Assembly (NCBI GenBank): GCA_026874595.1
Contig: CM049306.1
Location: 25,907,519 to 25,971,518 of the forward strand
Direction of reading: 5' to 3'
DNA length: 64,000 bases
Origin: Sipunculus nudus
Lineage: Eukaryota; Annelida; Sipuncula; Golfingiida; Sipunculidae
In this document: in pieces, positions 1-64,000 of the stretch
Position numbering within the stretch: position 1 is the stretch's first letter
Layout: each line of letters starts with the position of its first letter
Notes under the pieces: generated by a model
What the model saw: only the letters and a program-made list of their open reading frames with translations
Database searches by the model: none
Told to the model about the DNA's origin: nothing
Position numbers and translations under genes: made by a program

Positions 1-1818
1 ATAAAGATGCAAACACCAGCACAGGAAGCATGGACTATGCAGGGTCAATTTCCAATATTAGAAATATCACATATATATATATAAACAGAAGTTCATGCAA
101 ACAAAATATGATGGATCATGTCCTGAATAACATGGAAATCTCCCAACACAGAAATGTACTTTAAATGTTTTCAATAAAACAGTGACCCCCCTTGAAAATG
201 CTAAAAAAGATATGAACAGATGCATCAAGGATCTTAAGATTTCTTTTAAAAAAATCATGATATATGACATTTAATTCTCAGTAGACACTAGAAACTGTTT
301 TTACAGAGCCTAAAATCCCCTCCAAGCTGGAATGTAAGAAATCTGATGAATTTAATTAGAGGTGCATTTGACTAATCACCTTTGAGATATTGCTTTACAG
401 GTGGAATGTTTAATTTGAAAATGTAAATTCATAAAAAAACATATTATAAAACAAGTTTGACTGAATTTTGAGAAATGGTTTTGAAAACTTACATTGCATA
501 CTGTGACATTTATAAGATACACTAGCCATTTTAATTTGAACTGGATATAGTTCTTTTCAAATAATGCATCACATATGTTTGTTTACAGACTGACAGACTG
601 AGCTGATCAGTACATTACCCTCTCTGCTGAGGGGGGATGGGGATAAATACTCTATTGTACATACATGTATTCTTAAGTAGATGGTACACTTTATTATTGC
701 CTTGGATATTAGTCATAAGAGAGAAATCATAAAGTACGAATGTATTCAACTGAATACGTTTTGTATTATACTATACAGATTCTTTCTTTCTTCAAAGGAT
801 TCTTTACTTATTTTAATACATATGGTTTTGGAGATGGTGACTGCAGGCAAAGAAACACAATGGATTTAAAAAGAAACATTTATTAACAGCAAGAGCCAAA
901 AGCAAAACAGCACTAATCTCAATAAATCTCAATAAACTATGGCTAACAACATAAAACAGTCTCTATATGATTCCATGTATAAGTTTACCCTGGAATTTAG
1001 TCCTTTCAAGTGGTCCTATTAATAAAACAGGATGAACACAATAACTACAGCAGTCACACAACATTCATTCTATAACTCCTTCCACTTCACCACTGCCTTC
1101 TAAAGCAAGGTTTACAAATAAGTGCTACCAGGTGAGTTGGCACAAGGTCAGGTATGTTCTGACCAATGAAAGCTTGGAATTGCAGGTCTGGCCAAGCTCT
1201 AAACTCTCACTGGTTGAAACATATATGGCTAAATTGCCTGCTGCCGTTGCTTTGCAATCCCTGCTCCAGAAAGCAGTGGTTAAGAGGAGGGAGTTATAGA
1301 TAGAATGTAGCATGAACACTGTGCGAGTAGGTTGTTTAAATGTGATCAGGGAATTGTTCACTTCATTCATGTCCAAACAGCAGATATGTGTCTGCCTATA
1401 GGTCTGTTTCCCACAACTGGGATTCAAGAAGGTAGTAGTAATGAAGTAAGTGTTCATTTAATTATTTATTGGCCATTTAAGCTACCTACAAGTACTAATA
1501 AACTAATAACTCATATCATTATTTCCAAATGAAAAGCAAGAATAAAGGACCAATAGCAGGGAAAATTAGCATAAGCATTTCCACACAAATGTAAGATTGT
1601 AAAAAGTTTGGGTAATGTTTTGTAAGACCTATTATTATCAGACAAGTGATTAGTTGTGTCATATGACAAAGAATTATCAGTCAAACTTCACTCGCACTGA
1701 GGAGTGATGAATCTGCTTGAACACTTATCAAAGGGGAACTTTACATTCTAGGGTTTTTGCAAATATACAGTATCAGATAAATGCACCCTTACAGACAGCT
1801 TCCATATAATGGACCCAC
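1..1818. other. Intronic or flanking sequence, nothing recognised
   Basis: This is AT-rich sequence lying downstream of the last visible exon of the minus-strand CCDC66-like gene, so it is probably intron. I saw no exon with both splice sites and no repeat shared with the rest of the window. The short open frames here (for example 1125-1457 on the minus strand) show no recognisable domain and no flanking splice signals. Confidence 0.5.
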
Positions 1819-1925
1819 CTTCCTGTTGTTATAATCTGCCAGAACATTCCCAGATCCATCTGTCAATGGTGCACCTGCACCTGGACGACCCCAGGGATTG
1901 AAACTTTTCAAATTATTTGCTTCTG
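1819..1925 (-). CDS. CCDC66: CCDC66-like protein, coding exon 7 (partial gene)
   Basis: On the minus strand TTCTTTGCAG precedes the exon and AAG|GTGGGT closes it. It enters in phase 1 and leaves in phase 0, agreeing with the 1-nt overhang of the exon at 11592-11746. It encodes about residues 264-299: EANNLKSFNPWGRPGAGAP, then LTDGSGNVLADYNNRK. In vertebrate CCDC66, as I recall it, a short Trp-containing basic block is followed by a DPW motif; the QWERER block of the preceding exon and the NPW here keep that order. The acceptor is a tandem NAGNAG (GCAGCAG), so the exon may start at 1925 or 1922, giving or omitting one residue. Exons for the coiled-coil C-terminal two thirds should lie left of base 1. 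The splice signals and phase are visible; the family name is inferred. Confidence 0.68.
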
Positions 1926-2469
1926 CTGCAAAGAACAAATTATATTCAAATTTATTACGACATGCATATAACGCTGGTCATGGAAGGCAAGGTCACACTA
2001 ACAAATATTTTAACACACCTTTTTAGCACTAAAAAACAGATTCAATACTAAAAAATACTAAAATACAGAAAATACTAAAAAAAAATTCTTCACTGCATGG
2101 TTTCAATGTTTGAAATCATTATAATCATTTATAAGGTTACAGAAACTCAAATTTGTTTCAGTTGTGTGATTCCCAGCTAGATTGTTCTTTCTACAAAATT
2201 AAATACAATATTGTATAAAATATAACAAAAAAATGTGTTTTCAAACAAAGCAAATTCTGGGTACACTATGTACAGACTTACTTTCAAGAAATACAACAAA
2301 TAACTACTTCCTTCAACTTCATACAGTATTAAACTAGATGTAATCAGATGATGGTCCTCAGAGGGCCCCGAGAGTGAATTGATGTATAATAAAATTTGTC
2401 TAATAAGATCAGCTGCCTTAAAAGATGAGCATTGAATAAACTCTAAAGCATTAAAATAGGTTACAATTG
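1926..2469. other. CCDC66-like intron, unannotated
   Basis: AT-rich intronic sequence between exon 7 and the short tandem repeat that follows. No feature could be supported. Confidence 0.4.
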
Positions 2470-2850
2470 ATCTGTCTCTTTTTGCATGAAAGAAAAGCAC
2501 CGATTGTGCTCTGGCAGCCATATTGAATTTTGTTGGAATCTGAAAATTGATAGGGACAGTGCCCTCCTTGGCACCAATCATCCCTGTGAATTGCAGAAAG
2601 TTGAAGTATATTCTCTTAAGGATATGACGCGCAAAAAGAAAATCACTGATTGTGCTCTGGCAGCCATATTGAATTTTTTGCAGGTCTGAAATTCAATGGG
2701 GACGGAGCTCTCCTAGACACCAATCATCCCTGTGGATTTTAGAAAGTCACTGTGTTCTCTCTGGGATATTGGATGCGAAAAAAAATCACAGATTGTTCAT
2801 TGACAGCCATATTGAATTTTTTGCAGGTCTGAAATTGAAGCTAATTGTGA
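2470..2850. repeat. Tandem repeat, three units of about 145 bp
   Basis: The phrase GATTGTGCTCTGGCAGCCAT and the sequence after it (ATTGAATTTT, then a 'caccaatcatccctgt' stretch) occur near 2498, 2644 and, more diverged, 2785. One more unit of the same family occurs at 11285-11440. The repeat is probably the core of a decayed Helitron-like element, because the distant copy is followed by ACGG-rich sequence and a hairpin terminus like those of the other elements here. Confidence 0.7.
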
Positions 2851-2920
2851 CAGTTATAACTGCATCACCATAGATTTTTTTGAAGTTGCAATAAAAATGC
2901 TATCCTCAGTTCCCAGAAAC

Positions 2921-3212
2921 TTACCTTTTTCATCCGAAAAGTAGTTTCGGTAGTGGACGTCTTGTTCCAGGAATGCATGGTGCTTAACCTTCTACCTCTG
3001 GGTTTTCCCTGACATGGTAAAATTAGGTCGTTGCCAGGGCGACCCCCGACGCAAGTTACCCTCTGGGACTATCTGCCATATTAACTTTCCACGGGGTGAG
3101 CCCATAAAGAAATCCCATGCAGCCAACAGGGGAAGGGAAAATGCTGAATGCATTCCTGGAACAAGACGTCCACTACCGAAACTACTTTTCGGAGGAAAAG
3201 GTAAGTTTCAAT
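2921..3212. repeat. Long hairpin, stem about 60 bp
   Basis: Bases 2921-2983 are almost the exact reverse complement of 3150-3212, separated by about 165 bases. The stem includes AGTAGTTTCGGTAGTGGACG and TTGTTCCAGGAATGCAT. It coincides with the left terminal repeat of the DIRS-like element and may be its internal complementary region, or a partial inverted duplication of that end. Confidence 0.75.
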
Positions 3213-3472
3213 ACGTGGACCTACATTGTTCCAGGAATGCATGGTGTTTAAGCACAGACTTAACAAAAAACAGTGCAGGACTACTGCGTGGAAGAAGCAG
3301 AGCCCTGGACAACACGACTGGCGGCCACAACATCCCCAGAAGACGAGAGTGACTGAAGCAGAGATGCAAGATCGCGTAGATAAAATTAAGCGAAGGTGTT
3401 AGACAATTGCCACACCCTCCGGTCAAGAAGTACAGACAGAGAGCCACCTTACGTAACAGTAACGAAGACTCC

Positions 3473-3763
3473 TTAAATCCATCTAGAGATGGTGATGGGA
3501 GTGATAACTTTCCTGTTTAGAGCTTTCAGATCTATGATCGGGCACCATTTGCCTTTTGATGTCTTTACAAGGAACAGAAGTGAGTAGAACCCTGGGTTCT
3601 TGGGTTCTATTATCTGAATGGCCTGCTTTTTGAACCCTTGTGCGATTGTGCGTAAATGAAGTGGTTGTACGTGATGTCGGCCCAGGCTGGCGTCATTCCT
3701 TAGTTCTACCCGAACCACGGCCCCTGGAGGAGGGCCAACAGGAACGAGTGGATATAGCGCCAC
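3473..3763 (-). pseudogene. Reverse transcriptase fragment, DIRS-type
   Basis: The open frame of about 96 codons contains an IIEPKNPGFYSLLFLV block, then GKWCPIIDLKALN. This matches the conserved 'PGFYSR-LFLVPK...W-P-IDL--LN' entry of reverse transcriptases from DIRS and related YR retrotransposons. It corresponds to the first finger/palm strand only. The downstream catalytic YxDD box is missing because the frame ends at 3473 near the element terminus. The usual Arg after FYS is Leu and the usual PK after LFLV is KT, which suggests relaxed constraint. Inferred as a dead retrotransposon remnant. Confidence 0.65.
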
Positions 3764-4584
3764 ATGGCCGAAAGGGCTGGTTCTCCGATCTGTTAGACTC
3801 TGAAGGAAGCACGAACCTAGGTCTCTTTGGCGACCCCATTAACACTTGTTCAAACAGACGCTTGATGAGAGGACGTCGACCAGGGAATCTTTCTGGGATA
3901 AGTATCTCACTTGACTGAAAGGGCGTTGTCTTTGAGGAATGTTTAGCTTGAGCTAAGGCTTGATGATAAACTTCCTTTAACTTTCCCCCGAAGAGGGTCG
4001 TGCCCGTAAACGGTTGTGCCTAGAGCTCTTGTAGCCCCGCCAAAAGTAAGTGCAGCTGAACTGACTTAAACTGCTTGAGTACTGCGTGTCTACGCAAAGG
4101 ATCACGTTCTCTGTGATTTGCCACACCGCTAGATTAAGCTCTTGTAGGTTGGGGATCAGGCATCGAGCTACATTTGCAACCATATCTGACAACTGATTGT
4201 ACGTCAAAAGATTAGTCAGAGCCATAGAATCATTAACAATCCCTGCCGCTTCTCTACCTAACGACTCTAAATCGGATATGGAGACGTCTGAGGTTACGAT
4301 GGTTTAATTAACGAAGGGAAGGCCTGTGTTAATTGGTTGATCTGTCCCTCTATCATGTTGCATCGCCGTCGAAGGCTTACACTTAAGAGGCAGGTGCGGA
4401 ATGAGTTTAGGCAGAGAGGTCTGCCAAAAGTGTCTCTGGCTCCATAAGTGGCCTACTTTTCCACGGTTTAGGAGGAAACAATTACTTACCCTCTGTTGGA
4501 GGGAAGTCTCCCTGCAACACTCGTGAATGGAATTCTTAGGAAGGCCTCCGTAGGCTCTCCATTGATCTATGAAGACGTGTGTAA

Positions 4585-6235
4585 GTCTGCATTTGGTTGA
4601 GGACCGACGCAAGTCTCTGCAGCCCGGGGTTCCGAATCCTTAAGCTGGCTAGCAGGTGGAGTAGAAAGGCTTAGCTCCCCCCACACTGAACAAACCGTCT
4701 GTTTGATAAGATTTACCAGTTTCGGATCCGCCTGACAAACTAAGGTTGCCAACAGAGAGTCTAACCGGGTTGACACGGATGGCTGTGTGACAACTACTGG
4801 CACTTATTGTGGCATAGTTTGAGGGGGGAACTGACAATGTCCAAGACTGAGGCCAGCGACAGAGGAACTGCAATCGAGACCGTAGACCCGACAGTAGATT
4901 AAGGGGAGGCCACCGAAGGAACTGACCATTTTTAAGGAGTCGTCTGCAGGTTTGGGTTTTGAAACTGCAGATCTAACCCCCCCCCCCCCCCCCCCCCCCC
5001 CCAGCTGCATGAGGATGATTTCTCACCTGTCTTGGTGGAAATTTTAGAACAGAGCAAGGGCTTGTAATGGGACTCGAATTTTCTCGACGCTTTTGTGTCC
5101 CAGGACAAACAAAAAACGCATGGAGCGGAAGCTCCCCCATATTTGGCCAAGTTAGATAAACAAGGACGACAAAAGCATGCACATTCCATGGCGCGTTACT
5201 CCACACAGACAGATTTTGGGTGCTTCGTATGTTGTCCTGAATGGAGCTCCAGAGAGCTAAGTGACTGACCTGGAGCTGCGTGACTCTTCTGATGAGAGTC
5301 TGTGAACTCTTACTGCCAAACTAATAGCTCTGTCCGCTGCGTCCATTTCCAAACCAAAGCGTGCATGACTGACACTTGTGGAAGTTCCCAGGCGGAGGGT
5401 CCGAAGACCCCGGCTGAACTCTGCCTAGATATGCTCGTAAGTGACTGACCTGGAGAGCGACGTGTGAGGGACACTGATGGAGGTTCTCCGGCGGAGGGTC
5501 TTTGGACCCTCCGGCGGAGGGTCCGCAGATTCCGGCAGAACTCTGCCTAGATATGCCTGTAAGTGCCTGACCTGGAGCTACGTGACTCTTCTGATGAGAG
5601 TCCGTGAACTCTTACAGTCGAATTAATAGCTCTGTCCACAGCGTCGACCCAAGCTGTGGGGGGACGAGTAGCGTGAAAAGTCTAAACCTTACCTCTCCTA
5701 TCCCTCTCCGTGTTCTCCGAGGACGAAAGGAAGCATGCATTCAGATAAGAGCTGACGTAATTCTCTGCAGCCAGGAGTTTTGAATTGTTTTGCCAGCTTG
5801 AGAGTGGAGTTGAAGAGCTGAGCTCAGTCCACTCCAAACAAACAGTATGTTTAATTAACTCCACTAGTTTTGGATCCGCCTGCCGATCTAAAGTTACGGA
5901 CAGAGGTATGACCGGGCTGACATGGATGGTTGAGTAACAATCACTACTGGTGCTAACAGCAGCATAGTATGAGTGGGACTGATAGCGTCTGAGATGGGTG
6001 CCAGTGACGGAGGCCTCGTAACCGAGACAGAAGACATGGTAATAGGATTAGGGGAAGCTATGGAAGAATGTGATAGTTTCATAGAGTTGTCTGCATGTTT
6101 GGTTTTGCATTCGTTGACAAGTACTCCCCCCCCCCCCCCCCCCCAGCTGCGCGAGGATGATTTCTCGCCTGTTTTGGCGGAAACTTTTGAAGGGGAAGAG
6201 GGCTTGTATAGCCCTGCCTGTGCTTTGGTAATGTG
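4585..6235. repeat. Diverged tandem duplication inside the DIRS-like element, each copy with a poly-C tract
   Basis: A block at about 4588-5085 is repeated at about 5733-6212. Shared landmarks are CTCTGCAGCC, TTTGGATCCGCCTG (TTCGGATCCGCCTG in the first copy), a long homopolymeric C tract (4977-5002 and 6124-6143), then CAGCTGC and GAGGATGATTTCTC. Between the copies, a third shorter motif (GTGACTGACCTGGAG, TGATGAGAGT) recurs near 5260, 5445 and 5560. On the minus strand this is where a gag-like region would lie, but no intact frame remains. Poly-C tract lengths should be treated as unreliable. Confidence 0.65.
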
Positions 6236-6910
6236 TTTACTATTAAAAGGCTTAAGTAAAACGTGATTCCATGTAGACTTAACTCAGTGCCAGCTCTTAG
6301 CACTAAGGCCCTGTAAAGTCTGTATGGTGAATCCTTGATATTTGCATATTAAGGCGTCACAAGGTTATATGACAACCTGACCAATCCCCCGTATTTGTAT
6401 AAAAGACCGTCACACCTCATGTGCGTGGTATTGTTTCTATGAGAATCCAACCGCGGTCCCACAGCTCGCCCTGCATGGTAACATTTGCACTGAATTTATG
6501 TGTTCAGGTAGTCCACACATGGACCTTCGTGTTCTCTTATATATCTCTGGTGAACAAATATTACGGTCAATGGCCCAAATGTAAGAGCATATTGTTGACA
6601 CCACCGCAACAATTTTGTCCCGACAGGTCCAGTAGAATTTTGCTCTGATGAGATAAGAGCAGCTGGCAGCATTTGTCTGAACCCGTGTATGAACTGTCAA
6701 TTTGCAACTCGGGAATTGTAATCGTTTCAGTCAGCCTGTTCATTTGACTGTGCTCGTCGCGTGTGCACCTGAATCTCTCGCGCTGATTGTCTGAGTCAGA
6801 GTTTGTTAGGCCTACTTTCAAGAGGGTGGTCCGATAAACAATAACACTGAGGCTGAAGGTTTAAGTGTTTTAAAGTCTCACTGAACTCAACATAAGTGAC
6901 GGCCTAAAAA
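6207..6910 (+). repeat. Dispersed repeat theta, copy A
   Basis: This segment begins at TAGCCCTGC and includes CCCTGTAAAGTC, GATATTTGCATAT, CATGGACCTTCGTGT and CACTGAGGCTGA. It is closely similar to 39603-40510 (same strand) and 36755-37480 (opposite strand). All three copies end near GACGGCCTAAAA or GGACCTAAAA. It has no coding capacity that I can recognise. It could be a non-autonomous element or the end of a larger retroelement. Confidence 0.65.
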
Positions 6911-7640
6911 TATGAACAGCTGTGATTTAACATAACATGCCAAGAGATTCAACTAACATCTGGTGTAAATGCAATAATTACTGTCATGAGAACACAAATA
7001 TCTCATGCCAGCTAAAATTTTTTCCACTTGTGATGAACAAAGATCGCTTATCAAATCTTCCCTGAACATGAGTTGCCGCCAGATGACAGTACCGATACTA
7101 AGTGCGATACAACGCGGGAACGTTTGATAACTCTGTCAGAAGCAAAAATTAAGTCATAAATATATATCATGGACTAGGCCAGTCTAGGACTTGTAGAGAG
7201 AATCATATTTTCTCCGCGCTTTCTTGTCCCAAGCAAGACAAGCACGGCTCCCCCGCACTCAGCTGAGTCGGTTAACAAGGGAACACAAGGCGTGCACGTC
7301 CCAAGCTGCTACTAGGATGGTACATCTTATGCCTGAAAAGCAACGCTTGGGTGAATCCATAACGAAGAATGAACTAATTTCAGTTGATAACTACAAGGAG
7401 GGGACCATGCCGGGTACTTACCCTTGAGGCCTGGCGTTGACTGAAAAGACAGTGGCCAGCACGTCCGATCTCATAGCGACACGTGGAAAGTGAATATGGC
7501 AGATAGTCCCAGAGAGTAACTAACGTCAGGGGTCGCCCTGGCAACGACCTAATTTTACCGTGTCGGGGAAAACCCAGAGGTAGAGGGTTAAGCACCATGC
7601 CTCCTGGAAAAATGTAGGTCCACGTATTGAAACTAGGGCT

Positions 7641-8407
7641 CAATGACAGGAAGGTGGGGGGGGGGGGGGAGGGGGGGGGGAGGAGAGTTCCAACACTTTT
7701 GGATAAAAATGGAGAATACAGAATTAAATTCAATGGGGCTTACAGGGACTGGTGGTAGTTACAGCACCTCTGCAATATGTAAAGGATAAAATTAAATTTA
7801 AATGAAATTATTTTTAAATATTTAAAAACAGGCAGAGAGATGGAAAACAAAGCAAATAACTTTAATTTCCATTCTACTGAGTCAGGAAAATAATGAACAA
7901 ATATTTGCATTAAATCCTATTTTTTCTTTTGTTAAGTCTTTTTTTTAAGTTTATAAATTTTACTATATATTTACAGTATACCATATATATCTGAATATTT
8001 TAATTGATTCACAAATCTAAATTGCATCAACATTTATACTTAATTTAGTCAGGTAACATCACATTATGAACACAGATATATTTCTTTTTTTTTTAATAAA
8101 ATATATTTTTTAAATTTGCAGAGCAATAAATTATGAAAATAACACTCAAGAATTCACAATTTTAAATTGCACCTTTATTTATCCAGAATTTGTCTCATAT
8201 ATTGTCAAATTATGCCTACTGATTGGTTAAATTATATTTTGTTTAATTATTTAAAAGGAAATAATTTCTTAAAAATGCTACATCAGAACAAAGTGGCATC
8301 TCTTGGATTACTTCTTGAATATTTCAAGAAAAGTTTAGCACATTGGATCAAAAACAGCTTTACAGTTAAAGAAATACAATAACAGACCATGTATTGCAAT
8401 ATAATTG
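7641..8407. other. AT-rich intronic sequence with a G-rich tract
   Basis: A purine run rich in G (about 7655-7685) sits at the border of the DIRS-like element. After it the sequence is very AT-rich with no recognised feature. Confidence 0.4.
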
Positions 8408-8452
8408 GTGATGGTGGTGGTGGTGGTGGTGGTGGTTGGGGGGGGGGGGAGA
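8408..8452. repeat. (GGT)n microsatellite plus poly-G run
   Basis: About nine GGT units (8408-8436) are followed by a run of G. It is a simple repeat with no associated gene. Confidence 0.85.
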
Positions 8453-8699
8453 TGTTAGGGTAGGGCCCATGAGAATAAGTATATGTTTATTACAGCAGGG
8501 GTGTTCTGCCAGTGCTGCATCACTAATAAGGTTACATAGGCAAGGCGGTAGTGAGCAAGAAAGGGGCCTTGGATATACAAAATGCAAATACATTAGAGCA
8601 TCTAAAAAACTTCAAAAATTAGAATAATTTTTGAGCTTTTACTTTCAAATTTCAGAATTCAACAGATTAAATCCACATGTATCCTGGCTGTGAAAAGTA

Positions 8700-8874
8700 A
8701 ATTAAATATACTTATGAGAAAAAAAAATGCCATGGTCATATTTGGGCAAAATTTAAGGTACCAGTTTTATATTTTTGCTAATATTTTAAAAAATTTAAAA
8801 GATTTTGAAACCTTTTTTGGGTATACAATTAAATTTTGATTAATTACAGTTATATTACTGAAAACAAGAGACCC
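8700..8874. repeat. Fragment of repeat delta
   Basis: The sequence around TTTAAGGTACCA and TTGGGTATACAATT also occurs at about 13945-14075 and 14625-14765, inside the element at 12596-15219. The fragment ends exactly where the next Helitron-like element begins, so that element probably inserted into an older copy. Confidence 0.6.
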
Positions 8875-11246
8875 AGGGTTCTAATGTTCACTCTGGGAAT
8901 TACTGTGCAATTTGGCAAGTGATTAAAAAAAAAGAATGTGAAAATACCATTCATTCCTTTCCAAGTAGACATTGTCCTATTGCACAAGGTAGGTGGTGCC
9001 ACCTATCTGGTTTATGAGAAAACTTTCCAAGATGACTGCACATGCCAAATTTCAGACCAATACTCCTGAGATATGAGCAATTTTCACCCAAAGCAAATGT
9101 AAGAATGGACACCACAGGAAAATTATTGCAGATGGCGCCACCAGTCTTGTTTACGAGATGGAGGTGACGAAGATCTATGGCTATGCACAATTTCAACCCA
9201 ATACACTGAACAAACACTAAGACGATCAGATGGCAAATGCAAAGTTGGACACTCCGCAAAAAGTATTGTAGGTGGCGCCACCTGTCTGGTTAACGAGAAA
9301 ACTTTCCTAGGTGGATAGACATGACAAATTTCAGATCAATACACTGAACCACTCCTGAGATTGAGGGTTGTTATATATAAAAGAAACCCAGGTTTGTACT
9401 GCAGAGAAAGGTTCTCCATCATTGTTACCTTCAACTACATAGGTGAGGGTACAAGTATGCCAGGTTTTGGAAAGATCAGTCCAAGGGTCGTAGAGGAGAC
9501 TCTGTTTTTGTGGATTTTAACAAATAAATACTTAATGACATATTTTGGATAAAAGCAGAAAACACCATTACAGCCTGCTGAAAGTAGCTAAACAGGTGGC
9601 GCCACCTGGAGGTCAAAATCATTAAGGAGTCACATGATCAATATTCCTGTGTAATTTGAAACTGAAGGCTGCAGCAGTTCCTAAGATATTTGGTAACAGA
9701 CAATACATCATGTATAGAAACACATCAACATGCATCTGTAGATATGCCATCTTGAAAATCACTTGACTGAATTTATACTCAAATTATTCCTCTTCCTCTT
9801 ATTACTTTATGACTTATCTTGAAAGAAGTGGAAAGTAACATTTTGTCCCACAGAAAGTAGGTCAACATAGCTGGCGCCACCTGGAGGTCAAAATCATCTG
9901 GCAGTCACATGATCAATATTCTTTTGAAATTTGAAACTGAAGGCTGCAGCAGTTCCTAAGATATTTGGTAACAGACAATACATCCTGTATGGAAACACAT
10001 CAAGTTGCTAAATTTTGCAACCCACACAATTTGAAGTACTGTAGAGATGCCATCTTGAAAATGATTTGACTGAATTTACACACAAATTATTCCCCTTCCT
10101 CTTAGGAACTGCTGACTATGATATGAAGGCCAAATTATTAATATTTTGTGACTTATCTTGAAAGAAGTGGAAAAGATCATTTCTTCCCGCAGAAAGTAGG
10201 TCAACACCGGTGGCGCCACCTGGAGGTCAAAATCATTTAGCAGTCACATGATCAATATTCCTGTGAAATTTGAAACTGAAGGCTCCAGCAGTTCCTAAGA
10301 TATTTGGTAACAGACAATACATCCTGTATGGAAACACATCAAGCTGTCATACTTTGCGATCAACAGAATCTGAAGTTACGTAGAGACGCCATCTTGAAAA
10401 TGACTTGACTGAATTTATACTCAAATTATTCCCCTTCCTCTAAGGAACTGTTGGCTATGATATGAAGGCCAAAATATCAATACTTTGTGACTTATCTTGG
10501 AAGAAGTGGAAAAGACCATTTTTTCCCAAAGAAAGTAGGTCAACACAGGTGGCGCCACCTGGAGGTCAAAATCATTTAGCAGTCACATGATCAATATTCC
10601 TGTGAAATTTGAAACTGAATGCTGCAGCAGTTCCTAAGATATTTGGTAACAGACAATACATCATGTATACATAGAAACACATCAAGCTGTCATACTTTGC
10701 GATCGACAGAATTTGAAGTTCTGTAGAGACGCCATCTTGAATATGACTTGACTGAATTTATACTCAAATTATTCCCCTTCCTCTAAGGAAGGCCAAAATA
10801 TTAATACTTTATGACTTATCTTGAAAGAAGTGGAAAAGATCATTTAATCCCGCAGAAAGTAGGTCAAGATAGGTGGCGCCACCAAAAGCTTATTTTTGCA
10901 TGTCCATCCCATGATCAGTAATTCTGCAAAGTTTCATGAAGGTAGCTGATGTGGCTGTTGAGATATTTGGTAACAGACGGTGGACGGTGGACAGTTGACA
11001 GTGGACAGTGGACAGTGGACGGCGGACGCTGCGCCATGGCATAAGTTCACAGAGTGAACTAAAAATTTGGTAGGAGATCTTGAAGACTTCTAACATAATG
11101 CCGAATTTTGGATTCCTAGGTCTTACGGTTTTAAAATATGCCACATCTACGGATGGACGGACAGCTGGACGGACGACGGACAGCTGGATGGACGACGGAC
11201 AATGGACCACGACTTTAGCTCAGATAACTTACAGTCAGCTGAGCTA
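8875..11246 (-). mobile_element. Helentron-like element beta, copy 1
   Basis: The right end (5' in element orientation) reads TTTTTAGCTCAGCTGACTGT on the minus strand. Near the left end the minus strand shows a small hairpin (ACCC-t-GGGT) followed by CTCTTG and a run of T. This matches the layout of Helentron/Helitron2 non-autonomous elements: 5' end, internal array, 3' hairpin, T-rich target. Toward its 5' side it carries ACGG/ACAG-rich sequence (10978-11030, 11155-11205). No Rep/helicase coding region is present, so it would depend on an autonomous relative. It interrupts the intron between exons 6 and 7 of the CCDC66-like gene. Confidence 0.6.
9271..10883. repeat. Tandem array in beta copy 1, unit about 330 bp, each with GGTGGCGCCACC
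   Basis: Exact GGTGGCGCCACC occurs at 9271, 9595, 10209, 10548 and 10872, with near matches at 9131 and about 9871. From 9595 on, each palindrome is followed by TGGAGGTCAAAATCAT, CACATGATCAATATTC, TGAAACTGAAGGCT and GATATTTGGTAACAGACAA. Units are about 275, 339, 339 and 324 bp long. Confidence 0.85.
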
Positions 11247-11250
11247 AAAA

Positions 11251-11512
11251 TCCATCGTATTCCCTTTGGGCTATGGCCTGTGAAAGAAAATCACTGATTG
11301 TGCTCTGGTGGCCATATTGAATTTTTTGCGGTCCTGAAATTCGATAGGGACAGAGCCCTCCTAGACACCAATCATCCCTGTTGATTTGAGAAACAGCCAT
11401 TGTATTCTCTTTGGGAAATCATGCGCAAAAGAAAGCGTCACTGACGGAAGGACAGACGGACACGTTTATCACTATAGGGCACCGCTTTTTCAAAGCAGGG
11501 CCCTAATAAATG
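11251..11512. repeat. Single unit of the 145-bp repeat family with an element end
   Basis: It resembles the three units at 2470-2850. The right edge (about 11476-11512) has AGGGCACCGC-TTTTTC-AAAGCAGGGCCCTAATAAA, which folds on itself and resembles the 5' ends of the other Helitron-like elements read on the minus strand. No matching 3' end was found. Confidence 0.5.
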
Positions 11513-11591
11513 ACATAAGAAATACCAGGTGGTACAAATATTAAGTATTTGTTTAATCTCTTTCTTCAAAGACAAACATACATCCACCTAC

Positions 11592-11746
11592 CTCTCTCCC
11601 TTTCCCACTGCAGTCTTTTCTTTTCAGCTTTAGTCATGTGAGCCACTGGGACACCCATCATGGCTGACTGTGTGCCCTGAAGTCGAGGGGAGACCTGCGG
11701 GGAGGACTTCACTGGTGGCACTGCTTCAGGAACAGGAGCTGGCTCT
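11592..11746 (-). CDS. CCDC66: CCDC66-like protein, coding exon 6
   Basis: The minus strand has TTATATTTCAG before the exon and AGAG|GTAGGT after it. Only one frame is open, and it needs two carried-in bases, exactly what exon 5 supplies; it passes on one base. The product is about residues 213-263: EPAPVPEAVPPVKSSPQ, then QGTQSAMMGVPVAHM, ending TKAEKKRLQWERER. The last part is a charged block with a central Trp like the Gln/Arg-Lys-Trp blocks that open the helical region of CCDC66. Low-complexity Pro/Ser/Val sequence before it fits a disordered linker. Neighbouring exons are far away (3.5 kb and 9.7 kb), with Helitron-like elements filling both introns. Confidence 0.75.
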
Positions 11747-11819
11747 CTGAAATATAATAATATATCTGTTATATTGACTGTACACCTCAGGTCTAAATGA
11801 AATAAGTTTCATATATATC

Positions 11820-11960
11820 CTTGCCAGTGAAGCTTGCTTTATTGCCAAAGTGGGTAGAATGCTGGACTTGTGTGCAGGTTTGATTCCACCATTGCCACAT
11901 CAGTCAATCTCACTTTGTGACATTTGTGTTGAATTGTGTCATTGCTAGTGTTGGGACCGA
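11820..11960 (+). repeat. tRNA-derived SINE-like remnant
   Basis: A degenerate Pol III A box (TTGCCAAAGTGGGTAGAA, from about 11842) is followed about 30 bases later by a near-perfect B box, GGTTTGATTCC (11877-11887). The cloverleaf is degenerate, so this is a SINE head or tRNA pseudogene, not a working tRNA. Confidence 0.45.
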
Positions 11961-12595
11961 TGATCGATTATAATCAATGATTGGTTGTCTGACAAGATGA
12001 TCCAATGATTGATCTTGCATTGCCCTTATTGATTACAGAGTTTCTCTCAAAGGTTAGGATTTATAATGGCAAGGTATGCCTTCATAAAATTTATGTGAAC
12101 AAACTTTAGAAAAATCTGCGTTTACTAATAGATTCACACCTAATTTGACTTTATACACATGTAGGCTATAGAGTTATTAGATATATTAGCCATTATGTAG
12201 GCCTATATATATATCTTTCAATTGAGAGGATTTAAGGGCTATACTTGATAAGAAATTTCATACTCCCTTAGGTTAACCAATAATTACTGATGACTGATCA
12301 TAAAATTACAACTGATTCCCAACACTTCTACTAGTGACTGATAAATGTTCACCTGTAGATGATATGCTGTTAGTGTTCAATTATGATCATGGCAGTTATT
12401 CAATTATGATCATACCCTTCGATTGCTCATAGCTGTCTTTTTAATTTGAAGGTACAGTTATGTTTAAAATGGCTTTATTGTTGGCTCTTTAATACACATA
12501 ATAATTATTTTTGTGTCATATGTTTTAAATGCTATACATACAAGTATGGTTAACCTTTGGGTCAATAGACTGTTAAGAAAAAAAAACAAAGAAAA
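11961..12595. other. Intronic sequence with GATCGATTA-like short repeats
   Basis: AT-rich. Around 11955-12050 and 12290-12330 short motifs such as GATTGAT, GATTACAG and TGACTGATCATAA recur in both orientations, suggesting a degraded small fold-back element. No gene seen. Confidence 0.35.
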
Positions 12596-15219
12596 ACAAG
12601 GGACCTATGGGTCACGGCGCTCTGCTGTTATATATGATAAAAAATATGATTTAGATATGATTCACATGCTGGTTTTGTGTGGTAATAAATATAAGCTGTA
12701 TTATGAGTTGTTGTTGTTTAGCTTATGTATGATTTTGATAGTATCTTTGGAGACAGGGAAGAGGATTGATTTCATTTATTTTATTAACAAATGGAGTACT
12801 ATTGTCACACAGATTTTGACTTGGCCATATAACTTATAAGCAGAACATATAATATAAGAGTTTAACTATTTATTAAAAAAATTACAAATATTGTCCCAAA
12901 TATAATTTTTATTAAAATAATAAGAGAATCTTATGATTTTTTAAAATGAAATATAACTGAAATAAGTACATATTGAAATGATTATTAAAATAATATTAAA
13001 AAATATATTCATGAATGCATTCATGAATACATTTTGAAAGTATTTGCACTGGTATTCATATAATTTCATTTTTACCTGAATTCCAATTCTTTATGCAAGA
13101 AATTATATAATGGAGTACATATTCATAATCGTATTTAAATATAATTGCAAATTATTTGCACCATGTCTGGTATTTATTCAGTTTTCACCAAACAATGATG
13201 TTGAGAATCCAGAATATACAAAATTAACACATTTAAATAATGATCATAAGTACCTGGTTTTATGGCTTTTATTTATATTTAAAAAAAATAAACGTAATAT
13301 ATTCAATTTGGACTAATTTCACATTAATGTACACACTAGACACAGTAGGAATCTAGATTAATATTATCAACTGCATCTTTGTTTATCATTAATTTCCTTC
13401 ATACGATCCCCAATCATTAGTAATGAATAATATGATTTACTTTTTTATCATTAAAATTGAATTATTGTGTTATTTGGAATACATGACATTTTATCCGTCG
13501 ATACAAGATTCTTATATCATCAGTAACTGCAAGTTAATTTCCTGTTATTATAAACTAACAAATTCCTTTTTTAATTTTCTTTAATTTGTTATTAAAAGCC
13601 AATAAAAATTTATTAATTTACTGTTTATTGTTATGTTGTTGGTTAAAACTACTATATGAGTTGGGTTGGACACCTGGATCAACTGTGGCTGGCCATAAGC
13701 TGCCTGGCTGCCTCAGTGTATGCCTCGCCCAAAGCATGCATAATTTGCTGAAAGTTCAACAAGGTCAACATACAGGTGACTCAAGAGGGGCTGGAGAGGG
13801 CCAAGGTCTGACATGGTCTCATAGAAACATTAACAAAAGCTACAATTTTTGGCTAATTTCTTTCAGCTTTCTAAACTAAAAAGCTGAAATCCTTATGTGT
13901 GCATGATATGAAAATTATATCAACAGTGCTCACAGGAAACAAACGTGCCACGGTCAAAGTTGAGCAAAATTTAAGGTACTAATTTTATATTTATACTAAT
14001 AACTTATAAAATTTGAAAAATTCAGAACTAATTTTGGGTATTCAATTGAATCTTGATTAAATAATGTTACATCCCTGACAAAAAAATCTCTAGCTTCAGC
14101 AATCTCCTTGTTAAGGGAGTAAATATATTTCTTGATTTTTTACAAAGTGCATTATGTTTGGGCCCATAACTAAAAACAATTACACAATACTGACATCATT
14201 TCTGACATGTGCATAGAGAATGTATAGAAAAATATGTATATTATATATGATTAAAGTTAGATCAGTTGTTTTGATATTAGGCAGTCTTAAGTGTAACAAT
14301 GGGTTTTTAATGGAAAAATGAAGTTTTTCAATAATATCTGAAAGGTATTAAGTCCTAGTGACCAAATTCTTGGCATGGTAGGGGATTTTGGAGACATCTA
14401 ATTGTATGCCAAATTTTAGGAACTGAGAGCTGAAGCTGGGGAGCTGAGCTTTTGCAATCTGCATAACACTAGCTTGATGTAAACAATATGTTACATGGTG
14501 TTTGAAAACTTGAATAAAATCTACAGTTTTTGATCAACTGGTTTCAAATTTTTGGTGTTAACAGACAAACTGCTAACAAAAACATGCTGTGAAAATTAAA
14601 TCCACAGTACTTACAGGAAAAAAACGTGCCATGGTCAAAGTTGGGGTAAATTTAAGGTACCAACTTTTTATTTTTGTTAATATTTTAACAAATTTAAAAG
14701 ATTTTGATCTAATTTTGGGTATACAATTTAATTTTGATTAATTAAAGTTATATTACTGGAAAAAAAGTCCACAGCTTTAACATGTTTGGTGTTAAGTGAT
14801 CAAATATCTTTCCTGATTTTTTACAAAATGCATTATGTTTGGGCCCATAACTTTTTTAAATTAAATAATACAGACATAATTTCTGGCATGTACATAGGAA
14901 CTATATAGAGGAATATTTATGGTAAATATGAGGAAAAACAGATGAGTTGTTTTGATATTAGGCAGTCCTGAAGTGTGAAAATAGGTTTTTTAATAAAAAA
15001 TTGAGGTTTTTCCTTAATTTCTCAAAGAAACGAAGTCGCAAAGACCCAGTTTTCGGTTTGGTAGGAGATCTTGGGGACATCTAACATTATGCCGAATTTT
15101 GGATTCCTAGGTCTTACGGTTTCAAAATGTGCCACATCTACGGACGGACGGACAGATGGACGGACGACCGACAATGGACCATGACTATAGCTCAGATGAC
15201 TTATAGTCAGCTGAGCTAA
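12596..15219 (-). mobile_element. Helentron-like element beta, copy 2
   Basis: The minus-strand 5' end is TTTTTAGCTCAGCTGACTAT (15219 downward), preceded internally by a (GGAC)n-like stretch (15140-15175). The 3' end near 12596 reads, on the minus strand, GACC-CATA-GGTC, then CCTTG and T. Inside are two units of the delta repeat, about 690 bp apart (13940 and 14628). The segment 15050-15219 is very similar to 11075-11246 of copy 1, confirming one family. No transposition protein is encoded. Confidence 0.6.
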
Positions 15220-15289
15220 AAATCAGAAAACACAGTGTTTTGACAATGGTGAAAAGAATATTCAGTTACTATTAATAAAATGACTGTAC

Positions 15290-15494
15290 TTTGATCCATT
15301 CTTCTTTATATCATCATCTTTAGCAGCTGACTGGTCACTTGCAGTCTTCTCAGTGGTTGCTTGATTTGTGTTCCCCAGGTTAAATATACTTTCTCCTCCA
15401 GTAGTTTGTTCTCCTGTTTCACTGACATTGTTCTCTGCAGATTCCTGGTTTTTAGTCTCTGTGTTCTGTGCATCTCCTGTCAAGTTTTGCTTCT
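15290..15494 (-). CDS. CCDC66: CCDC66-like protein, coding exon 5
   Basis: The exon starts after GTGATTATAG and ends at CAAA|GTACAG on the minus strand. It accepts one base from exon 4 (making Gln) and hands two bases to exon 6 (making Lys); this three-way phase agreement chose the borders. An alternative donor at 15270 would leave phase 1 and break the frame of exon 6. It encodes about residues 145-211: KQNLTGDAQNTETKNQ, ESAENNVSETGEQTTGG, ESIFNLGNTNQ, ending DDDIKKNGS. This is low-complexity, Asn/Thr/Glu-rich and presumably disordered. Confidence 0.72.
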
Positions 15495-15569
15495 CTATAA
15501 TCACAAGTGTGAAACCAAATCAACGACTATGTCTCTGAGCATATAAAATACGATTACAATTAAACTAGA

Positions 15570-16110
15570 ATGGATTTGTTTTTGCAGCCCAAAAACAGAT
15601 ATATGTCTCCCCCCTATGGGCCATATCAAAACATTAGGGGTATAATATGAACTGTCTCAAAACAATGATTCTAGATTTCAGCAGATTTTACTTTGAAGGT
15701 CAAGATCACCTGTTTTCAAACTCCAATGAGATTTTGGTAGAAAGAACTGGAGTGTCAAATTTGAAGAAAAAATCTTCAGTACTTCCAAAGTTATGGGGGT
15801 CACAATAATCCTAGAATTGCAAAAATTTGACCTTGAAGATGAAGGTCAAGGTCACTGGATTTCAAACTCTTTTGAGATTTTAGTAGGAACAATGAGTGTT
15901 TAAAATTTTGGGGAAAATAAGCAGCCCTTCACAAGTTAACGTGTTCACAAGACTATAACAATAACTATTTCGGCTGATTTGACCTTGAAGATCCTGGTCA
16001 AGGTCACTGGGTTTCAAACTCATCCAAGAACTTGGTAGGAACAATTGGTGTACCAAATTTGTGAACAAAATTATAAATAATTCAAAAGGTTCACAAGAAA
16101 TAATCAGTAA
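15570..16110. repeat. Tandem repeat with TTGACCTTGAAGAT motif
   Basis: About three units carry AAGGTCAAGGTCACTGG, TTTCAAACTC and TTGGTAGGAACAA. They are centred near 15700, 15850 and 15990, so the unit is about 145-150 bp. This is probably the core array of another Helitron-like element whose ends I could not place. Confidence 0.65.
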
Positions 16111-17012
16111 AATATGTAAATTATCATGCAATAACAATCTGATGTTGCACAAATGATGTTGTGCATGCCATTTCTGTCATCTGAATGGAATATGCTTACT
16201 AAATGATTAATGATGACATTTAAGCAGATATATTTCATATAAATATATTACCTGCATTTATTATGATCAATACAAAATGTTAAAGCACCAGAACTGATGA
16301 TATATCCCTACTGCAGTTAATGAGAAAATTGTAAGCAGTGGTTTCTGGTAAAAACCAATATCAGCTAGACAATGCACATCCCTGCCCTGTTGTCATCTGG
16401 TGAGTGAAGAATGAGCATTCTCAAATCCAAATTATATAAAACTGTGAAAATCTTCTAAGGAGGACTGAGACATGGTGCATTCCTAGATCATGTAAAATTT
16501 TCTAGTGGAAATGTGCTGTTAGAGTTCCAAGTACAGAAAGACATATGTACATATATACAGACGAGATTACAACACCCAAACCGTACCCTTCTGGGGCAAG
16601 TGTGAAATCATAGCCTGAATGAACACAAGAATGACCTGTGAACATCAGGAATGAGGAATGTCAGTTGAGCATGTAAAAATAAAAAAAAAACAAAAAACAA
16701 ATAAAAGGTATTGTCTCAGACTAAAACAAAGTCAAATAAACAACAATAAAGAATCCTATCAAGAAAGGAGCTTCTAATGGTATGGTACCTCGAATAAAAA
16801 CACATTAATACAGCCTAGAACCAGGGGATGTATCAGTTTTTACTTTTTAATCCAAATATAATGGGCCTAAACTGAGTCTGAATAGAAGTGAAGAAATCAT
16901 GCATATATTACATAAGGATAATTAATACTGTAAGGATATTACTACTTAGTGGATAGCAAATAAGATTCAAATAAAAAGCAAAAACAAAAGAACACTCAAC
17001 CTATACTCTTAC
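16111..17012. other. CCDC66-like intron 4, remainder
   Basis: AT-rich sequence with no recognisable feature apart from an A-rich tract near 16675-16705. Confidence 0.45.
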
Positions 17013-17331
17013 GTAGATCCCTGTTTTGATTGGTGAGTTGTCCAATGGTTTCGAGTATAGTATTGAGCTGATCCTTGGTCAGTGTTACAGTGCTACCATT
17101 GATGGGAGCTTCATCTGAAGCTTTTGTAACTTTTCCTTTGCTCTTGTTTTTTCCAGCTGTTCCATTAACCTCCCCTGGAGGTCGTTTCAGACTGACTGGA
17201 GGTCTATGGTCAACACGACTTGCCACCTGGGGGACGCGGGGCTTTTTCACAACATTTTTGGGTGGTACTTCCTCCACAGGTGGAGCTTTGCTTCTTAATG
17301 GATACTTCTGTTGCATAGCTTTTGTATTAAA
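17013..17331 (-). CDS. CCDC66: CCDC66-like protein, coding exon 4 (LTKDQL motif)
   Basis: This is the most informative exon. The minus strand shows ATTATCTTTCAG, then the exon, then CTAC|GTAAGAG. It begins on a codon boundary and ends with one extra base. It gives about residues 38-143. FNTKAMQQKYPLRSKAPP corresponds to the 'CPLRTKTG' region I recall from vertebrate CCDC66. A Lys/Pro/Val-rich basic stretch follows. GSTVTLTKDQLNTILETIG near residues 118-136 corresponds to the vertebrate 'LVCLTQDQLQQILMTVN' block, the best-conserved N-terminal motif. CCDC66 acts at centriolar satellites, spindle microtubules and the ciliary axoneme. The basic Pro-rich stretch could bind microtubules, but that is inference. 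Confidence 0.8.
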
Positions 17332-17591
17332 CTGAAAGATAATATGGTAACAATACAAAACCTGTTTACTTTGAATACCTAACATAATTTCAATATTTTT
17401 TGGCAATTTATGTATCCCTTTTTTTCTGTCAGATGGCTAACTTACATGAACAATCAAAGATCACATGGAATCGCACACACCTATTCATAATCATAAATAT
17501 TTAATCAAAAGAGATACAACACTGCATGATCAAGTTACCATAAATTTACAACATTTCTTTTCTATCTAAGATAGAAATTATTTTTTCATAC

Positions 17592-17617
17592 CTTTTTCTT
17601 TGGTCTTTTATCTTGAG
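17592..17617 (-). CDS. CCDC66: CCDC66-like protein, coding exon 3 (26-nt microexon)
   Basis: The minus strand has a pyrimidine tract CCTTTCCTTCCAG, 26 coding bases, then AAAAAG|GTATGA. Joined to exon 4 it reads QDKRPKKK followed by FNTKAMQQ, so it enters in phase 1 and leaves in phase 0. It is too short for any open-reading-frame search. It adds a basic, NLS-like cluster (KRPKKK). Support is splice signals, phase agreement on both sides and position between two better-supported exons. Confidence 0.65.
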
Positions 17618-19119
17618 CTGGAAGGAAAGGTAAATATGATATAAAAGTTATTATACTGAAGAATACATGAAACAGCTTAATACAAAGTGTTTCATACTCA
17701 AATCCATTCTACATTTTATATATCATCACTGGTAAGTAAATACATTATAATGCTTTAGTGGAGACGGTCTATGATTAACAAAATACACAACAAGCTTTTA
17801 TTTCCTGCTTCTAAGCTCAGTTCCCCCTTGGGTCATCTAGATTATGGCAGTTGGTGTTAGTCAGGTGAGTTTCTTTGACCTCTTATCTACCAAACTGAGG
17901 AGGCCAGCATATAAGATTGTACCATATTAGCCTCAGTGGTAAGTGGAACAATGTCATGGGTATGTTGTGTTAAAGTAACCGTAGTCATAATTACTCAAGC
18001 TGAAAGGCATGTGTATATCACTGTGGTAACCATCAAATTACATCACAATTAAAACAAAAGTACTTAAACCTGCAACCAGACTTTGGTCTTATAAAATGCA
18101 GTCAAGCCCACTGACTGTCATGTCATCTGTTCTGGCTTCAATTATGACAATAACTGGAATGTTATAGTATTTTGGCTTCAAGATCAATGTCCTTTTGAGT
18201 CACAAAAGATGTTTCATCTTACATGGTATTAAATAAATTGACAGTAATGAGGAAGCAGAAATGCTGATGAATATTTTGACTCCATAACAGTATTTCAATT
18301 TACATTTCCGGGCACTTGATAATTTATTTACTAAATTTTGTGTTCCATTGTGATCTTCATATTCATTTAGTGACAATAACTTGCCAAAAGAAGCTAACAT
18401 AGTGTTTGGGTCACATGGTAAAATTTCTGGAAAATAGGTGGAGCATTCATAACTTGTAAGCAAAGGCAAACTATTTTTACTGAATAATGCTTGCATACTT
18501 GCTGAGTATACGAAGAAATCTGTTATGTCATACAGTTTTCTTGGTGTGTCATTAATGACTGAAACTTCTACCTCCATCCTAACCATCAGCCAGTTTTAGG
18601 AGAGGCCACCACCAAGCCAATGTCAACTGCTTGTTAATGAAGTTTCAGGGAGATTGGGATTTGGGATCTGCATCTCCTAAACTGCCCATAAAACCTATGC
18701 ATCTTTAAGTGGACTCTTAAAGGATTTCAAGCTAAAAGCACTGTTAATATTGCATAGTTAATATTTTCTTGGTGAAATATCAATGATGTGTTAACCATAT
18801 GACACTTTGTGGGCTTGACTTACACTGCAATGAACCCAGATAAGATGTCACTGCATTTTTATAAATATGGCTGTAAACCAACACATTTTGTAACATAAGG
18901 AGTCTCTAAACTCTTCATAATTCTGTTTTATTTAACGATTCACAGACAGTCCTGACTGAGAAGATTCAGAAGAATTTGTTTTATGTGCCTGAAAATTGTC
19001 AATTATGTTAGTGTATCCTTAAAAAATGTAAAGAGTAAAGAATAATTAGGAGTCAAGAGAACCCAATAAATAATTACATATAACCAACAGCTAAATCAGC
19101 GTTCATGAGATATACTTAC
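17618..19119. other. CCDC66-like intron 2, nothing recognised
   Basis: Intronic AT-rich sequence. The longest frame here (18200-18586, minus) has no splice signals, no recognisable domain and ordinary intron composition. Confidence 0.45.
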
Positions 19120-19146
19120 GGTCAGCCTGCTTGTTTGACACCAAAT
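19120..19146 (-). CDS. CCDC66: CCDC66-like protein, coding exon 2 (27-nt microexon)
   Basis: The minus strand reads ATGACACACAG, 27 coding bases, then GACC|GTAAGT, a consensus donor. Phase is 1 in and 1 out, which joins exon 1 (one base over) to exon 3 (needs one base) and reads D-LVSNKQAD-P. Skipping it would also keep frame, because 27 is divisible by three, so it could be an alternatively used cassette. The acceptor pyrimidine tract is modest. Confidence 0.55.
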
Positions 19147-19436
19147 CTGTGTGTCATTGAAAATTGCATAAAAATTAATAGCAGTTACATCTAGAGAGAC
19201 AATGACCCAATTTATCTGGCCAATGTTTAGTGGGACCAGTACTGATTATAAATAAACAAGTGACCCATGGGTCATGACGCTCAGCTGACTGGGAAGAGAT
19301 TCACAAAAGGAAATTTTATCATTAGAATGGTAGATACCCATTCAACTGAAGCATCAAACAGATTAACCAACAGGCAAAGATTTAGTCTGTATTTATATAT
19401 CTGAAAAATAGAGAAAAAATGTGTAAACTTTAAAAA

Positions 19437-20779
19437 CTAGAATACGGGTAGCCGACAAGTGACTACGTGTATCTGCCAAAATCAGAGTGAAGTGAGGCAC
19501 GGATTGAGTGGCAAGGGGAAACAGAGTGAGTTATGTTGCATATTAGCATGGATGTCTGCAGCCTAAATGTGTATGTAGGTTGTGCAACCTACCACAAATC
19601 CAGAAAGCTGTCCAAGTTGTATACATATGCAAAATTTTAGGCAGTTATGTCAAACCACTACAGAGAAATGAGTGATTTTAGGCCATAGCAGACAAACAGA
19701 CAGACGCTGGCAAAATGTGCAAAAATGGTTGCAGGTGGCCCCTCCAGTTTTGTGTATGATAAAGACCTATGTGAGATCTATACACATGCAAAATTTTGGC
19801 CCAATCGTTCAAACGGTTCCCGAGATATGAGCTTGGATGTCTGCAGCATAAACTAGAATAAAGGTGGCGCCACCTGTCATAAAATCAAGAAAGCTATCCA
19901 GGATGTATAAAACTGCAAAATTTTAGGCAGATATGTCAAACCACTGCCAAGATGTGAGTGACTTTATTGCACGGCAGACAAACAGACAGACGCTGTGCAA
20001 AAATGGTTGCAGGTGGTGCCACAAGTTTTGTGTATGATAAAGAGCTATGTTAGATCTATACACATGCAAAATTTTGGCCCGATCGGTCAAACGGTTCCCG
20101 AGATATGAGCTTGGATGTCATCAGCGTGAACGTGAATGTAGGTGGTGCCACCTGTCATAAAATCAAGAAAGCTATCCAGGATGTATAAAACTGCAAAATT
20201 TTAGGCAGATATGTCAAACCACTGCCGAGATAACAGTGACATTATTGCACGGCAGACAAACAGACAGACGCTGTGCAAAAATGGTTGCAGGTGGCGCCAC
20301 CAGTTTAGCGTATGATAAAGAGCTATGTTAGATCTATATACATGCAAAATTTTGGCCCGATCGGTCAAACGGTTCCCGAAATATGAGCTTGGATGTCATC
20401 AGCGTGAATGAGAATGTAGGTGGCGCCACCTGTCATAAAATCAAGAAAGCTATCCAGGATGTATACGCATGCCGAATTTCAGGTGAATTAGTCAATTCAC
20501 TGCAGAGATATGAGTGATTTTAACCAAAGGCAGATGAACAGATGGACACTGTGCAAACATGGTTACAGGTGGCGCCACCATTTTTTGTGTAATTTATAGA
20601 GCTAACCAAGGGCTACATTAGTATAAATTTTATTTCCTGATCAGTCAAAAGGTTCCCGAGATATGAGCTTGGAAAGCTGAATAAATCAAGTCCCAGAGGA
20701 GCTCTCTGGAAACGAAAGCGGCAACGGCGGAGGAACCCTGTCAAAAACATAGTATCCACAAAACTTCGTTTTGGCGGGT
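19437..20779 (-). mobile_element. Helitron-like element alpha, copy 3, nested in beta
   Basis: On the minus strand it begins near TACCCGCCAAAACGAAGTTT (mutated from the TATCCGCC of the other copies). It ends with a stem GTAGTC-acttgtc-GGCTAC, then CCGTATTCTAG|T. The CTAG|T terminus, a nearby hairpin and insertion next to T are Helitron hallmarks. Internal units of about 280 bp carry GGTGGCGCCACC at 19863, 20290, 20419 and 20568. The flanks (AAAATAGAGAAAAAATG and AAAATACAGGTGGC) are the two halves of one beta repeat unit, which shows the insertion point. Confidence 0.75.
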
Positions 20780-20783
20780 ACAA

Positions 20784-23700
20784 AAATACAGGTGGCTCCA
20801 CCAGTCTGCAGAAACTAATAAAAACACTTACAAACATCAATATCCATGCAAAGAATCATGGTGATCTCCCCATTAGTTGTTCAGATACTTCAGCTTTTGT
20901 ATCAAATTGTCCATTATTCTGAGGGATACTTCGGAGTCCTATAGCTTGAAGGATATGGGTAACAGAGACCTAATTTTAAGTTTCCACAGGCACTTTTCAT
21001 GGGCCTTCTTGCATGACAAGAATGAAGATTCTAGGTCCAGTTGTTGCGATTTGTACCCTGTTGACAGATAACCACATCTTTAAAGGTATCAAAAAGAGAG
21101 AAAAAAAATCGTAAAAATTTGAAAAAATAGAGGTGGCGCACCCAGTCTGCAGAAACTGATGGAACAGGTCATGATCAATATGTATGCCGAAAATCATGAC
21201 CATCAGTGTTGTAGTTATTGAGATACTGCAGTTTTTGTATCAAATTTTCCATTATTCTGGGGGGTAATTTGGAGCCATACAGCTTAAAGAATATGGGTAA
21301 CAGAGACCTAATTTCAGGTTTCCATGGAGACTTTTCATGGGTCTCCCTGTGTGTCAAGAATGAAGATTCTAGGTCCAGTTTTAATGATTTGTGCCCTGTT
21401 AACAGATGTTCATAACTTTAAGGTCTCAAAAATAGAGAAAAAATTCGTAAAAAAACCCCAACAAATACAGGTGGTGCCACCAGTCTGCAGAAACTGATGA
21501 AACACTCCATGATCAATATCCATGAAAACAATTATGGTGATCTCTGCATTAGTTGTTCAGATACTTCAGCTTTTGTATCAAATTTTCCATTATTCTGAGC
21601 TGTACTTTGGAGTGCCATAGCTCAAAGGATATGGGTAACAGAGACCTAATTTCAGGTGTCGATGGAGACTTATCATGGGTCTCCCTGTGTGTCAACAATG
21701 AAGATTCTAGGTCCAGTCCTTACGATTTGTACCCTGTTGACAGATAACTACATCCTGAAAGGTCTCGAAAATAGAGAAAAACAAGTGACCCAGGGGTCAT
21801 GACGCTCAGCTGACCAGGAAGACATTGACAAAAGTAATTTTATCATCTGAATGTCAAATTTGAATGAAACACTTTTTCCAAACTTGACCTTTTGTATAAA
21901 ATCATCCAATATTCACTGGGGTACTATGGAGCTCTGTAGCATGAAGGATATGGGTAACAGACACCTATTTTCAAGGTTTACAAGATGACTTTTCAGGGGT
22001 CTCCCAGCATGTCGAAAAATAAAAATCTAGGTCCAGTTATTATGATTTGTGCCCTGTTAACAAATCCAAATGTTTATTCTGGGGGGTATTTCAAAGCCGC
22101 ATAGGATGAAGGATATGGGTAACAGAGATGTAATTTCAGGTGCACAAGGAGACTTTTCAGGGGCCTCCCAGCATATCAAGAAAGGAGATTCTAGGTCAAG
22201 TCATTATAATTTGTGCTCTGTTAACAGATGACCAAATCTTTATTCTGGGGAGTACTTCGGAGCCCCAGAGCATGAAGGATATGGGTAACAGGGACCTTAT
22301 TTCGGGTTTCCATGTAGACCTTTTATGGGCTTCCCTGGAGGTGAGGACAGAAGATTCTAGGTCCAGTCATTATGATTTGTGCCCTGTTAATATATGACCA
22401 AATCTTTATTCTGGGGGGTACTTCTGAGCCCCATAGCTCACAGAATATGGGTAACAGGGACCTTATTTCGAGTTTCCATGTAGACCTTTTATGGGCTTCC
22501 CTGGAGGTGAGGACAGAAGATTCTAGGTCCAGTCATTATGATTTGTGCCCTGTTTACAGATGACCAAATGTTTAAAGATCACAAAAGTAGAGAAAAAAAT
22601 CGTAAAAAATAAAAAAAATATAGGTGGCACCACCAATCTCCAGAAATTGACGAAACACTCCATGATCAATATCCATGCAAAGAATCATGGTGATTAATGC
22701 ATTAGTTGTTCAGATACTTTAGCTTTTGTATATTTGCATTATTCTGGGGGGTACTTCAGAACCCCATAGCTCAAAGAATATAGGTCACAGTGACCTAATT
22801 TCAGGTTTACAAGGAGAATTTCCATAGACCTCCCAGGATTTCAAGTAAGAAGATTCCCAGTCTAGCGGTTACGATTTGTGCCCTGTTAACAGACAGACGC
22901 CTGGATGGCCGGACGGACGACGTACAAAAGGTGATCCCTACAGCTCAGATGACTTTCAGTCAGCTGAGCTAAAAATTGAAAAAATACAGGTGGTGCCACC
23001 AGAATGCAGAAACTGATGAAACATTTCATGATCAATATCCATGCAAAGAATCATGGTGATCAATATAATAATTGTTCAGATACTTGAGCTTTTTGTAACA
23101 GAGACCTAATTTCAAGTTTTTAAGGAATCTTTTCATGGGCCTCTCAGCATGTCAAGAGAGAAGATTCTAGGTCCAGTTGTTACGATTTGTGCCATGTTAA
23201 CAGATGACCGCATCTTATGAGGTCTCAAAAAAAGAGAAAAAAATTCGTAAAAATAAAAAAAATACAGGTGGCGCCACCATACTGCAGAAACTGATGACAC
23301 ATTCCATGCTCAATATCCATGCAAAGAATCATGGTGATCACTGCAATAGTTGTTTAGATACTTGAGCTTTTGTATCAAATTGTCCATTATTCTGAGGGAT
23401 ACTTCAGATGACTTACAGTCAGCTGAGCTAAAAACACTTAATGGTCAATATCCAAGCAAAGAATCATGATGATCTCCGTATTAGTTGTTCAGATACTTCA
23501 GCTTTTGTATCAAATTGTCCATTATTCTGAGGGATACTTCAGAGTCCTATAGCTTGAAGGATATGGGTAACAGAGACCTAATTTCAAGTTTCCACAGGCA
23601 CTCTTCATGGGCCTCCTTGCATGACAAGAATGAAGTTTCTAGGTCCAGTTGTTGCAATTTGTACCCTCTTGATAGATAACATGGGTTGCGCCACCAGTCT

Positions 23701-25050
23701 GCAGGAACTGATGGAACATCTCATAATCAATATGTATGCCAAAAATCATGACCATCAGTGATGTAGTTATTGAGATATTGAAGTTTTTGTATGTAATTTT
23801 TGACTACTCTGGGGGGGTACTTTGGGTCCCCATAGCTCGAAGGATATGGGTAACAGAGACCTAATTTCTGGTTTCCATGGAGACTTTTCATAGGTCTTCT
23901 AGTGTGTTGAGAATGAAGATTCTAGGTCCAGTCGTTACTATTTGTGCCATGCTAACAGATGACAGCATCCTTAAAGGTCTCAAAAATAGAGGAAAAAATC
24001 GTAAAAAAATCTAACGATACAGGTGGCGCCACCAGTCTGCAGGAACAGATGACACATCTCATGATCAATAGTTATGTAACAAATCATGACCATCGTTCAA
24101 GTAGTTAATGAGATATTGAAGTTTTTGTATGAAATTTTTGACTACTCTGGGGGGGGGGGGTACTTTGGGGCCCTATAGCTCGAAGGATATGGTTAACAGA
24201 GACCTAATTTCTGTTTTCCAAGGATATTTTTCAAAGACCTCTCAGTGTGTCAAGAATGAAGATTCTAGGTCCAGTCGTTACGATTTGTGCCATGCTAACA
24301 GATGACAGCATCCTTAAAGGTCTCAAAAATAGAGGAAAAAATCGTAAAAAATCGAACAATAAAGGTGGCACTACCAGTCTGCAGGAAGTGATGACACATC
24401 TCATGATCAATAGTTATGCCACAAATCATGACCATCAGTCAAGTAGTTAATGAGATATTGAAGTTTTTGTATGAAATTTTTTACTTTTCTTGGGGGTACT
24501 TTGGGGCTCCATAGCTCGAAGAATATGGGTAACAGAGACCTAATTTCTGGTTTCCATGGAGACTTTTCATAGATCTCTCAGTGTGTCAGGAATGAAGATT
24601 CTAGGTCCAGTCTTTACGATTTGTGCCTTGTTAACAGATGTTTACATTTTGAAAGATCTCAAAAATAGAGAAAAAAATTCGTAAAAAATTGAACAATACA
24701 GGTGGCGCCACCAGTCTGCAGGAAGTGATGGAACATCTCATGATCAATATGTATGACAAAAATCATGACCATCAGTCAAGTATTTAATGAGATATTGAAG
24801 TTTTTGTTTGAAATTTTTTACTTTTCTGGGGGGTAGTTTGGGGCCCCATAGCTGGAAGGATATGGGTAACAGAGACCTAATTTCTGGTTTCCATGGAGAC
24901 TTTTCATAGGTCTCTCAGTGTGTCGAGAATGAAGATTCTAAGTCCAGTCATTACGATTTGTGCTTTGTTAACAGATGTTCACATTTTTAAAAGTCTCAAA
25001 AATAGAGAAAAAAATTCGTAAAAAAATCGAAAAATACAGGTGGCGCCACC
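20784..25050. repeat. Tandem array of beta copy 3, unit about 338 bp
   Basis: Units begin with AATACAGGTGGCGCCACCAG and TCTGCAGGAACTGATG. They contain ATATGGGTAACAGAGACCTA, GAAGATTCTAGGTCCAGT and GATTTGTGCC. Exact GGTGGCGCCACC occurs at 23267, 24022, 24701 and 25039; variants occur near 20786, 21131, 21470, 22622, 22987, 23685 and 24364. Several frames across these units look open only because the unit is AT-rich and repeated. Confidence 0.85.
21781..22971 (-). mobile_element. Helentron-like element beta, copy 4, nested in copy 3
   Basis: The left end ACAAGTGACCCAGGGGTCAT and the inverted GCTCAGCTGAC (21804-21814) match the left end of copy 3. The right end CAGTCAGCTGAGCTAAAAA is at 22953-22971, preceded by GGACGG-type sequence. 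The host sequence GAAAATAGAGAAAA on the left and TTGAAAAAATACAGGTGG on the right reconstitutes one normal unit, so this is a clean insertion of about 1.2 kb. Confidence 0.7.
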
Positions 25051-25311
25051 AGTCTTCAGGAACTGATGGAACCTCTCATGATCAATATGTATGCCAAAAA
25101 TCATGACCATCAGTCAAGTAGTTAATGAGATATTGAAGTTTTTGTATGAAATTTTGGACTTTTCTGGGGGGTACTTAGGGGCCCCATAGCTCGAAGGATA
25201 TGGGTAACAGAGATCTAATTTCTGGTTTCCAAGGAGATTTTTCATGGACCTCCAAGGATGTCAAGTAAGAAGATTCCAGTTTTAGCGGTTACGATTTGTG
25301 CCTGGTTAACG

Positions 25312-25376
25312 GACAGACAGACGGCACGACGGACAGACAGACGGACAGACAGACAGACAGACGGACGACGGACAAA
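25312..25376. repeat. ACGG/ACAG minisatellite
   Basis: GACAGACAGACGG-type tetranucleotides are repeated next to the 5' end of beta copy 3. Equivalent stretches occur by the 5' ends of copies 1, 2 and 4, so it is a built-in part of the element. Confidence 0.85.
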
Positions 25377-25835
25377 GAGTGATCGCTATAGCTCAGATGA
25401 CTTTCAGTCAGCTGAGCTAAAAAATATGCATTAAGGCAGTTACATGGGTATTACAATCTCATATAGTTATTACTGCCTTTAAATATTTCAATTTTTATGG
25501 AAATTACTATATATAGTTATTTCTTTGGGTTTCTCAGGAATATCACCTGAGATTGGAATTCAAATATTTTAACATGTATGCAAAAGGTTATCTGTGTATT
25601 TGGTTGCCGGTAATGTAGGATTGATGCTGGATTTTATATTGTACAGTTTAGATATTTATAAAGCTGTATGAGGCACTTATTAAGATACAGTGATATTTTA
25701 TATGAGTATACAGCATATTGAAAAAAAAAGAAATATAATTTTTAAAATCACAATCATTTTCAGATAAATCTTAGATAACTGATCCAGCATGATTGTAATA
25801 CAATGTATTGTATGTTACACATATATCACTGATAC

Positions 25836-25900
25836 CTTGTAGCTGCCAGAATGGCACAGGTCCATCCCCAGCTCTCCTGGATTCAAACCTCATTGATGTT
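25836..25900 (-). CDS. CCDC66: CCDC66-like protein, coding exon 1 (start codon)
   Basis: The minus strand has a good acceptor, CACATGTCTCATTACAG, and a donor CAAG|GTATCA. The first ATG (25893-25891) opens MRFESRRAGDGPVPFWQLQ (19 residues) plus one base, matching the phase required by exon 2. A GDG tripeptide close to the N-terminus also occurs in vertebrate CCDC66. Because an acceptor precedes the ATG, at least one upstream non-coding exon is expected. The base at -3 is T, so the start context is weak. An earlier start upstream cannot be excluded, but the frame entering the exon offers no other Met. Confidence 0.62.
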
Positions 25901-26067
25901 CTGTAATGAGACATGTGAAATTTAGTTGTAAACATAAAAATAAGTTCTTGCATGTATTAAATGAAAAAATATCTGAATAGACAAACAAAAAACAAAACTC
26001 ATGAGAGACCACATATAATTATATACCCTGATCAGGGGCCTGATCAAACTTTGGACTGTGCCTCTAA
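25901..26067. other. Upstream intron or 5' region of the CCDC66-like gene
   Basis: Short unremarkable stretch between exon 1 and the fold-back element. CTGATCAGGGGCCTGATCA (26029-26047) is a small imperfect palindrome. Confidence 0.4.
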
Positions 26068-27808
26068 ATATATATGTCGAGGCCCAGATTAGAATCTGGC
26101 CCAATTTAAAACTGGGCCAGCCCAGATCAAAAGTTTGATTTTGGACCAGTCCAGATCAAAATTCTCATCTGGGCCAGACCAGTTTTAACTGGGCCAGCCC
26201 AGATTAAAACTTTGATCTGGGCTGGTCCAGATTAAAATCCTGTGGTTAAGACTTCAGGATTTAAATCTTGTCTAGACTGATTTTAAACTGGGCCAGCCCA
26301 GATTAGAATTTTGATCTGGTCCGGTCAAGTTTACAATCTTGTGGTGGTCTGATTTTAAACTGAGCAAGCCCAGATCAGAATCCTAATCTACTCCTAGGCT
26401 AGCTTCAATTACACTATATTACCCTAGCTGGCCTTTAATCAATTCAAAGAATTTGTAAAACATTTTAAGTCCATCATAATTAGTATTTTATGAATTTATT
26501 TCAAATTCTATGAAAATTTCATTAGTTGGAATCCCATTATATTTATTTTGTAATTTAACCTCTTATGTGAAATGTCTAAAATATAATTATAAAATAATCA
26601 TGTTAAACATTGGTATTTTATAGATATAACTACAAATATAGCTTGCAGAAAATGTGCATAAATTCAACAAACTAAAACAAAATTTAAATGATAATTATTA
26701 AAATATATGTTACTCTATGTTAAGCTTGTGATCCAAGACCTGTACATTCAAAATTTTATTTGTTATTTAAAGTTATTAATCATTTATCATAAATTGGGGT
26801 TTTATATATAGGTCTGTGATCACCCCCCCCCCCCCCCAGTCACCCATTAAAAAATTTGCACATATTGTTATATTAGACCTAGAACTTATAACGTACTACA
26901 TATAGAGGAAAAAAGGCCCTGAAACATCTAGTAAGATACCTGAATTCAAGTCTTTGAAATTAGGTGACTGAAATTTAGCAAACAGAAAAATATATATCTA
27001 TTGTACATAAATTAGGTTGGTTTTGGCTAATTTGTGTGAATTATTAAAAAGATCATAATGTATTAAGATAGAACTGTGGGAACAATATTCACCAACTGAG
27101 CATTTTGACTATTGAAGGTAGAGAATTTTTGTATTGCAGCATTTAACTATTTTCAATTTAGATTAGTTAATCGTTATTAGATTAGCTTTTTTTTGTTATT
27201 CTCCAAAGTGAAACCTCCACCATGTTTGTCACCCTCTGAAATAAAATTCTAAATCCAATTTCACGCATGTTCAGCATTACAATTGTTCGATAGCTTTTTC
27301 TTCAATAAAATATTTTAAATGATCCTTTTGTGCCCTTCAAAATGGTGTATCTGGAATAAATGTTTACTCTATTATCTGATTTAAGATTGTAAAAATCAAG
27401 CTAGCCTAAGATAAGATGAGGATTTTGATCTGGGTAGGCCCTGTTTAAAATCAGTCCACCACAGGATTGTAATACTGACTAGCCTAGATCAAAATTCTAA
27501 TCTGGGCTGGCCCAGTTTAAAATCAGTCAACCACAGGATTGTAAACTGAACCAGCCCAGATCATAATTCTAATCTGGGCCAGCCCAGTTTAAAATCAGTC
27601 CAGACCAGATTTAAATCCTGAAGTCTCCACCACAAGATTGTAATCTGGACTGGCCCAGATCAAAATTTTAATCTGGGCTGGCCAAGTTTAAAACTGGTCT
27701 GGCCCAGATTAGAATTTTGATCTGGGCCGGTCTTAATTAAAATTTTGATTTGGGCTGGCCCAGTTTTAAATTGGGCCTGATTCTAATCTGGGCTTCGACA
27801 TATATATA
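26068..27808. mobile_element. Fold-back element with GGGCCAGCCCAG minisatellite arms
   Basis: The termini are inverted repeats: ATATATATGTCGAGGCCCAG on the left and, as reverse complement, ATATATATGTCGAAGCCCAG on the right, continuing with only one mismatch in the first 29 bases. Inside each arm are several 40-60 bp units built from CTGGGCTGGCCCAGTTTAAA and AGATCAAAATTTTAATCTGG. The middle (about 26420-27400) is AT-rich. A related fragment lies at 54163-54265. This looks like a fold-back or MITE-type DNA transposon; no protein is encoded. Confidence 0.7.
26822..26838. repeat. Poly-C tract
   Basis: A run of about 17 C. Similar runs of C or G stand at 4977-5002, 6124-6143, 35996-36013, 39950, 40020 and 45448-45462, so tract length and nearby frames may be assembly-sensitive. 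Confidence 0.9.
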
Positions 27809-28383
27809 CTGTGGAAGTGGTTAATTTTGCACAACTAAATTTCTGCGCTTTTTCCATTTTGAATCATTCCAGCAGTTCGAATTTTCACACAAATCAGTAT
27901 GTATGGGATTTTAAATTTGTATCAAATTATCAAAATTTTTTTACGATTACATAAAAGATAGGTTTGTGATGCAACCTACTTTCTACCTAATAAGCTTCAG
28001 GTAACTGTGTACATGCTACCTTGCTACGGGCTAGTGAGAACCGTGATTGCACAGGTTTAACAATTCGTAATTACCAGGACTAATTACATTTGGCGATGCT
28101 ATGGTGCGACAACAGCAACAAAATAAATTTTGTATATAAAAAGTGTTGTTCAATTTTCAGGGCCCTATTAAACATTAACGATCTATATGACGCCTCATTG
28201 TCTATTCAATTCGCCATAACTCTTTACTTGTATCTAACAATAATTGAGGCACCTGACGGTAAAAGTTAACTGCACAGACATGTCTGGGGGTGTTCGAAAT
28301 AATGCGGGTTCTTAATTTAGCACAAATAATGCTCCTGCGAAAAGCGTGAAAATAAAAACCCTGCTAACAAAACCACTTCCACA

Positions 28384-28384
<1 letters not shown>
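27809..28384. mobile_element. TA-flanked MITE, copy 1
   Basis: The ends are CTGTGGAAGTGGTTAATTTT and the inverse AAAACCACTTCCACAG, flanked by TA on both sides. Length is 576 bp. GCGAAAAGCGTGAAAAT inside the right end mirrors TTTCTGCGCTTTTTCC inside the left. TA target sites suggest a Tc1/mariner-type or similar transposase. A second copy is at 30347-31093. The element abuts the fold-back element at 27808. Confidence 0.75.
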
Positions 28385-28439
<55 letters not shown>

Positions 28440-28440
28440 T
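28385..28440. repeat. (TA)n and (TATG)n microsatellite
   Basis: An alternating TA run followed by TATG units, directly beyond the right MITE end. Confidence 0.9.
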
Positions 28441-29117
28441 TTTATGATAGCCAGCCTAGAAAATATGTGTAAGTAACATTATAATTGCATCACTGGTGAG
28501 CTCTGCACAACAGAACAACAGCCCCTGATATCAGTAAATGACTCTTCCCATGGCAGTGAGAACAAAATGAACAGGCGATGGATCCTTAACACAAAACCAC
28601 ACTACAATGATCCAGATTACCTCCCGAATTTAATGGATTATTCCTTGAAATTTCCCCTTACCCTCCACAAAAATTTCATCAAATAAAAAAACCCAGACAA
28701 AAACAGACAAAAATAACAGCTGCTGGCAGAGTTACAGCAGTTGGTATTAACAGTTTTATATATGTGAAGAACATATTTCATCTTGTTATATATGCTATTG
28801 AGCTAATCATTAAACACCGTTGTCACTAACATAATAAAGTTGAATATGAGATTTTCATATGAAATATACTAATTTTAAGTTGGAGCAGCATTACAGATTG
28901 TGTCTCTATATGCTAATAAGTCTACAAATCCATGCTTGACTTGCCCCTAACATAATCTGCAACTCTGTTAATAAAATTTGAACATTTGAATATCCATCTG
29001 TATTTATAAATGTATAAATATATATAAGTGTTTGTGTGTTAGATTAACCTTTTGAACCTTTTGTTTTAATAAAGACCACAGTGAAAAGGGTAAAGAAAAT
29101 ACTTTTGAAAGGTTAAC
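28441..29117. other. No feature recognised
   Basis: AT-rich non-coding sequence with no repeat shared with the rest of the window that I could see. Confidence 0.4.
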
Positions 29118-29125
29118 CTTATTTG

Positions 29126-29976
29126 TAGGGTTGGGACGGTTACCGGTATACGGTATTATCACGATATCTGACCGCTACGGTTATCATACCGTCAACTTTC
29201 CTATTATCGCGATATCACGATATCAATTTTTGTTCACGATTTTGGTTCACAAGCAAGCCCTTGAAGTTCAAAAAATAAATTTATTTCAAAGAATCGCATT
29301 TATTTTCATAAACCACGTGTATTGGAATACATGCGTGTGGGTGGAAGCGTGTGCTTACAGACTTCGGGATTAGTCGGAAATGTCCGGAAGTAGCAGGATG
29401 AATCAGAAAGGACAAAAGCTTGAGAATTCCAGGAGAAAATAACATTATAATGAAAGAGCAATAAATACACACATTTATGCTTTTATTGCATGGAACGAAA
29501 ATGTCAACATAAAAGTGTCACCACTGAATCGAACATTCCATACGGGTTGCAAATTATGCCATATAAAATTGAGATGATATATTTAGCCAAGATTCGTATG
29601 ACACGCTCTCCGAAAATTCGCCAGGATTCTCCGGCTTTTATGTAGCTATAGGAAACTGATGGAAAGTTCTGACAAGCGTGATTCGACTATGGGGGCAGGA
29701 CTTCCCGCGCCTCAAGCTTGCGTACCTGCAGGACCTTCATGCAACTTACATCACTTAATGAGTCATTCTGTGGTACTGGCACAATAGGTATAAATTATAT
29801 TAATACTTAACCCCTTATATAAAGTCAAGACTTTGTTATAAGGTTGTTATAAATATCATTATTGATGGCTTATTAATGCCATTATATATAATTGAAAATA
29901 TCGCGATATCACGGTATATCGCGATAAAATTTGAATAATTATCATGATATCAAAAACCCATATCGTCCCAACACTA
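29126..29976. mobile_element. hAT-type non-autonomous DNA transposon
   Basis: The left end is TAGGGTTGGGACGGTTACCG and the right end, reverse complemented, is TAGTGTTGGGACGATATGGG. The element is flanked by a perfect 8-bp direct repeat, CTTATTTG (29118-29125 and 29977-29984). An 8-bp duplication and this TIR type are characteristic of hAT elements. Length is 851 bp. Subterminal GATATCGCGATAT-like palindromes occur at both ends. No transposase frame is present. Confidence 0.88.
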
Positions 29977-29984
29977 CTTATTTG

Positions 29985-30346
29985 ATTAATATCAAGGGTT
30001 TATTTTATGTGCACAGCCACTAAAACATAGGAAACCAAGCTTACTCAGCAGTCAGTACCTAGATCTGCTACAGCAGTGAGTAGGGAGGGGTCTTATTAGG
30101 TGAATACATTATGTCAAGCACCTGTTGTGGTGAATCAGAGTGTTGATCTATAAATTGAAAAAGAAGTGTTCAGGTCATGACCTTTTGACTGTAAATAGAC
30201 CTATAATTTACTGAATGACCATGTATAAAACCTTAGTATATGTTCAAATCGATTCTACATAGGGCGTAATATAACTGTTTACAAATACTGAATATCATTA
30301 CTTTTTATAGAAATTCTCCATATGGTTTTCCCCATAAGTGGGAGTA
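29985..30346. other. No feature recognised
   Basis: Non-coding spacer between the hAT-type element and the second MITE copy. Confidence 0.4.
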
Positions 30347-31093
30347 CTGTGAAAGTGGTTTTGTCAACGGGTTTTAATTTTCGCGCTTTTAGCGGGAGAT
30401 AGATTTGCGCTAAAATAAGAACATGCGTAAATTTGATGCGATCATTCAGAAGATTGCAGTGTTCTTGCCTGACACACAGTCATGTGGGCCTGGTAATCCC
30501 TCCATGCATGGTCGCTTGAGTTAAGGCTTCTTCAACCAGAATGATAGTGTAGTCATGTTATCATAAGAGTTCACAGCAAGTGGTTTCTCAAGAAAGACCT
30601 CTTCTCATTTATAGTGATTTGAAGAAACAACTGTGAAACTATAATTAGCATTTTATGACACCCCTAGCCCTCCACATAGCTTTGAAGTACGACTGAGCAG
30701 AGAGCTACCTGCGACTGTTGTCAGTCCTGATTGTTGTTCGAACATAGATGGCTGCTTCTGGTTGGTATATTCACAGTTGTTGTAAAGAAATTCTACAACT
30801 TACTCAGATGTCAAACAGTGTGGCTGGCTGCAGTATCATTGCATCATCAAACCTGATTAGTCCTGAATAATTACGTATTGTTCACACCTTGTGGTCACTG
30901 TACTGACCAGTTGCCCGTGGCATGTAAGCAGTCACCCAGAGGTTGTTAGGTGGGATGAAGGTTACATTATAAACCTGTCTTTTATAACTATTTTAATCAT
31001 TTGATACACAATTAATTACCTTAGATACGGATTTGCATGTGAATTCGAACTGCTCAAAATGAAAAAAGCGCGAAAATTCAGACACTTCCACAG
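30347..31093. mobile_element. TA-flanked MITE, copy 2
   Basis: The left end is CTGTGAAAGTGGTTTTGTCA and the right end GACACTTCCACAG, with TA on both sides. Length is 747 bp. Internal TTTTCGCGCTTTTAGCG on the left and AAAAAGCGCGAAAATTC on the right form a second inverted pair. It is longer and more diverged than copy 1 (27809-28384). Confidence 0.72.
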
Positions 31094-31369
31094 TATATCA
31101 TGATAAAGGAGGAGGGTTCAAGGTGCCTTGGATTCCCTGTCCGAGCAGTGGGATGGGGTGTACAGACCATAGGGGTGGCAGTCCACATTAAAATTTCATG
31201 ATGAATAAATGAAAAGTTCTATGATTACTTGGTAGAAAATAATTGTTTGATTCTTGACTGATTTTCTTGACATGATATATGCACCCAATGTTCAGCTAGA
31301 ACATAAAGTGAACCCACATTTTCTCACAAAAAAATGTTGGTTCAATGCTAACTGCAAATTATACGCCTA
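31094..31369. other. No feature recognised
   Basis: Short non-coding stretch between the MITE and the inverted duplication. Confidence 0.4.
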
Positions 31370-32885
31370 GGGATCAAGTTCCACAGACACCCGCCATATA
31401 AAAAGCTTCAAGAAAACAAGAGAACTTAATCCTGTACCAGACGAAAATTGTATAAAATCAAATATTGTGTGTATGACTGTACTATGACAGGGACACTTAT
31501 GCATTCTCGGGCAGAAAATGTTAATGTATTTGAATGAACAAGAAATTTTGCTGAAATTCCTGCTTTAGTACCTAAACCATACTCACTTTAAAAGTTTAGC
31601 TTCCCTGGGCCGTACAGTTGGGAGAATCACCAGGTATGATGCATTATACTTCATACATGAGATTTATCATGAATGTCAAGGATAAACACAAGAGATCCTG
31701 ACTCTGCCCCAGAGGTTGAAGGGTATGGCATTTTATGAGGCGGGAACCCTACCGAACAGGTTTGTTTTCACAGCTTGAGTTGGAGATCTACCTAATTCAG
31801 TTTTTTAAGGGGCATATCTAACAATGTTTAAGTGGTACGTCATGTAACCATATAATAAAAATATGTTTGAACTCTTGTATCCGACATTTTTTTGTCAGGA
31901 TATTATTGTGTTATTATCCACTGGAATGTCTCCTGTTTTCAAACACCTTTTACAAGGGCTCTCTCACAGCAGAGGGAAACGGTGTGTAGGTAGTGAGCAC
32001 AGAAGCTAGGGCTAGTTCAATGCCTAATAGGCTTCTACTATATACTAATATAAATAGTATATAATAGTATTTTATAAGTTAGGAATATGCAGTAAACAAT
32101 AAGTGTCACATCTAGACTTATTTTTCTGGACATATTATGCGACATCACTGACAAAAAATAGCAAACATAGCCCTAGCTCTTGTGCTCTCTCCTGCAGGAG
32201 AGAGCCCTAGTTGGAGTGTTGGAAATGTGGAGACATTCCAGTGGACAATTAAACTATGATATCTTGGCTAATAAAGTGTTATGTAATAAAAAAAACATAT
32301 TTAGATTATATGATAACATACCACATTAACATCTTTCTGTCCCTTAAAGGAGGGTCGATTCAGAAAGGGCTCCATCTGAAGCGGGTGGACAAACATGTCT
32401 GGAGGGGATTTCCCGTGGTTTCCCCCCATAATACATCATAATCGTCATACACACCACCTGGTGTCTGAATATTTTGGATATGTGACCTCAGGGGACCGTC
32501 TCACATGTAAGAATAGAAACGTGTTACGTCACTTGATACCAACTATGTTGATACGGTTCCTGTTATGAAACATGTCACGAGATAACCCAAAAAGTAAAAG
32601 CGGAAGTGCTAAAGCGCATGCTTGTTCCGACTTCTGGGACAACTGACAGGCTCAGGGAAGCTAAACTATCAAAAGTGAGTATGGTTTTGGTATTAGAGCA
32701 TGCATTTTTGCAAAATTTCTTGGTCAGTCGAATACATTGACTATTTCTGACCCCAAATGAGTAAGTTTCCTTGTCATACACACAAAATTTGATTATATAA
32801 GAACTTTTGTTAGGTACAGGATTTACTTTCTCCAGTATACTTGAAGCTTCATACATGGCGGGTCATCCACGGAATGGATACATGA
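31370..32885. repeat. Diverged inverted duplication, about 1.5 kb
   Basis: The right arm read backwards matches the left arm over most of its length. Examples: CGCCATATAAAAAGCTTCAA (31393) against CGCCATGTATGAAGCTTCAA; AAACCATACTCACTTT (31578) against the inverse at 32665-32690; ATCCACTGGAATGTCTCC (31917) against the inverse at 32230; GAAGCTAGGGCTAG (32003) against the inverse near 32170. The axis is near 32080-32100, and arms differ by many substitutions and small indels. A 93-codon frame in the right arm (32575-32856, minus) is not preserved in the left arm, so it is not treated as a gene. Confidence 0.7.
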
Positions 32886-33210
32886 ATACGCTGCATTAAA
32901 ACATGCAGTTACCTCATATAATGCACCTACACCTTAGAATGCCTGAGACTGGTGTCCCTTAGCCTGATAGTGTGAGACAAGGATTAACTGTGTGAGACTT
33001 AAGTTCAATGCATGAGACTTGACATGTCTGAATCAGTAAATGCTTTTTGGAAGTTCCAAAAATGGCACAGGAGCCACTATAGAACGTGGGCTTCGCTTCT
33101 ATTGAGGAAAATATAAATAAAACTGTCTCCTCTCATTCCCTATTTTAACTCCTATTTTTTCCCCTGTAGATGTCCCTACACTCAACTCTTCTAACATAAT
33201 GAACTACTAA
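32886..33210. other. Non-coding, short GTGTGAGAC repeats
   Basis: Three variants of GTGTGAGAC (about 32970, 32991 and 33012) occur within 50 bases. Nothing else recognised. Confidence 0.4.
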
Positions 33211-33224
33211 GCATCAGAAGTCGC

Positions 33225-33292
33225 CTGAATCAGGAATCGAACCTACGATCTCTAGACTAGGAGCCCTACACGCTACTAAGTGAGCCGTGAAG
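33225..33292 (-). repeat. tRNA-like sequence, probable SINE head
   Basis: On the minus strand a near-consensus A box GGCTCACTTAGTAGCG (33286-33271) and B box GGTTCGATTCC (33243-33233) are about 28 bases apart, as in tRNAs. The anticodon stem cannot be paired properly and the T stem is weak, so this is a tRNA-derived SINE or pseudo-tRNA. Confidence 0.5.
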
Positions 33293-33400
33293 ACGAGATA
33301 CCAGTAGGAGCAAGTTTTGTTCATTTATATCTGCGATTGAAGCGCCATCTATCACGAAAATGGGAAACCATTTACTATTTGAACAGGAAAATTAAGCTTT

Positions 33401-33465
33401 AGGTGGGGGCTCCGCCCCCACACCCCCGTTCAGACGGGGAACCCAGGTTCCCCGGACCCCTCCAC
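33401..33465. repeat. G/C-rich palindromic segment
   Basis: GGGGGCTCCGCCCCC is a near-perfect palindrome, followed by GTTCAGACGGGGAACC and CAGGTTCCCCGGACCC. It stands out against an AT-rich background and may be the terminus of an unidentified element. Confidence 0.5.
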
Positions 33466-34264
33466 CTCTAATATAATGAACTCCAGTTATGAGCAAAATT
33501 AAATACGGGAATTTTCAGGAAAATAATATGTATCAGCCTTTTTCATGAAACAATTTATTATGCGACACCCGTTGTGCATAATGTACCGGCAGTAGGCTGA
33601 AGCCCGGTTTCTATACTAGTACTATACTAGTTCTGCCATGGCACATGCGAGCAGTTTAAATTTTATTAAATAACTACAAATGGTACTTTCCCACACAGCT
33701 AAAGTCAATGGCAGTTACAACAGATGGATCTGCTACTCAGTAAGATCACTCTTAATCATAATAACAATATTAAACCTAAAGAATACCACTCAGAAAAGAT
33801 AATACTGACTTTGACATTTGGGATTCAGGGCCCAATTATCGCTCATACAGTTGGCGTACGTGCGAGTTGTATCTTGCAAAGCTGAAATTTTCCAGCTAAT
33901 CGGTTGACTTTGATCAATTTATGTCTTACATAATACATGTAAAATATCGGACACTGACTTACCCAAAGCTCATTGTTTTGTATGATTAAAATCCATGTAA
34001 CAGTTGCGAGTACACGATAATCATCACTTGAAAATAAAAACAACTGATGACAGTATGGCTTCCCGTTGTCATGAAAATGCACCTGCTGCGCATGTGCAAG
34101 GTAGCTGGGCTAACCTGCCAACAGGTGTCACTACGACCTGAGTCTGCCGCAGATGGCGCGAATGGTGGCCTTGGGACACCGGGTGGCCTCAGGCGACATG
34201 GTAGCCTTGGAACACCGGGTCGCCCCTAGGCCATATATATGAATTAAATTGCCTTTGCTATCAG
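33466..34264. other. Mostly non-coding; short duplicated motif at 34165-34230
   Basis: CCTTGGGACACCGGGTGGCC (34170) and CCTTGGAACACCGGGTCGCC (34206) form a local tandem pair. No gene recognised; short frames here have no supporting motif. Confidence 0.4.
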
Positions 34265-35425
34265 TGGCGGATCCGGAGGGAGTGCCTTCGGCGCGCGACC
34301 CCTGCTGAGCTGCAATATCTCTCCTTTTATCTAATTTCCCTAATTTCGTGATTAATTTTCGTTTTTCATATTTCAGTTTATTAATTAGCAATTAGATTTT
34401 ATATAAGTTATCTGCAATTTAATACTTTCAAATTCATAAGATGAGGATGAGGATATTTATGAACAGCTGCAGAACAACTGCAGAGCACCAGACCCTGGTT
34501 GGGGTCTCGGACTCCGGTAAAATGCAAAGTTTAAGGCAAAAAATAAAAAATAAAAGGTATGATTCTCAGGCACCGCGCGCGTCAATTTTTAATTTTTTTT
34601 TTAATTTCATCTTTCAAGAAGATAAAATAATACAATTTTGATCAGATTTCCTTTGTTATGTAGTGCTTTTACCTGTTTAGCCAAAAATTCTGTTATTTTC
34701 ATGCTTTTCCCTGATCATATGACATTTTTATCTAAACAAACAAAAAAGGTAAAAAATAAAATATCGCCCGCCTGCACTGATTTCTGAAAAAAAGTTCCTG
34801 AGAACCAAACCTTATTTTTTGGCCTAACATAAGACTTTCAACATATCAGTTATTTCACTCCGAGCATTAAATATAAAAGATAAAAGTTTGCAAATTATAA
34901 ACGTAAATGCGCCTTTGCGCCATTGACTTTAACATGTTCAAAACGATTGAAATTTTATATATTAATCTTGAAGAAATATAAACAGTAAATATTGAGCTAA
35001 AGTTTGACTACATAAAGAAAAGCCATAAGGGAACAGTTTTTCAGGAACAGGAAATCCTCATTTTTTGGTGAAAATTGCCTCAAAACGTCCTCTTTACATT
35101 GCATATTCCAAAAAAATTCACCATTATGGGAGGGGGATACCCCCTCCCATACCCTCCCCATGTACCTGTAACTAACCTTAATGAAACCATGCTTCATAAT
35201 TGAAAATTAAAAAAAAACATGTTTCATACTCTAAAATATATAACGTTTAGTAATAATAATAATTATAATAATAATATAAACATACATATACACGTATATA
35301 TAACAGTTTTCATAGTACCCATACATGCATATTAGCACCCACCCACCCCGTTTTCGAATTTCTGGATCCGCCACCAATCATGGCCCCCTCCCCTCCCTCA
35401 ATCCTGGCTACGCCCCTGATATCAA
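34265..35425. mobile_element. Possible DNA transposon with GTGGCGGATCC termini
   Basis: CAGTGGCGGATCCGG at 34264 and the inverse GGATCCGCCAC near 35365 face each other; CTACGCCCCTG follows at about 35415. The ends resemble those of the small element at 39836-40062. No target-site duplication could be identified, so the limits and class are tentative. Confidence 0.35.
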
Positions 35426-36214
35426 CACAGTAATATGTCATCAACAGAAACTTTTGGTAGTTGGCAAACCATTGTCCCTGCTAACTTATTTTACTAAAAG
35501 AAAATCAAAGGCCAATAAATATTGTTGTGCATGTGATCGAAGTGATATATAAATAAATTCAATGGCAAACAGATGTGTAAATGAGTAACACAATAAAGCT
35601 TTAAACCAACGCGTGTACTGATATTACAATATATAATGTTTATATTTGAGCTACAAGCAACAAAAGATGTTATTATATTTTTTTATCTTTCGCCTTTCGA
35701 CTAAAGCTACGGGGGTGGCCGCTTGGATAACAGTTTATATAAAATGCCAATTGGGCTACATTAAAATGTATCATGAGAAAATAAGTATTACATAAGACAT
35801 GTATCGATGTAATTAACAGGGTGGCCAGCAGCCAACTCTGACAAGATTCCCTGATTTTTCCCTGAGTTTCAGTTAGTTTTCAAGTATAAATCATCGCAAA
35901 CATTTTTAATTTGTTTTTTAAAACGTCATTTTACAGCATTCTCCTTGGGATGGGCTTCCCACTTTCTGGTACTTCTCGCATTAACATGTGAGCACCCCCC
36001 CCCCCCCCCCCCCTTGGCTAAAATCCAGCGCACGCCCTTGGAAATGGTCCAGAATATTATGATCACGACCCACCCAGAAAAAATCCTGGATACACCCCTG
36101 CAACCCGCTGTGCACCCTTCTCGATTTGTTTTTTCCGCCAATATCGTAAATTGTTCCATAAAAGAACGCCTAATTCAGACTATAATATTTTGTTAGTAAA
36201 CTTCTTTCATTCAA
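35426..36214. other. Non-coding with a poly-C tract
   Basis: AT-rich, with a run of about 18 C at 35996-36013 next to GGCTAAAATCCAGCGCACGC and ending near CCTGGATACACCCCTG, which may be the outline of another small GC-ended element. No gene seen. Confidence 0.4.
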
Positions 36215-36374
36215 GAACACCACAGGTATGATTCTGTATACCCTGGTGGCCTAAGGACACCACAGTATAATGCTGTATACCCTGCTGGCCTAAGGACACC
36301 ACAAGGATGATGCTGTATACCCTGGTACACCAAGGACATCACATGTATAATGCTGTATATTCTGGTGGCCTAAA
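36215..36374. repeat. Minisatellite, four units of 39-41 bp
   Basis: Units start at 36215, 36256, 36295 and 36335. They share GACACCACA, ATGCTGTATACCCTGGTGG and CCTAAG. Confidence 0.85.
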
Positions 36375-36754
36375 TGTCAAAGAAATGTCCATGGATCAGC
36401 TTATTACTTAGACTGGCCCAGTCAATGAAATAGTTCTGACTTAATTGTTGCTTCTGACAGAGAAATCAAACGTTCATGCGTTGTGTCGCATTTAATATCG
36501 GTACCGCCATCTTGCGGCAATTCATATAACTAATTTGCCACTATTTGACCCTCTGATTTCATGGACTGGTAATCTTGTCGGTTCCTGGACGGTCAGCGCC
36601 ACAGATCACCGCCTCGCTGAACTAAGGTCTTTTCCAGTGACGTCAGCAGTGGTCTTTCCCAGAATCTTTTTCAAAACCAACATGGTTCATTCAGTAATTG
36701 CCTATTCCGGGCTTCCAATTGGTTACAAATATTCCCACTTAATTTGTCTTAATA
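36375..36754. other. No feature recognised
   Basis: Non-coding sequence between the minisatellite and repeat theta copy B. Confidence 0.4.
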
Positions 36755-37480
36755 ATTTTAGGCCGTCGCTTAAATTGAGTTCGGCGAGACTTTATTAAAC
36801 ACTATAACCCTCTGCCTCAGTGTTAACGTTTATCGGACCAGCAGTCTTGAAAGTTGGCCTGTTTAAACATAATGTAGGCCAAACTCTGGCTCAGCCAATC
36901 AGCGCGAGATATTAAGGTGCACCACGCGACGAGCGCAGTCAAAATGTACCGGCTTACTGAAACGATCACGATTCGCGAGTCGTGACAGTCAATACACGGG
37001 TTCAGACAAATGCTGCCAGCTGCTCTTGTCAACTCGGGAGATGGAATTTTACTGGACCTGTCGGTACAAAATTGTTGCGATAGTGTCTACAATATGCACT
37101 TACATTTGGCCCGTAATATTCGTTCAGCAGAGATATATCATAGAACACGAAGATTCATGTGTATACTACCTAAACACATGATTTCAGTGCGAATGTTACC
37201 AAACGGGTCGAGCTGTGGGACCGCTGTTGGCGTTCTCATAGCAACGATGCCACTCACATGAGGCGTGATGGCCTGATTTGCAAATTTAATATGGGGGAAT
37301 CGTCAGGTCCTCAAAGAGCCTTGTGACGCCTTGATATGCAAATATCAGGGATTCACCCTACGGACTTTACAGGGCTTTAGTGATAAGAGCTGGCACTGTG
37401 TTAAGTCTATCGGTACATGGAATCAGGTTTTACTGTAAGCATTTTATTAGTAAACGCAAATACTAAAGCCCTGGCAGGGC
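36755..37480 (-). repeat. Dispersed repeat theta, copy B
   Basis: It is the reverse complement of copies A (6207-6910) and C (39603-40510). Landmarks in plus orientation are CCTCAGTGTTAACG, GGGTTCAGACAAATGCTGCC, GATATGCAAATATCAGGG, GGACTTTACAGGGCTTTAG and CCCTGGCAGGGCTA. It includes GCCAGCTGCTCTTGTC, also present in copy A. No conserved frame. Confidence 0.7.
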
Positions 37481-38065
37481 TACTTATTACTTGGTCAAAG
37501 GAAATCCAACAATCTTACAGCGTACCTAATTAAAGCTTTTGGGCCTACTGTGTTGTGAGATGATGCAAGAAATGTCCACACCAAATGGTATTTCTTACAT
37601 ATAGAGCAAAAAATATCTAATTTGGTAAGTCAGCACTATATTGTCAAAATAATAATGGAATCTATTGAGTATCACACAAATTGTGAAATAGAGCATGCAT
37701 TCCTTGCCGGCGGTTTAGCCTGTACTAGCTGTGGGCTAGCTGGGTCAATTTTCCCTGCCGGCTGTTTAACCTGTGGACTAAACTGCCGGCACCCTGCCGG
37801 CTGTTTAGCCACTTCCTTTATAACACAAGTTTAGTGTGCCTTTTTTTCTTGCATGTGGCAAACGTGTACAAGCGAACATTTGGTCCAACGGATCTTTGTT
37901 CACATATAAATTACACGTATTTGTAAATAATTGGCAGCTTTACCATAAATGTCATTTATAAATACACTAGTTGTATATGTATGTACATGTAACAATTATA
38001 AACACACTTTATATATACCATACCGGACCTTGGGCCTCACAATCATTCCAATCAATTGTATACTC
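37481..38065. other. Non-coding with a small GCCGGC minisatellite
   Basis: Between 37703 and 37811, TGCCGGCTGTTTAGCC or variants occur about four times, some inverted. The rest is AT-rich with no gene recognised. Confidence 0.5.
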
Positions 38066-39092
38066 AGTTAATTAGAACAAGGAGTTTACAGGGATGGAGT
38101 AACAACTGTCAAAAGCCCTGCCAGGTCACGAGTGTCAGTCGTGCGCTAATTGCAATTAAGACATGATAAGCGCATTAACTCTATTGTGCGCCTATTGTGC
38201 TGCGGTGTCCGGCGCAACGGCGGCACCGCCTTTGATAAAGCGGGCCTGCTAGATGTTACTTCTGTGGTCCGCTGTAGCTCGCTGAAGCGGAGAGCGATAT
38301 ATCCAGTAACTGAGCAGTAAATCACTGGAATAACATTGACCGGAATTATGAATGCGGAGATGGTTTGTTTTGTCAAGAATTTTGTGCAACATATATATCT
38401 AGAAAGGTCTCGTGTTGAGGAATCACTTGATCAATTTAAGGATAGGTGCGGTCACTCTACATAAACTTCTGCCGTGATTCATGACGGACGACTGGTCAGT
38501 GTAAACCTTACTTTCCCTGAATAACTTCGGAATTATAAAAAATTCCATCAGTTCCCACAATTCTGACTTATATTAATAATTAGCCATGTATTATAGTATT
38601 CCGTCGATAAAAAAAAATTGACGCTTATGATCGGATGACTTTCATTTTGATGGATAACAGTGAGCCATCGCCCCCTCTGTCACTGACGGCGTTGTTCTCT
38701 TATTATCGCCCATATTTACCGCAGCCAAGCTATATAGCTCAGGCGTCATTAGCAACAATAGCTTCACACACGATTCCCACAAATATGAAAATATGTTGTT
38801 CAAACTTATGATTGTTTAAAATTTTATACTATATACTACCAGAGATAAAATTTGGGAGAAACTTGCTCATCCTTGTCACAATATTTATAAAAAATACCGG
38901 TACTATAACGTGCTGTTCCAAAGTCATGCCGAAGGGGGGTCTCTCGCGCTGTATCAATTAGCACCGGGCTTATCAGCGGCATCTCTTTGTGCCTTAGAGC
39001 AGCGAGTTTTATGACCCCCGTCAGCAACATCCGACACGGCCAGACTCTCACTTGATAATCCATCCCTGTAAACTCCTTGATTAGAATAACCT
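38066..39092. mobile_element. Possible element bounded by inverted GGAGTTTACAGGGATGG
   Basis: AAGGAGTTTACAGGGATGG (38079-38097) recurs inverted at 39060-39080, and the outer flanks (GTTAATTAGAACAA against GTTATTCTAATC) also pair. The enclosed 1 kb has higher GC than the surroundings and no recognisable protein. It could be a MITE-like unit of about 1 kb. Confidence 0.45.
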
Positions 39093-39417
39093 TGCACACT
39101 TCGATTAGCAGAGTACCCCTTGTACTTATACTCGATAGCTAGCCCAACCGAACCGTGTCGCTCAAAACGAAAACGGTTTCTTTGATCGTATTTTTTGCAA
39201 CATACCGCATTCGATAAAATGTTGAATTTAAGGCTTCATGTGATACAGATTAACAAATAACTTAACCATTACGAAATATAACTCCATATTAATAATTTTA
39301 GATTAGTTGCACATATGGCATGTCGCGCAACTTGAATGTGGCGCATTTGGCAGTCGCCCATCTGAGAGAGGCAAAAGTGACTGTTGCGCAAATGAAAGTG
39401 GCGCATCTGGCGCGCAC

Positions 39418-39426
39418 CAGAGAGAG

Positions 39427-39457
<31 letters not shown>
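39418..39457. repeat. (GA)n microsatellite
   Basis: A GAGA run of about 40 bases. The frames reading RERERERE on one strand and SLSLSL on the other are products of this repeat. Confidence 0.92.
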
Positions 39458-39462
<5 letters not shown>

Positions 39463-39602
39463 GGATTAATTATCAAGGATTGTAATTTGCTCATACTGGA
39501 CATCTGGATTATTGTCATATATGTATATATGGGAAGGGGGGGTATGTATATAATGCCGCTAATTATGTTTGTTTGGATGAGTTGATGAACGGAAGGTATG
39601 AC

Positions 39603-40510
39603 CTAGCCCTGCTGAGCTTTAGTATTTACGTTTACTACTAAAATGCTTAATATAAAACGTGTACCATGTACTGATAGACGTAACTCAAAACCAGCTCTTA
39701 TCACTAAAGCCCTGTAAAGTCCTTGTATGGTGAATCCCTGATATTTGCATATTCGGGCGTTACAAGTTCAAGGCCCTTTACGATTCCCTCACATTTGCAT
39801 ATCAGGCCGTCACGCCTCATATGAATGGCATCGTTCAGAAGCGGATCCGGGGGGGGGGTCCAGGGAATCCGGACCCCCCCCCTTTTTTTTTACCCGAAGC
39901 AACCTTTTTTAAAGGGATTTAGACGATATTTTGCGGCCTAGACCCCCCCCCCCCCTTTTTTCCGGACCTGATGACCTTTTCTTTTTAGGATTTTCATTAG
40001 TCGTCCTGGGTTGGAACATCCCCCCCCCCCCTCCATTTTCCTAAAACCTGGATTCGCCCCTGATCGTTGCTATGAGAACGCTAATAGCGGTCCCGCAGGA
40101 AATGACAGCTCGACCCACACGGGTACACTCGCGCTCGCACTGAAATCATGTATTCAGGTATTCGATACATGGACCTTCGTGTCCTGTAATATATCGCTGC
40201 TTTTTCGAGCATTACGGTCCATGGACCAAACGCAAGTGCATTGTAGACACTATCGCAACGATTTTGTACTTTTTATTGGTTCCCTAAGCCACTGCTAAGT
40301 TGCCAACACGCAGATCGCCGTGATCGTATCAGCCAGCGGATACATGTATCACAGTACACCCGAATAACTCACGCTGATTGGCTAAGCTAGAGATATATTT
40401 TTGAACAGACCCGCTTTTAAGAGCGATGGCCTGATAAACAGTCACACACTGAGGCTGAGGGTTATAGTGTTGAAAGTGTTGCCGTATTCAAAATAGGCAA
40501 GGACCTAAAA
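39603..40510 (+). repeat. Dispersed repeat theta, copy C
   Basis: It is collinear with copy A: TAGCCCTGC, CACTAAAGCCCTGTAAAGTC, GATATTTGCATAT, CATGGACCTTCGTGTCC, CACTGAGGCTGAGGGTTATA. It is longer than copies A and B because a 227-bp element has inserted at 39836-40062. Confidence 0.7.
39836..40062. mobile_element. Small MITE with poly-G/poly-C arms, 6-bp TSD
   Basis: The ends are CAGAAGCGGATCCGG and, inverted, CAGGGGCGAATCCAGG, with homopolymer G and C runs inside each end. ATCGTT is duplicated on both sides (39830-39835, 40063-40068). The uninterrupted theta copy B reads GGCATCGTTGCTATGAGAAC across the same point, which confirms the insertion. Confidence 0.72.
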
Positions 40511-40811
40511 AAAGTTAAGACTCTTTAACTGGGAATATCAATAGCCAGGTGACAGTACCTATTCTAAGCTTTTCGGCTCAAAGGTAGTTTGTTGGTTTTG
40601 ATAGTGGGAGGAATAACGTTTAAACCACTGCATTAACTGGGCCAGTCGAGGTATGACCGGGTCACTGCGGTCAGCTCTGCGGGCGTTAATCCTCTTTGCA
40701 GTGTGTAAAACCCAGACCCCACGGATCCCGGACCCAAAAACAATTTCCACATTTTCTGTTACATATACCGATAAAAATCAGCTCTGTTACTGATATAAGA
40801 ACAAAACAAAA
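40511..40811. other. No feature recognised
   Basis: Spacer between theta copy C and the alpha element. Confidence 0.4.
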
Positions 40812-42493
40812 CCAGAATACGGATAGTCGACTAGTGGCTACGTGTATCCGCCGAAATCAGTGTGGGACAGGTGAAGTGAACTATGGATTGAGTAGCAAGG
40901 GGAAATAAAGTGAGATGTGTTGCATATTATCATTGATGTCTGCCACATGATTGTTAGTGGCGCCACCTTATATTTGAAGAAAAAAGCTATTAAAGAGGTA
41001 TACATATTGTTACGGAACCTAATATAAACAGATCACGTATGCGTGATGAACACAAATTTTGTAATGGAGATAAAAAAAATCAGATTCTGTAACACTAGGC
41101 AGCGTGAAATGTCTAGGGGAATGAATAAATAAGTCAGTGGTTTTTTGTTAACAAATAACTATAATTTATTCTTAAAACAACCCTAACAATACAATACACT
41201 AAATCAATACAATTATACAGTAAAACAGCGTTACAGCAACAAGTCAATATAATCACACAGAAAGATAATGGTACAGTACCTTGATACCAACATCATCACA
41301 TGCAACGATAAGTCCTTTGAATGTAAACTCTCTAGGAGAATGACAGTCCAGTGGAAAGTTCTTGCAACAGCACAGAAAGTAAACTGAAGTCCAAATGTAT
41401 AAAATCCATAAGAAAGTTCTTGAAAATCTATAATTGCCGCATTCGTCGGATAAGATCCTGACACACGCTTCTGCGTCCGCTGGTATCTGCTCTGCTCTGC
41501 CCCCTGGTTCTAAAAACAGCTCCTTTATATACCTTCACACCCCAAGTTGGGAATTTTCCACTTCTCGAACAGTCTATAAGGACCCTACTCAACAGTTAAC
41601 ACGCGTTTCAGGAATTCTTTAGAAAGAACAGCGCAAGGCGTGAAAACTCAAGGCTCACATGACAACGAGAGTTCAACCAGTACGGATTAAACATAAAATG
41701 TAACAACAACACGAGTTACGCCCGTGGCACACAATAAAAAGAGCACCTGTAACAATATGCAGAATTTCAGGTGGATAAGGCAAACCTCTGCTGAGATATT
41801 AGGGACTTTTACCAAGATGTATATACATGAAAATTTTAGGCATAAAAGTCAAACCGTTGCCGAGATATGAGTGATTTTTTCCCACGGTAGACAAACAGAC
41901 GGACGCTGTGCAAAAATGGTTGCAGGTGGCGCCACCAATTTTGCATATGATAAAGAGTTATGTGAGATCTATACACATGCCAAATTTCAAGTGGATAAAT
42001 CAAACCACCCGAGATACTAGCCTGGATGTCTGCAGCCTTTACGTGAATGAAGGTGGCACCATCTGTAATAAAAATCGAGAAAGTTCTCTAGGATGTATAC
42101 ACATACAAAATTTTAGATGGAAAAATGCAACCACTGCAGAGACATGAGTGATTTTATCCCAAGCCACATCAGCAGATGGACACTGTGCAAAAATGGTTGC
42201 AGGTGGCGCCACCATTTTGTTTGTATGTTATAAAGCTATCCAAGAGCTACATTCGTGCAAAATTTCAGCCTGATTGGTCAAACAAGTCCAAAGATATGTG
42301 GGTTAATGTGTCAAAACAGGTGCACAGATGGACAAACTGCGAAGAGGAGAGGCAAGAGGTCAACGAAAAATATTGTGGCACCAGTTCACATGTGACCCGA
42401 TAATTTTGTCAGGTTTCGAGTAAATCTTCTATTCCGGAAACGCGGCGGAACACGGTCAAAAACATAGTATCAGCAAAACTTTGTTTTGGCGGA
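40812..42493 (-). mobile_element. Helitron-like element alpha, copy 2, split by a solo LTR
   Basis: On the minus strand it starts TATCCGCCAAAACAAAGTTT and ends CCGTATTCTGG|T, with a partly degenerate hairpin before the end. Internal units carry GGTGGCGCCACC at 41925 and 42202. After removing the LTR (41008-41754 plus its 4-bp duplication), sequence continues in register as GTATACATATGCAGAATTTCAGG, as in the other copies. Confidence 0.75.
41008..41754 (+). mobile_element. Solo LTR of a Gypsy-type retrotransposon
   Basis: The unit begins TGTTACGGAAC and ends GCACCTGTAACA, giving TG...CA with short inverted ends. It is flanked by ATAT on both sides (41004-41007, 41755-41758). Inside are a TATA-like TTTATATACC (about 41522) and AATAAA near the right end (41733). 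No primer-binding site, gag or pol is adjacent, so this is a solo LTR left by recombination. The strand is assigned from the AATAAA; the superfamily is an inference from the terminal bases and the 4-bp duplication. Confidence 0.72.
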
Positions 42494-43364
42494 TACAATA
42501 ACTAAATGTTGCAGCTTTGTAAATGACCGATTCAATGAAAGATTCAAGTATACAAACATATTTTGGTGAAGACGAATCCCAAGTGCTTGAATTTATGACA
42601 TGTTCCTTTTTGACTAACACTATGCAGTGACCAACGCACATATTGGTATTTACGACTCGATGGGAAAAGAATTAGCACTCATGTCACACATAACATATGA
42701 TTACCTGTTATTTTATTTGAACATATAATAATGCGGGCATACTGAGGGAGATTTATTTGAAATGCGCCACCGGTCATTGCTGACCTGAGACTGATATCAG
42801 AGCTCCTCCACATAACACAGGTTTCGTGTTCCATTCATGAACAGCCATTTAAAATTGGTAATGATAAAATTACCCAAGAGAATTATTCATAACTTGCATT
42901 TTGAGCAGTGCCAGGTACAAACATATTGATTTTATATACGTTTTAAAATGATAGACATGGAATAAATAACAAATATAAAAATCTGAATAAAAAGGATGTC
43001 AAAAATGTAAAAATACAGATACAAAAACACAATAACTAAATCACATGGGTGTTATGCCTGAACGTTATGTTAAAATGTGACTTAAGAAATGGTAAACCAA
43101 TAAGTAAAGGAGTCCGTGGGATCCATGAGGTCCATGCGCCAGGGTCCGCAGGTGTTAATTATCAAATTTTGTCGCAAAACAGATTTATTTTAGTTTTTAA
43201 CAAAACAATATATAATATACGTCTAAAGGTACTTTTCTGATAAAATATCTCGACAAATTACCATGAGAGTTTTAAAAGTTATAGATTTTCTTTTCGGTCC
43301 GGGGTTTACATACTGCCAATCCTCTTACACCTGATAGCCAGCAACCTCGGCCTGCGTCACTTAC
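42494..43364. other. Non-coding, nothing recognised
   Basis: AT-rich sequence. No exon or repeat could be supported. Confidence 0.4.
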
Positions 43365-43425
43365 CGTGCCTAAGCTCCGCCCAGACACGTGGGTACACGT
43401 GTCGCTCAGCTTTCAGATGTAAATT
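43365..43425 (-). promoter_or_regulatory. Candidate non-coding first exon and promoter of the CCDC66-like gene
   Basis: On the minus strand there is a consensus donor GGCACG|GTAAGT (exon end 43365), with a GC box GGGCGGAG just upstream. Further upstream is a perfect inverted E-box pair, GACACGTG-ggta-CACGTGTC (43384-43403). Coding exon 1 (25900) begins with an acceptor and needs such a 5' exon, but nothing ties the two together except strand and signals; the intron would be 17 kb. There is no TATA box. Alternatives are a promoter for an unseen transcript or chance. Confidence 0.28.
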
Positions 43426-44690
43426 TATGCATTATAATCACTTTTTAACTTGCAAAGATGAAAAATAAAATGAGTAAGATTAAAGAAAATTCGCTTAATC
43501 TTACTATACTCAATAATGACAACAGGTGATCATTCACAATAAACTTTTGTTAAGGTCCATATTTTAGCGGGATTACACCCATACCGTTTTTCTCCATTTT
43601 CTCAAAATGGGATCTGAGTGAAATGCATGAGTTTAATCGATATTTCTCAGTAACCACAAATCACATACACTAGTTTCATACCCACAAAGTTGAATATGTT
43701 TCCAGAAAGTTTTTTTCCCCCAAATTGTTATTTCAAAATAAATTATGGGCTTTTTTAACATGAAAAGTTAATTCTTTCAGAAGGTAAATTTTATAATTGC
43801 ATTTTAAGCATGAAAAATACGTGATAGGTCAGTAATAAAAAACTGGGCTACTGAAAATTTGCTTCCTGCTAAGAAGCGTGGGGAATAACTCGATTTGTAC
43901 AAAAAAAAATTATTTGACTGTTAAAAAATTAACGTCATTGATTAAAATGAAAACAAATTATATTTCATCAGTTAGATATGTTTATAAGGTTTAAAATTAA
44001 ATATACTTTATGGGTTTTTGCATTAAAATAGGACGACTTATTGGCATTGTATTGAGACTAGAGTGCAAAGTGATTGCAAACGGCGTTTCTACCTTGAAGG
44101 GGCAACATCAGGAGCAATATTATGCCTATTCTTTCACACTATCAGTTCACATTTCCTTTATACAAAAGCTTCCATGCAAAACCATCCCAGCACACAGTCT
44201 TAGTACCTCGCATACGGCTGTTAAACACCTTGTTATGGCTCCACGTGTTGGTAAACACAGTCTACGTGTGTCTGTTTACCATAACAAGCCCGCGTGATCG
44301 GAGGTCCGATTGTGAGCCGCAATGGGCGATGTTTCAGCCAGCGGGAACATGTATACATCTTTTGGTCCAAATCGGTCAGGGCATCTCCTGACTGATACGT
44401 GCTGTGACCCACTATTTAACACTCGTTTACAAAAGTATAAGTAAACGTTTTAAAGGCAATATTTTGGCAAGTACATATTTATTTTAAAGGGAAGAAGCTA
44501 TTTTTCGTGTTAATTCGACATGCTTTAAAGGTGATTGGGCCATTTTAATTGATGTGTGCCTAAATAGAATTTGTGGATATTCTGTTTTCTGTGGAATTCC
44601 ACAATAACACCATGGATGCCGCCGTCATTTGTCGGAACTACCAGATAAACCTGGACGGAATTTTCTAAAACCTGGTATCGTTAGAGGATC
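43426..44690. other. Non-coding, nothing recognised
   Basis: AT-rich up to about 44000, then moderately GC-rich with TCTACGTGTGTCTGTTTACC and similar motifs. No gene or clear repeat boundary identified; part may belong to the element whose array begins at about 44690. Confidence 0.4.
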
Positions 44691-45960
44691 ACACGTGAGC
44701 TGGTGTTCTAACGATTCGGTTTGACCTTTTCTCTTTACTGCGTACGTCCGCGCGTCTGTTTTGTGTGAAAATTACACATATCTCACGGGTGTTATGATGT
44801 ATTGGTGTAATATTTTGCATTTTTTGGATAATTTTATCTTGTACACAAGACTACCGGCAAGACCTATCAACGTTTTCGTGTGGTGTATCGGTGTGTCCAT
44901 TTTGGGCGAAAAACAACATATCTCAGGAGTGGTAAAATGTGTGGCAAAGATCATGGTTAGCTTTCTATAGTGCATAATACTGGTGGCGCCATATAAAATC
45001 GTTTAACGAAGCAATCATCTACACTCATATCTTATGGGTGCTATGAATTATTGGCTTGAAATTCTGCATGTACACATACCTTGAATATGGGAATTTCATA
45101 ATAAAACGCCCATAATTGTTTTGTCTAGCATATATCCGTGTATATATCTCCAGAGTTATTTTATGCACGGGACTGGTGGCGCCATTTACATATCGTTTAC
45201 GAGTGGCGCCCCTCCATGTGAATATTTGGGGGGATGGATTTCGCACATATCTTAGGAGTGGTACAATTTTCATAGGTTTTTGGTAGCCTTTCAAAGGGAT
45301 GGAGCCACCTACGATTGTTTTCCCGTAGCGACCATGCATGTATCTTAGGAGTGGTAGGATGTAATGGGATGAAATACTGCATTTACATAAATTTTAGATC
45401 GCTTAATTTGGGACATGTGACTCGTGGCGCCACCTATATCGATTTGTGCCCCCCCCCCCCCCATGCGTCTATTATGGACAAATCACTCATACTTATCTTG
45501 GGTTAATAATCATGTATAGTTTTGGTATGCAGAAGACAGATGGCGCAACCTACACTCGTTTTACGTAGCGTCTATCTCCGCACATATCTCAGCAGTAATT
45601 AGATGTATTTCCCTGAAATTTCGCATTTCCATATATCTTGGACGGCTTGACCTCATGTACAGGACTTCAATCGTACACAAGGCTGCAATTGTTCCTGCGA
45701 GGCATCCGTCGGTGCGTCTATTTTTTTTATAAATTCACACAAATCTCCAAAGTGGTTTAATATTAAGGCCTGAAATTTTGCATACCGGTATCCATACATT
45801 GGGTAGCTTTATATCGTACGTAAAACTGGTGGTACCACCAGTTATTGTTTTTGCGTGCAGTCTATCTGTGTGTCTATTATGAGTGTAAATCACTGATATC
45901 TTGTTCTTATTCTTAGTTACCAGTATCCTCTGGACATGACTAGTGGTGTCATCCGTGTAG
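44690..45960. repeat. Diverged tandem array with GGTGGCGCCA motifs
   Basis: Units of roughly 130-180 bp share CATATCTCAGGAGTGGTA, GAAATTTTGCAT, and ACTGGTGGCGCCA or GTGGCGCCACC. Motif positions include 44982 (CTGGTGGCGCCATAT), 45173, 45203 and 45424, with a decayed GTGGTACCACC at 45829. It is more decayed than the alpha and beta arrays, and no termini were found. A poly-C run at 45448-45462 interrupts it. Confidence 0.6.
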
Positions 45961-46402
45961 CATGTGAATAGATGGAGTGGTCCTGGGACAAGGCTTATTT
46001 AAAAGGTGTAACAGCCAAAGCCTGTGGATAAGGAATTCCGACGGTTCTTACGTCAGGAAACATTCCGACCAACAGTTTCTAAAAGGTCGGCCAGTTAAAA
46101 ATATGCACTGAAATGCAAAATATATGTGTGGCACAAAAAAGATCATGGTGTACATTCACCAAAGCTACAAATGTGTGGAAAATATCCAGTCGACTGCGTG
46201 TGTTATTTTCCTGCCTCGCGCATAAGCTGCTTTTGACGCCGCGTTGCTGCGTCAAAATCACAACTCAGGGACGTTCTGCATCTGAAAAAAAAAACATAAA
46301 GATCAAATAAAGGTGCATGGTGCATTGACTTGTGCGGCTGCGCACTCGCGGCAGGCAAGGACTAACGTTTTTATATTTTATTATTGGCAAAAAAGCTGCA
46401 GT
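45961..46402. other. No feature recognised
   Basis: Short non-coding stretch; CTGCGTGTGTTATTTTCC and a GCGCATAAGCTGC motif give no gene call. Confidence 0.35.
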
Positions 46403-46448
<46 letters not shown>

Positions 46449-46461
46449 TATATATATATAA
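46403..46461. repeat. (TA)n microsatellite
   Basis: Nearly uninterrupted TA dinucleotides over about 58 bases. Confidence 0.92.
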
Positions 46462-47247
46462 TCTACCCAATTGTACCACACGCGCAACCCATCTCAGCGG
46501 ATGATTTTTTTTTCATTGTGTATTTAGATTGGGAGGCCGGTTCGCAACTAAACCTGTGTTGGTTTTCATATATTAAGAAACGTTAACACGAAGCATACAC
46601 TTATCCGCACTTCTTTTTTTTTAAAGACTTACCCTAATTATTATTCGGAGTTTCCCTTACAAATATAATTTGTTAGCTCAAGAGCAACACACGCAGCACA
46701 TCATGCGAGACCAGACTATAGCGCCATCTGTCAGTCGGGTCTGGGAATGAAATACTTTGCACTGCCACATCGAAGAATGACATTTATACATGACACATAC
46801 ATATACCCTGGTATATCACGACTCCGTCATATAGATTTTGCAGAGAAATGCAAACATAATAGCCGACTAATATGAGACTTCATGTGCATGAGGCAGGGTT
46901 TATTTCCTTTACTCTCCAATTCCATTAATTTAATATAGGCATGTTTTTATTAATGCATCTCATTTTTACATATGAACAAAGGTATATCAAATAGAACAAT
47001 TTACTAGTTCATAATTATATTTCAACAAGAGAACCGTACATTAGAATTGTGATTCTGAGGCATAAACAACTAAACGGTTTGTACATAATAAGGGGGAAAA
47101 CAGATAAATCGAAACTTGAACCAAAAAATAAAACTGTTTTGCCGCTTTGTCTGCGATGAATTAATAGTAACTAAATAACAGTATCACGTCCATGGACTTG
47201 GTTCTTGACAGATATATTTATATAATATTTACAGATAATTACAGTTG

Positions 47248-47285
<38 letters not shown>

Positions 47286-47520
47286 CCTCACGTAAGTACC
47301 TTTCTATGACAATGCTAATTTTGGTTTAACATCACCTCAATAAATGGAAATCCTTGCCTGTCGTCATTAAAATTTTAATTATAAAATTAAATATAATTAA
47401 CCATAATCACTTATTCTTGCAAATTTAACCATGTACACTTTTTAAACACTTTCTAAATTGATTTTTCTTATTGATATATCATTTTATTGTTATTCCCTTT
47501 AAATTCTGAATGAACAAATC
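46462..47520. other. Upstream region of KDM5; contains (CA)n at 47250-47282
   Basis: Mostly AT-rich non-coding sequence. The only clear feature is a CA dinucleotide run of about 32 bases. Confidence 0.5.
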
Positions 47521-47672
47521 TTCTTTATAGGGGCAGTGGTGCCTCTCCCATATCTTAATTGCGGTTTCGAAGGGTTCGTGTTTCATTTTGGCCACTTAGG
47601 CACATAAAGGGTTGTTTCAGAAGGTGCTTTGAAAGCTGTCATCAAAACACTGCTTTGTTTATATGACATTGA

Positions 47673-47952
47673 CACGTGCACCATGGCACGTGAATTATTA
47701 AATATCCCTGTTCAACCAATCAAATACGAGCTGCCATTTTCACCGAAGCCAATGCTAAAATCCTGTGATGTATCAGTGCGCACCGGTTTTTTGTTTCAAT
47801 TATTTTGCTATGAAATTGATTACAACGCAGATTCAAACATTATTAAAAGCACATAAGTTATATTTGTGCATAATATAAAAATAATGTACAAAATTAGTCG
47901 CTTTAGGAATAGAAATAATTGCCGATGGAACTACTTGATGGAGTAACACGTG
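47673..47952 (+). promoter_or_regulatory. Putative KDM5 upstream regulatory region: three CACGTG E-boxes and a CCAAT box
   Basis: CACGTG occurs at 47673-47678, 47687-47692 and 47947-47952, and CCAATCA at 47716-47722, all within 450 bases upstream of the KDM5 start codon. No TATA box is seen. CACGTG is the core site of bHLH factors such as MYC/MAX and USF. The region could drive KDM5, and possibly a divergent transcript, but transcription start sites cannot be fixed from sequence alone. Confidence 0.4.
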
Positions 47953-48086
47953 GAAGGTGACACCCTGGTTGGGGTGTTGCACGTCAACCTACCTGTCTGC
48001 TAAACGCTGTGTTACATGGAGTAAATCTATACTTTGGAAGTGCTTAAAACTCGCTAAAAGTGTGGATATACCGCTTTTGAAGATAG

Positions 48087-49697
<1,611 letters not shown>

Positions 49698-49775
49698 CAT
49701 TGGCAACCCCCATTTGCTGTAGATGTGGACCATTTTAGGTTCACACCTCGTGTGCAGAAATTGAATGAACTTGAG
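49698..49775 (+). CDS. KDM5: KDM5 exon 2: JmjN-ARID linker
   Basis: Seventy-eight bases, phase 0 at both ends, bordered by TTCATTTCAG and GAG|GTGAGT. It reads [15 protein letters not shown] and [11 protein letters not shown]. The WQPPFA and [13 protein letters not shown] strings are nearly invariant in animal KDM5 proteins and directly follow the JmjN domain. It continues the protein as residues 52-77. Confidence 0.95.
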
Positions 49776-52700
49776 GTGAGTTCTCCTGAAATCTTTTTTT
49801 TTTTTTTTGTTGCAGGGAACTTTAAATAATGGAACATATATTTTATTTGGTTCATGAATAATTCTTACTGCTATAGCATGTTTTAGAAGGGGTCACAGTT
49901 TCTAGCATTATTGAAATTAGAAAGTTTAAGACACAAGAATTTAAAAAAAGGTGTATTTTTCACAACCTATAACAGGATTGATTCACTTCCTCTTTGTCCT
50001 TGGGTGGATCAAATGCCAGCAGATGAAAATTTCTTTATCATTTATTTGACAGATATCATTGTATATATGCCAATTTTACAGCTCAATGATAATTTCTTTC
50101 TTCAGCATTGATCTTTATCTCTGTAACCTTGGAATTTATTTTTTTTGGGGTGGGGGTTCAAACCAGTGGTAACCCATTACAGCCAGTGCTATGAAAAAGT
50201 GAAAAAAAAATGAACATTTATTTGCTGATGATTAAGTAAGAAATGTAAGTGTATTTATCAAACAGAATTAAGGATCTTTGAAAGTTTTTTTTTAATTGCA
50301 GATTCTCACAAAGTCTTTTAACTTTTTCTAAAATGTTGATTTTTGGTGACCTGCTATCTTTTATTGTCAGTATTGAGGATGTAAACCAGGTGTGTGTGTG
50401 TGTCCTGTCAAATCCCATCCTTCAGCTTGTATAATTCCGGAATTGGATGTGCTTTAGTTGGACTTTTGTTTTAAGTTTATTTTGAAAAAAATGTTTGGCT
50501 TTATGAATTATAATGATATTCATGAAAAAAATGAGGAAAATAGTATATTTTATTCATTTCAAAATTGTGAGTAAATAATTGATTAAAAACATGCATTGCC
50601 TGTTCAGGCGTGTTGTACTTTAACCTGTTGACTCACCTGACTAAAACTGCCCTTGGTTATTTATTGTTGTTTACTGTGAAAATATTATAATTAAATGATG
50701 AACAACTGTTCTGACATCTGTATAGTGGACTGTCAGAGTTTTGAACAGAGCATCAGTTTTTATATTGGGCTATTTCCACAGTGATGACTGCACAAGTGAG
50801 AAAGTACTTGGTGGCAGCCATCTTAGATTTTCCTCTCTCTGTATGCTTCACTCTTCTCATTACTGTAATGTCAGTGGAGTCCAAACACAATACCCAGCAA
50901 AATATCTCTTCTTCACCTGTCACAACTGTATGTTAGTTTGTTTTTTATTCCAGCTGGGCCTTTTTTAGGTTATTATTTAAATAAATAAGTTTTTAAACCT
51001 AAGATTACCTATCACCACTGTGTACCATTTCACTTTTGATCTGTTACACCCTTTATGTTTGTTTATTCATGGTCTTTCTGAAGAGCAGATAGAGCACTTG
51101 ACTTCATATATATTTTAGTACAACTAACAATGGGGAAATTGGTATTTAATAAGGCCATCACCAGGGAGATTGTACAGTTAATAATTAATTTTCAGTAGCT
51201 CTAGTTTATTAAAATAATGAATGGTATTCATTAAAGCTTTTATAGATTTCTGGAACATATGCATTTTACTAAAACAAATGTATGTAATTCCAGTGAGTGC
51301 ATCTTGATGTATGTTGTGGGTATTATTCCCAGCAGGTGGTAAGGTCTATTCCTATACTGGTCTTGATAAAATTGGCCTTGACATATGTAATCTGTTAAAC
51401 CAACCATTGTGTATACTGGCCTTGATAAAGTTGACCTTGACATATGTAATATGTTAAAAAAACATTATTTGCGTTTAATTGCACCACCCTTGATGTGATC
51501 CAAACAGGCAAGTAAACAGATTAAATTTTTTCAAAACATGGTATATTTGATAATTATACGATGTCCATCTGCTTCCTCATTTTTTGCAACATTATCTGTT
51601 AACATTTTTGGACATTTGATCCCTTTTGGAACTTGCATGTTAGTATGATATAGTGGATTAGACCTCAATATTTGATTCCCAGTTTATATAGGTGTTCTCA
51701 CTCAAGATTTAAACAATGTCTTCTCCAGGACTGACAGTACATATATATGATTTGTGCTTCTTTTGAAATGTTTTAAAAATGTTAATAATTTATTTTAAAA
51801 TAAGGTATAGGTCACAGTTTTTAGTTTTTACTGTTTTGCTGATTTCCACTCCCCCTTGTGAGATAACACTATTGATTGGAAAGAACATGAATTGTTTAAT
51901 TATCACTGAAATGTTGAAACCATACCCTACCTAGCTCATTAACTTGAAAAGTTGAACAGAGGCTTTGATCTAATGATGTCAGTTTTGTGCACAAGTATTG
52001 CATCAGTTAATCTTTGGGAACCAGCGCACAAAAATGTTTGCACTGCTCAAACCAATTTAAAAGGTTGCTAAGAACAAACCAGACTTAGAACATATTTGCT
52101 ATTGAAAGGTACCAAGATGGTGGTTTCTTTGGTTTAAATTGAATTAATGAAACATTGTCAGTTGACAAATTATTTGGGCAGAGGTGGTGTGACTGTGTTC
52201 AGACATTTTCAGTTGTATCATTGTCTGTCATCATATGTAGGATCACTTGTGAACTTTATAACTATATGAGCTTTGCATATTTGTTCTATTTGCATTGATA
52301 CAAATCATGGTTTGCAGGTTTTACCCAGCACCCCGGTAACCTATGTTTTACTGTTTTACCAGGGTAAAGCCTCCAGGAGTTAGGTAAAATAGGTTTTACC
52401 CATAATTCCTAGTCAGTGATGTGCCCTGAACAGCCAAACATGAGTTAAAAAAAAAGTGGTAAAATGGCTCCTTAATCCTAATACACAGAGGTTACTACTT
52501 GCATGGTCAGAGTCACTTGGCTTGCTACCTGTATTCACAAAATGTGGGTATAACTTAGAACTGCTGACCAACCAGAGTGAAAACCAAGCTTTGGTTATGC
52601 CAGGAAAAAGAAAACACACATGGAAAAAGCTTGGGTAAAAAATTGGGCAAAACCCGGGGTAAAACATTAAACCTGGGTAAACATTTTAAAATGCTTTTCA

Positions 52701-53375
52701 CCCAGGTTTTATCCAGTGGGTTGAGTAAAATAGGTTTACGTTGGTCAAATGTGAACGCTGATAAATATGGTTAAAATCGTCGGAGTTCAATACTGTTGAC
52801 CTTGATCTTCAAGAGCAAATCAGCCAAAATACATTATTATTGTGAATCTGATAATGTTTAAAGCACTGCATATTTTTATATCCTAAATGATACTCAGTGG
52901 TCCCTACCAGGTTCCCCCGAGAAGTTTTCTGGTAAATTTGGTCTTGAATATCTAGGTCAAATCAATAAAAACATGGTTCTAATTATTTTGAGCTCTATAA
53001 ATTAAGTAATTGCATATTTTCCCCTCAATTTAGAGATAGGGACCCATAGGGGAGATTTTTTTTGCAACTGCAAGAACAAAGGCATTCAAGTTTATGAGGG
53101 TATCTTTGATATTAACAGCCACCAATATTGGTGACATGGATTTCACCATGATTAACATTATTCCTTCAAAATACTGACAGTTCCAAGCATAATTAGCATG
53201 ACTTATCCCAAGAAATAATAATAACTGATGACAGGATCCTGTTTGAATGTGACCACAGACCAGCAGCAGTGATAAGTCTAAGTGCAGCTTTAATATTGAG
53301 ACTGAAGGTAAGCATATTTACGTAAATTTGTTAGTGCTTTTTAGTTCAATTTCTGACTCTCTTTCTGTTTGACAG
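49776..53375 (+). other. KDM5 intron 2
   Basis: 3.6 kb with GTGAGT at the start and TCTGTTTGACAG at the end. It contains the GGTAAAAC-rich fold-back at 52316-52745 and possible SINE scraps near 51070-51110 and 51640-51720; otherwise it is unremarkable AT-rich sequence. Confidence 0.85.
52316..52745. mobile_element. Small fold-back element built from GGTAAAAC motifs
   Basis: GGTTTTACCCAGCACCCCGG (52318) and ACTGTTTTACCAGGGTAAAG on the left mirror ACCCGGGGTAAAACATTAAA and CACCCAGGTTTTATCCAGTG on the right. TTTTACCC or its inverse recurs about ten times in 430 bases. It resembles a MITE with subterminal repeats; no clear target duplication. Confidence 0.55.
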
Positions 53376-53435
53376 GCAAAAACCAGGACCAAGCTGAACT
53401 TCCTGGATAACCTGGCCAAGTTCTGGGAGCTACAG
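53376..53435 (+). CDS. KDM5: KDM5 exon 3: start of the ARID domain
   Basis: Sixty bases between TCTGTTTGACAG and CAG|GTTAGT, phase 0 at both ends, encoding AKTRTKLNFLDNLAKFWELQ (residues 78-97). This is helix 1 of the ARID/BRIGHT DNA-binding domain; in family members it runs on directly with GS-LKIP. That next exon was not found before base 64000, so intron 3 exceeds 10.5 kb. Confidence 0.94.
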
Positions 53436-54162
53436 GTTAGTTCATTGTTTATGATCATTACCATAGTTTAAATGTGTGTACCAAAACTGTTCAAGTGTCA
53501 ATTGTGTCAAAAGACTCATATACATGTCACAGATGTTACCACATTGCAATATGGCAGTGCAGATTCATTTCACCAGCAATGTTGAAAAAGGAAATGAGGA
53601 GATATGTTTTCAAGTTAAAAGTTATGATGTTGTTTTCATGTAACTGGAATACTTGATTGTAAAATTTAATGATTAATGAAATCAGAGGGTTTGCAGGTTT
53701 TTAAACAGGGTAAGCCCATGATGCATCACATACATTGGTATAACTCGGCTTTATGTTTCTAAGGTGTCAGATTCTCGATATTTGGGAAAGGGAATCGAAT
53801 GAGAATGTTTAACCTTAGTGAATAAGATGTCCCATTAACACAGTTGAACAGTCATTTATACTGTAGTCTGTTGTCTGATTTGTACATTTTCTCTGCCTGT
53901 GTGTCAAAAGGCATAAGATTGATTATTAAAAAATGACATCTTTTTGTTCCTGTAAATCAAAGATAGTATGACTAATATCAGATAATTTATATAAAATTAT
54001 ATCTCAGTAATGAGCAGGATTTACTCGTTCAGTGTACACTTGGGTCCTTCTTGTAAGTTTGTTAGGATTTTGTGGGCATGTTCAATACTTCCCATTGTAT
54101 GTATTTCTGTGTAGGGTACTGCATGGCAAGATTGTGAAAATGGAACTCTTAGCATTGCTTAG
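53436..54162 (+). other. KDM5 intron 3, first part
   Basis: Begins GTTAGT. AT-rich sequence without a recognised repeat until 54163. Confidence 0.7.
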
Positions 54163-54264
54163 GTCCGTCCAGCCCAGATTGTGATCGCAGTTTGGGCCGG
54201 CCTGAACTGCGATTGCAATTTTGGCTGGGCAAATCTAAGATCTGTCCAGATCCCGATCTGGGCC

Positions 54265-54313
<49 letters not shown>

Positions 54314-54316
54314 ATT
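54163..54316. repeat. Fragment of the GGCC-CAGATT fold-back family plus (TA)n
   Basis: CCAGCCCAGATTGTGATCGC, TTTGGGCCGGCC and GATCTGGGCCTAAATATATA resemble the arms of the element at 26068-27808. A TA run (54266-54316) follows, as at the outer end of that element. Confidence 0.6.
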
Positions 54317-54396
54317 TAACATTTTTATTTTTTTAAAATTAAAGGCAAAATATAAACCTGCACTGATAGCAAGAAATAAATAACTTTGTTATTTTT

Positions 54397-56090
54397 AGCG
54401 AACCTGTGAGCTTATGCGATGGTGTGGTGTCGTCCGTCGTCTGTATGTTAACCTATACTATCTTGAAAACGGCAAGAATTAGCATCATCAAATTTTATGC
54501 ATAAAATGAGTCATCTAAAAAACTCTATGGGATTTTGCTTATTTTTTGGCTAACTGCATTTTCTTAGATTTTATAGGGAAAAAGCTAAAAAAGTTTAAAA
54601 AATCTTCTTCTCAGAATCTGTTCAGCCAAATTGTCCAATATTTTACAGAAATGATTTCTGGAACAATCTGTCTCAAGTTTGTTCGAATGGACTAAGTTCG
54701 GTGATATTTGGCCGAGTTACAGGAAGTTGAACTTAGTCATCTGTCCAAAAAAGCATACTAAAATTACAATCTCAGAAATGGCTTGAGCTATCATCACCAA
54801 ATTTTATGCCAATGTTGGTCATATGAGTCATATCTGAAATTGAGGTATTGGTGGCGCCACCTGCATCGGCCTTTTTTGTACAGGGGTCATCAGTGCCCGT
54901 ATCAAACTGAAGTCTACAAATAACTTCTTCTCTGAAACGATATGGCCAAATTGTTTAATATCGCACAGAAATGATTCTAGGGTAGTGCTTTCTGAAGTTT
55001 GTTCAAATGGACTCAGTTCAGTGACTTTTGGTTAAGTTATGGGAAGCTGAATTGAGTCATATGACATAGCAGCCGAGTTTTAGCTAAGTGGCTAAAAAAT
55101 TTTCTTCTCAAAAACCACTGGGCCAAATTCTTAAATCTCACACATTAATTATCCTTAGATGTTGACAATTCAAGTTTGTTCAAATGGTCTCAGTTCAGTG
55201 ACTTTTGGCTAAGTTATGGGAAGCTGAATTTAGTCATATGCCGTAACAGCCCATTTTAGCTAAGTGGCTACAAAAATCTTCTTCTGAAAAACCACTGGGC
55301 CAAATTTTTAAATCTCACACATTAATTATTCTTAGATGTTGATAATTCAAGTTTGTTCAAATGGTCTCAGTTCAGTGACTTTTGGCTGAGTTATGGGAAG
55401 CTGAATTAAGTTATATGCCATTACAGCCCATTTTAGCTAAGTGGCTACAAAAATCTTCTTCTCAAAAACCACTGGGCCAAATTCTTAAATCTCACACATT
55501 AATTATCCTTAGATGTTGATAATTCAAATTTGTTCAAATGGTTTTGGTTCAGTGAATTTTTGCTGAGTTATGGGAAGCTTAACTTAGCCATTTTGCTGTA
55601 TTTTCCCATATGCGTTATAAACCTGTAAAACAATTTTTGACTGATGCCACTGAGGCCAATTTGTTTAATATTTTACAAGAATAATTCCCTGAATAATTCT
55701 AATAATAATTGTCTATTATGGTTCCAAAGAATGAATTTTGGCTGAATTATAAAGATTGAATTGAGTTATTTTACCAGGTTAGCTGTGTGAAGCAGATACA
55801 TCTAGCCTGGCACCAGTTTATCAGCATCCGTTGCATCATGCCTCTATAGACATTTAGATTTCAGGTTATCTGTGGTTAATATTGACAAGAATGTTTTTTT
55901 AAAAGCTTTTAAAAAATGTAGATTCATGATTTTAGATATTTCTCATGCCAGGCAATCTCTGTGGATAAAGACAGCTGTACATGGATTATAAATAATTGGT
56001 AACCATACTCAACTCAGTTCAAGATTTTTCCATCAGTGAGATGTATCTGTATTATAATTTTGCATTCAGTATGCATCTGTAGTAATTTTT
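54397..56090 (+). mobile_element. Helentron-like element epsilon, 5' part of a first copy
   Basis: It starts TTTTTAGCGAACCTGTGAGC. The same 5' end recurs at 56091, while only one 3' end exists (58587). This is therefore either a 3'-truncated copy or the outer part of an element into which a second copy inserted. It contains GGTGGCGCCACC at 54850 and three 183-bp units (near 55070, 55253 and 55437) with ACCACTGGGCCAAATT and CTCAGTTCAGTGACTTTTGG. Confidence 0.6.
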
Positions 56091-58587
56091 AGCGAACCTG
56101 TGAGATAATGTGTTGATGTGGCAGTGTCCATCCTCTGTACGTTAACCCATACTTTTTTGTAAACAACTGGAGCTAGCATCATGAAATTTAATGCAAAAAA
56201 TTAGCCATCTGAAAAATTCTGCATTTTCTTAGAATTTTTAGAAAAAAGCTAAAAACCTTTAAAAATCTTCTCCGACGAAACTGTCAAGCCAAATTATTCA
56301 ATATTTCACAGAAATAATCTTTTATACCATCTCTCTCAAATTTGTTCGAATGGTTCAAGTTCAGTGAATTTTGGCCAAGTTACAGGAAGTTGAACTTCGT
56401 CATCTGTCCAAAAAAGCACACTAAAATGACAGTCTCAGAAACGGCCAGAGCTATCATCACCTAATTTTATGCCAGTGTTGGTCACATGAGTCATATATGA
56501 AATTCAGGTATTAATGGTGCCACCTGCATTGACCTTTTTTTGTACAGGGGTCATTGGTCATCTGTACATTAACCAATAATTTCTCAGGAATAGCAGGAGC
56601 TACCAGCCCCAGATTTTATGCAATAAACTGTCACATATAAAATTTTGTGGGATATAGCTTATATTTTTGCTATCTGCATTTACTTAGATATTATAGGGGA
56701 AAAGCTGAAAACTTTTAAAAGTCTTCTTGTAAACGGTCCAGCCAAATTTTTCTATATTCAACAGAAATGATCCCAGAGGCAAGCCCTCTCAAGTTTGTTC
56801 AAATGGTTTGCATTTGATGAATTTTATTGGCGTTACATGAATTTGGCCAAGTAAGCATACTGACAAAGTAATCTCAGAAATGACAGAAGCTAGCATTACC
56901 AAGTATTGTGCAAATGATGGTCACATGACTCATATTTGAAGTTGCAGATTCTGTGGTGCCACCTACATTGACCTGTTTTTTATGGGCAAAACCTCACAAT
57001 TTTAGCCTCTTTCAGCTTGAAATGTTTATATTGTTCAATTTTTCAAAAGAACTGTCCTAGGACATGGTTCTTTCAATCATATTAGAAAAGCTTAAGTTGG
57101 TCTTATGGCCATTATTATGTCTATTTCAAACTGAGGACTGCAAAACTGTTCTTCTACAAAATGATTGTTTCAATTATAACTTCTGTAACATTGCACAAAA
57201 ATTATTCTTTGGTGGCCTTTGTTCAAGTTTACTTGAATGATTTTTGGCAGAATTATTGGACCTTTAACAATAAAAGGACTGCATCTTTTATTATTCTAGA
57301 TATTTTGATAACAAGTTTATGAATATGTCACCTTGAAAAAAAAGCATTTTAGCCAAAGTCTTTTAGTATGTGTAAACAGTTATACCAACAGGCCAAGATT
57401 GTGCATCTTTAAATAGGTTGAGAAACTGCCAAGTGTTTCAGATTGGGCAACAGATCAAGAGTTCATTCAGTGCAGCCAGATATAGGTCAAGAGTTCAATC
57501 AGTGCAGCCAAGCACAAGGCATGTGATCATCTCATGGGTGACATGTGAACACCTCATGGGCACCATGTGATCACTTCATGGGTGTCATGCCCCTCAGGGC
57601 AGGGCCCCTGCATGAGCTTATGCAAAGGTGTGGCTACTATTTCAGATTTGGCAACAGGCTAGAGGTCAGTCTGGATCTATTTATAGCTCTGTCAGACTGC
57701 CAACTGTATCAGATTAGGCAACAGGTCAAGAGTTCACTCAGTGCAGCCAGGTATGGGTCAGGAGTTCACTCAATGCAGTAGCTGCATTCTATTTATAGCA
57801 TTAGCAGACTGCATACTGCATCAGATTTGACACCAAAGTTCAGCCTGGATCTATTTATAGCTTTGGCAGAGTGCCAACTGTGTCAGATTATGCAACAGGT
57901 CAAGAGTTCACTCAGTGCAGCCAGGTACAGGTCAAAAGTTCAATCAGTCTAGCCAGGTGCAGGTCATGAGTTCACTCAGTGCAGTAGACTGAGCCAGCAA
58001 ATTTGTCACAGTTCACTCGGGGCAACTGCCTTTCTCACCTAAGCCTGGTCAGCCCCATGCATCAGACTCCAGGTAAGTTTGTATATTAGCCTGATATTTT
58101 AACCTATGTGTCTTTGATGGCTTTCACAAGACAGGTGTCGCCACCTACAATGACTTTTGCACAGTGTATGTGCCTGCTTATTTCTACAGAGGAATTTGAT
58201 ATATCAGCCTGAAATTGGGCATATGCATACTTATCAAATAGCTTTGTCAAATTCAAGACTGGTGGTGCCACCTACAAATATTTTTTTGCACAGTGTGTGT
58301 CCCAGCTTATTTTCAGGAGGGGTTTGATATATCAGTCTGAAATTAGGCATTTGTATATATCTCAGGTAACTTTGTTGTATACAAGACTGGCGGTGCCAGC
58401 TACACTCATTTTTGTGTTGTGTGTACCCATGCCAGAATTTCAGCAGTGATGTTTGTGTAATTGTTTCTTATTCAGAATGTTTAGTACTTGCATTGTTCAT
58501 ATACATGAGATGTAATGGTCCAGCATTGAAGTATTATACCTGGTGTATTTCCATATGCACAGGTTCGCATTAGGCCTGTAGGCCTTG
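56091..58587 (+). mobile_element. Helentron-like element epsilon, complete non-autonomous copy
   Basis: The 5' end AGCGAACCTGTG and the subterminal inverted CACAGGTTCGC (58558-58568) form a perfect 11-bp asymmetric inverted repeat. Just beyond it is the hairpin AGGCCT-gt-AGGCCT, then TG|TTT. The layout equals that of beta (19256-25420). About 2.5 kb, no Rep/helicase. Confidence 0.7.
57420..58010. repeat. Degenerate tandem repeat, GTCAAGAGTTCACTCAGTGC
   Basis: GTCAAGAGTTCACTCAGTGC with variants occurs about eight times (57465 to 57990), alternating with CTGGATCTATTTATAGCT and GCCAACTGTGTCAGATT. It sits inside epsilon near its 3' side. Confidence 0.7.
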
Positions 58588-59000
58588 TTTATTCTAAAAG
58601 TTAGTAGAAAATATAGGTTTTCAGTGGGAAACTGTCTCAATAAGATATGTATAAATATTTGTTACATTTATTTTGTGGGGCTGTCCTCGTGGCAAGAAAT
58701 TCATACCCCAGTATGTTTACCTTTGAGACATGGTCAGTGATGATGTTTACATTGCGAACTGGAATTAGAGGTGGGGGCATTCAGGTTTTCGATGATATTT
58801 GACTGGATTCTATTGTTGGACGTATAAAGATTAGGTTGAGGTGAAGAACACAAAAGATTTATTAAAGGTACGTTGCAAGGAAACTGTTCCTGAAGAAAGA
58901 AACAGAAATATCATACCTCGTAAGTAGCAGAAGCGGACCAACGGCAAGACTCCATGCAGAGGGTCCATATCCCATTTTCAGCCACCACAACCTTTTTTTT
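58588..59000. other. KDM5 intron 3 between elements
   Basis: Unique-looking AT-rich sequence ending in a T run. No exon recognised. Confidence 0.45.
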
Positions 59001-60693
59001 ATGCCCCCGCCACAAAGTGGCCGGGGCATATAATTTTACCCATGTCTGTCATTCCGTCATTCCGAAATCAAACAGTTGTACGGACTTTTTTTCGCAATGC
59101 CTGCAGCTATTGGCCTGATTTTTTGTGTGTGGGCAGATAATGACCGGTTACAGATTGAGTTCGCGTTTTGTCCCGGTTGACCTTCTTTTGATCATTTTAC
59201 GGCTCCTAAACTTAGAAAATTTCATGGAAAAAAGAAATTTTCATGACAAATACACATGTACAGGCTTTTTTTCGCAATGCCTGCAGATATATTGGCCTGA
59301 TTTTTGGTGTGTGGGCAGATAATGACCAGTTACAGATCGAGTTCTCGTTTCGTCCCGGTTGACCTACTTTTGACCGTTTTACAGCTCCTAAACTTAGAAA
59401 ATTTCATGAAAAATAGAAATTTTCATGACAAATACACATGTACGGACTTTTTTTGGCAATGCCTGCAGATATATTGGCCTGATTTTTGGTGTGTGGGCAG
59501 ATAATGACCAGTTACAGATTGAGTTTGCGTTTCGTCCCGGTTGACCTACTTTTGACCGTTTTACGGCTCCTAAACTTAGAAAAATTCATGAAAAATAGAA
59601 ATTTTCATGACAAATACACATGTACAGCCGTTTTTAGCCCTCAGCTGACAGGCTAATGGGCTATTGTCGTCACCCAAGCTGTCCGTCTGTCCATCTGTCT
59701 GTCCGGTGTCAGTCTGTCCGTCCGTCCGTTCCGTGTCTGTTAACTTTTACCTTGTGAGCGGGATATCTCTAAAAGGATTCACCGTTGGAATTTTATTTCA
59801 TCAGTGAAGATGTATATCGATAAAATCTCGGTCAAGTTCGAAGATGGGTGACCTTGATCCATTTTTCTACATTTTAGAGCTGATTATAGAAAAACACTCA
59901 GAAGTTTATATCTCAGGAACCATTGTGTGGATTTTCACAAAACTTACTATGATCATTGGGACTGATGGTCTGTATGTGCTGCACAATTTTGGTGCCACCT
60001 GCAATTTCTGATTTTTTAATGGAATTTTATCGGATTTTTTCAATTTTGGCCTTTTGTGCAGGATATCTCCAAAGGTATTCAACACAGGAACTTCATTTCT
60101 TCAGTGCCATTGCATTATATTTACAAAATCTTGGTCAAGTTCAAAGATGGGTGATCTTGACCTACTTTTCAAGGTCACAGAGCTTAGTATAGAAAAAAAC
60201 TTAGGAGCTTATTTCTCAGGAAGCATTTGATGGATTGTTATGAAACATGGTATATACCTCTCCAATTTAAATTTATAAATGATTATCAACTTTTGCTTAT
60301 ATTCTAGTTTCGCAATACAATGCTTACAGATACTGGCCTAATGTTAAGTCTGTGGGCTCATAATGACCACTTACAGATCAAGTTCACGTTTTGTCCCAGT
60401 TAACCTATTTTTCACCATATGACAGATCCTGAACATAGAAAATTTCATGAAAGACAGAAATTTTCATGAAAAATGCACATATATGGATATTTTTTCACAA
60501 TGCCTGCAGATACTGGCCTGATTTTTGGTGTGTTGCTTGATAATGACCCTTTACAGATCGAGTTTGCATTTTGCCCTTGTTGACCTCCTTTTGACCATAC
60601 AACACTTCCTGAACTTAAAAAATTTTACAAAATTTAACAAATGTTTCTAATTTGCCCCAGGCGGGGGCATTCGTGTCGTTCCGACACATCTAG
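59001..60693 (+). mobile_element. Helitron-like element zeta
   Basis: The 5' end ATGCCCCCGCC (59001-59011) is perfectly inverted at 60660-60670. Then come the hairpin GTGTCG-ttc-CGACAC (60673-60687) and the terminus ATCTAG|T. A second 5' stem is seen in GCCAC-aaa-GTGGC. It holds three 182-bp units starting near 59088, 59268 and 59452 (CGCAATGCCTGCAGATATAT, GTGTGTGGGCAGATAATGAC), with diverged ones after a nested insertion. No coding capacity. Confidence 0.75.
59637..60308 (+). mobile_element. Nested element fragment with AGCCCTCAGCTGAC start
   Basis: TTTTTAGCCCTCAGCTGACA resembles the 5' end of beta. It is followed by GTCCGTCTGTCC-type sequence, as in beta read from that end, and by two units with GGATATCTCTAAAAGGATTC / GGATATCTCCAAAGGTATTC. 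Zeta resumes at TTCGCAATACAATGC. The 3' border is set only by where zeta resumes. Confidence 0.5.
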
Positions 60694-61110
60694 TTTTTCA
60701 TTGTATCGCCAGACATAATCTGGAGATACTATGGTTTAGGCACGTTTGCGCCGCCGCCGCCGCCTTTGAGAGTGGCTTTGACCTTGAATATTACCATATA
60801 TGGTGAAAATCACATAAAATCATGAATATCTTAAAAAGGGATGCATGGATTGGTCCAAAAATCAAGTTGACGGAAGATCTTGGATAGTTTTGTCTTTTGC
60901 AGAAGATAGGTGGCGCCACCTGTTGTCCTTTTCTTGTTTTTTTGCGCCTTTGAATACCCCATCATTGCCACTTGACAGTATATACTGTGAGCCTTATAAG
61001 TCAAACAGTAATGGACAGATTTCTTTCATGTTATGCATGTATATAGATATGGTTTATGGAATGAGGTATATTTAAATTTAAATTTAATTTTAAAATTTAA
61101 TTTAATTGTA

Positions 61111-63409
61111 TCCGCCAAAACGAAGTTTTGCGGATACTATGTTTTTGACCGGGTTCCGCTGCCGCCGCCGCCGCCGCGTTCGTTTCCGGAGAACTCCTCT
61201 GAGACTACTGGACAGATTTTTCCGAAACTTACACAAATTATCGGGTCACATGTGAACTGGTGCCTAACCAAGTGACCTTGACCTCTGACCTTTCGTCCCT
61301 GCCCAGTGTCCGTTTGTGCGTCTGTTTCCACACATAAACCCATATATCTCGGGAACCGTTTGACCGATCCGGAAAATTTTTTTACACAAATGTAGCCCTG
61401 GGATAGCTTTATAACATACACAACAAAAGGTGGTGCCACCTGCAACCATTTTTGCACAGTGTCCATCTGTTCATCTGCCTGGGGTTAAAATCACTCATAT
61501 CTCTGCAGTGGTTTGACTAATTCACCTAAAATTCGGCATGCGTATACATCCTAGATAGCTTTCTCGATTTTATGACAGGTGGCGCCACCTACATTCACGT
61601 TAACGCTCCACACATAAACCCATATATCTCGGGAACCGTTTGACCGATCCGGAAAAAATTTTTACACAAATGTAGCCCTGGGATAGCTTTATAACATACA
61701 CAACAAAAGGTGGCGCCACCTGCAACCATGTTTGCACAGTATCCATCTGTTCATCTGCCTGGGGTTAAAATCACTCATATCCCTGCAGTGGTTTGACTAA
61801 TTCACATAAAATTGGGCATGTGTATACATCCTAGATAGCTTTCTCGATTTTATGACAGGTGGCTCCACCTACATTCACGTTAACGCTCCACACATAAACC
61901 CTTATATCTCGGGAACCGTTTGACCGATCCGGAAAAATTTTTTACACAAATGTAGCCCTGGGAATGCTTTAAAACATACACAACAAAAGTTTGCGCCACC
62001 TGCAACCATGTTTGCACAGTGTCCATTTGTTCATCTGCCTGGGGTTAAAATCACTCATATCTCTGCAGTGGTTTGACTAATCCACCTAAAAATCGGCATG
62101 CGTATACATCCTAGATAGCTTTCTCGATTTTATGACAGGTGGCGCCACCTACATTCACGTTAACGCTCCACACATAAACCCATATATCTCTGGAACCGGT
62201 TGACCGATCCGGAAAAAAATTTTACACAAATGTAGCCCTGGGATAGCTTTATAACATACACAACAAAAGGCAGCGCCACCTGCATCCATGTTTGCACAGT
62301 GTCCATCTGTTCATCTGCCTGGGGTTAAAATCACTCATATCTCTGCAGTGGTTTGACTAATTCACCTAAAAATCGGCATGCGTATACATCCTAGATAGCT
62401 TTCTTGATTTTATGACAGGTGGCGCCACCTACATTCACGTTAACGCTCCACACATAAACCCATATATCTCTGGAACCGGTTGACCGATCCGGAAAAAAAT
62501 TTTACACAAATGTAGCCCTGGGATAGCTTTATAACATACACAACAAAAGGCAGCGCCACCTTCATCCATGTTTGCACAGTGTCCATCTGTTCATCTGCCT
62601 GGGGTTAAAATCACTCATATCTCTGCAGTGGTTTGACTAATTCACCTAAAATTCGGCATGCATATACATCCTAGATAGCTTTCTCGATTTTATGACAGGT
62701 GGCGCCACCTACATTCACGTTAACGCTGCAGACATCCAAGCTCATATCTCGGGAACCGTTTGACCAATCAGGAAAAAAAATTACACAAATGTAGCCCTTG
62801 GATAGCTTTATAACATTCACAAAAATGGTGGCGTCACCTGCAGCCATTTTTACACAGCGTCCATCTGTTTGTCTGCCTTTGGTTAAAATCACTCATATCC
62901 CTGCAGTGGTTTGACCAAATTCCCTGAAATTCAGCATGCTTATACATCCCGCATAGCTTTCTTGATTTTATGACAGGTGGTGCCACCTACATTCACATTC
63001 ATGCTGTAGACATCCATGCTTATATCTCCCGACTCATTCAACCAATCAGGAAAATTTTTTTACACAAATGAAGCCCTTGGATAGCTTTAAAACATACACA
63101 AAAATGGTGGCGCAACCTGCAGCCATTTTTGCACAGCGTCCATCTGTTTGTCTGCTGTGGGATAAAATCACTCATATCTCTACAGTGGTTTGACTTTTCC
63201 ACATCAAATTTTGCTTGTGTATATATCTTGGATAGTTTCAAATAACAGGTGGCGCCACCTACAATCATGTTTATGTGGCAGAGATCCGTTCTAATATTTA
63301 ACACATGTAACTCTATATCCCCTTGCCACTCAATCCATGCCTTACTTCACCCGTCCTTCTCTGATTTTGGCGGATACACGTAGTCGCTTGTTGACTACCC
63401 GTATTCTAG
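61111..63409 (+). mobile_element. Helitron-like element alpha, copy 1 (best preserved)
   Basis: It begins A|TCCGCCAAAACGAAGTTTTG, whose first 28 bases fold into a near-perfect hairpin. The 5' GTATCCGCCAAAA is inverted near the 3' end as TTTTGGCGGATAC. A hairpin GTAGTC-gcttgtt-GACTAC (63380-63398) and CTAG|T (63406-63410) complete the Helitron signature. Length is 2299 bp. The interior is almost entirely a 280-bp tandem array; no Rep/helicase gene is present. Confidence 0.82.
61430..63259. repeat. 280-bp tandem array in alpha, two palindromes per unit
   Basis: GACAGGTGGCGCCACCTACA recurs every 280 bp (61578, 61858 variant, 62138, 62418, 62698, about 62974 variant, 63248). Half-way between, CAAAAGGTGGCGCCACCTGC or variants occur (61430, 61709, about 61990, 62270, 62550, 62826, 63107). 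Other landmarks are CATATATCTCGGGAACCGTT and TGTAGCCCTGGGATAGCTTT. Confidence 0.92.
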
Positions 63410-63776
63410 TTTAAATTATTTTTTTTTTAATTTAATTTTTTTTTTCAAATGTTAGATATTTTGGAATGCAGTTTATTGATTTGGGGTCATGACCGTGACT
63501 ATGAGAGTGACCTTGACCTTGAATATTCCCATATTTGGTGAAAAACATAAAATCATGAATATCTTAAAAAGGGCCACTTGACAGCACTGTGAGCATTATA
63601 AGTCAAAAACCCTTTGATCAATTGTCCTTCCCAATCCAAAATATTCCTATATTTTGTACAAATGTTTCTCACATTCATTGCTAAAATACAAATACATCAC
63701 ATTATATCAACAAAATACCACAAAACCTCATTTGTCTGGTGATACTATGGCACCAGCGGTGCCAAGAAATGTCTAG

Positions 63777-64000
63777 TTTTATCATACTTAAATTTTGAGG
63801 CCCGGAACCCCCAACACCACTCCACCATACCCCACCCACGTCTGTTCCTGAAATTGGAACCTTGAATTAGGTTTTGTCATTTATCCCCCAGGGTTGATCT
63901 CGCCTTTTAATAAAGCGCGAAATGTGTTTTTCTCTTTTACTGGCCACGCACGTAGGTGAAAGCCTCGTTCAAATGTAAGGTTAAATGTAACAAGCGTTAT
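63777..64000 (+). other. KDM5 intron 3, right edge
   Basis: No feature recognised. CGGAACCCCCAACACC and a C-rich stretch around 63800-63840 precede ordinary sequence. Confidence 0.4.

Follow-up and report, generated by a model that had tools for sequence, protein, structure and literature searches.

A 12-bp palindrome in the central repeats of HINE-like elements of Sipunculus nudus resembles the CTCF core

The palindrome GGTGGCGCCACC is among the most conserved boxes of the central tandem repeats of one Helitron-type family of Sipunculus nudus, F1, and related repeat families have it too. In comparisons of diverged F1 copies, its rate of change is roughly half that of typical flank windows, while close copies reveal no protection of the word as a whole. 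The elements that bear it look like HINEs, the non-autonomous Helentrons. We tentatively propose, with a little less than even confidence, that the palindrome is a CTCF-type site conserved because it recruits a host CTCF-type zinc-finger protein, with TGYAGGTGGCGCCACC as the candidate site sequence.

Abundance of the palindrome

The window, i.e. the whole stretch of 64,000 nucleotides analysed here, had been predicted to hold about 23 copies of the palindrome at given coordinates, and all 23 listed are exact. Chance had been expected to yield far fewer than one; indeed, the mean count in 100 dinucleotide-preserving shuffles was 0.00. With up to two mismatches, 55 sites were observed versus 0.56 expected, and the near copies noted in 44690-45960 and near 58140 and 58260 are real (44.98-45.83 kb; 58134 and 58261). 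Genome-wide counting of the 12-mer, as the original prediction had suggested, with the reversed word as control, gave 111,729 exact copies in 1.43 Gb versus 14. The shuffles and the reversed-word count rule out chance or base composition as the source of the copies. A survey of the window together with 170 kb drawn from 17 further places, restricted to 12-mers with seven or more G/C and three or more different letters, was headed by AGGTGGCGCCAC (95), CAGGTGGCGCCA (72) and GGTGGCGCCACC (59). The arrays at 2489 (146 bp), 21937 (166 bp), 54995 (177 bp) and 59077 (182 bp) contain no site at two mismatches or fewer. Two AGGTGGCGCCACC at array spacing were found in no stretch of the viral contigs and in one of the genome contigs, a bacterial contig of 71% GC whose long frames overlap one another, which makes no relevant relative. 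Of the 29 stop-to-stop frames listed in the window, 10 were searched against Pfam, with no match.

Anatomy of the carriers

The carriers had been regarded as Helitron-type elements, and their HINE-like anatomy bears this out. Both ends were found for the F1 element eta (61108..63412, + strand, outermost bases approximate). Its 5' subTIR GTATCCGCCAAAA (61108-61120) and the inverted copy thereof (61125-61137), detected by scan, precede an array of 280-bp units with two palindrome positions each (61327-63195), followed by the 3' subTIR (63365-63377), a hairpin (63379-63398) and a CTAG-type 3' end (63398-63412). Beta, of the same family, lies on the - strand immediately before the F3 arrays (19434..20781), with its 3' end at 19434-19448, a hairpin at 19448-19467 and subTIRs at 19469-19481 and 20769-20781; the inverted copy of its 5' subTIR was missed by the scan and spotted by eye. 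The third F1 element, the 41-kb copy (40809..42496, - strand), was delimited by its ends and alignments. It is interrupted at ~41001-41756 by sequence like that of locus L025, and its 5' inverted copy was also seen by eye. Thus, F1 elements have a 5' subTIR followed by an inverted copy, and in all three the 3' subTIR is followed by a hairpin (63365-63398, 19448-19481 and 40823-40856), the end signals being TTTTGGCGGATAC and a CGTAGTCG..CGACTAC hairpin. A central, satellite-like tandem array is present in the carriers. The left module has a clear microsatellite in F3 (25309-25374) and alpha (10976-11028), and only GCCGCC and GTCCGT..GTCTG stretches, not a clear microsatellite, in F1.

Alpha is composite. 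Its first part (8986..9361, + strand), defined by alignments, consists of three F1-type units of ~140 bp with sites at 8992 and 9131 (one mismatch each) and 9271, and its second part (9524..10978, + strand) is an F2 array of 339-bp units with one palindrome each (9595, 9870 with one mismatch, 10209, 10548 and 10872). Microsatellite-like stretches and a 5'-end module of the TTTTTAGCTCAGCTGACTG type (module 11216-11250), with an inverted copy, complete it on the - strand (10976..11250). The module recurs at 15188-15222, 22941-22975 and 23400-23434. The F3 arrays of 338-bp units (20782..25310, + strand) harbour 11 sites at two mismatches or fewer; as this stretch contains two further 5'-end modules, it probably represents more than one element. 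It is followed on the - strand (25309..25423) by a GACA/GACGG microsatellite and an alpha-type 5'-end module (25389-25423), which, like that of alpha, has an inverted copy.

The F4 element (54388..55591, - strand) has a single palindrome at 54850 adjoining a 177-bp array without palindromes. A degenerate array (44690..45960, - strand) contains six near copies (44982, 45175, 45298, 45423, 45539 and 45828), and an F1-related 128-bp array (58126..58404, - strand) contains those at 58134 and 58261 and one with three mismatches at 58389. The F6 palindrome (60909..60920, no strand assigned) is represented by one unit in the window and one in locus L002.

The genome has at least 143 PF14214 matches and Helitron-type open frames longer than 2,200 aa. 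No palindrome occurs in those parts of one autonomous Helitron locus that were sampled. A search for shared ends 3.0 and 3.5 kb either side of one ORF yielded none, and the ends of the element itself were not located.

Kinship of the carrier families

The palindrome had been thought to recur in families whose flanks do not align. The copies are real, as shown above, and a large part of the flanks does align. The alignments place beta, eta and the 41-kb array in a single family whose members are partly inverted relative to one another (beta versus eta, 77.7% over 1,245 bp, opposite orientation), and the first units of alpha are F1 members. The latter align at 72.6% over 387 bp with locus L004, at 66-76% with L015 and L016, and at 95.7% with a similar composite element in L019. 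The other families tend to have a common framework to the right of the palindrome. By eye, the words GATC..ATA, CATGCAAATTT, GTCAAAC and TGAGATAT occur at similar right-side offsets in most family representatives, and with 400 shuffles, 20 of 55 representative pairs reached p<0.01 for the right arm versus 5 of 55 for the left. The right arm of the 45828 unit, the only one of the degenerate array to fall in the F1 cluster, matches F1B at z=9.2; the other five near copies cluster singly, the remainder of that array being judged by eye. The right arm of the 58261 unit matches both F1A and F1B at z=5.5. Links of F3 to F2 and to F1 are weak (z 1.7-2.7): the only right-arm partner of F3 at p<0.01 is the 45-kb unit, and that of F2x is F2. 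Two sites in L023 are unassigned: 5230 has no match, and 4307 matches F1A alone (z 3.3). Single-linkage clustering, run without sites fewer than 62 bases from the end of a record and without duplicates created by overlapping loci, unites 148 or 149 of 154 sites at a laxer threshold; we gave this no weight because the null is too small for so many pairs.

Independent reuse of the palindrome in unrelated families is thus rejected for the F1-type families, whose flanks align and which have the right-arm framework in common; the alignment is weak for F2 and F3. Most families probably derive from one old repeat. Transfer of modules between families, also considered in the original prediction, is retained in part. 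The 140-bp F1-type units of alpha adjoin 339-bp F2 units both in the window and in L019, and 5' ends differ between F1 and F2/F3 elements, which makes some exchange likely.

Conservation of the palindrome

We used HMMs with the palindrome masked, which find units by their flanks alone. Models F1A and F1B converged on overlapping matches, and only F1B was used. Rows with gaps at the palindrome were dropped (10 of 110 for F1B, 2 of 44 for F2 and 1 of 15 for F3). In the 100 remaining F1B matches, mean conservation is 0.897 for the palindrome versus 0.731 for the flanks. The palindrome ranks 3rd of 130 windows, one non-overlapping flank window reaching 0.906. It ranks 20th of 130 in F3 and 96th of 130 in F2, where there is no excess (0.863 versus 0.881) and the palindrome/flank ratio is 0.87-1.03 at flank divergences of 0.30-0.40. 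The presence of GCTAGCGCCATC in 10 of 42 F2 units indicates that F2 tolerates loss.

Pairwise comparisons of F1 units, which are non-independent as the 93 sites stem from 10 records, revealed a dependence on divergence. At flank divergences of 0.35-0.6, the palindrome differs by 0.207 versus a window median of 0.416 and ranks 2nd of 131, surpassed only by itself shifted one base to include the A; in the same alignment, the 12 columns adjoining it on the right average ~0.60. Its rank is 12 of 131 at divergences of 0.25-0.35, and 124 of 131 below 0.15 (0.142 versus 0.105). Likewise, in the first 100 places of each genome-wide search, 67 palindromes and 67 neighbouring 12-mers were exact. In recent copies, the non-CpG columns had 23 changes in 1,000 cells versus 63 in 1,200 for the neighbouring block, and the central CpG was mutated in 24 of 200 cells. 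Single copies may yet be protected at the non-CpG columns.

Selection on the palindrome, as had been suggested, is therefore supported at deep F1 divergence; in F2 and between close copies it is conserved no better than its flanks. Host selection on every copy is unsupported for the palindrome as a whole, as close copies fare equally or worse. Slow change between diverged copies without whole-word protection in close ones points to constraint that probably acts on the masters, the elements that propagate.

Resemblance to the CTCF core

Conservation in F1 is directional, with the pattern YAGGTGGCGCC. It fits the CTCF core YAGRKGGCRS, the canonical site for comparison being CCASYAGRKGGCGC. The core is also written AGRKGGCGC, and the full motif has CCASY upstream. 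Compared with YAGRKGGCRSYR, the 100 F1 rows agree at Y in 94, A 98, G 99, R 95, K 98, G 89, G 93, C 84, R 96, S 93, Y 94 and R 92. The asymmetry is marked, with A at -1 in 98 versus T at +12 in 53, and G0 in 99 versus C11 in 85. Upstream, S and Y fit CCASY and CCA is absent (T at -4, 0.91; G at -3, 0.92). An E-box reading (CAGGTG) is unnecessary: at position -2, 49 of the 100 rows have T and 45 have C. The right half (ACC) is conserved too, at 0.85-0.90, beyond the needs of a single core. Of 67 exact copies, 65 contain the AGGTGGCGC core in one orientation or both, 62 by virtue of A at -1 and 3 more through T at +12; 36 contain it in both.

G-to-A counts were 3,025 at the R position and 1,321 and 1,551 at two invariant Gs, for 62,948 unmutated; the excess at R is about twofold versus two of the three invariant Gs, the mirror C-to-T count being 1,967. 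As 21 of 100 listed places fall in two local runs, amplification may explain part of it.

The genome encodes a CTCF ortholog (L026) with 11 fingers. The contact residues (-1, 2, 3, 6) of ZF3, ZF4 and ZF5 are identical to those of human CTCF, and in ZF7, R(-1) and D(3) are retained. ZF6 differs at three of four contact positions, with only Q(-1) kept. The full CTCF pattern has 2,410 matches genome-wide versus 17 for its reverse. The fly dCTCF consensus is given as AGGTGGCG (PMC5462476).

Possible functions of the palindrome

That the palindrome might be a host-factor site, as originally envisaged, is plausible. Its selected function would then be recruitment of a host CTCF-type zinc-finger protein. 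The core could be read on one strand and, in about half of the exact copies, where two cores overlap in a head-to-head arrangement, on both. With several such sites in an array, the chromatin of the element might stay open or anchored, to the benefit of transcription, of replication or of rolling-circle transposition. The spread of the elements would also have left more than 100,000 CTCF-core-like sites across the genome as a side effect.

Other readings are less probable. A transposition signal in cis, bound by the Helentron Rep/helicase or another element protein, or marking a point of array replication or recombination, would give a constraint more visible among lineages than in close copies, as observed, and the long Helitron-type frames could supply the protein; Rep signals would be expected at element ends, not in central repeats. 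This makes it unlikely, as do the sharing of the word by F1 and F2/F3 despite their different 5' ends, its absence from the sampled parts of the autonomous locus, and its resemblance to a host-factor motif. We find equally doubtful that a different host protein binds as a homodimer with half-site GGTGGC: the dyad symmetry is perfect and both halves exceed the flank average in F1, yet the F1 asymmetry described above argues against it.

Plain inheritance of an unselected palindrome from one ancestral repeat would agree with the kinship of the families, the lack of whole-word protection in close copies and the F2 values. It is nevertheless improbable, given the rank of the palindrome at deep F1 divergence despite its CpG, next to right-hand columns of only ~0.60. 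Lastly, a recombination or gene-conversion motif could aid array expansion or monomer exchange, the word spreading by array turnover. The mollusc satellite phBglII400 offers an analogue, with 13 of 16 junctions mapping to a 12-bp palindrome (PMC5139131), and alpha mixes two unit types while beta adjoins F3 arrays. As the F1 ends were found at subTIRs and the hairpin rather than at the palindrome, we consider this very improbable.

Returning to the CTCF-type reading, the position of a CTCF-core match in rolling-circle transposon repeats suggests that transposons may have spread CTCF-like sites. A bolder version, which we consider rather unlikely, is that masters must keep arrays of head-to-head overlapping CTCF cores to multiply, thereby planting more than 100,000 sites, so that Helentrons might have shaped or challenged genome folding. 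These sites would far outnumber the ~2,400 exact full-pattern matches. The CTCF-type reading itself, if right, would extend transposon-driven spread of CTCF sites from mammalian SINEs to rolling-circle elements in an invertebrate. The match to a named host factor provides a directly testable answer to why Helentron-derived elements keep boxed central repeats. In either case, comparing close with diverged copies separates copy-level decay from lineage-level constraint.

Comparison with known systems

The Cg_HINE elements of Crassostrea gigas, with Cg170-type repeats, resemble the carriers in their left module (subTIR, inverted repeat and microsatellite), their central tandem array, and the palindrome (stem-loop) that comes after the 3' subTIR. 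Furthermore, their divergent monomers have two motifs in common, and one element has two consecutive related arrays. The likeness is one of description, not of sequence, and the available part of the source mentions no CTCF-like box (PMC7492417). The pearl family (CvA, DTC84) and the bivalve satellites BIV160/Cg170 similarly form short central arrays, with a conserved palindrome close to where the repeats join in DTC84 and diverging monomers whose short motifs stay conserved; here too the likeness is descriptive, and the accessible sections assign no protein to the motifs (PMC5139131). Rodent SINE B2-B4 are high-copy non-autonomous transposons that multiply a CTCF site, like the role proposed here for HINEs. 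Those mammalian sites are bound in ChIP-seq, whereas ours are predicted sites in near-palindromic core arrays of rolling-circle elements (PMC7520972).

Abundance of the palindrome

The original prediction listed 23 exact copies of a 12-bp palindrome in the window. All 23 positions carry exact GGTGGCGCCACC, and shuffled sequences yielded none, in keeping with its claim that chance predicts far fewer than one. With up to two mismatches, 55 sites were found in the window against 0.56 expected. In the genome (1.43 Gb, 17 contigs >60 Mb), where the window occupies C1:25,907,519-25,971,518, 111,729 exact copies were counted, versus 14 for the backwards-read word, which has the same letters and is also palindromic. 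The commonest 12-mers with ≥7 G/C and ≥3 different letters in the window and 170 kb from 17 other places are AGGTGGCGCCAC (95), CAGGTGGCGCCA (72) and GGTGGCGCCACC (59). The palindrome is a real, extreme motif.

Families of palindrome carriers

We clustered 154 sites (≤2 mismatches; those close to record ends were left out) based on their flanks without the palindrome. The sites came from the window, the 17 loci and eight additional ones. This yielded families F1 (93 sites), F2 (22), F3 (14), F4 (7), F5 (2) and F6 (2), and 14 single sites. The 23 exact copies of the window belong to F1 (13), F2 (4), F3 (4), F4 (1) and F6 (1), and the 36 of the 17 loci to F1 (23), F2 (8), F4 (2) and F5 (1), with two unassigned.

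The arrays called beta and eta, whose flanks had been described as unalignable, are both F1 in opposite orientations and align over 1,245 bp at 77.7%. The 41-kb array is also an F1 member, and the first three units of the alpha array are F1-type. The F1 unit, 278 bp in the consensus, consists of a 129-bp and a 149-bp half-unit that have diverged from each other. By eye and in one orientation, most family representatives share an order of words on the right side of the palindrome, where 15–20 variable bases are followed by (AGCTATCC)ATGATC or GATCTATA, CATGCAAATTT, GTCAAAC and TGAGATAT. Judged against 400 dinucleotide shuffles at p<0.01, the right arm is alignable in 20 of the 55 pairings of representatives and the left arm in 5 of 55; with two sites of locus L023 included, these numbers are 21 and 5 of 78. 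The only right-arm partner of F3 at this threshold is the 45-kb unit, and those of F2 are its own relative F2x and F4. Based on the shared word order and the flank alignments, the carriers are thus mainly one old repeat group. The view that they are unrelated families does not apply to the F1-type arrays; the links of F2 and F3 to the other families are weak, and their membership of the group is likely rather than proven.

At L023:5227-5244, an exact palindrome forms part of an 18-bp one (ATTGGTGGCGCCACCAAT), and by eye the sequence around it resembles a tRNA-type A box (GGTAGAGCATTGG); its flanks have no similarity to those of other family representatives. At L019:28-9033, F2 units of 339 bp form a long array, in which palindrome variants such as GGTGGCGCCAGC recur amid exact copies, a sign of variant-unit homogenization. 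Other repeats include a palindrome-free tandem repeat of 180–182 bp (window 59077-59635 and 60400-60625; also L016), which makes up most of L010 (3580-9886), and another palindrome-rich family of CTGGGC..GCCCAGAT units (window 26100-26250 and 27428-27772) with no sites of the 12-bp word.

Conservation of the palindrome

We performed HMM searches of 246 kb with the palindrome columns masked. In F1 (100 of 110 hits usable), mean identity is 0.897 for the palindrome and 0.731 for the flanks; the palindrome ranks third of 130 windows, with one flank window reaching up to 0.906. With F1A, one of two F1 models, it ranks second, and the top other window is at 0.851. The corresponding values are 0.923 and 0.827 for F3 (14 of 15 hits; rank 20 of 130), and 0.863 and 0.881 for F2 (42 of 44 hits, mostly from one array; rank 96), i.e. 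no excess.

Among F1 pairs with flank divergence <0.15, the palindrome is one of the faster windows (0.142 versus a median of 0.105; rank 124 of 131). It ranks 6 at 0.15–0.25, 12 at 0.25–0.35 and 2 at 0.35–0.6 (0.207 versus 0.416), where the sole window below it is the same one shifted to include the adjacent A. The palindrome/flank ratio drops likewise in F3 pairs above 0.25 (0.27–0.46), and shows no steady drop in F2 pairs (0.87 and 1.03 at 0.30–0.40). Greater conservation than the flanks therefore holds for F1 on average and at deep divergence, but neither for close F1 copies nor for F2.

Genome-wide, 26,102 places have the flanks of the second F1 model, F1B, around any 12 bases, and 15,827 have anchors around a neighbouring block. 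Of the first 100 listed, 67 are exact in each case. Over the 100 places of each list, there are 47 substitutions in the 1,200 palindrome cells, 24 of them in two CpG columns, and 63 in the neighbouring block. If the CpG columns are left out, 23 substitutions remain in 1,000 palindrome cells, a lower rate than in the neighbouring block, and hence single copies may enjoy some protection. The palindrome is constrained in the F1 lineage, and F2 tolerates its loss. Most copies would decay, with lineage-founding copies keeping the box.

CTCF as a candidate factor

The F1 palindrome is asymmetric: of 100 sites, 98 have A at -1 and 53 the mirror T, 99 the first G and 85 the last C. Its right half is conserved as well. 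The CTCF core consensus is YAGRKGGCRSYR, which the letters tolerated in F1 fit. The fly core is AGGTGGCG in an excerpt of PMC5462476. AGGTGGCGC is present in at least one orientation in 65 of 67 exact copies and in both in 36 of 67; the upstream CCA of the full CTCF motif is absent.

In the fixed context TGYA..., 62,948 copies are unmutated. G-to-A changes number 3,025 at the R position versus 1,321 and 1,551 at the next two invariant Gs, and 1,967 copies have a C-to-T change at the position mirroring R. The R count is probably inflated by local amplification, since 21 of the first 100 places listed fall in two runs (C1:3.70-3.76 and C1:10.74-10.81 Mb). The full CTCF pattern CCASYAGRKGGCGC has 2,410 genome copies versus 17 reversed, a ratio that may partly reflect CpG depletion because the reversed control holds two CpGs versus one; the matches listed, 100 in number, are scattered over the length of C1.

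The host has a CTCF ortholog at C11:67.04 Mb, with an ORF of 887 aa and 11 fingers. In the finger region its identity is 56% (E 5e-109), against 41% for the second-best match. Contact residues are identical to the human ones throughout ZF3, ZF4 and ZF5; in ZF6 this holds for Q(-1), and in ZF7 for R(-1) and D(3). CTCF might be the factor of the palindrome, a specific and testable proposal that we consider plausible, if a little short of probable. The CTCF query gave 320 matches; among those listed, many zinc-finger frames on C16, C7, C9 and C11 look like a large C2H2 gene expansion, which might oppose transposons.

In excerpts of published work, molluscs have CTCF orthologs and squid domain borders carry a CTCF-like motif (PMC10658182, PMC9023564), a CTCF motif is the commonest in the open chromatin of an annelid (PMC7854359), and rodent SINEs are the known case of transposon-spread CTCF sites (PMC7520972). 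Open-access full-text searches with the palindrome and its neighbours gave no title on repeats or transposons, and among the titles and abstract starts from searches joining CTCF with transposons or bivalves (for one search, 10 of 242), none made this connection for Helitrons. Novelty is provisional, being judged on open-access literature.

Carrier elements

A 5′ module next to a microsatellite, distinct from the F1 5′ end, characterizes F2 and F3 (11216-11250 and 25389-25423); a scan detected further copies at 15188-15222, 22941-22975 and 23400-23434. Elements that differ at their ends thus carry the palindrome. In the genome, Helitron_like_N (PF14214) is matched at least 143 times, in several cases within open frames >2,200 aa. 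For one such ORF, the sampled flanks (3.0 kb 5′ and 3.5 kb 3′, within which the element ends were not located) contain no palindrome at ≤2 mismatches, and harbour other tandem repeats. These are a 69-bp array on the 5′ side (L033:879-2213) and ~147–149-bp units on the 3′ side (L034:29-1068).

The ends of three F1 elements were identified, at 61108-63412 (+), 20781-19434 (-) and 42496-40809 (-). HINEs are non-autonomous Helentrons. Those of oyster (PMC7492417) comprise a 5′ subterminal inverted repeat paired with an inverted copy of itself, an array in the centre, and a 3′ subterminal inverted repeat, after which come a hairpin and a CTAG-type terminus. The F1 elements have the same plan, from the subterminal repeat and its inverted copy through to the CTAG-type end, and the F1 carriers are a known kind of element.
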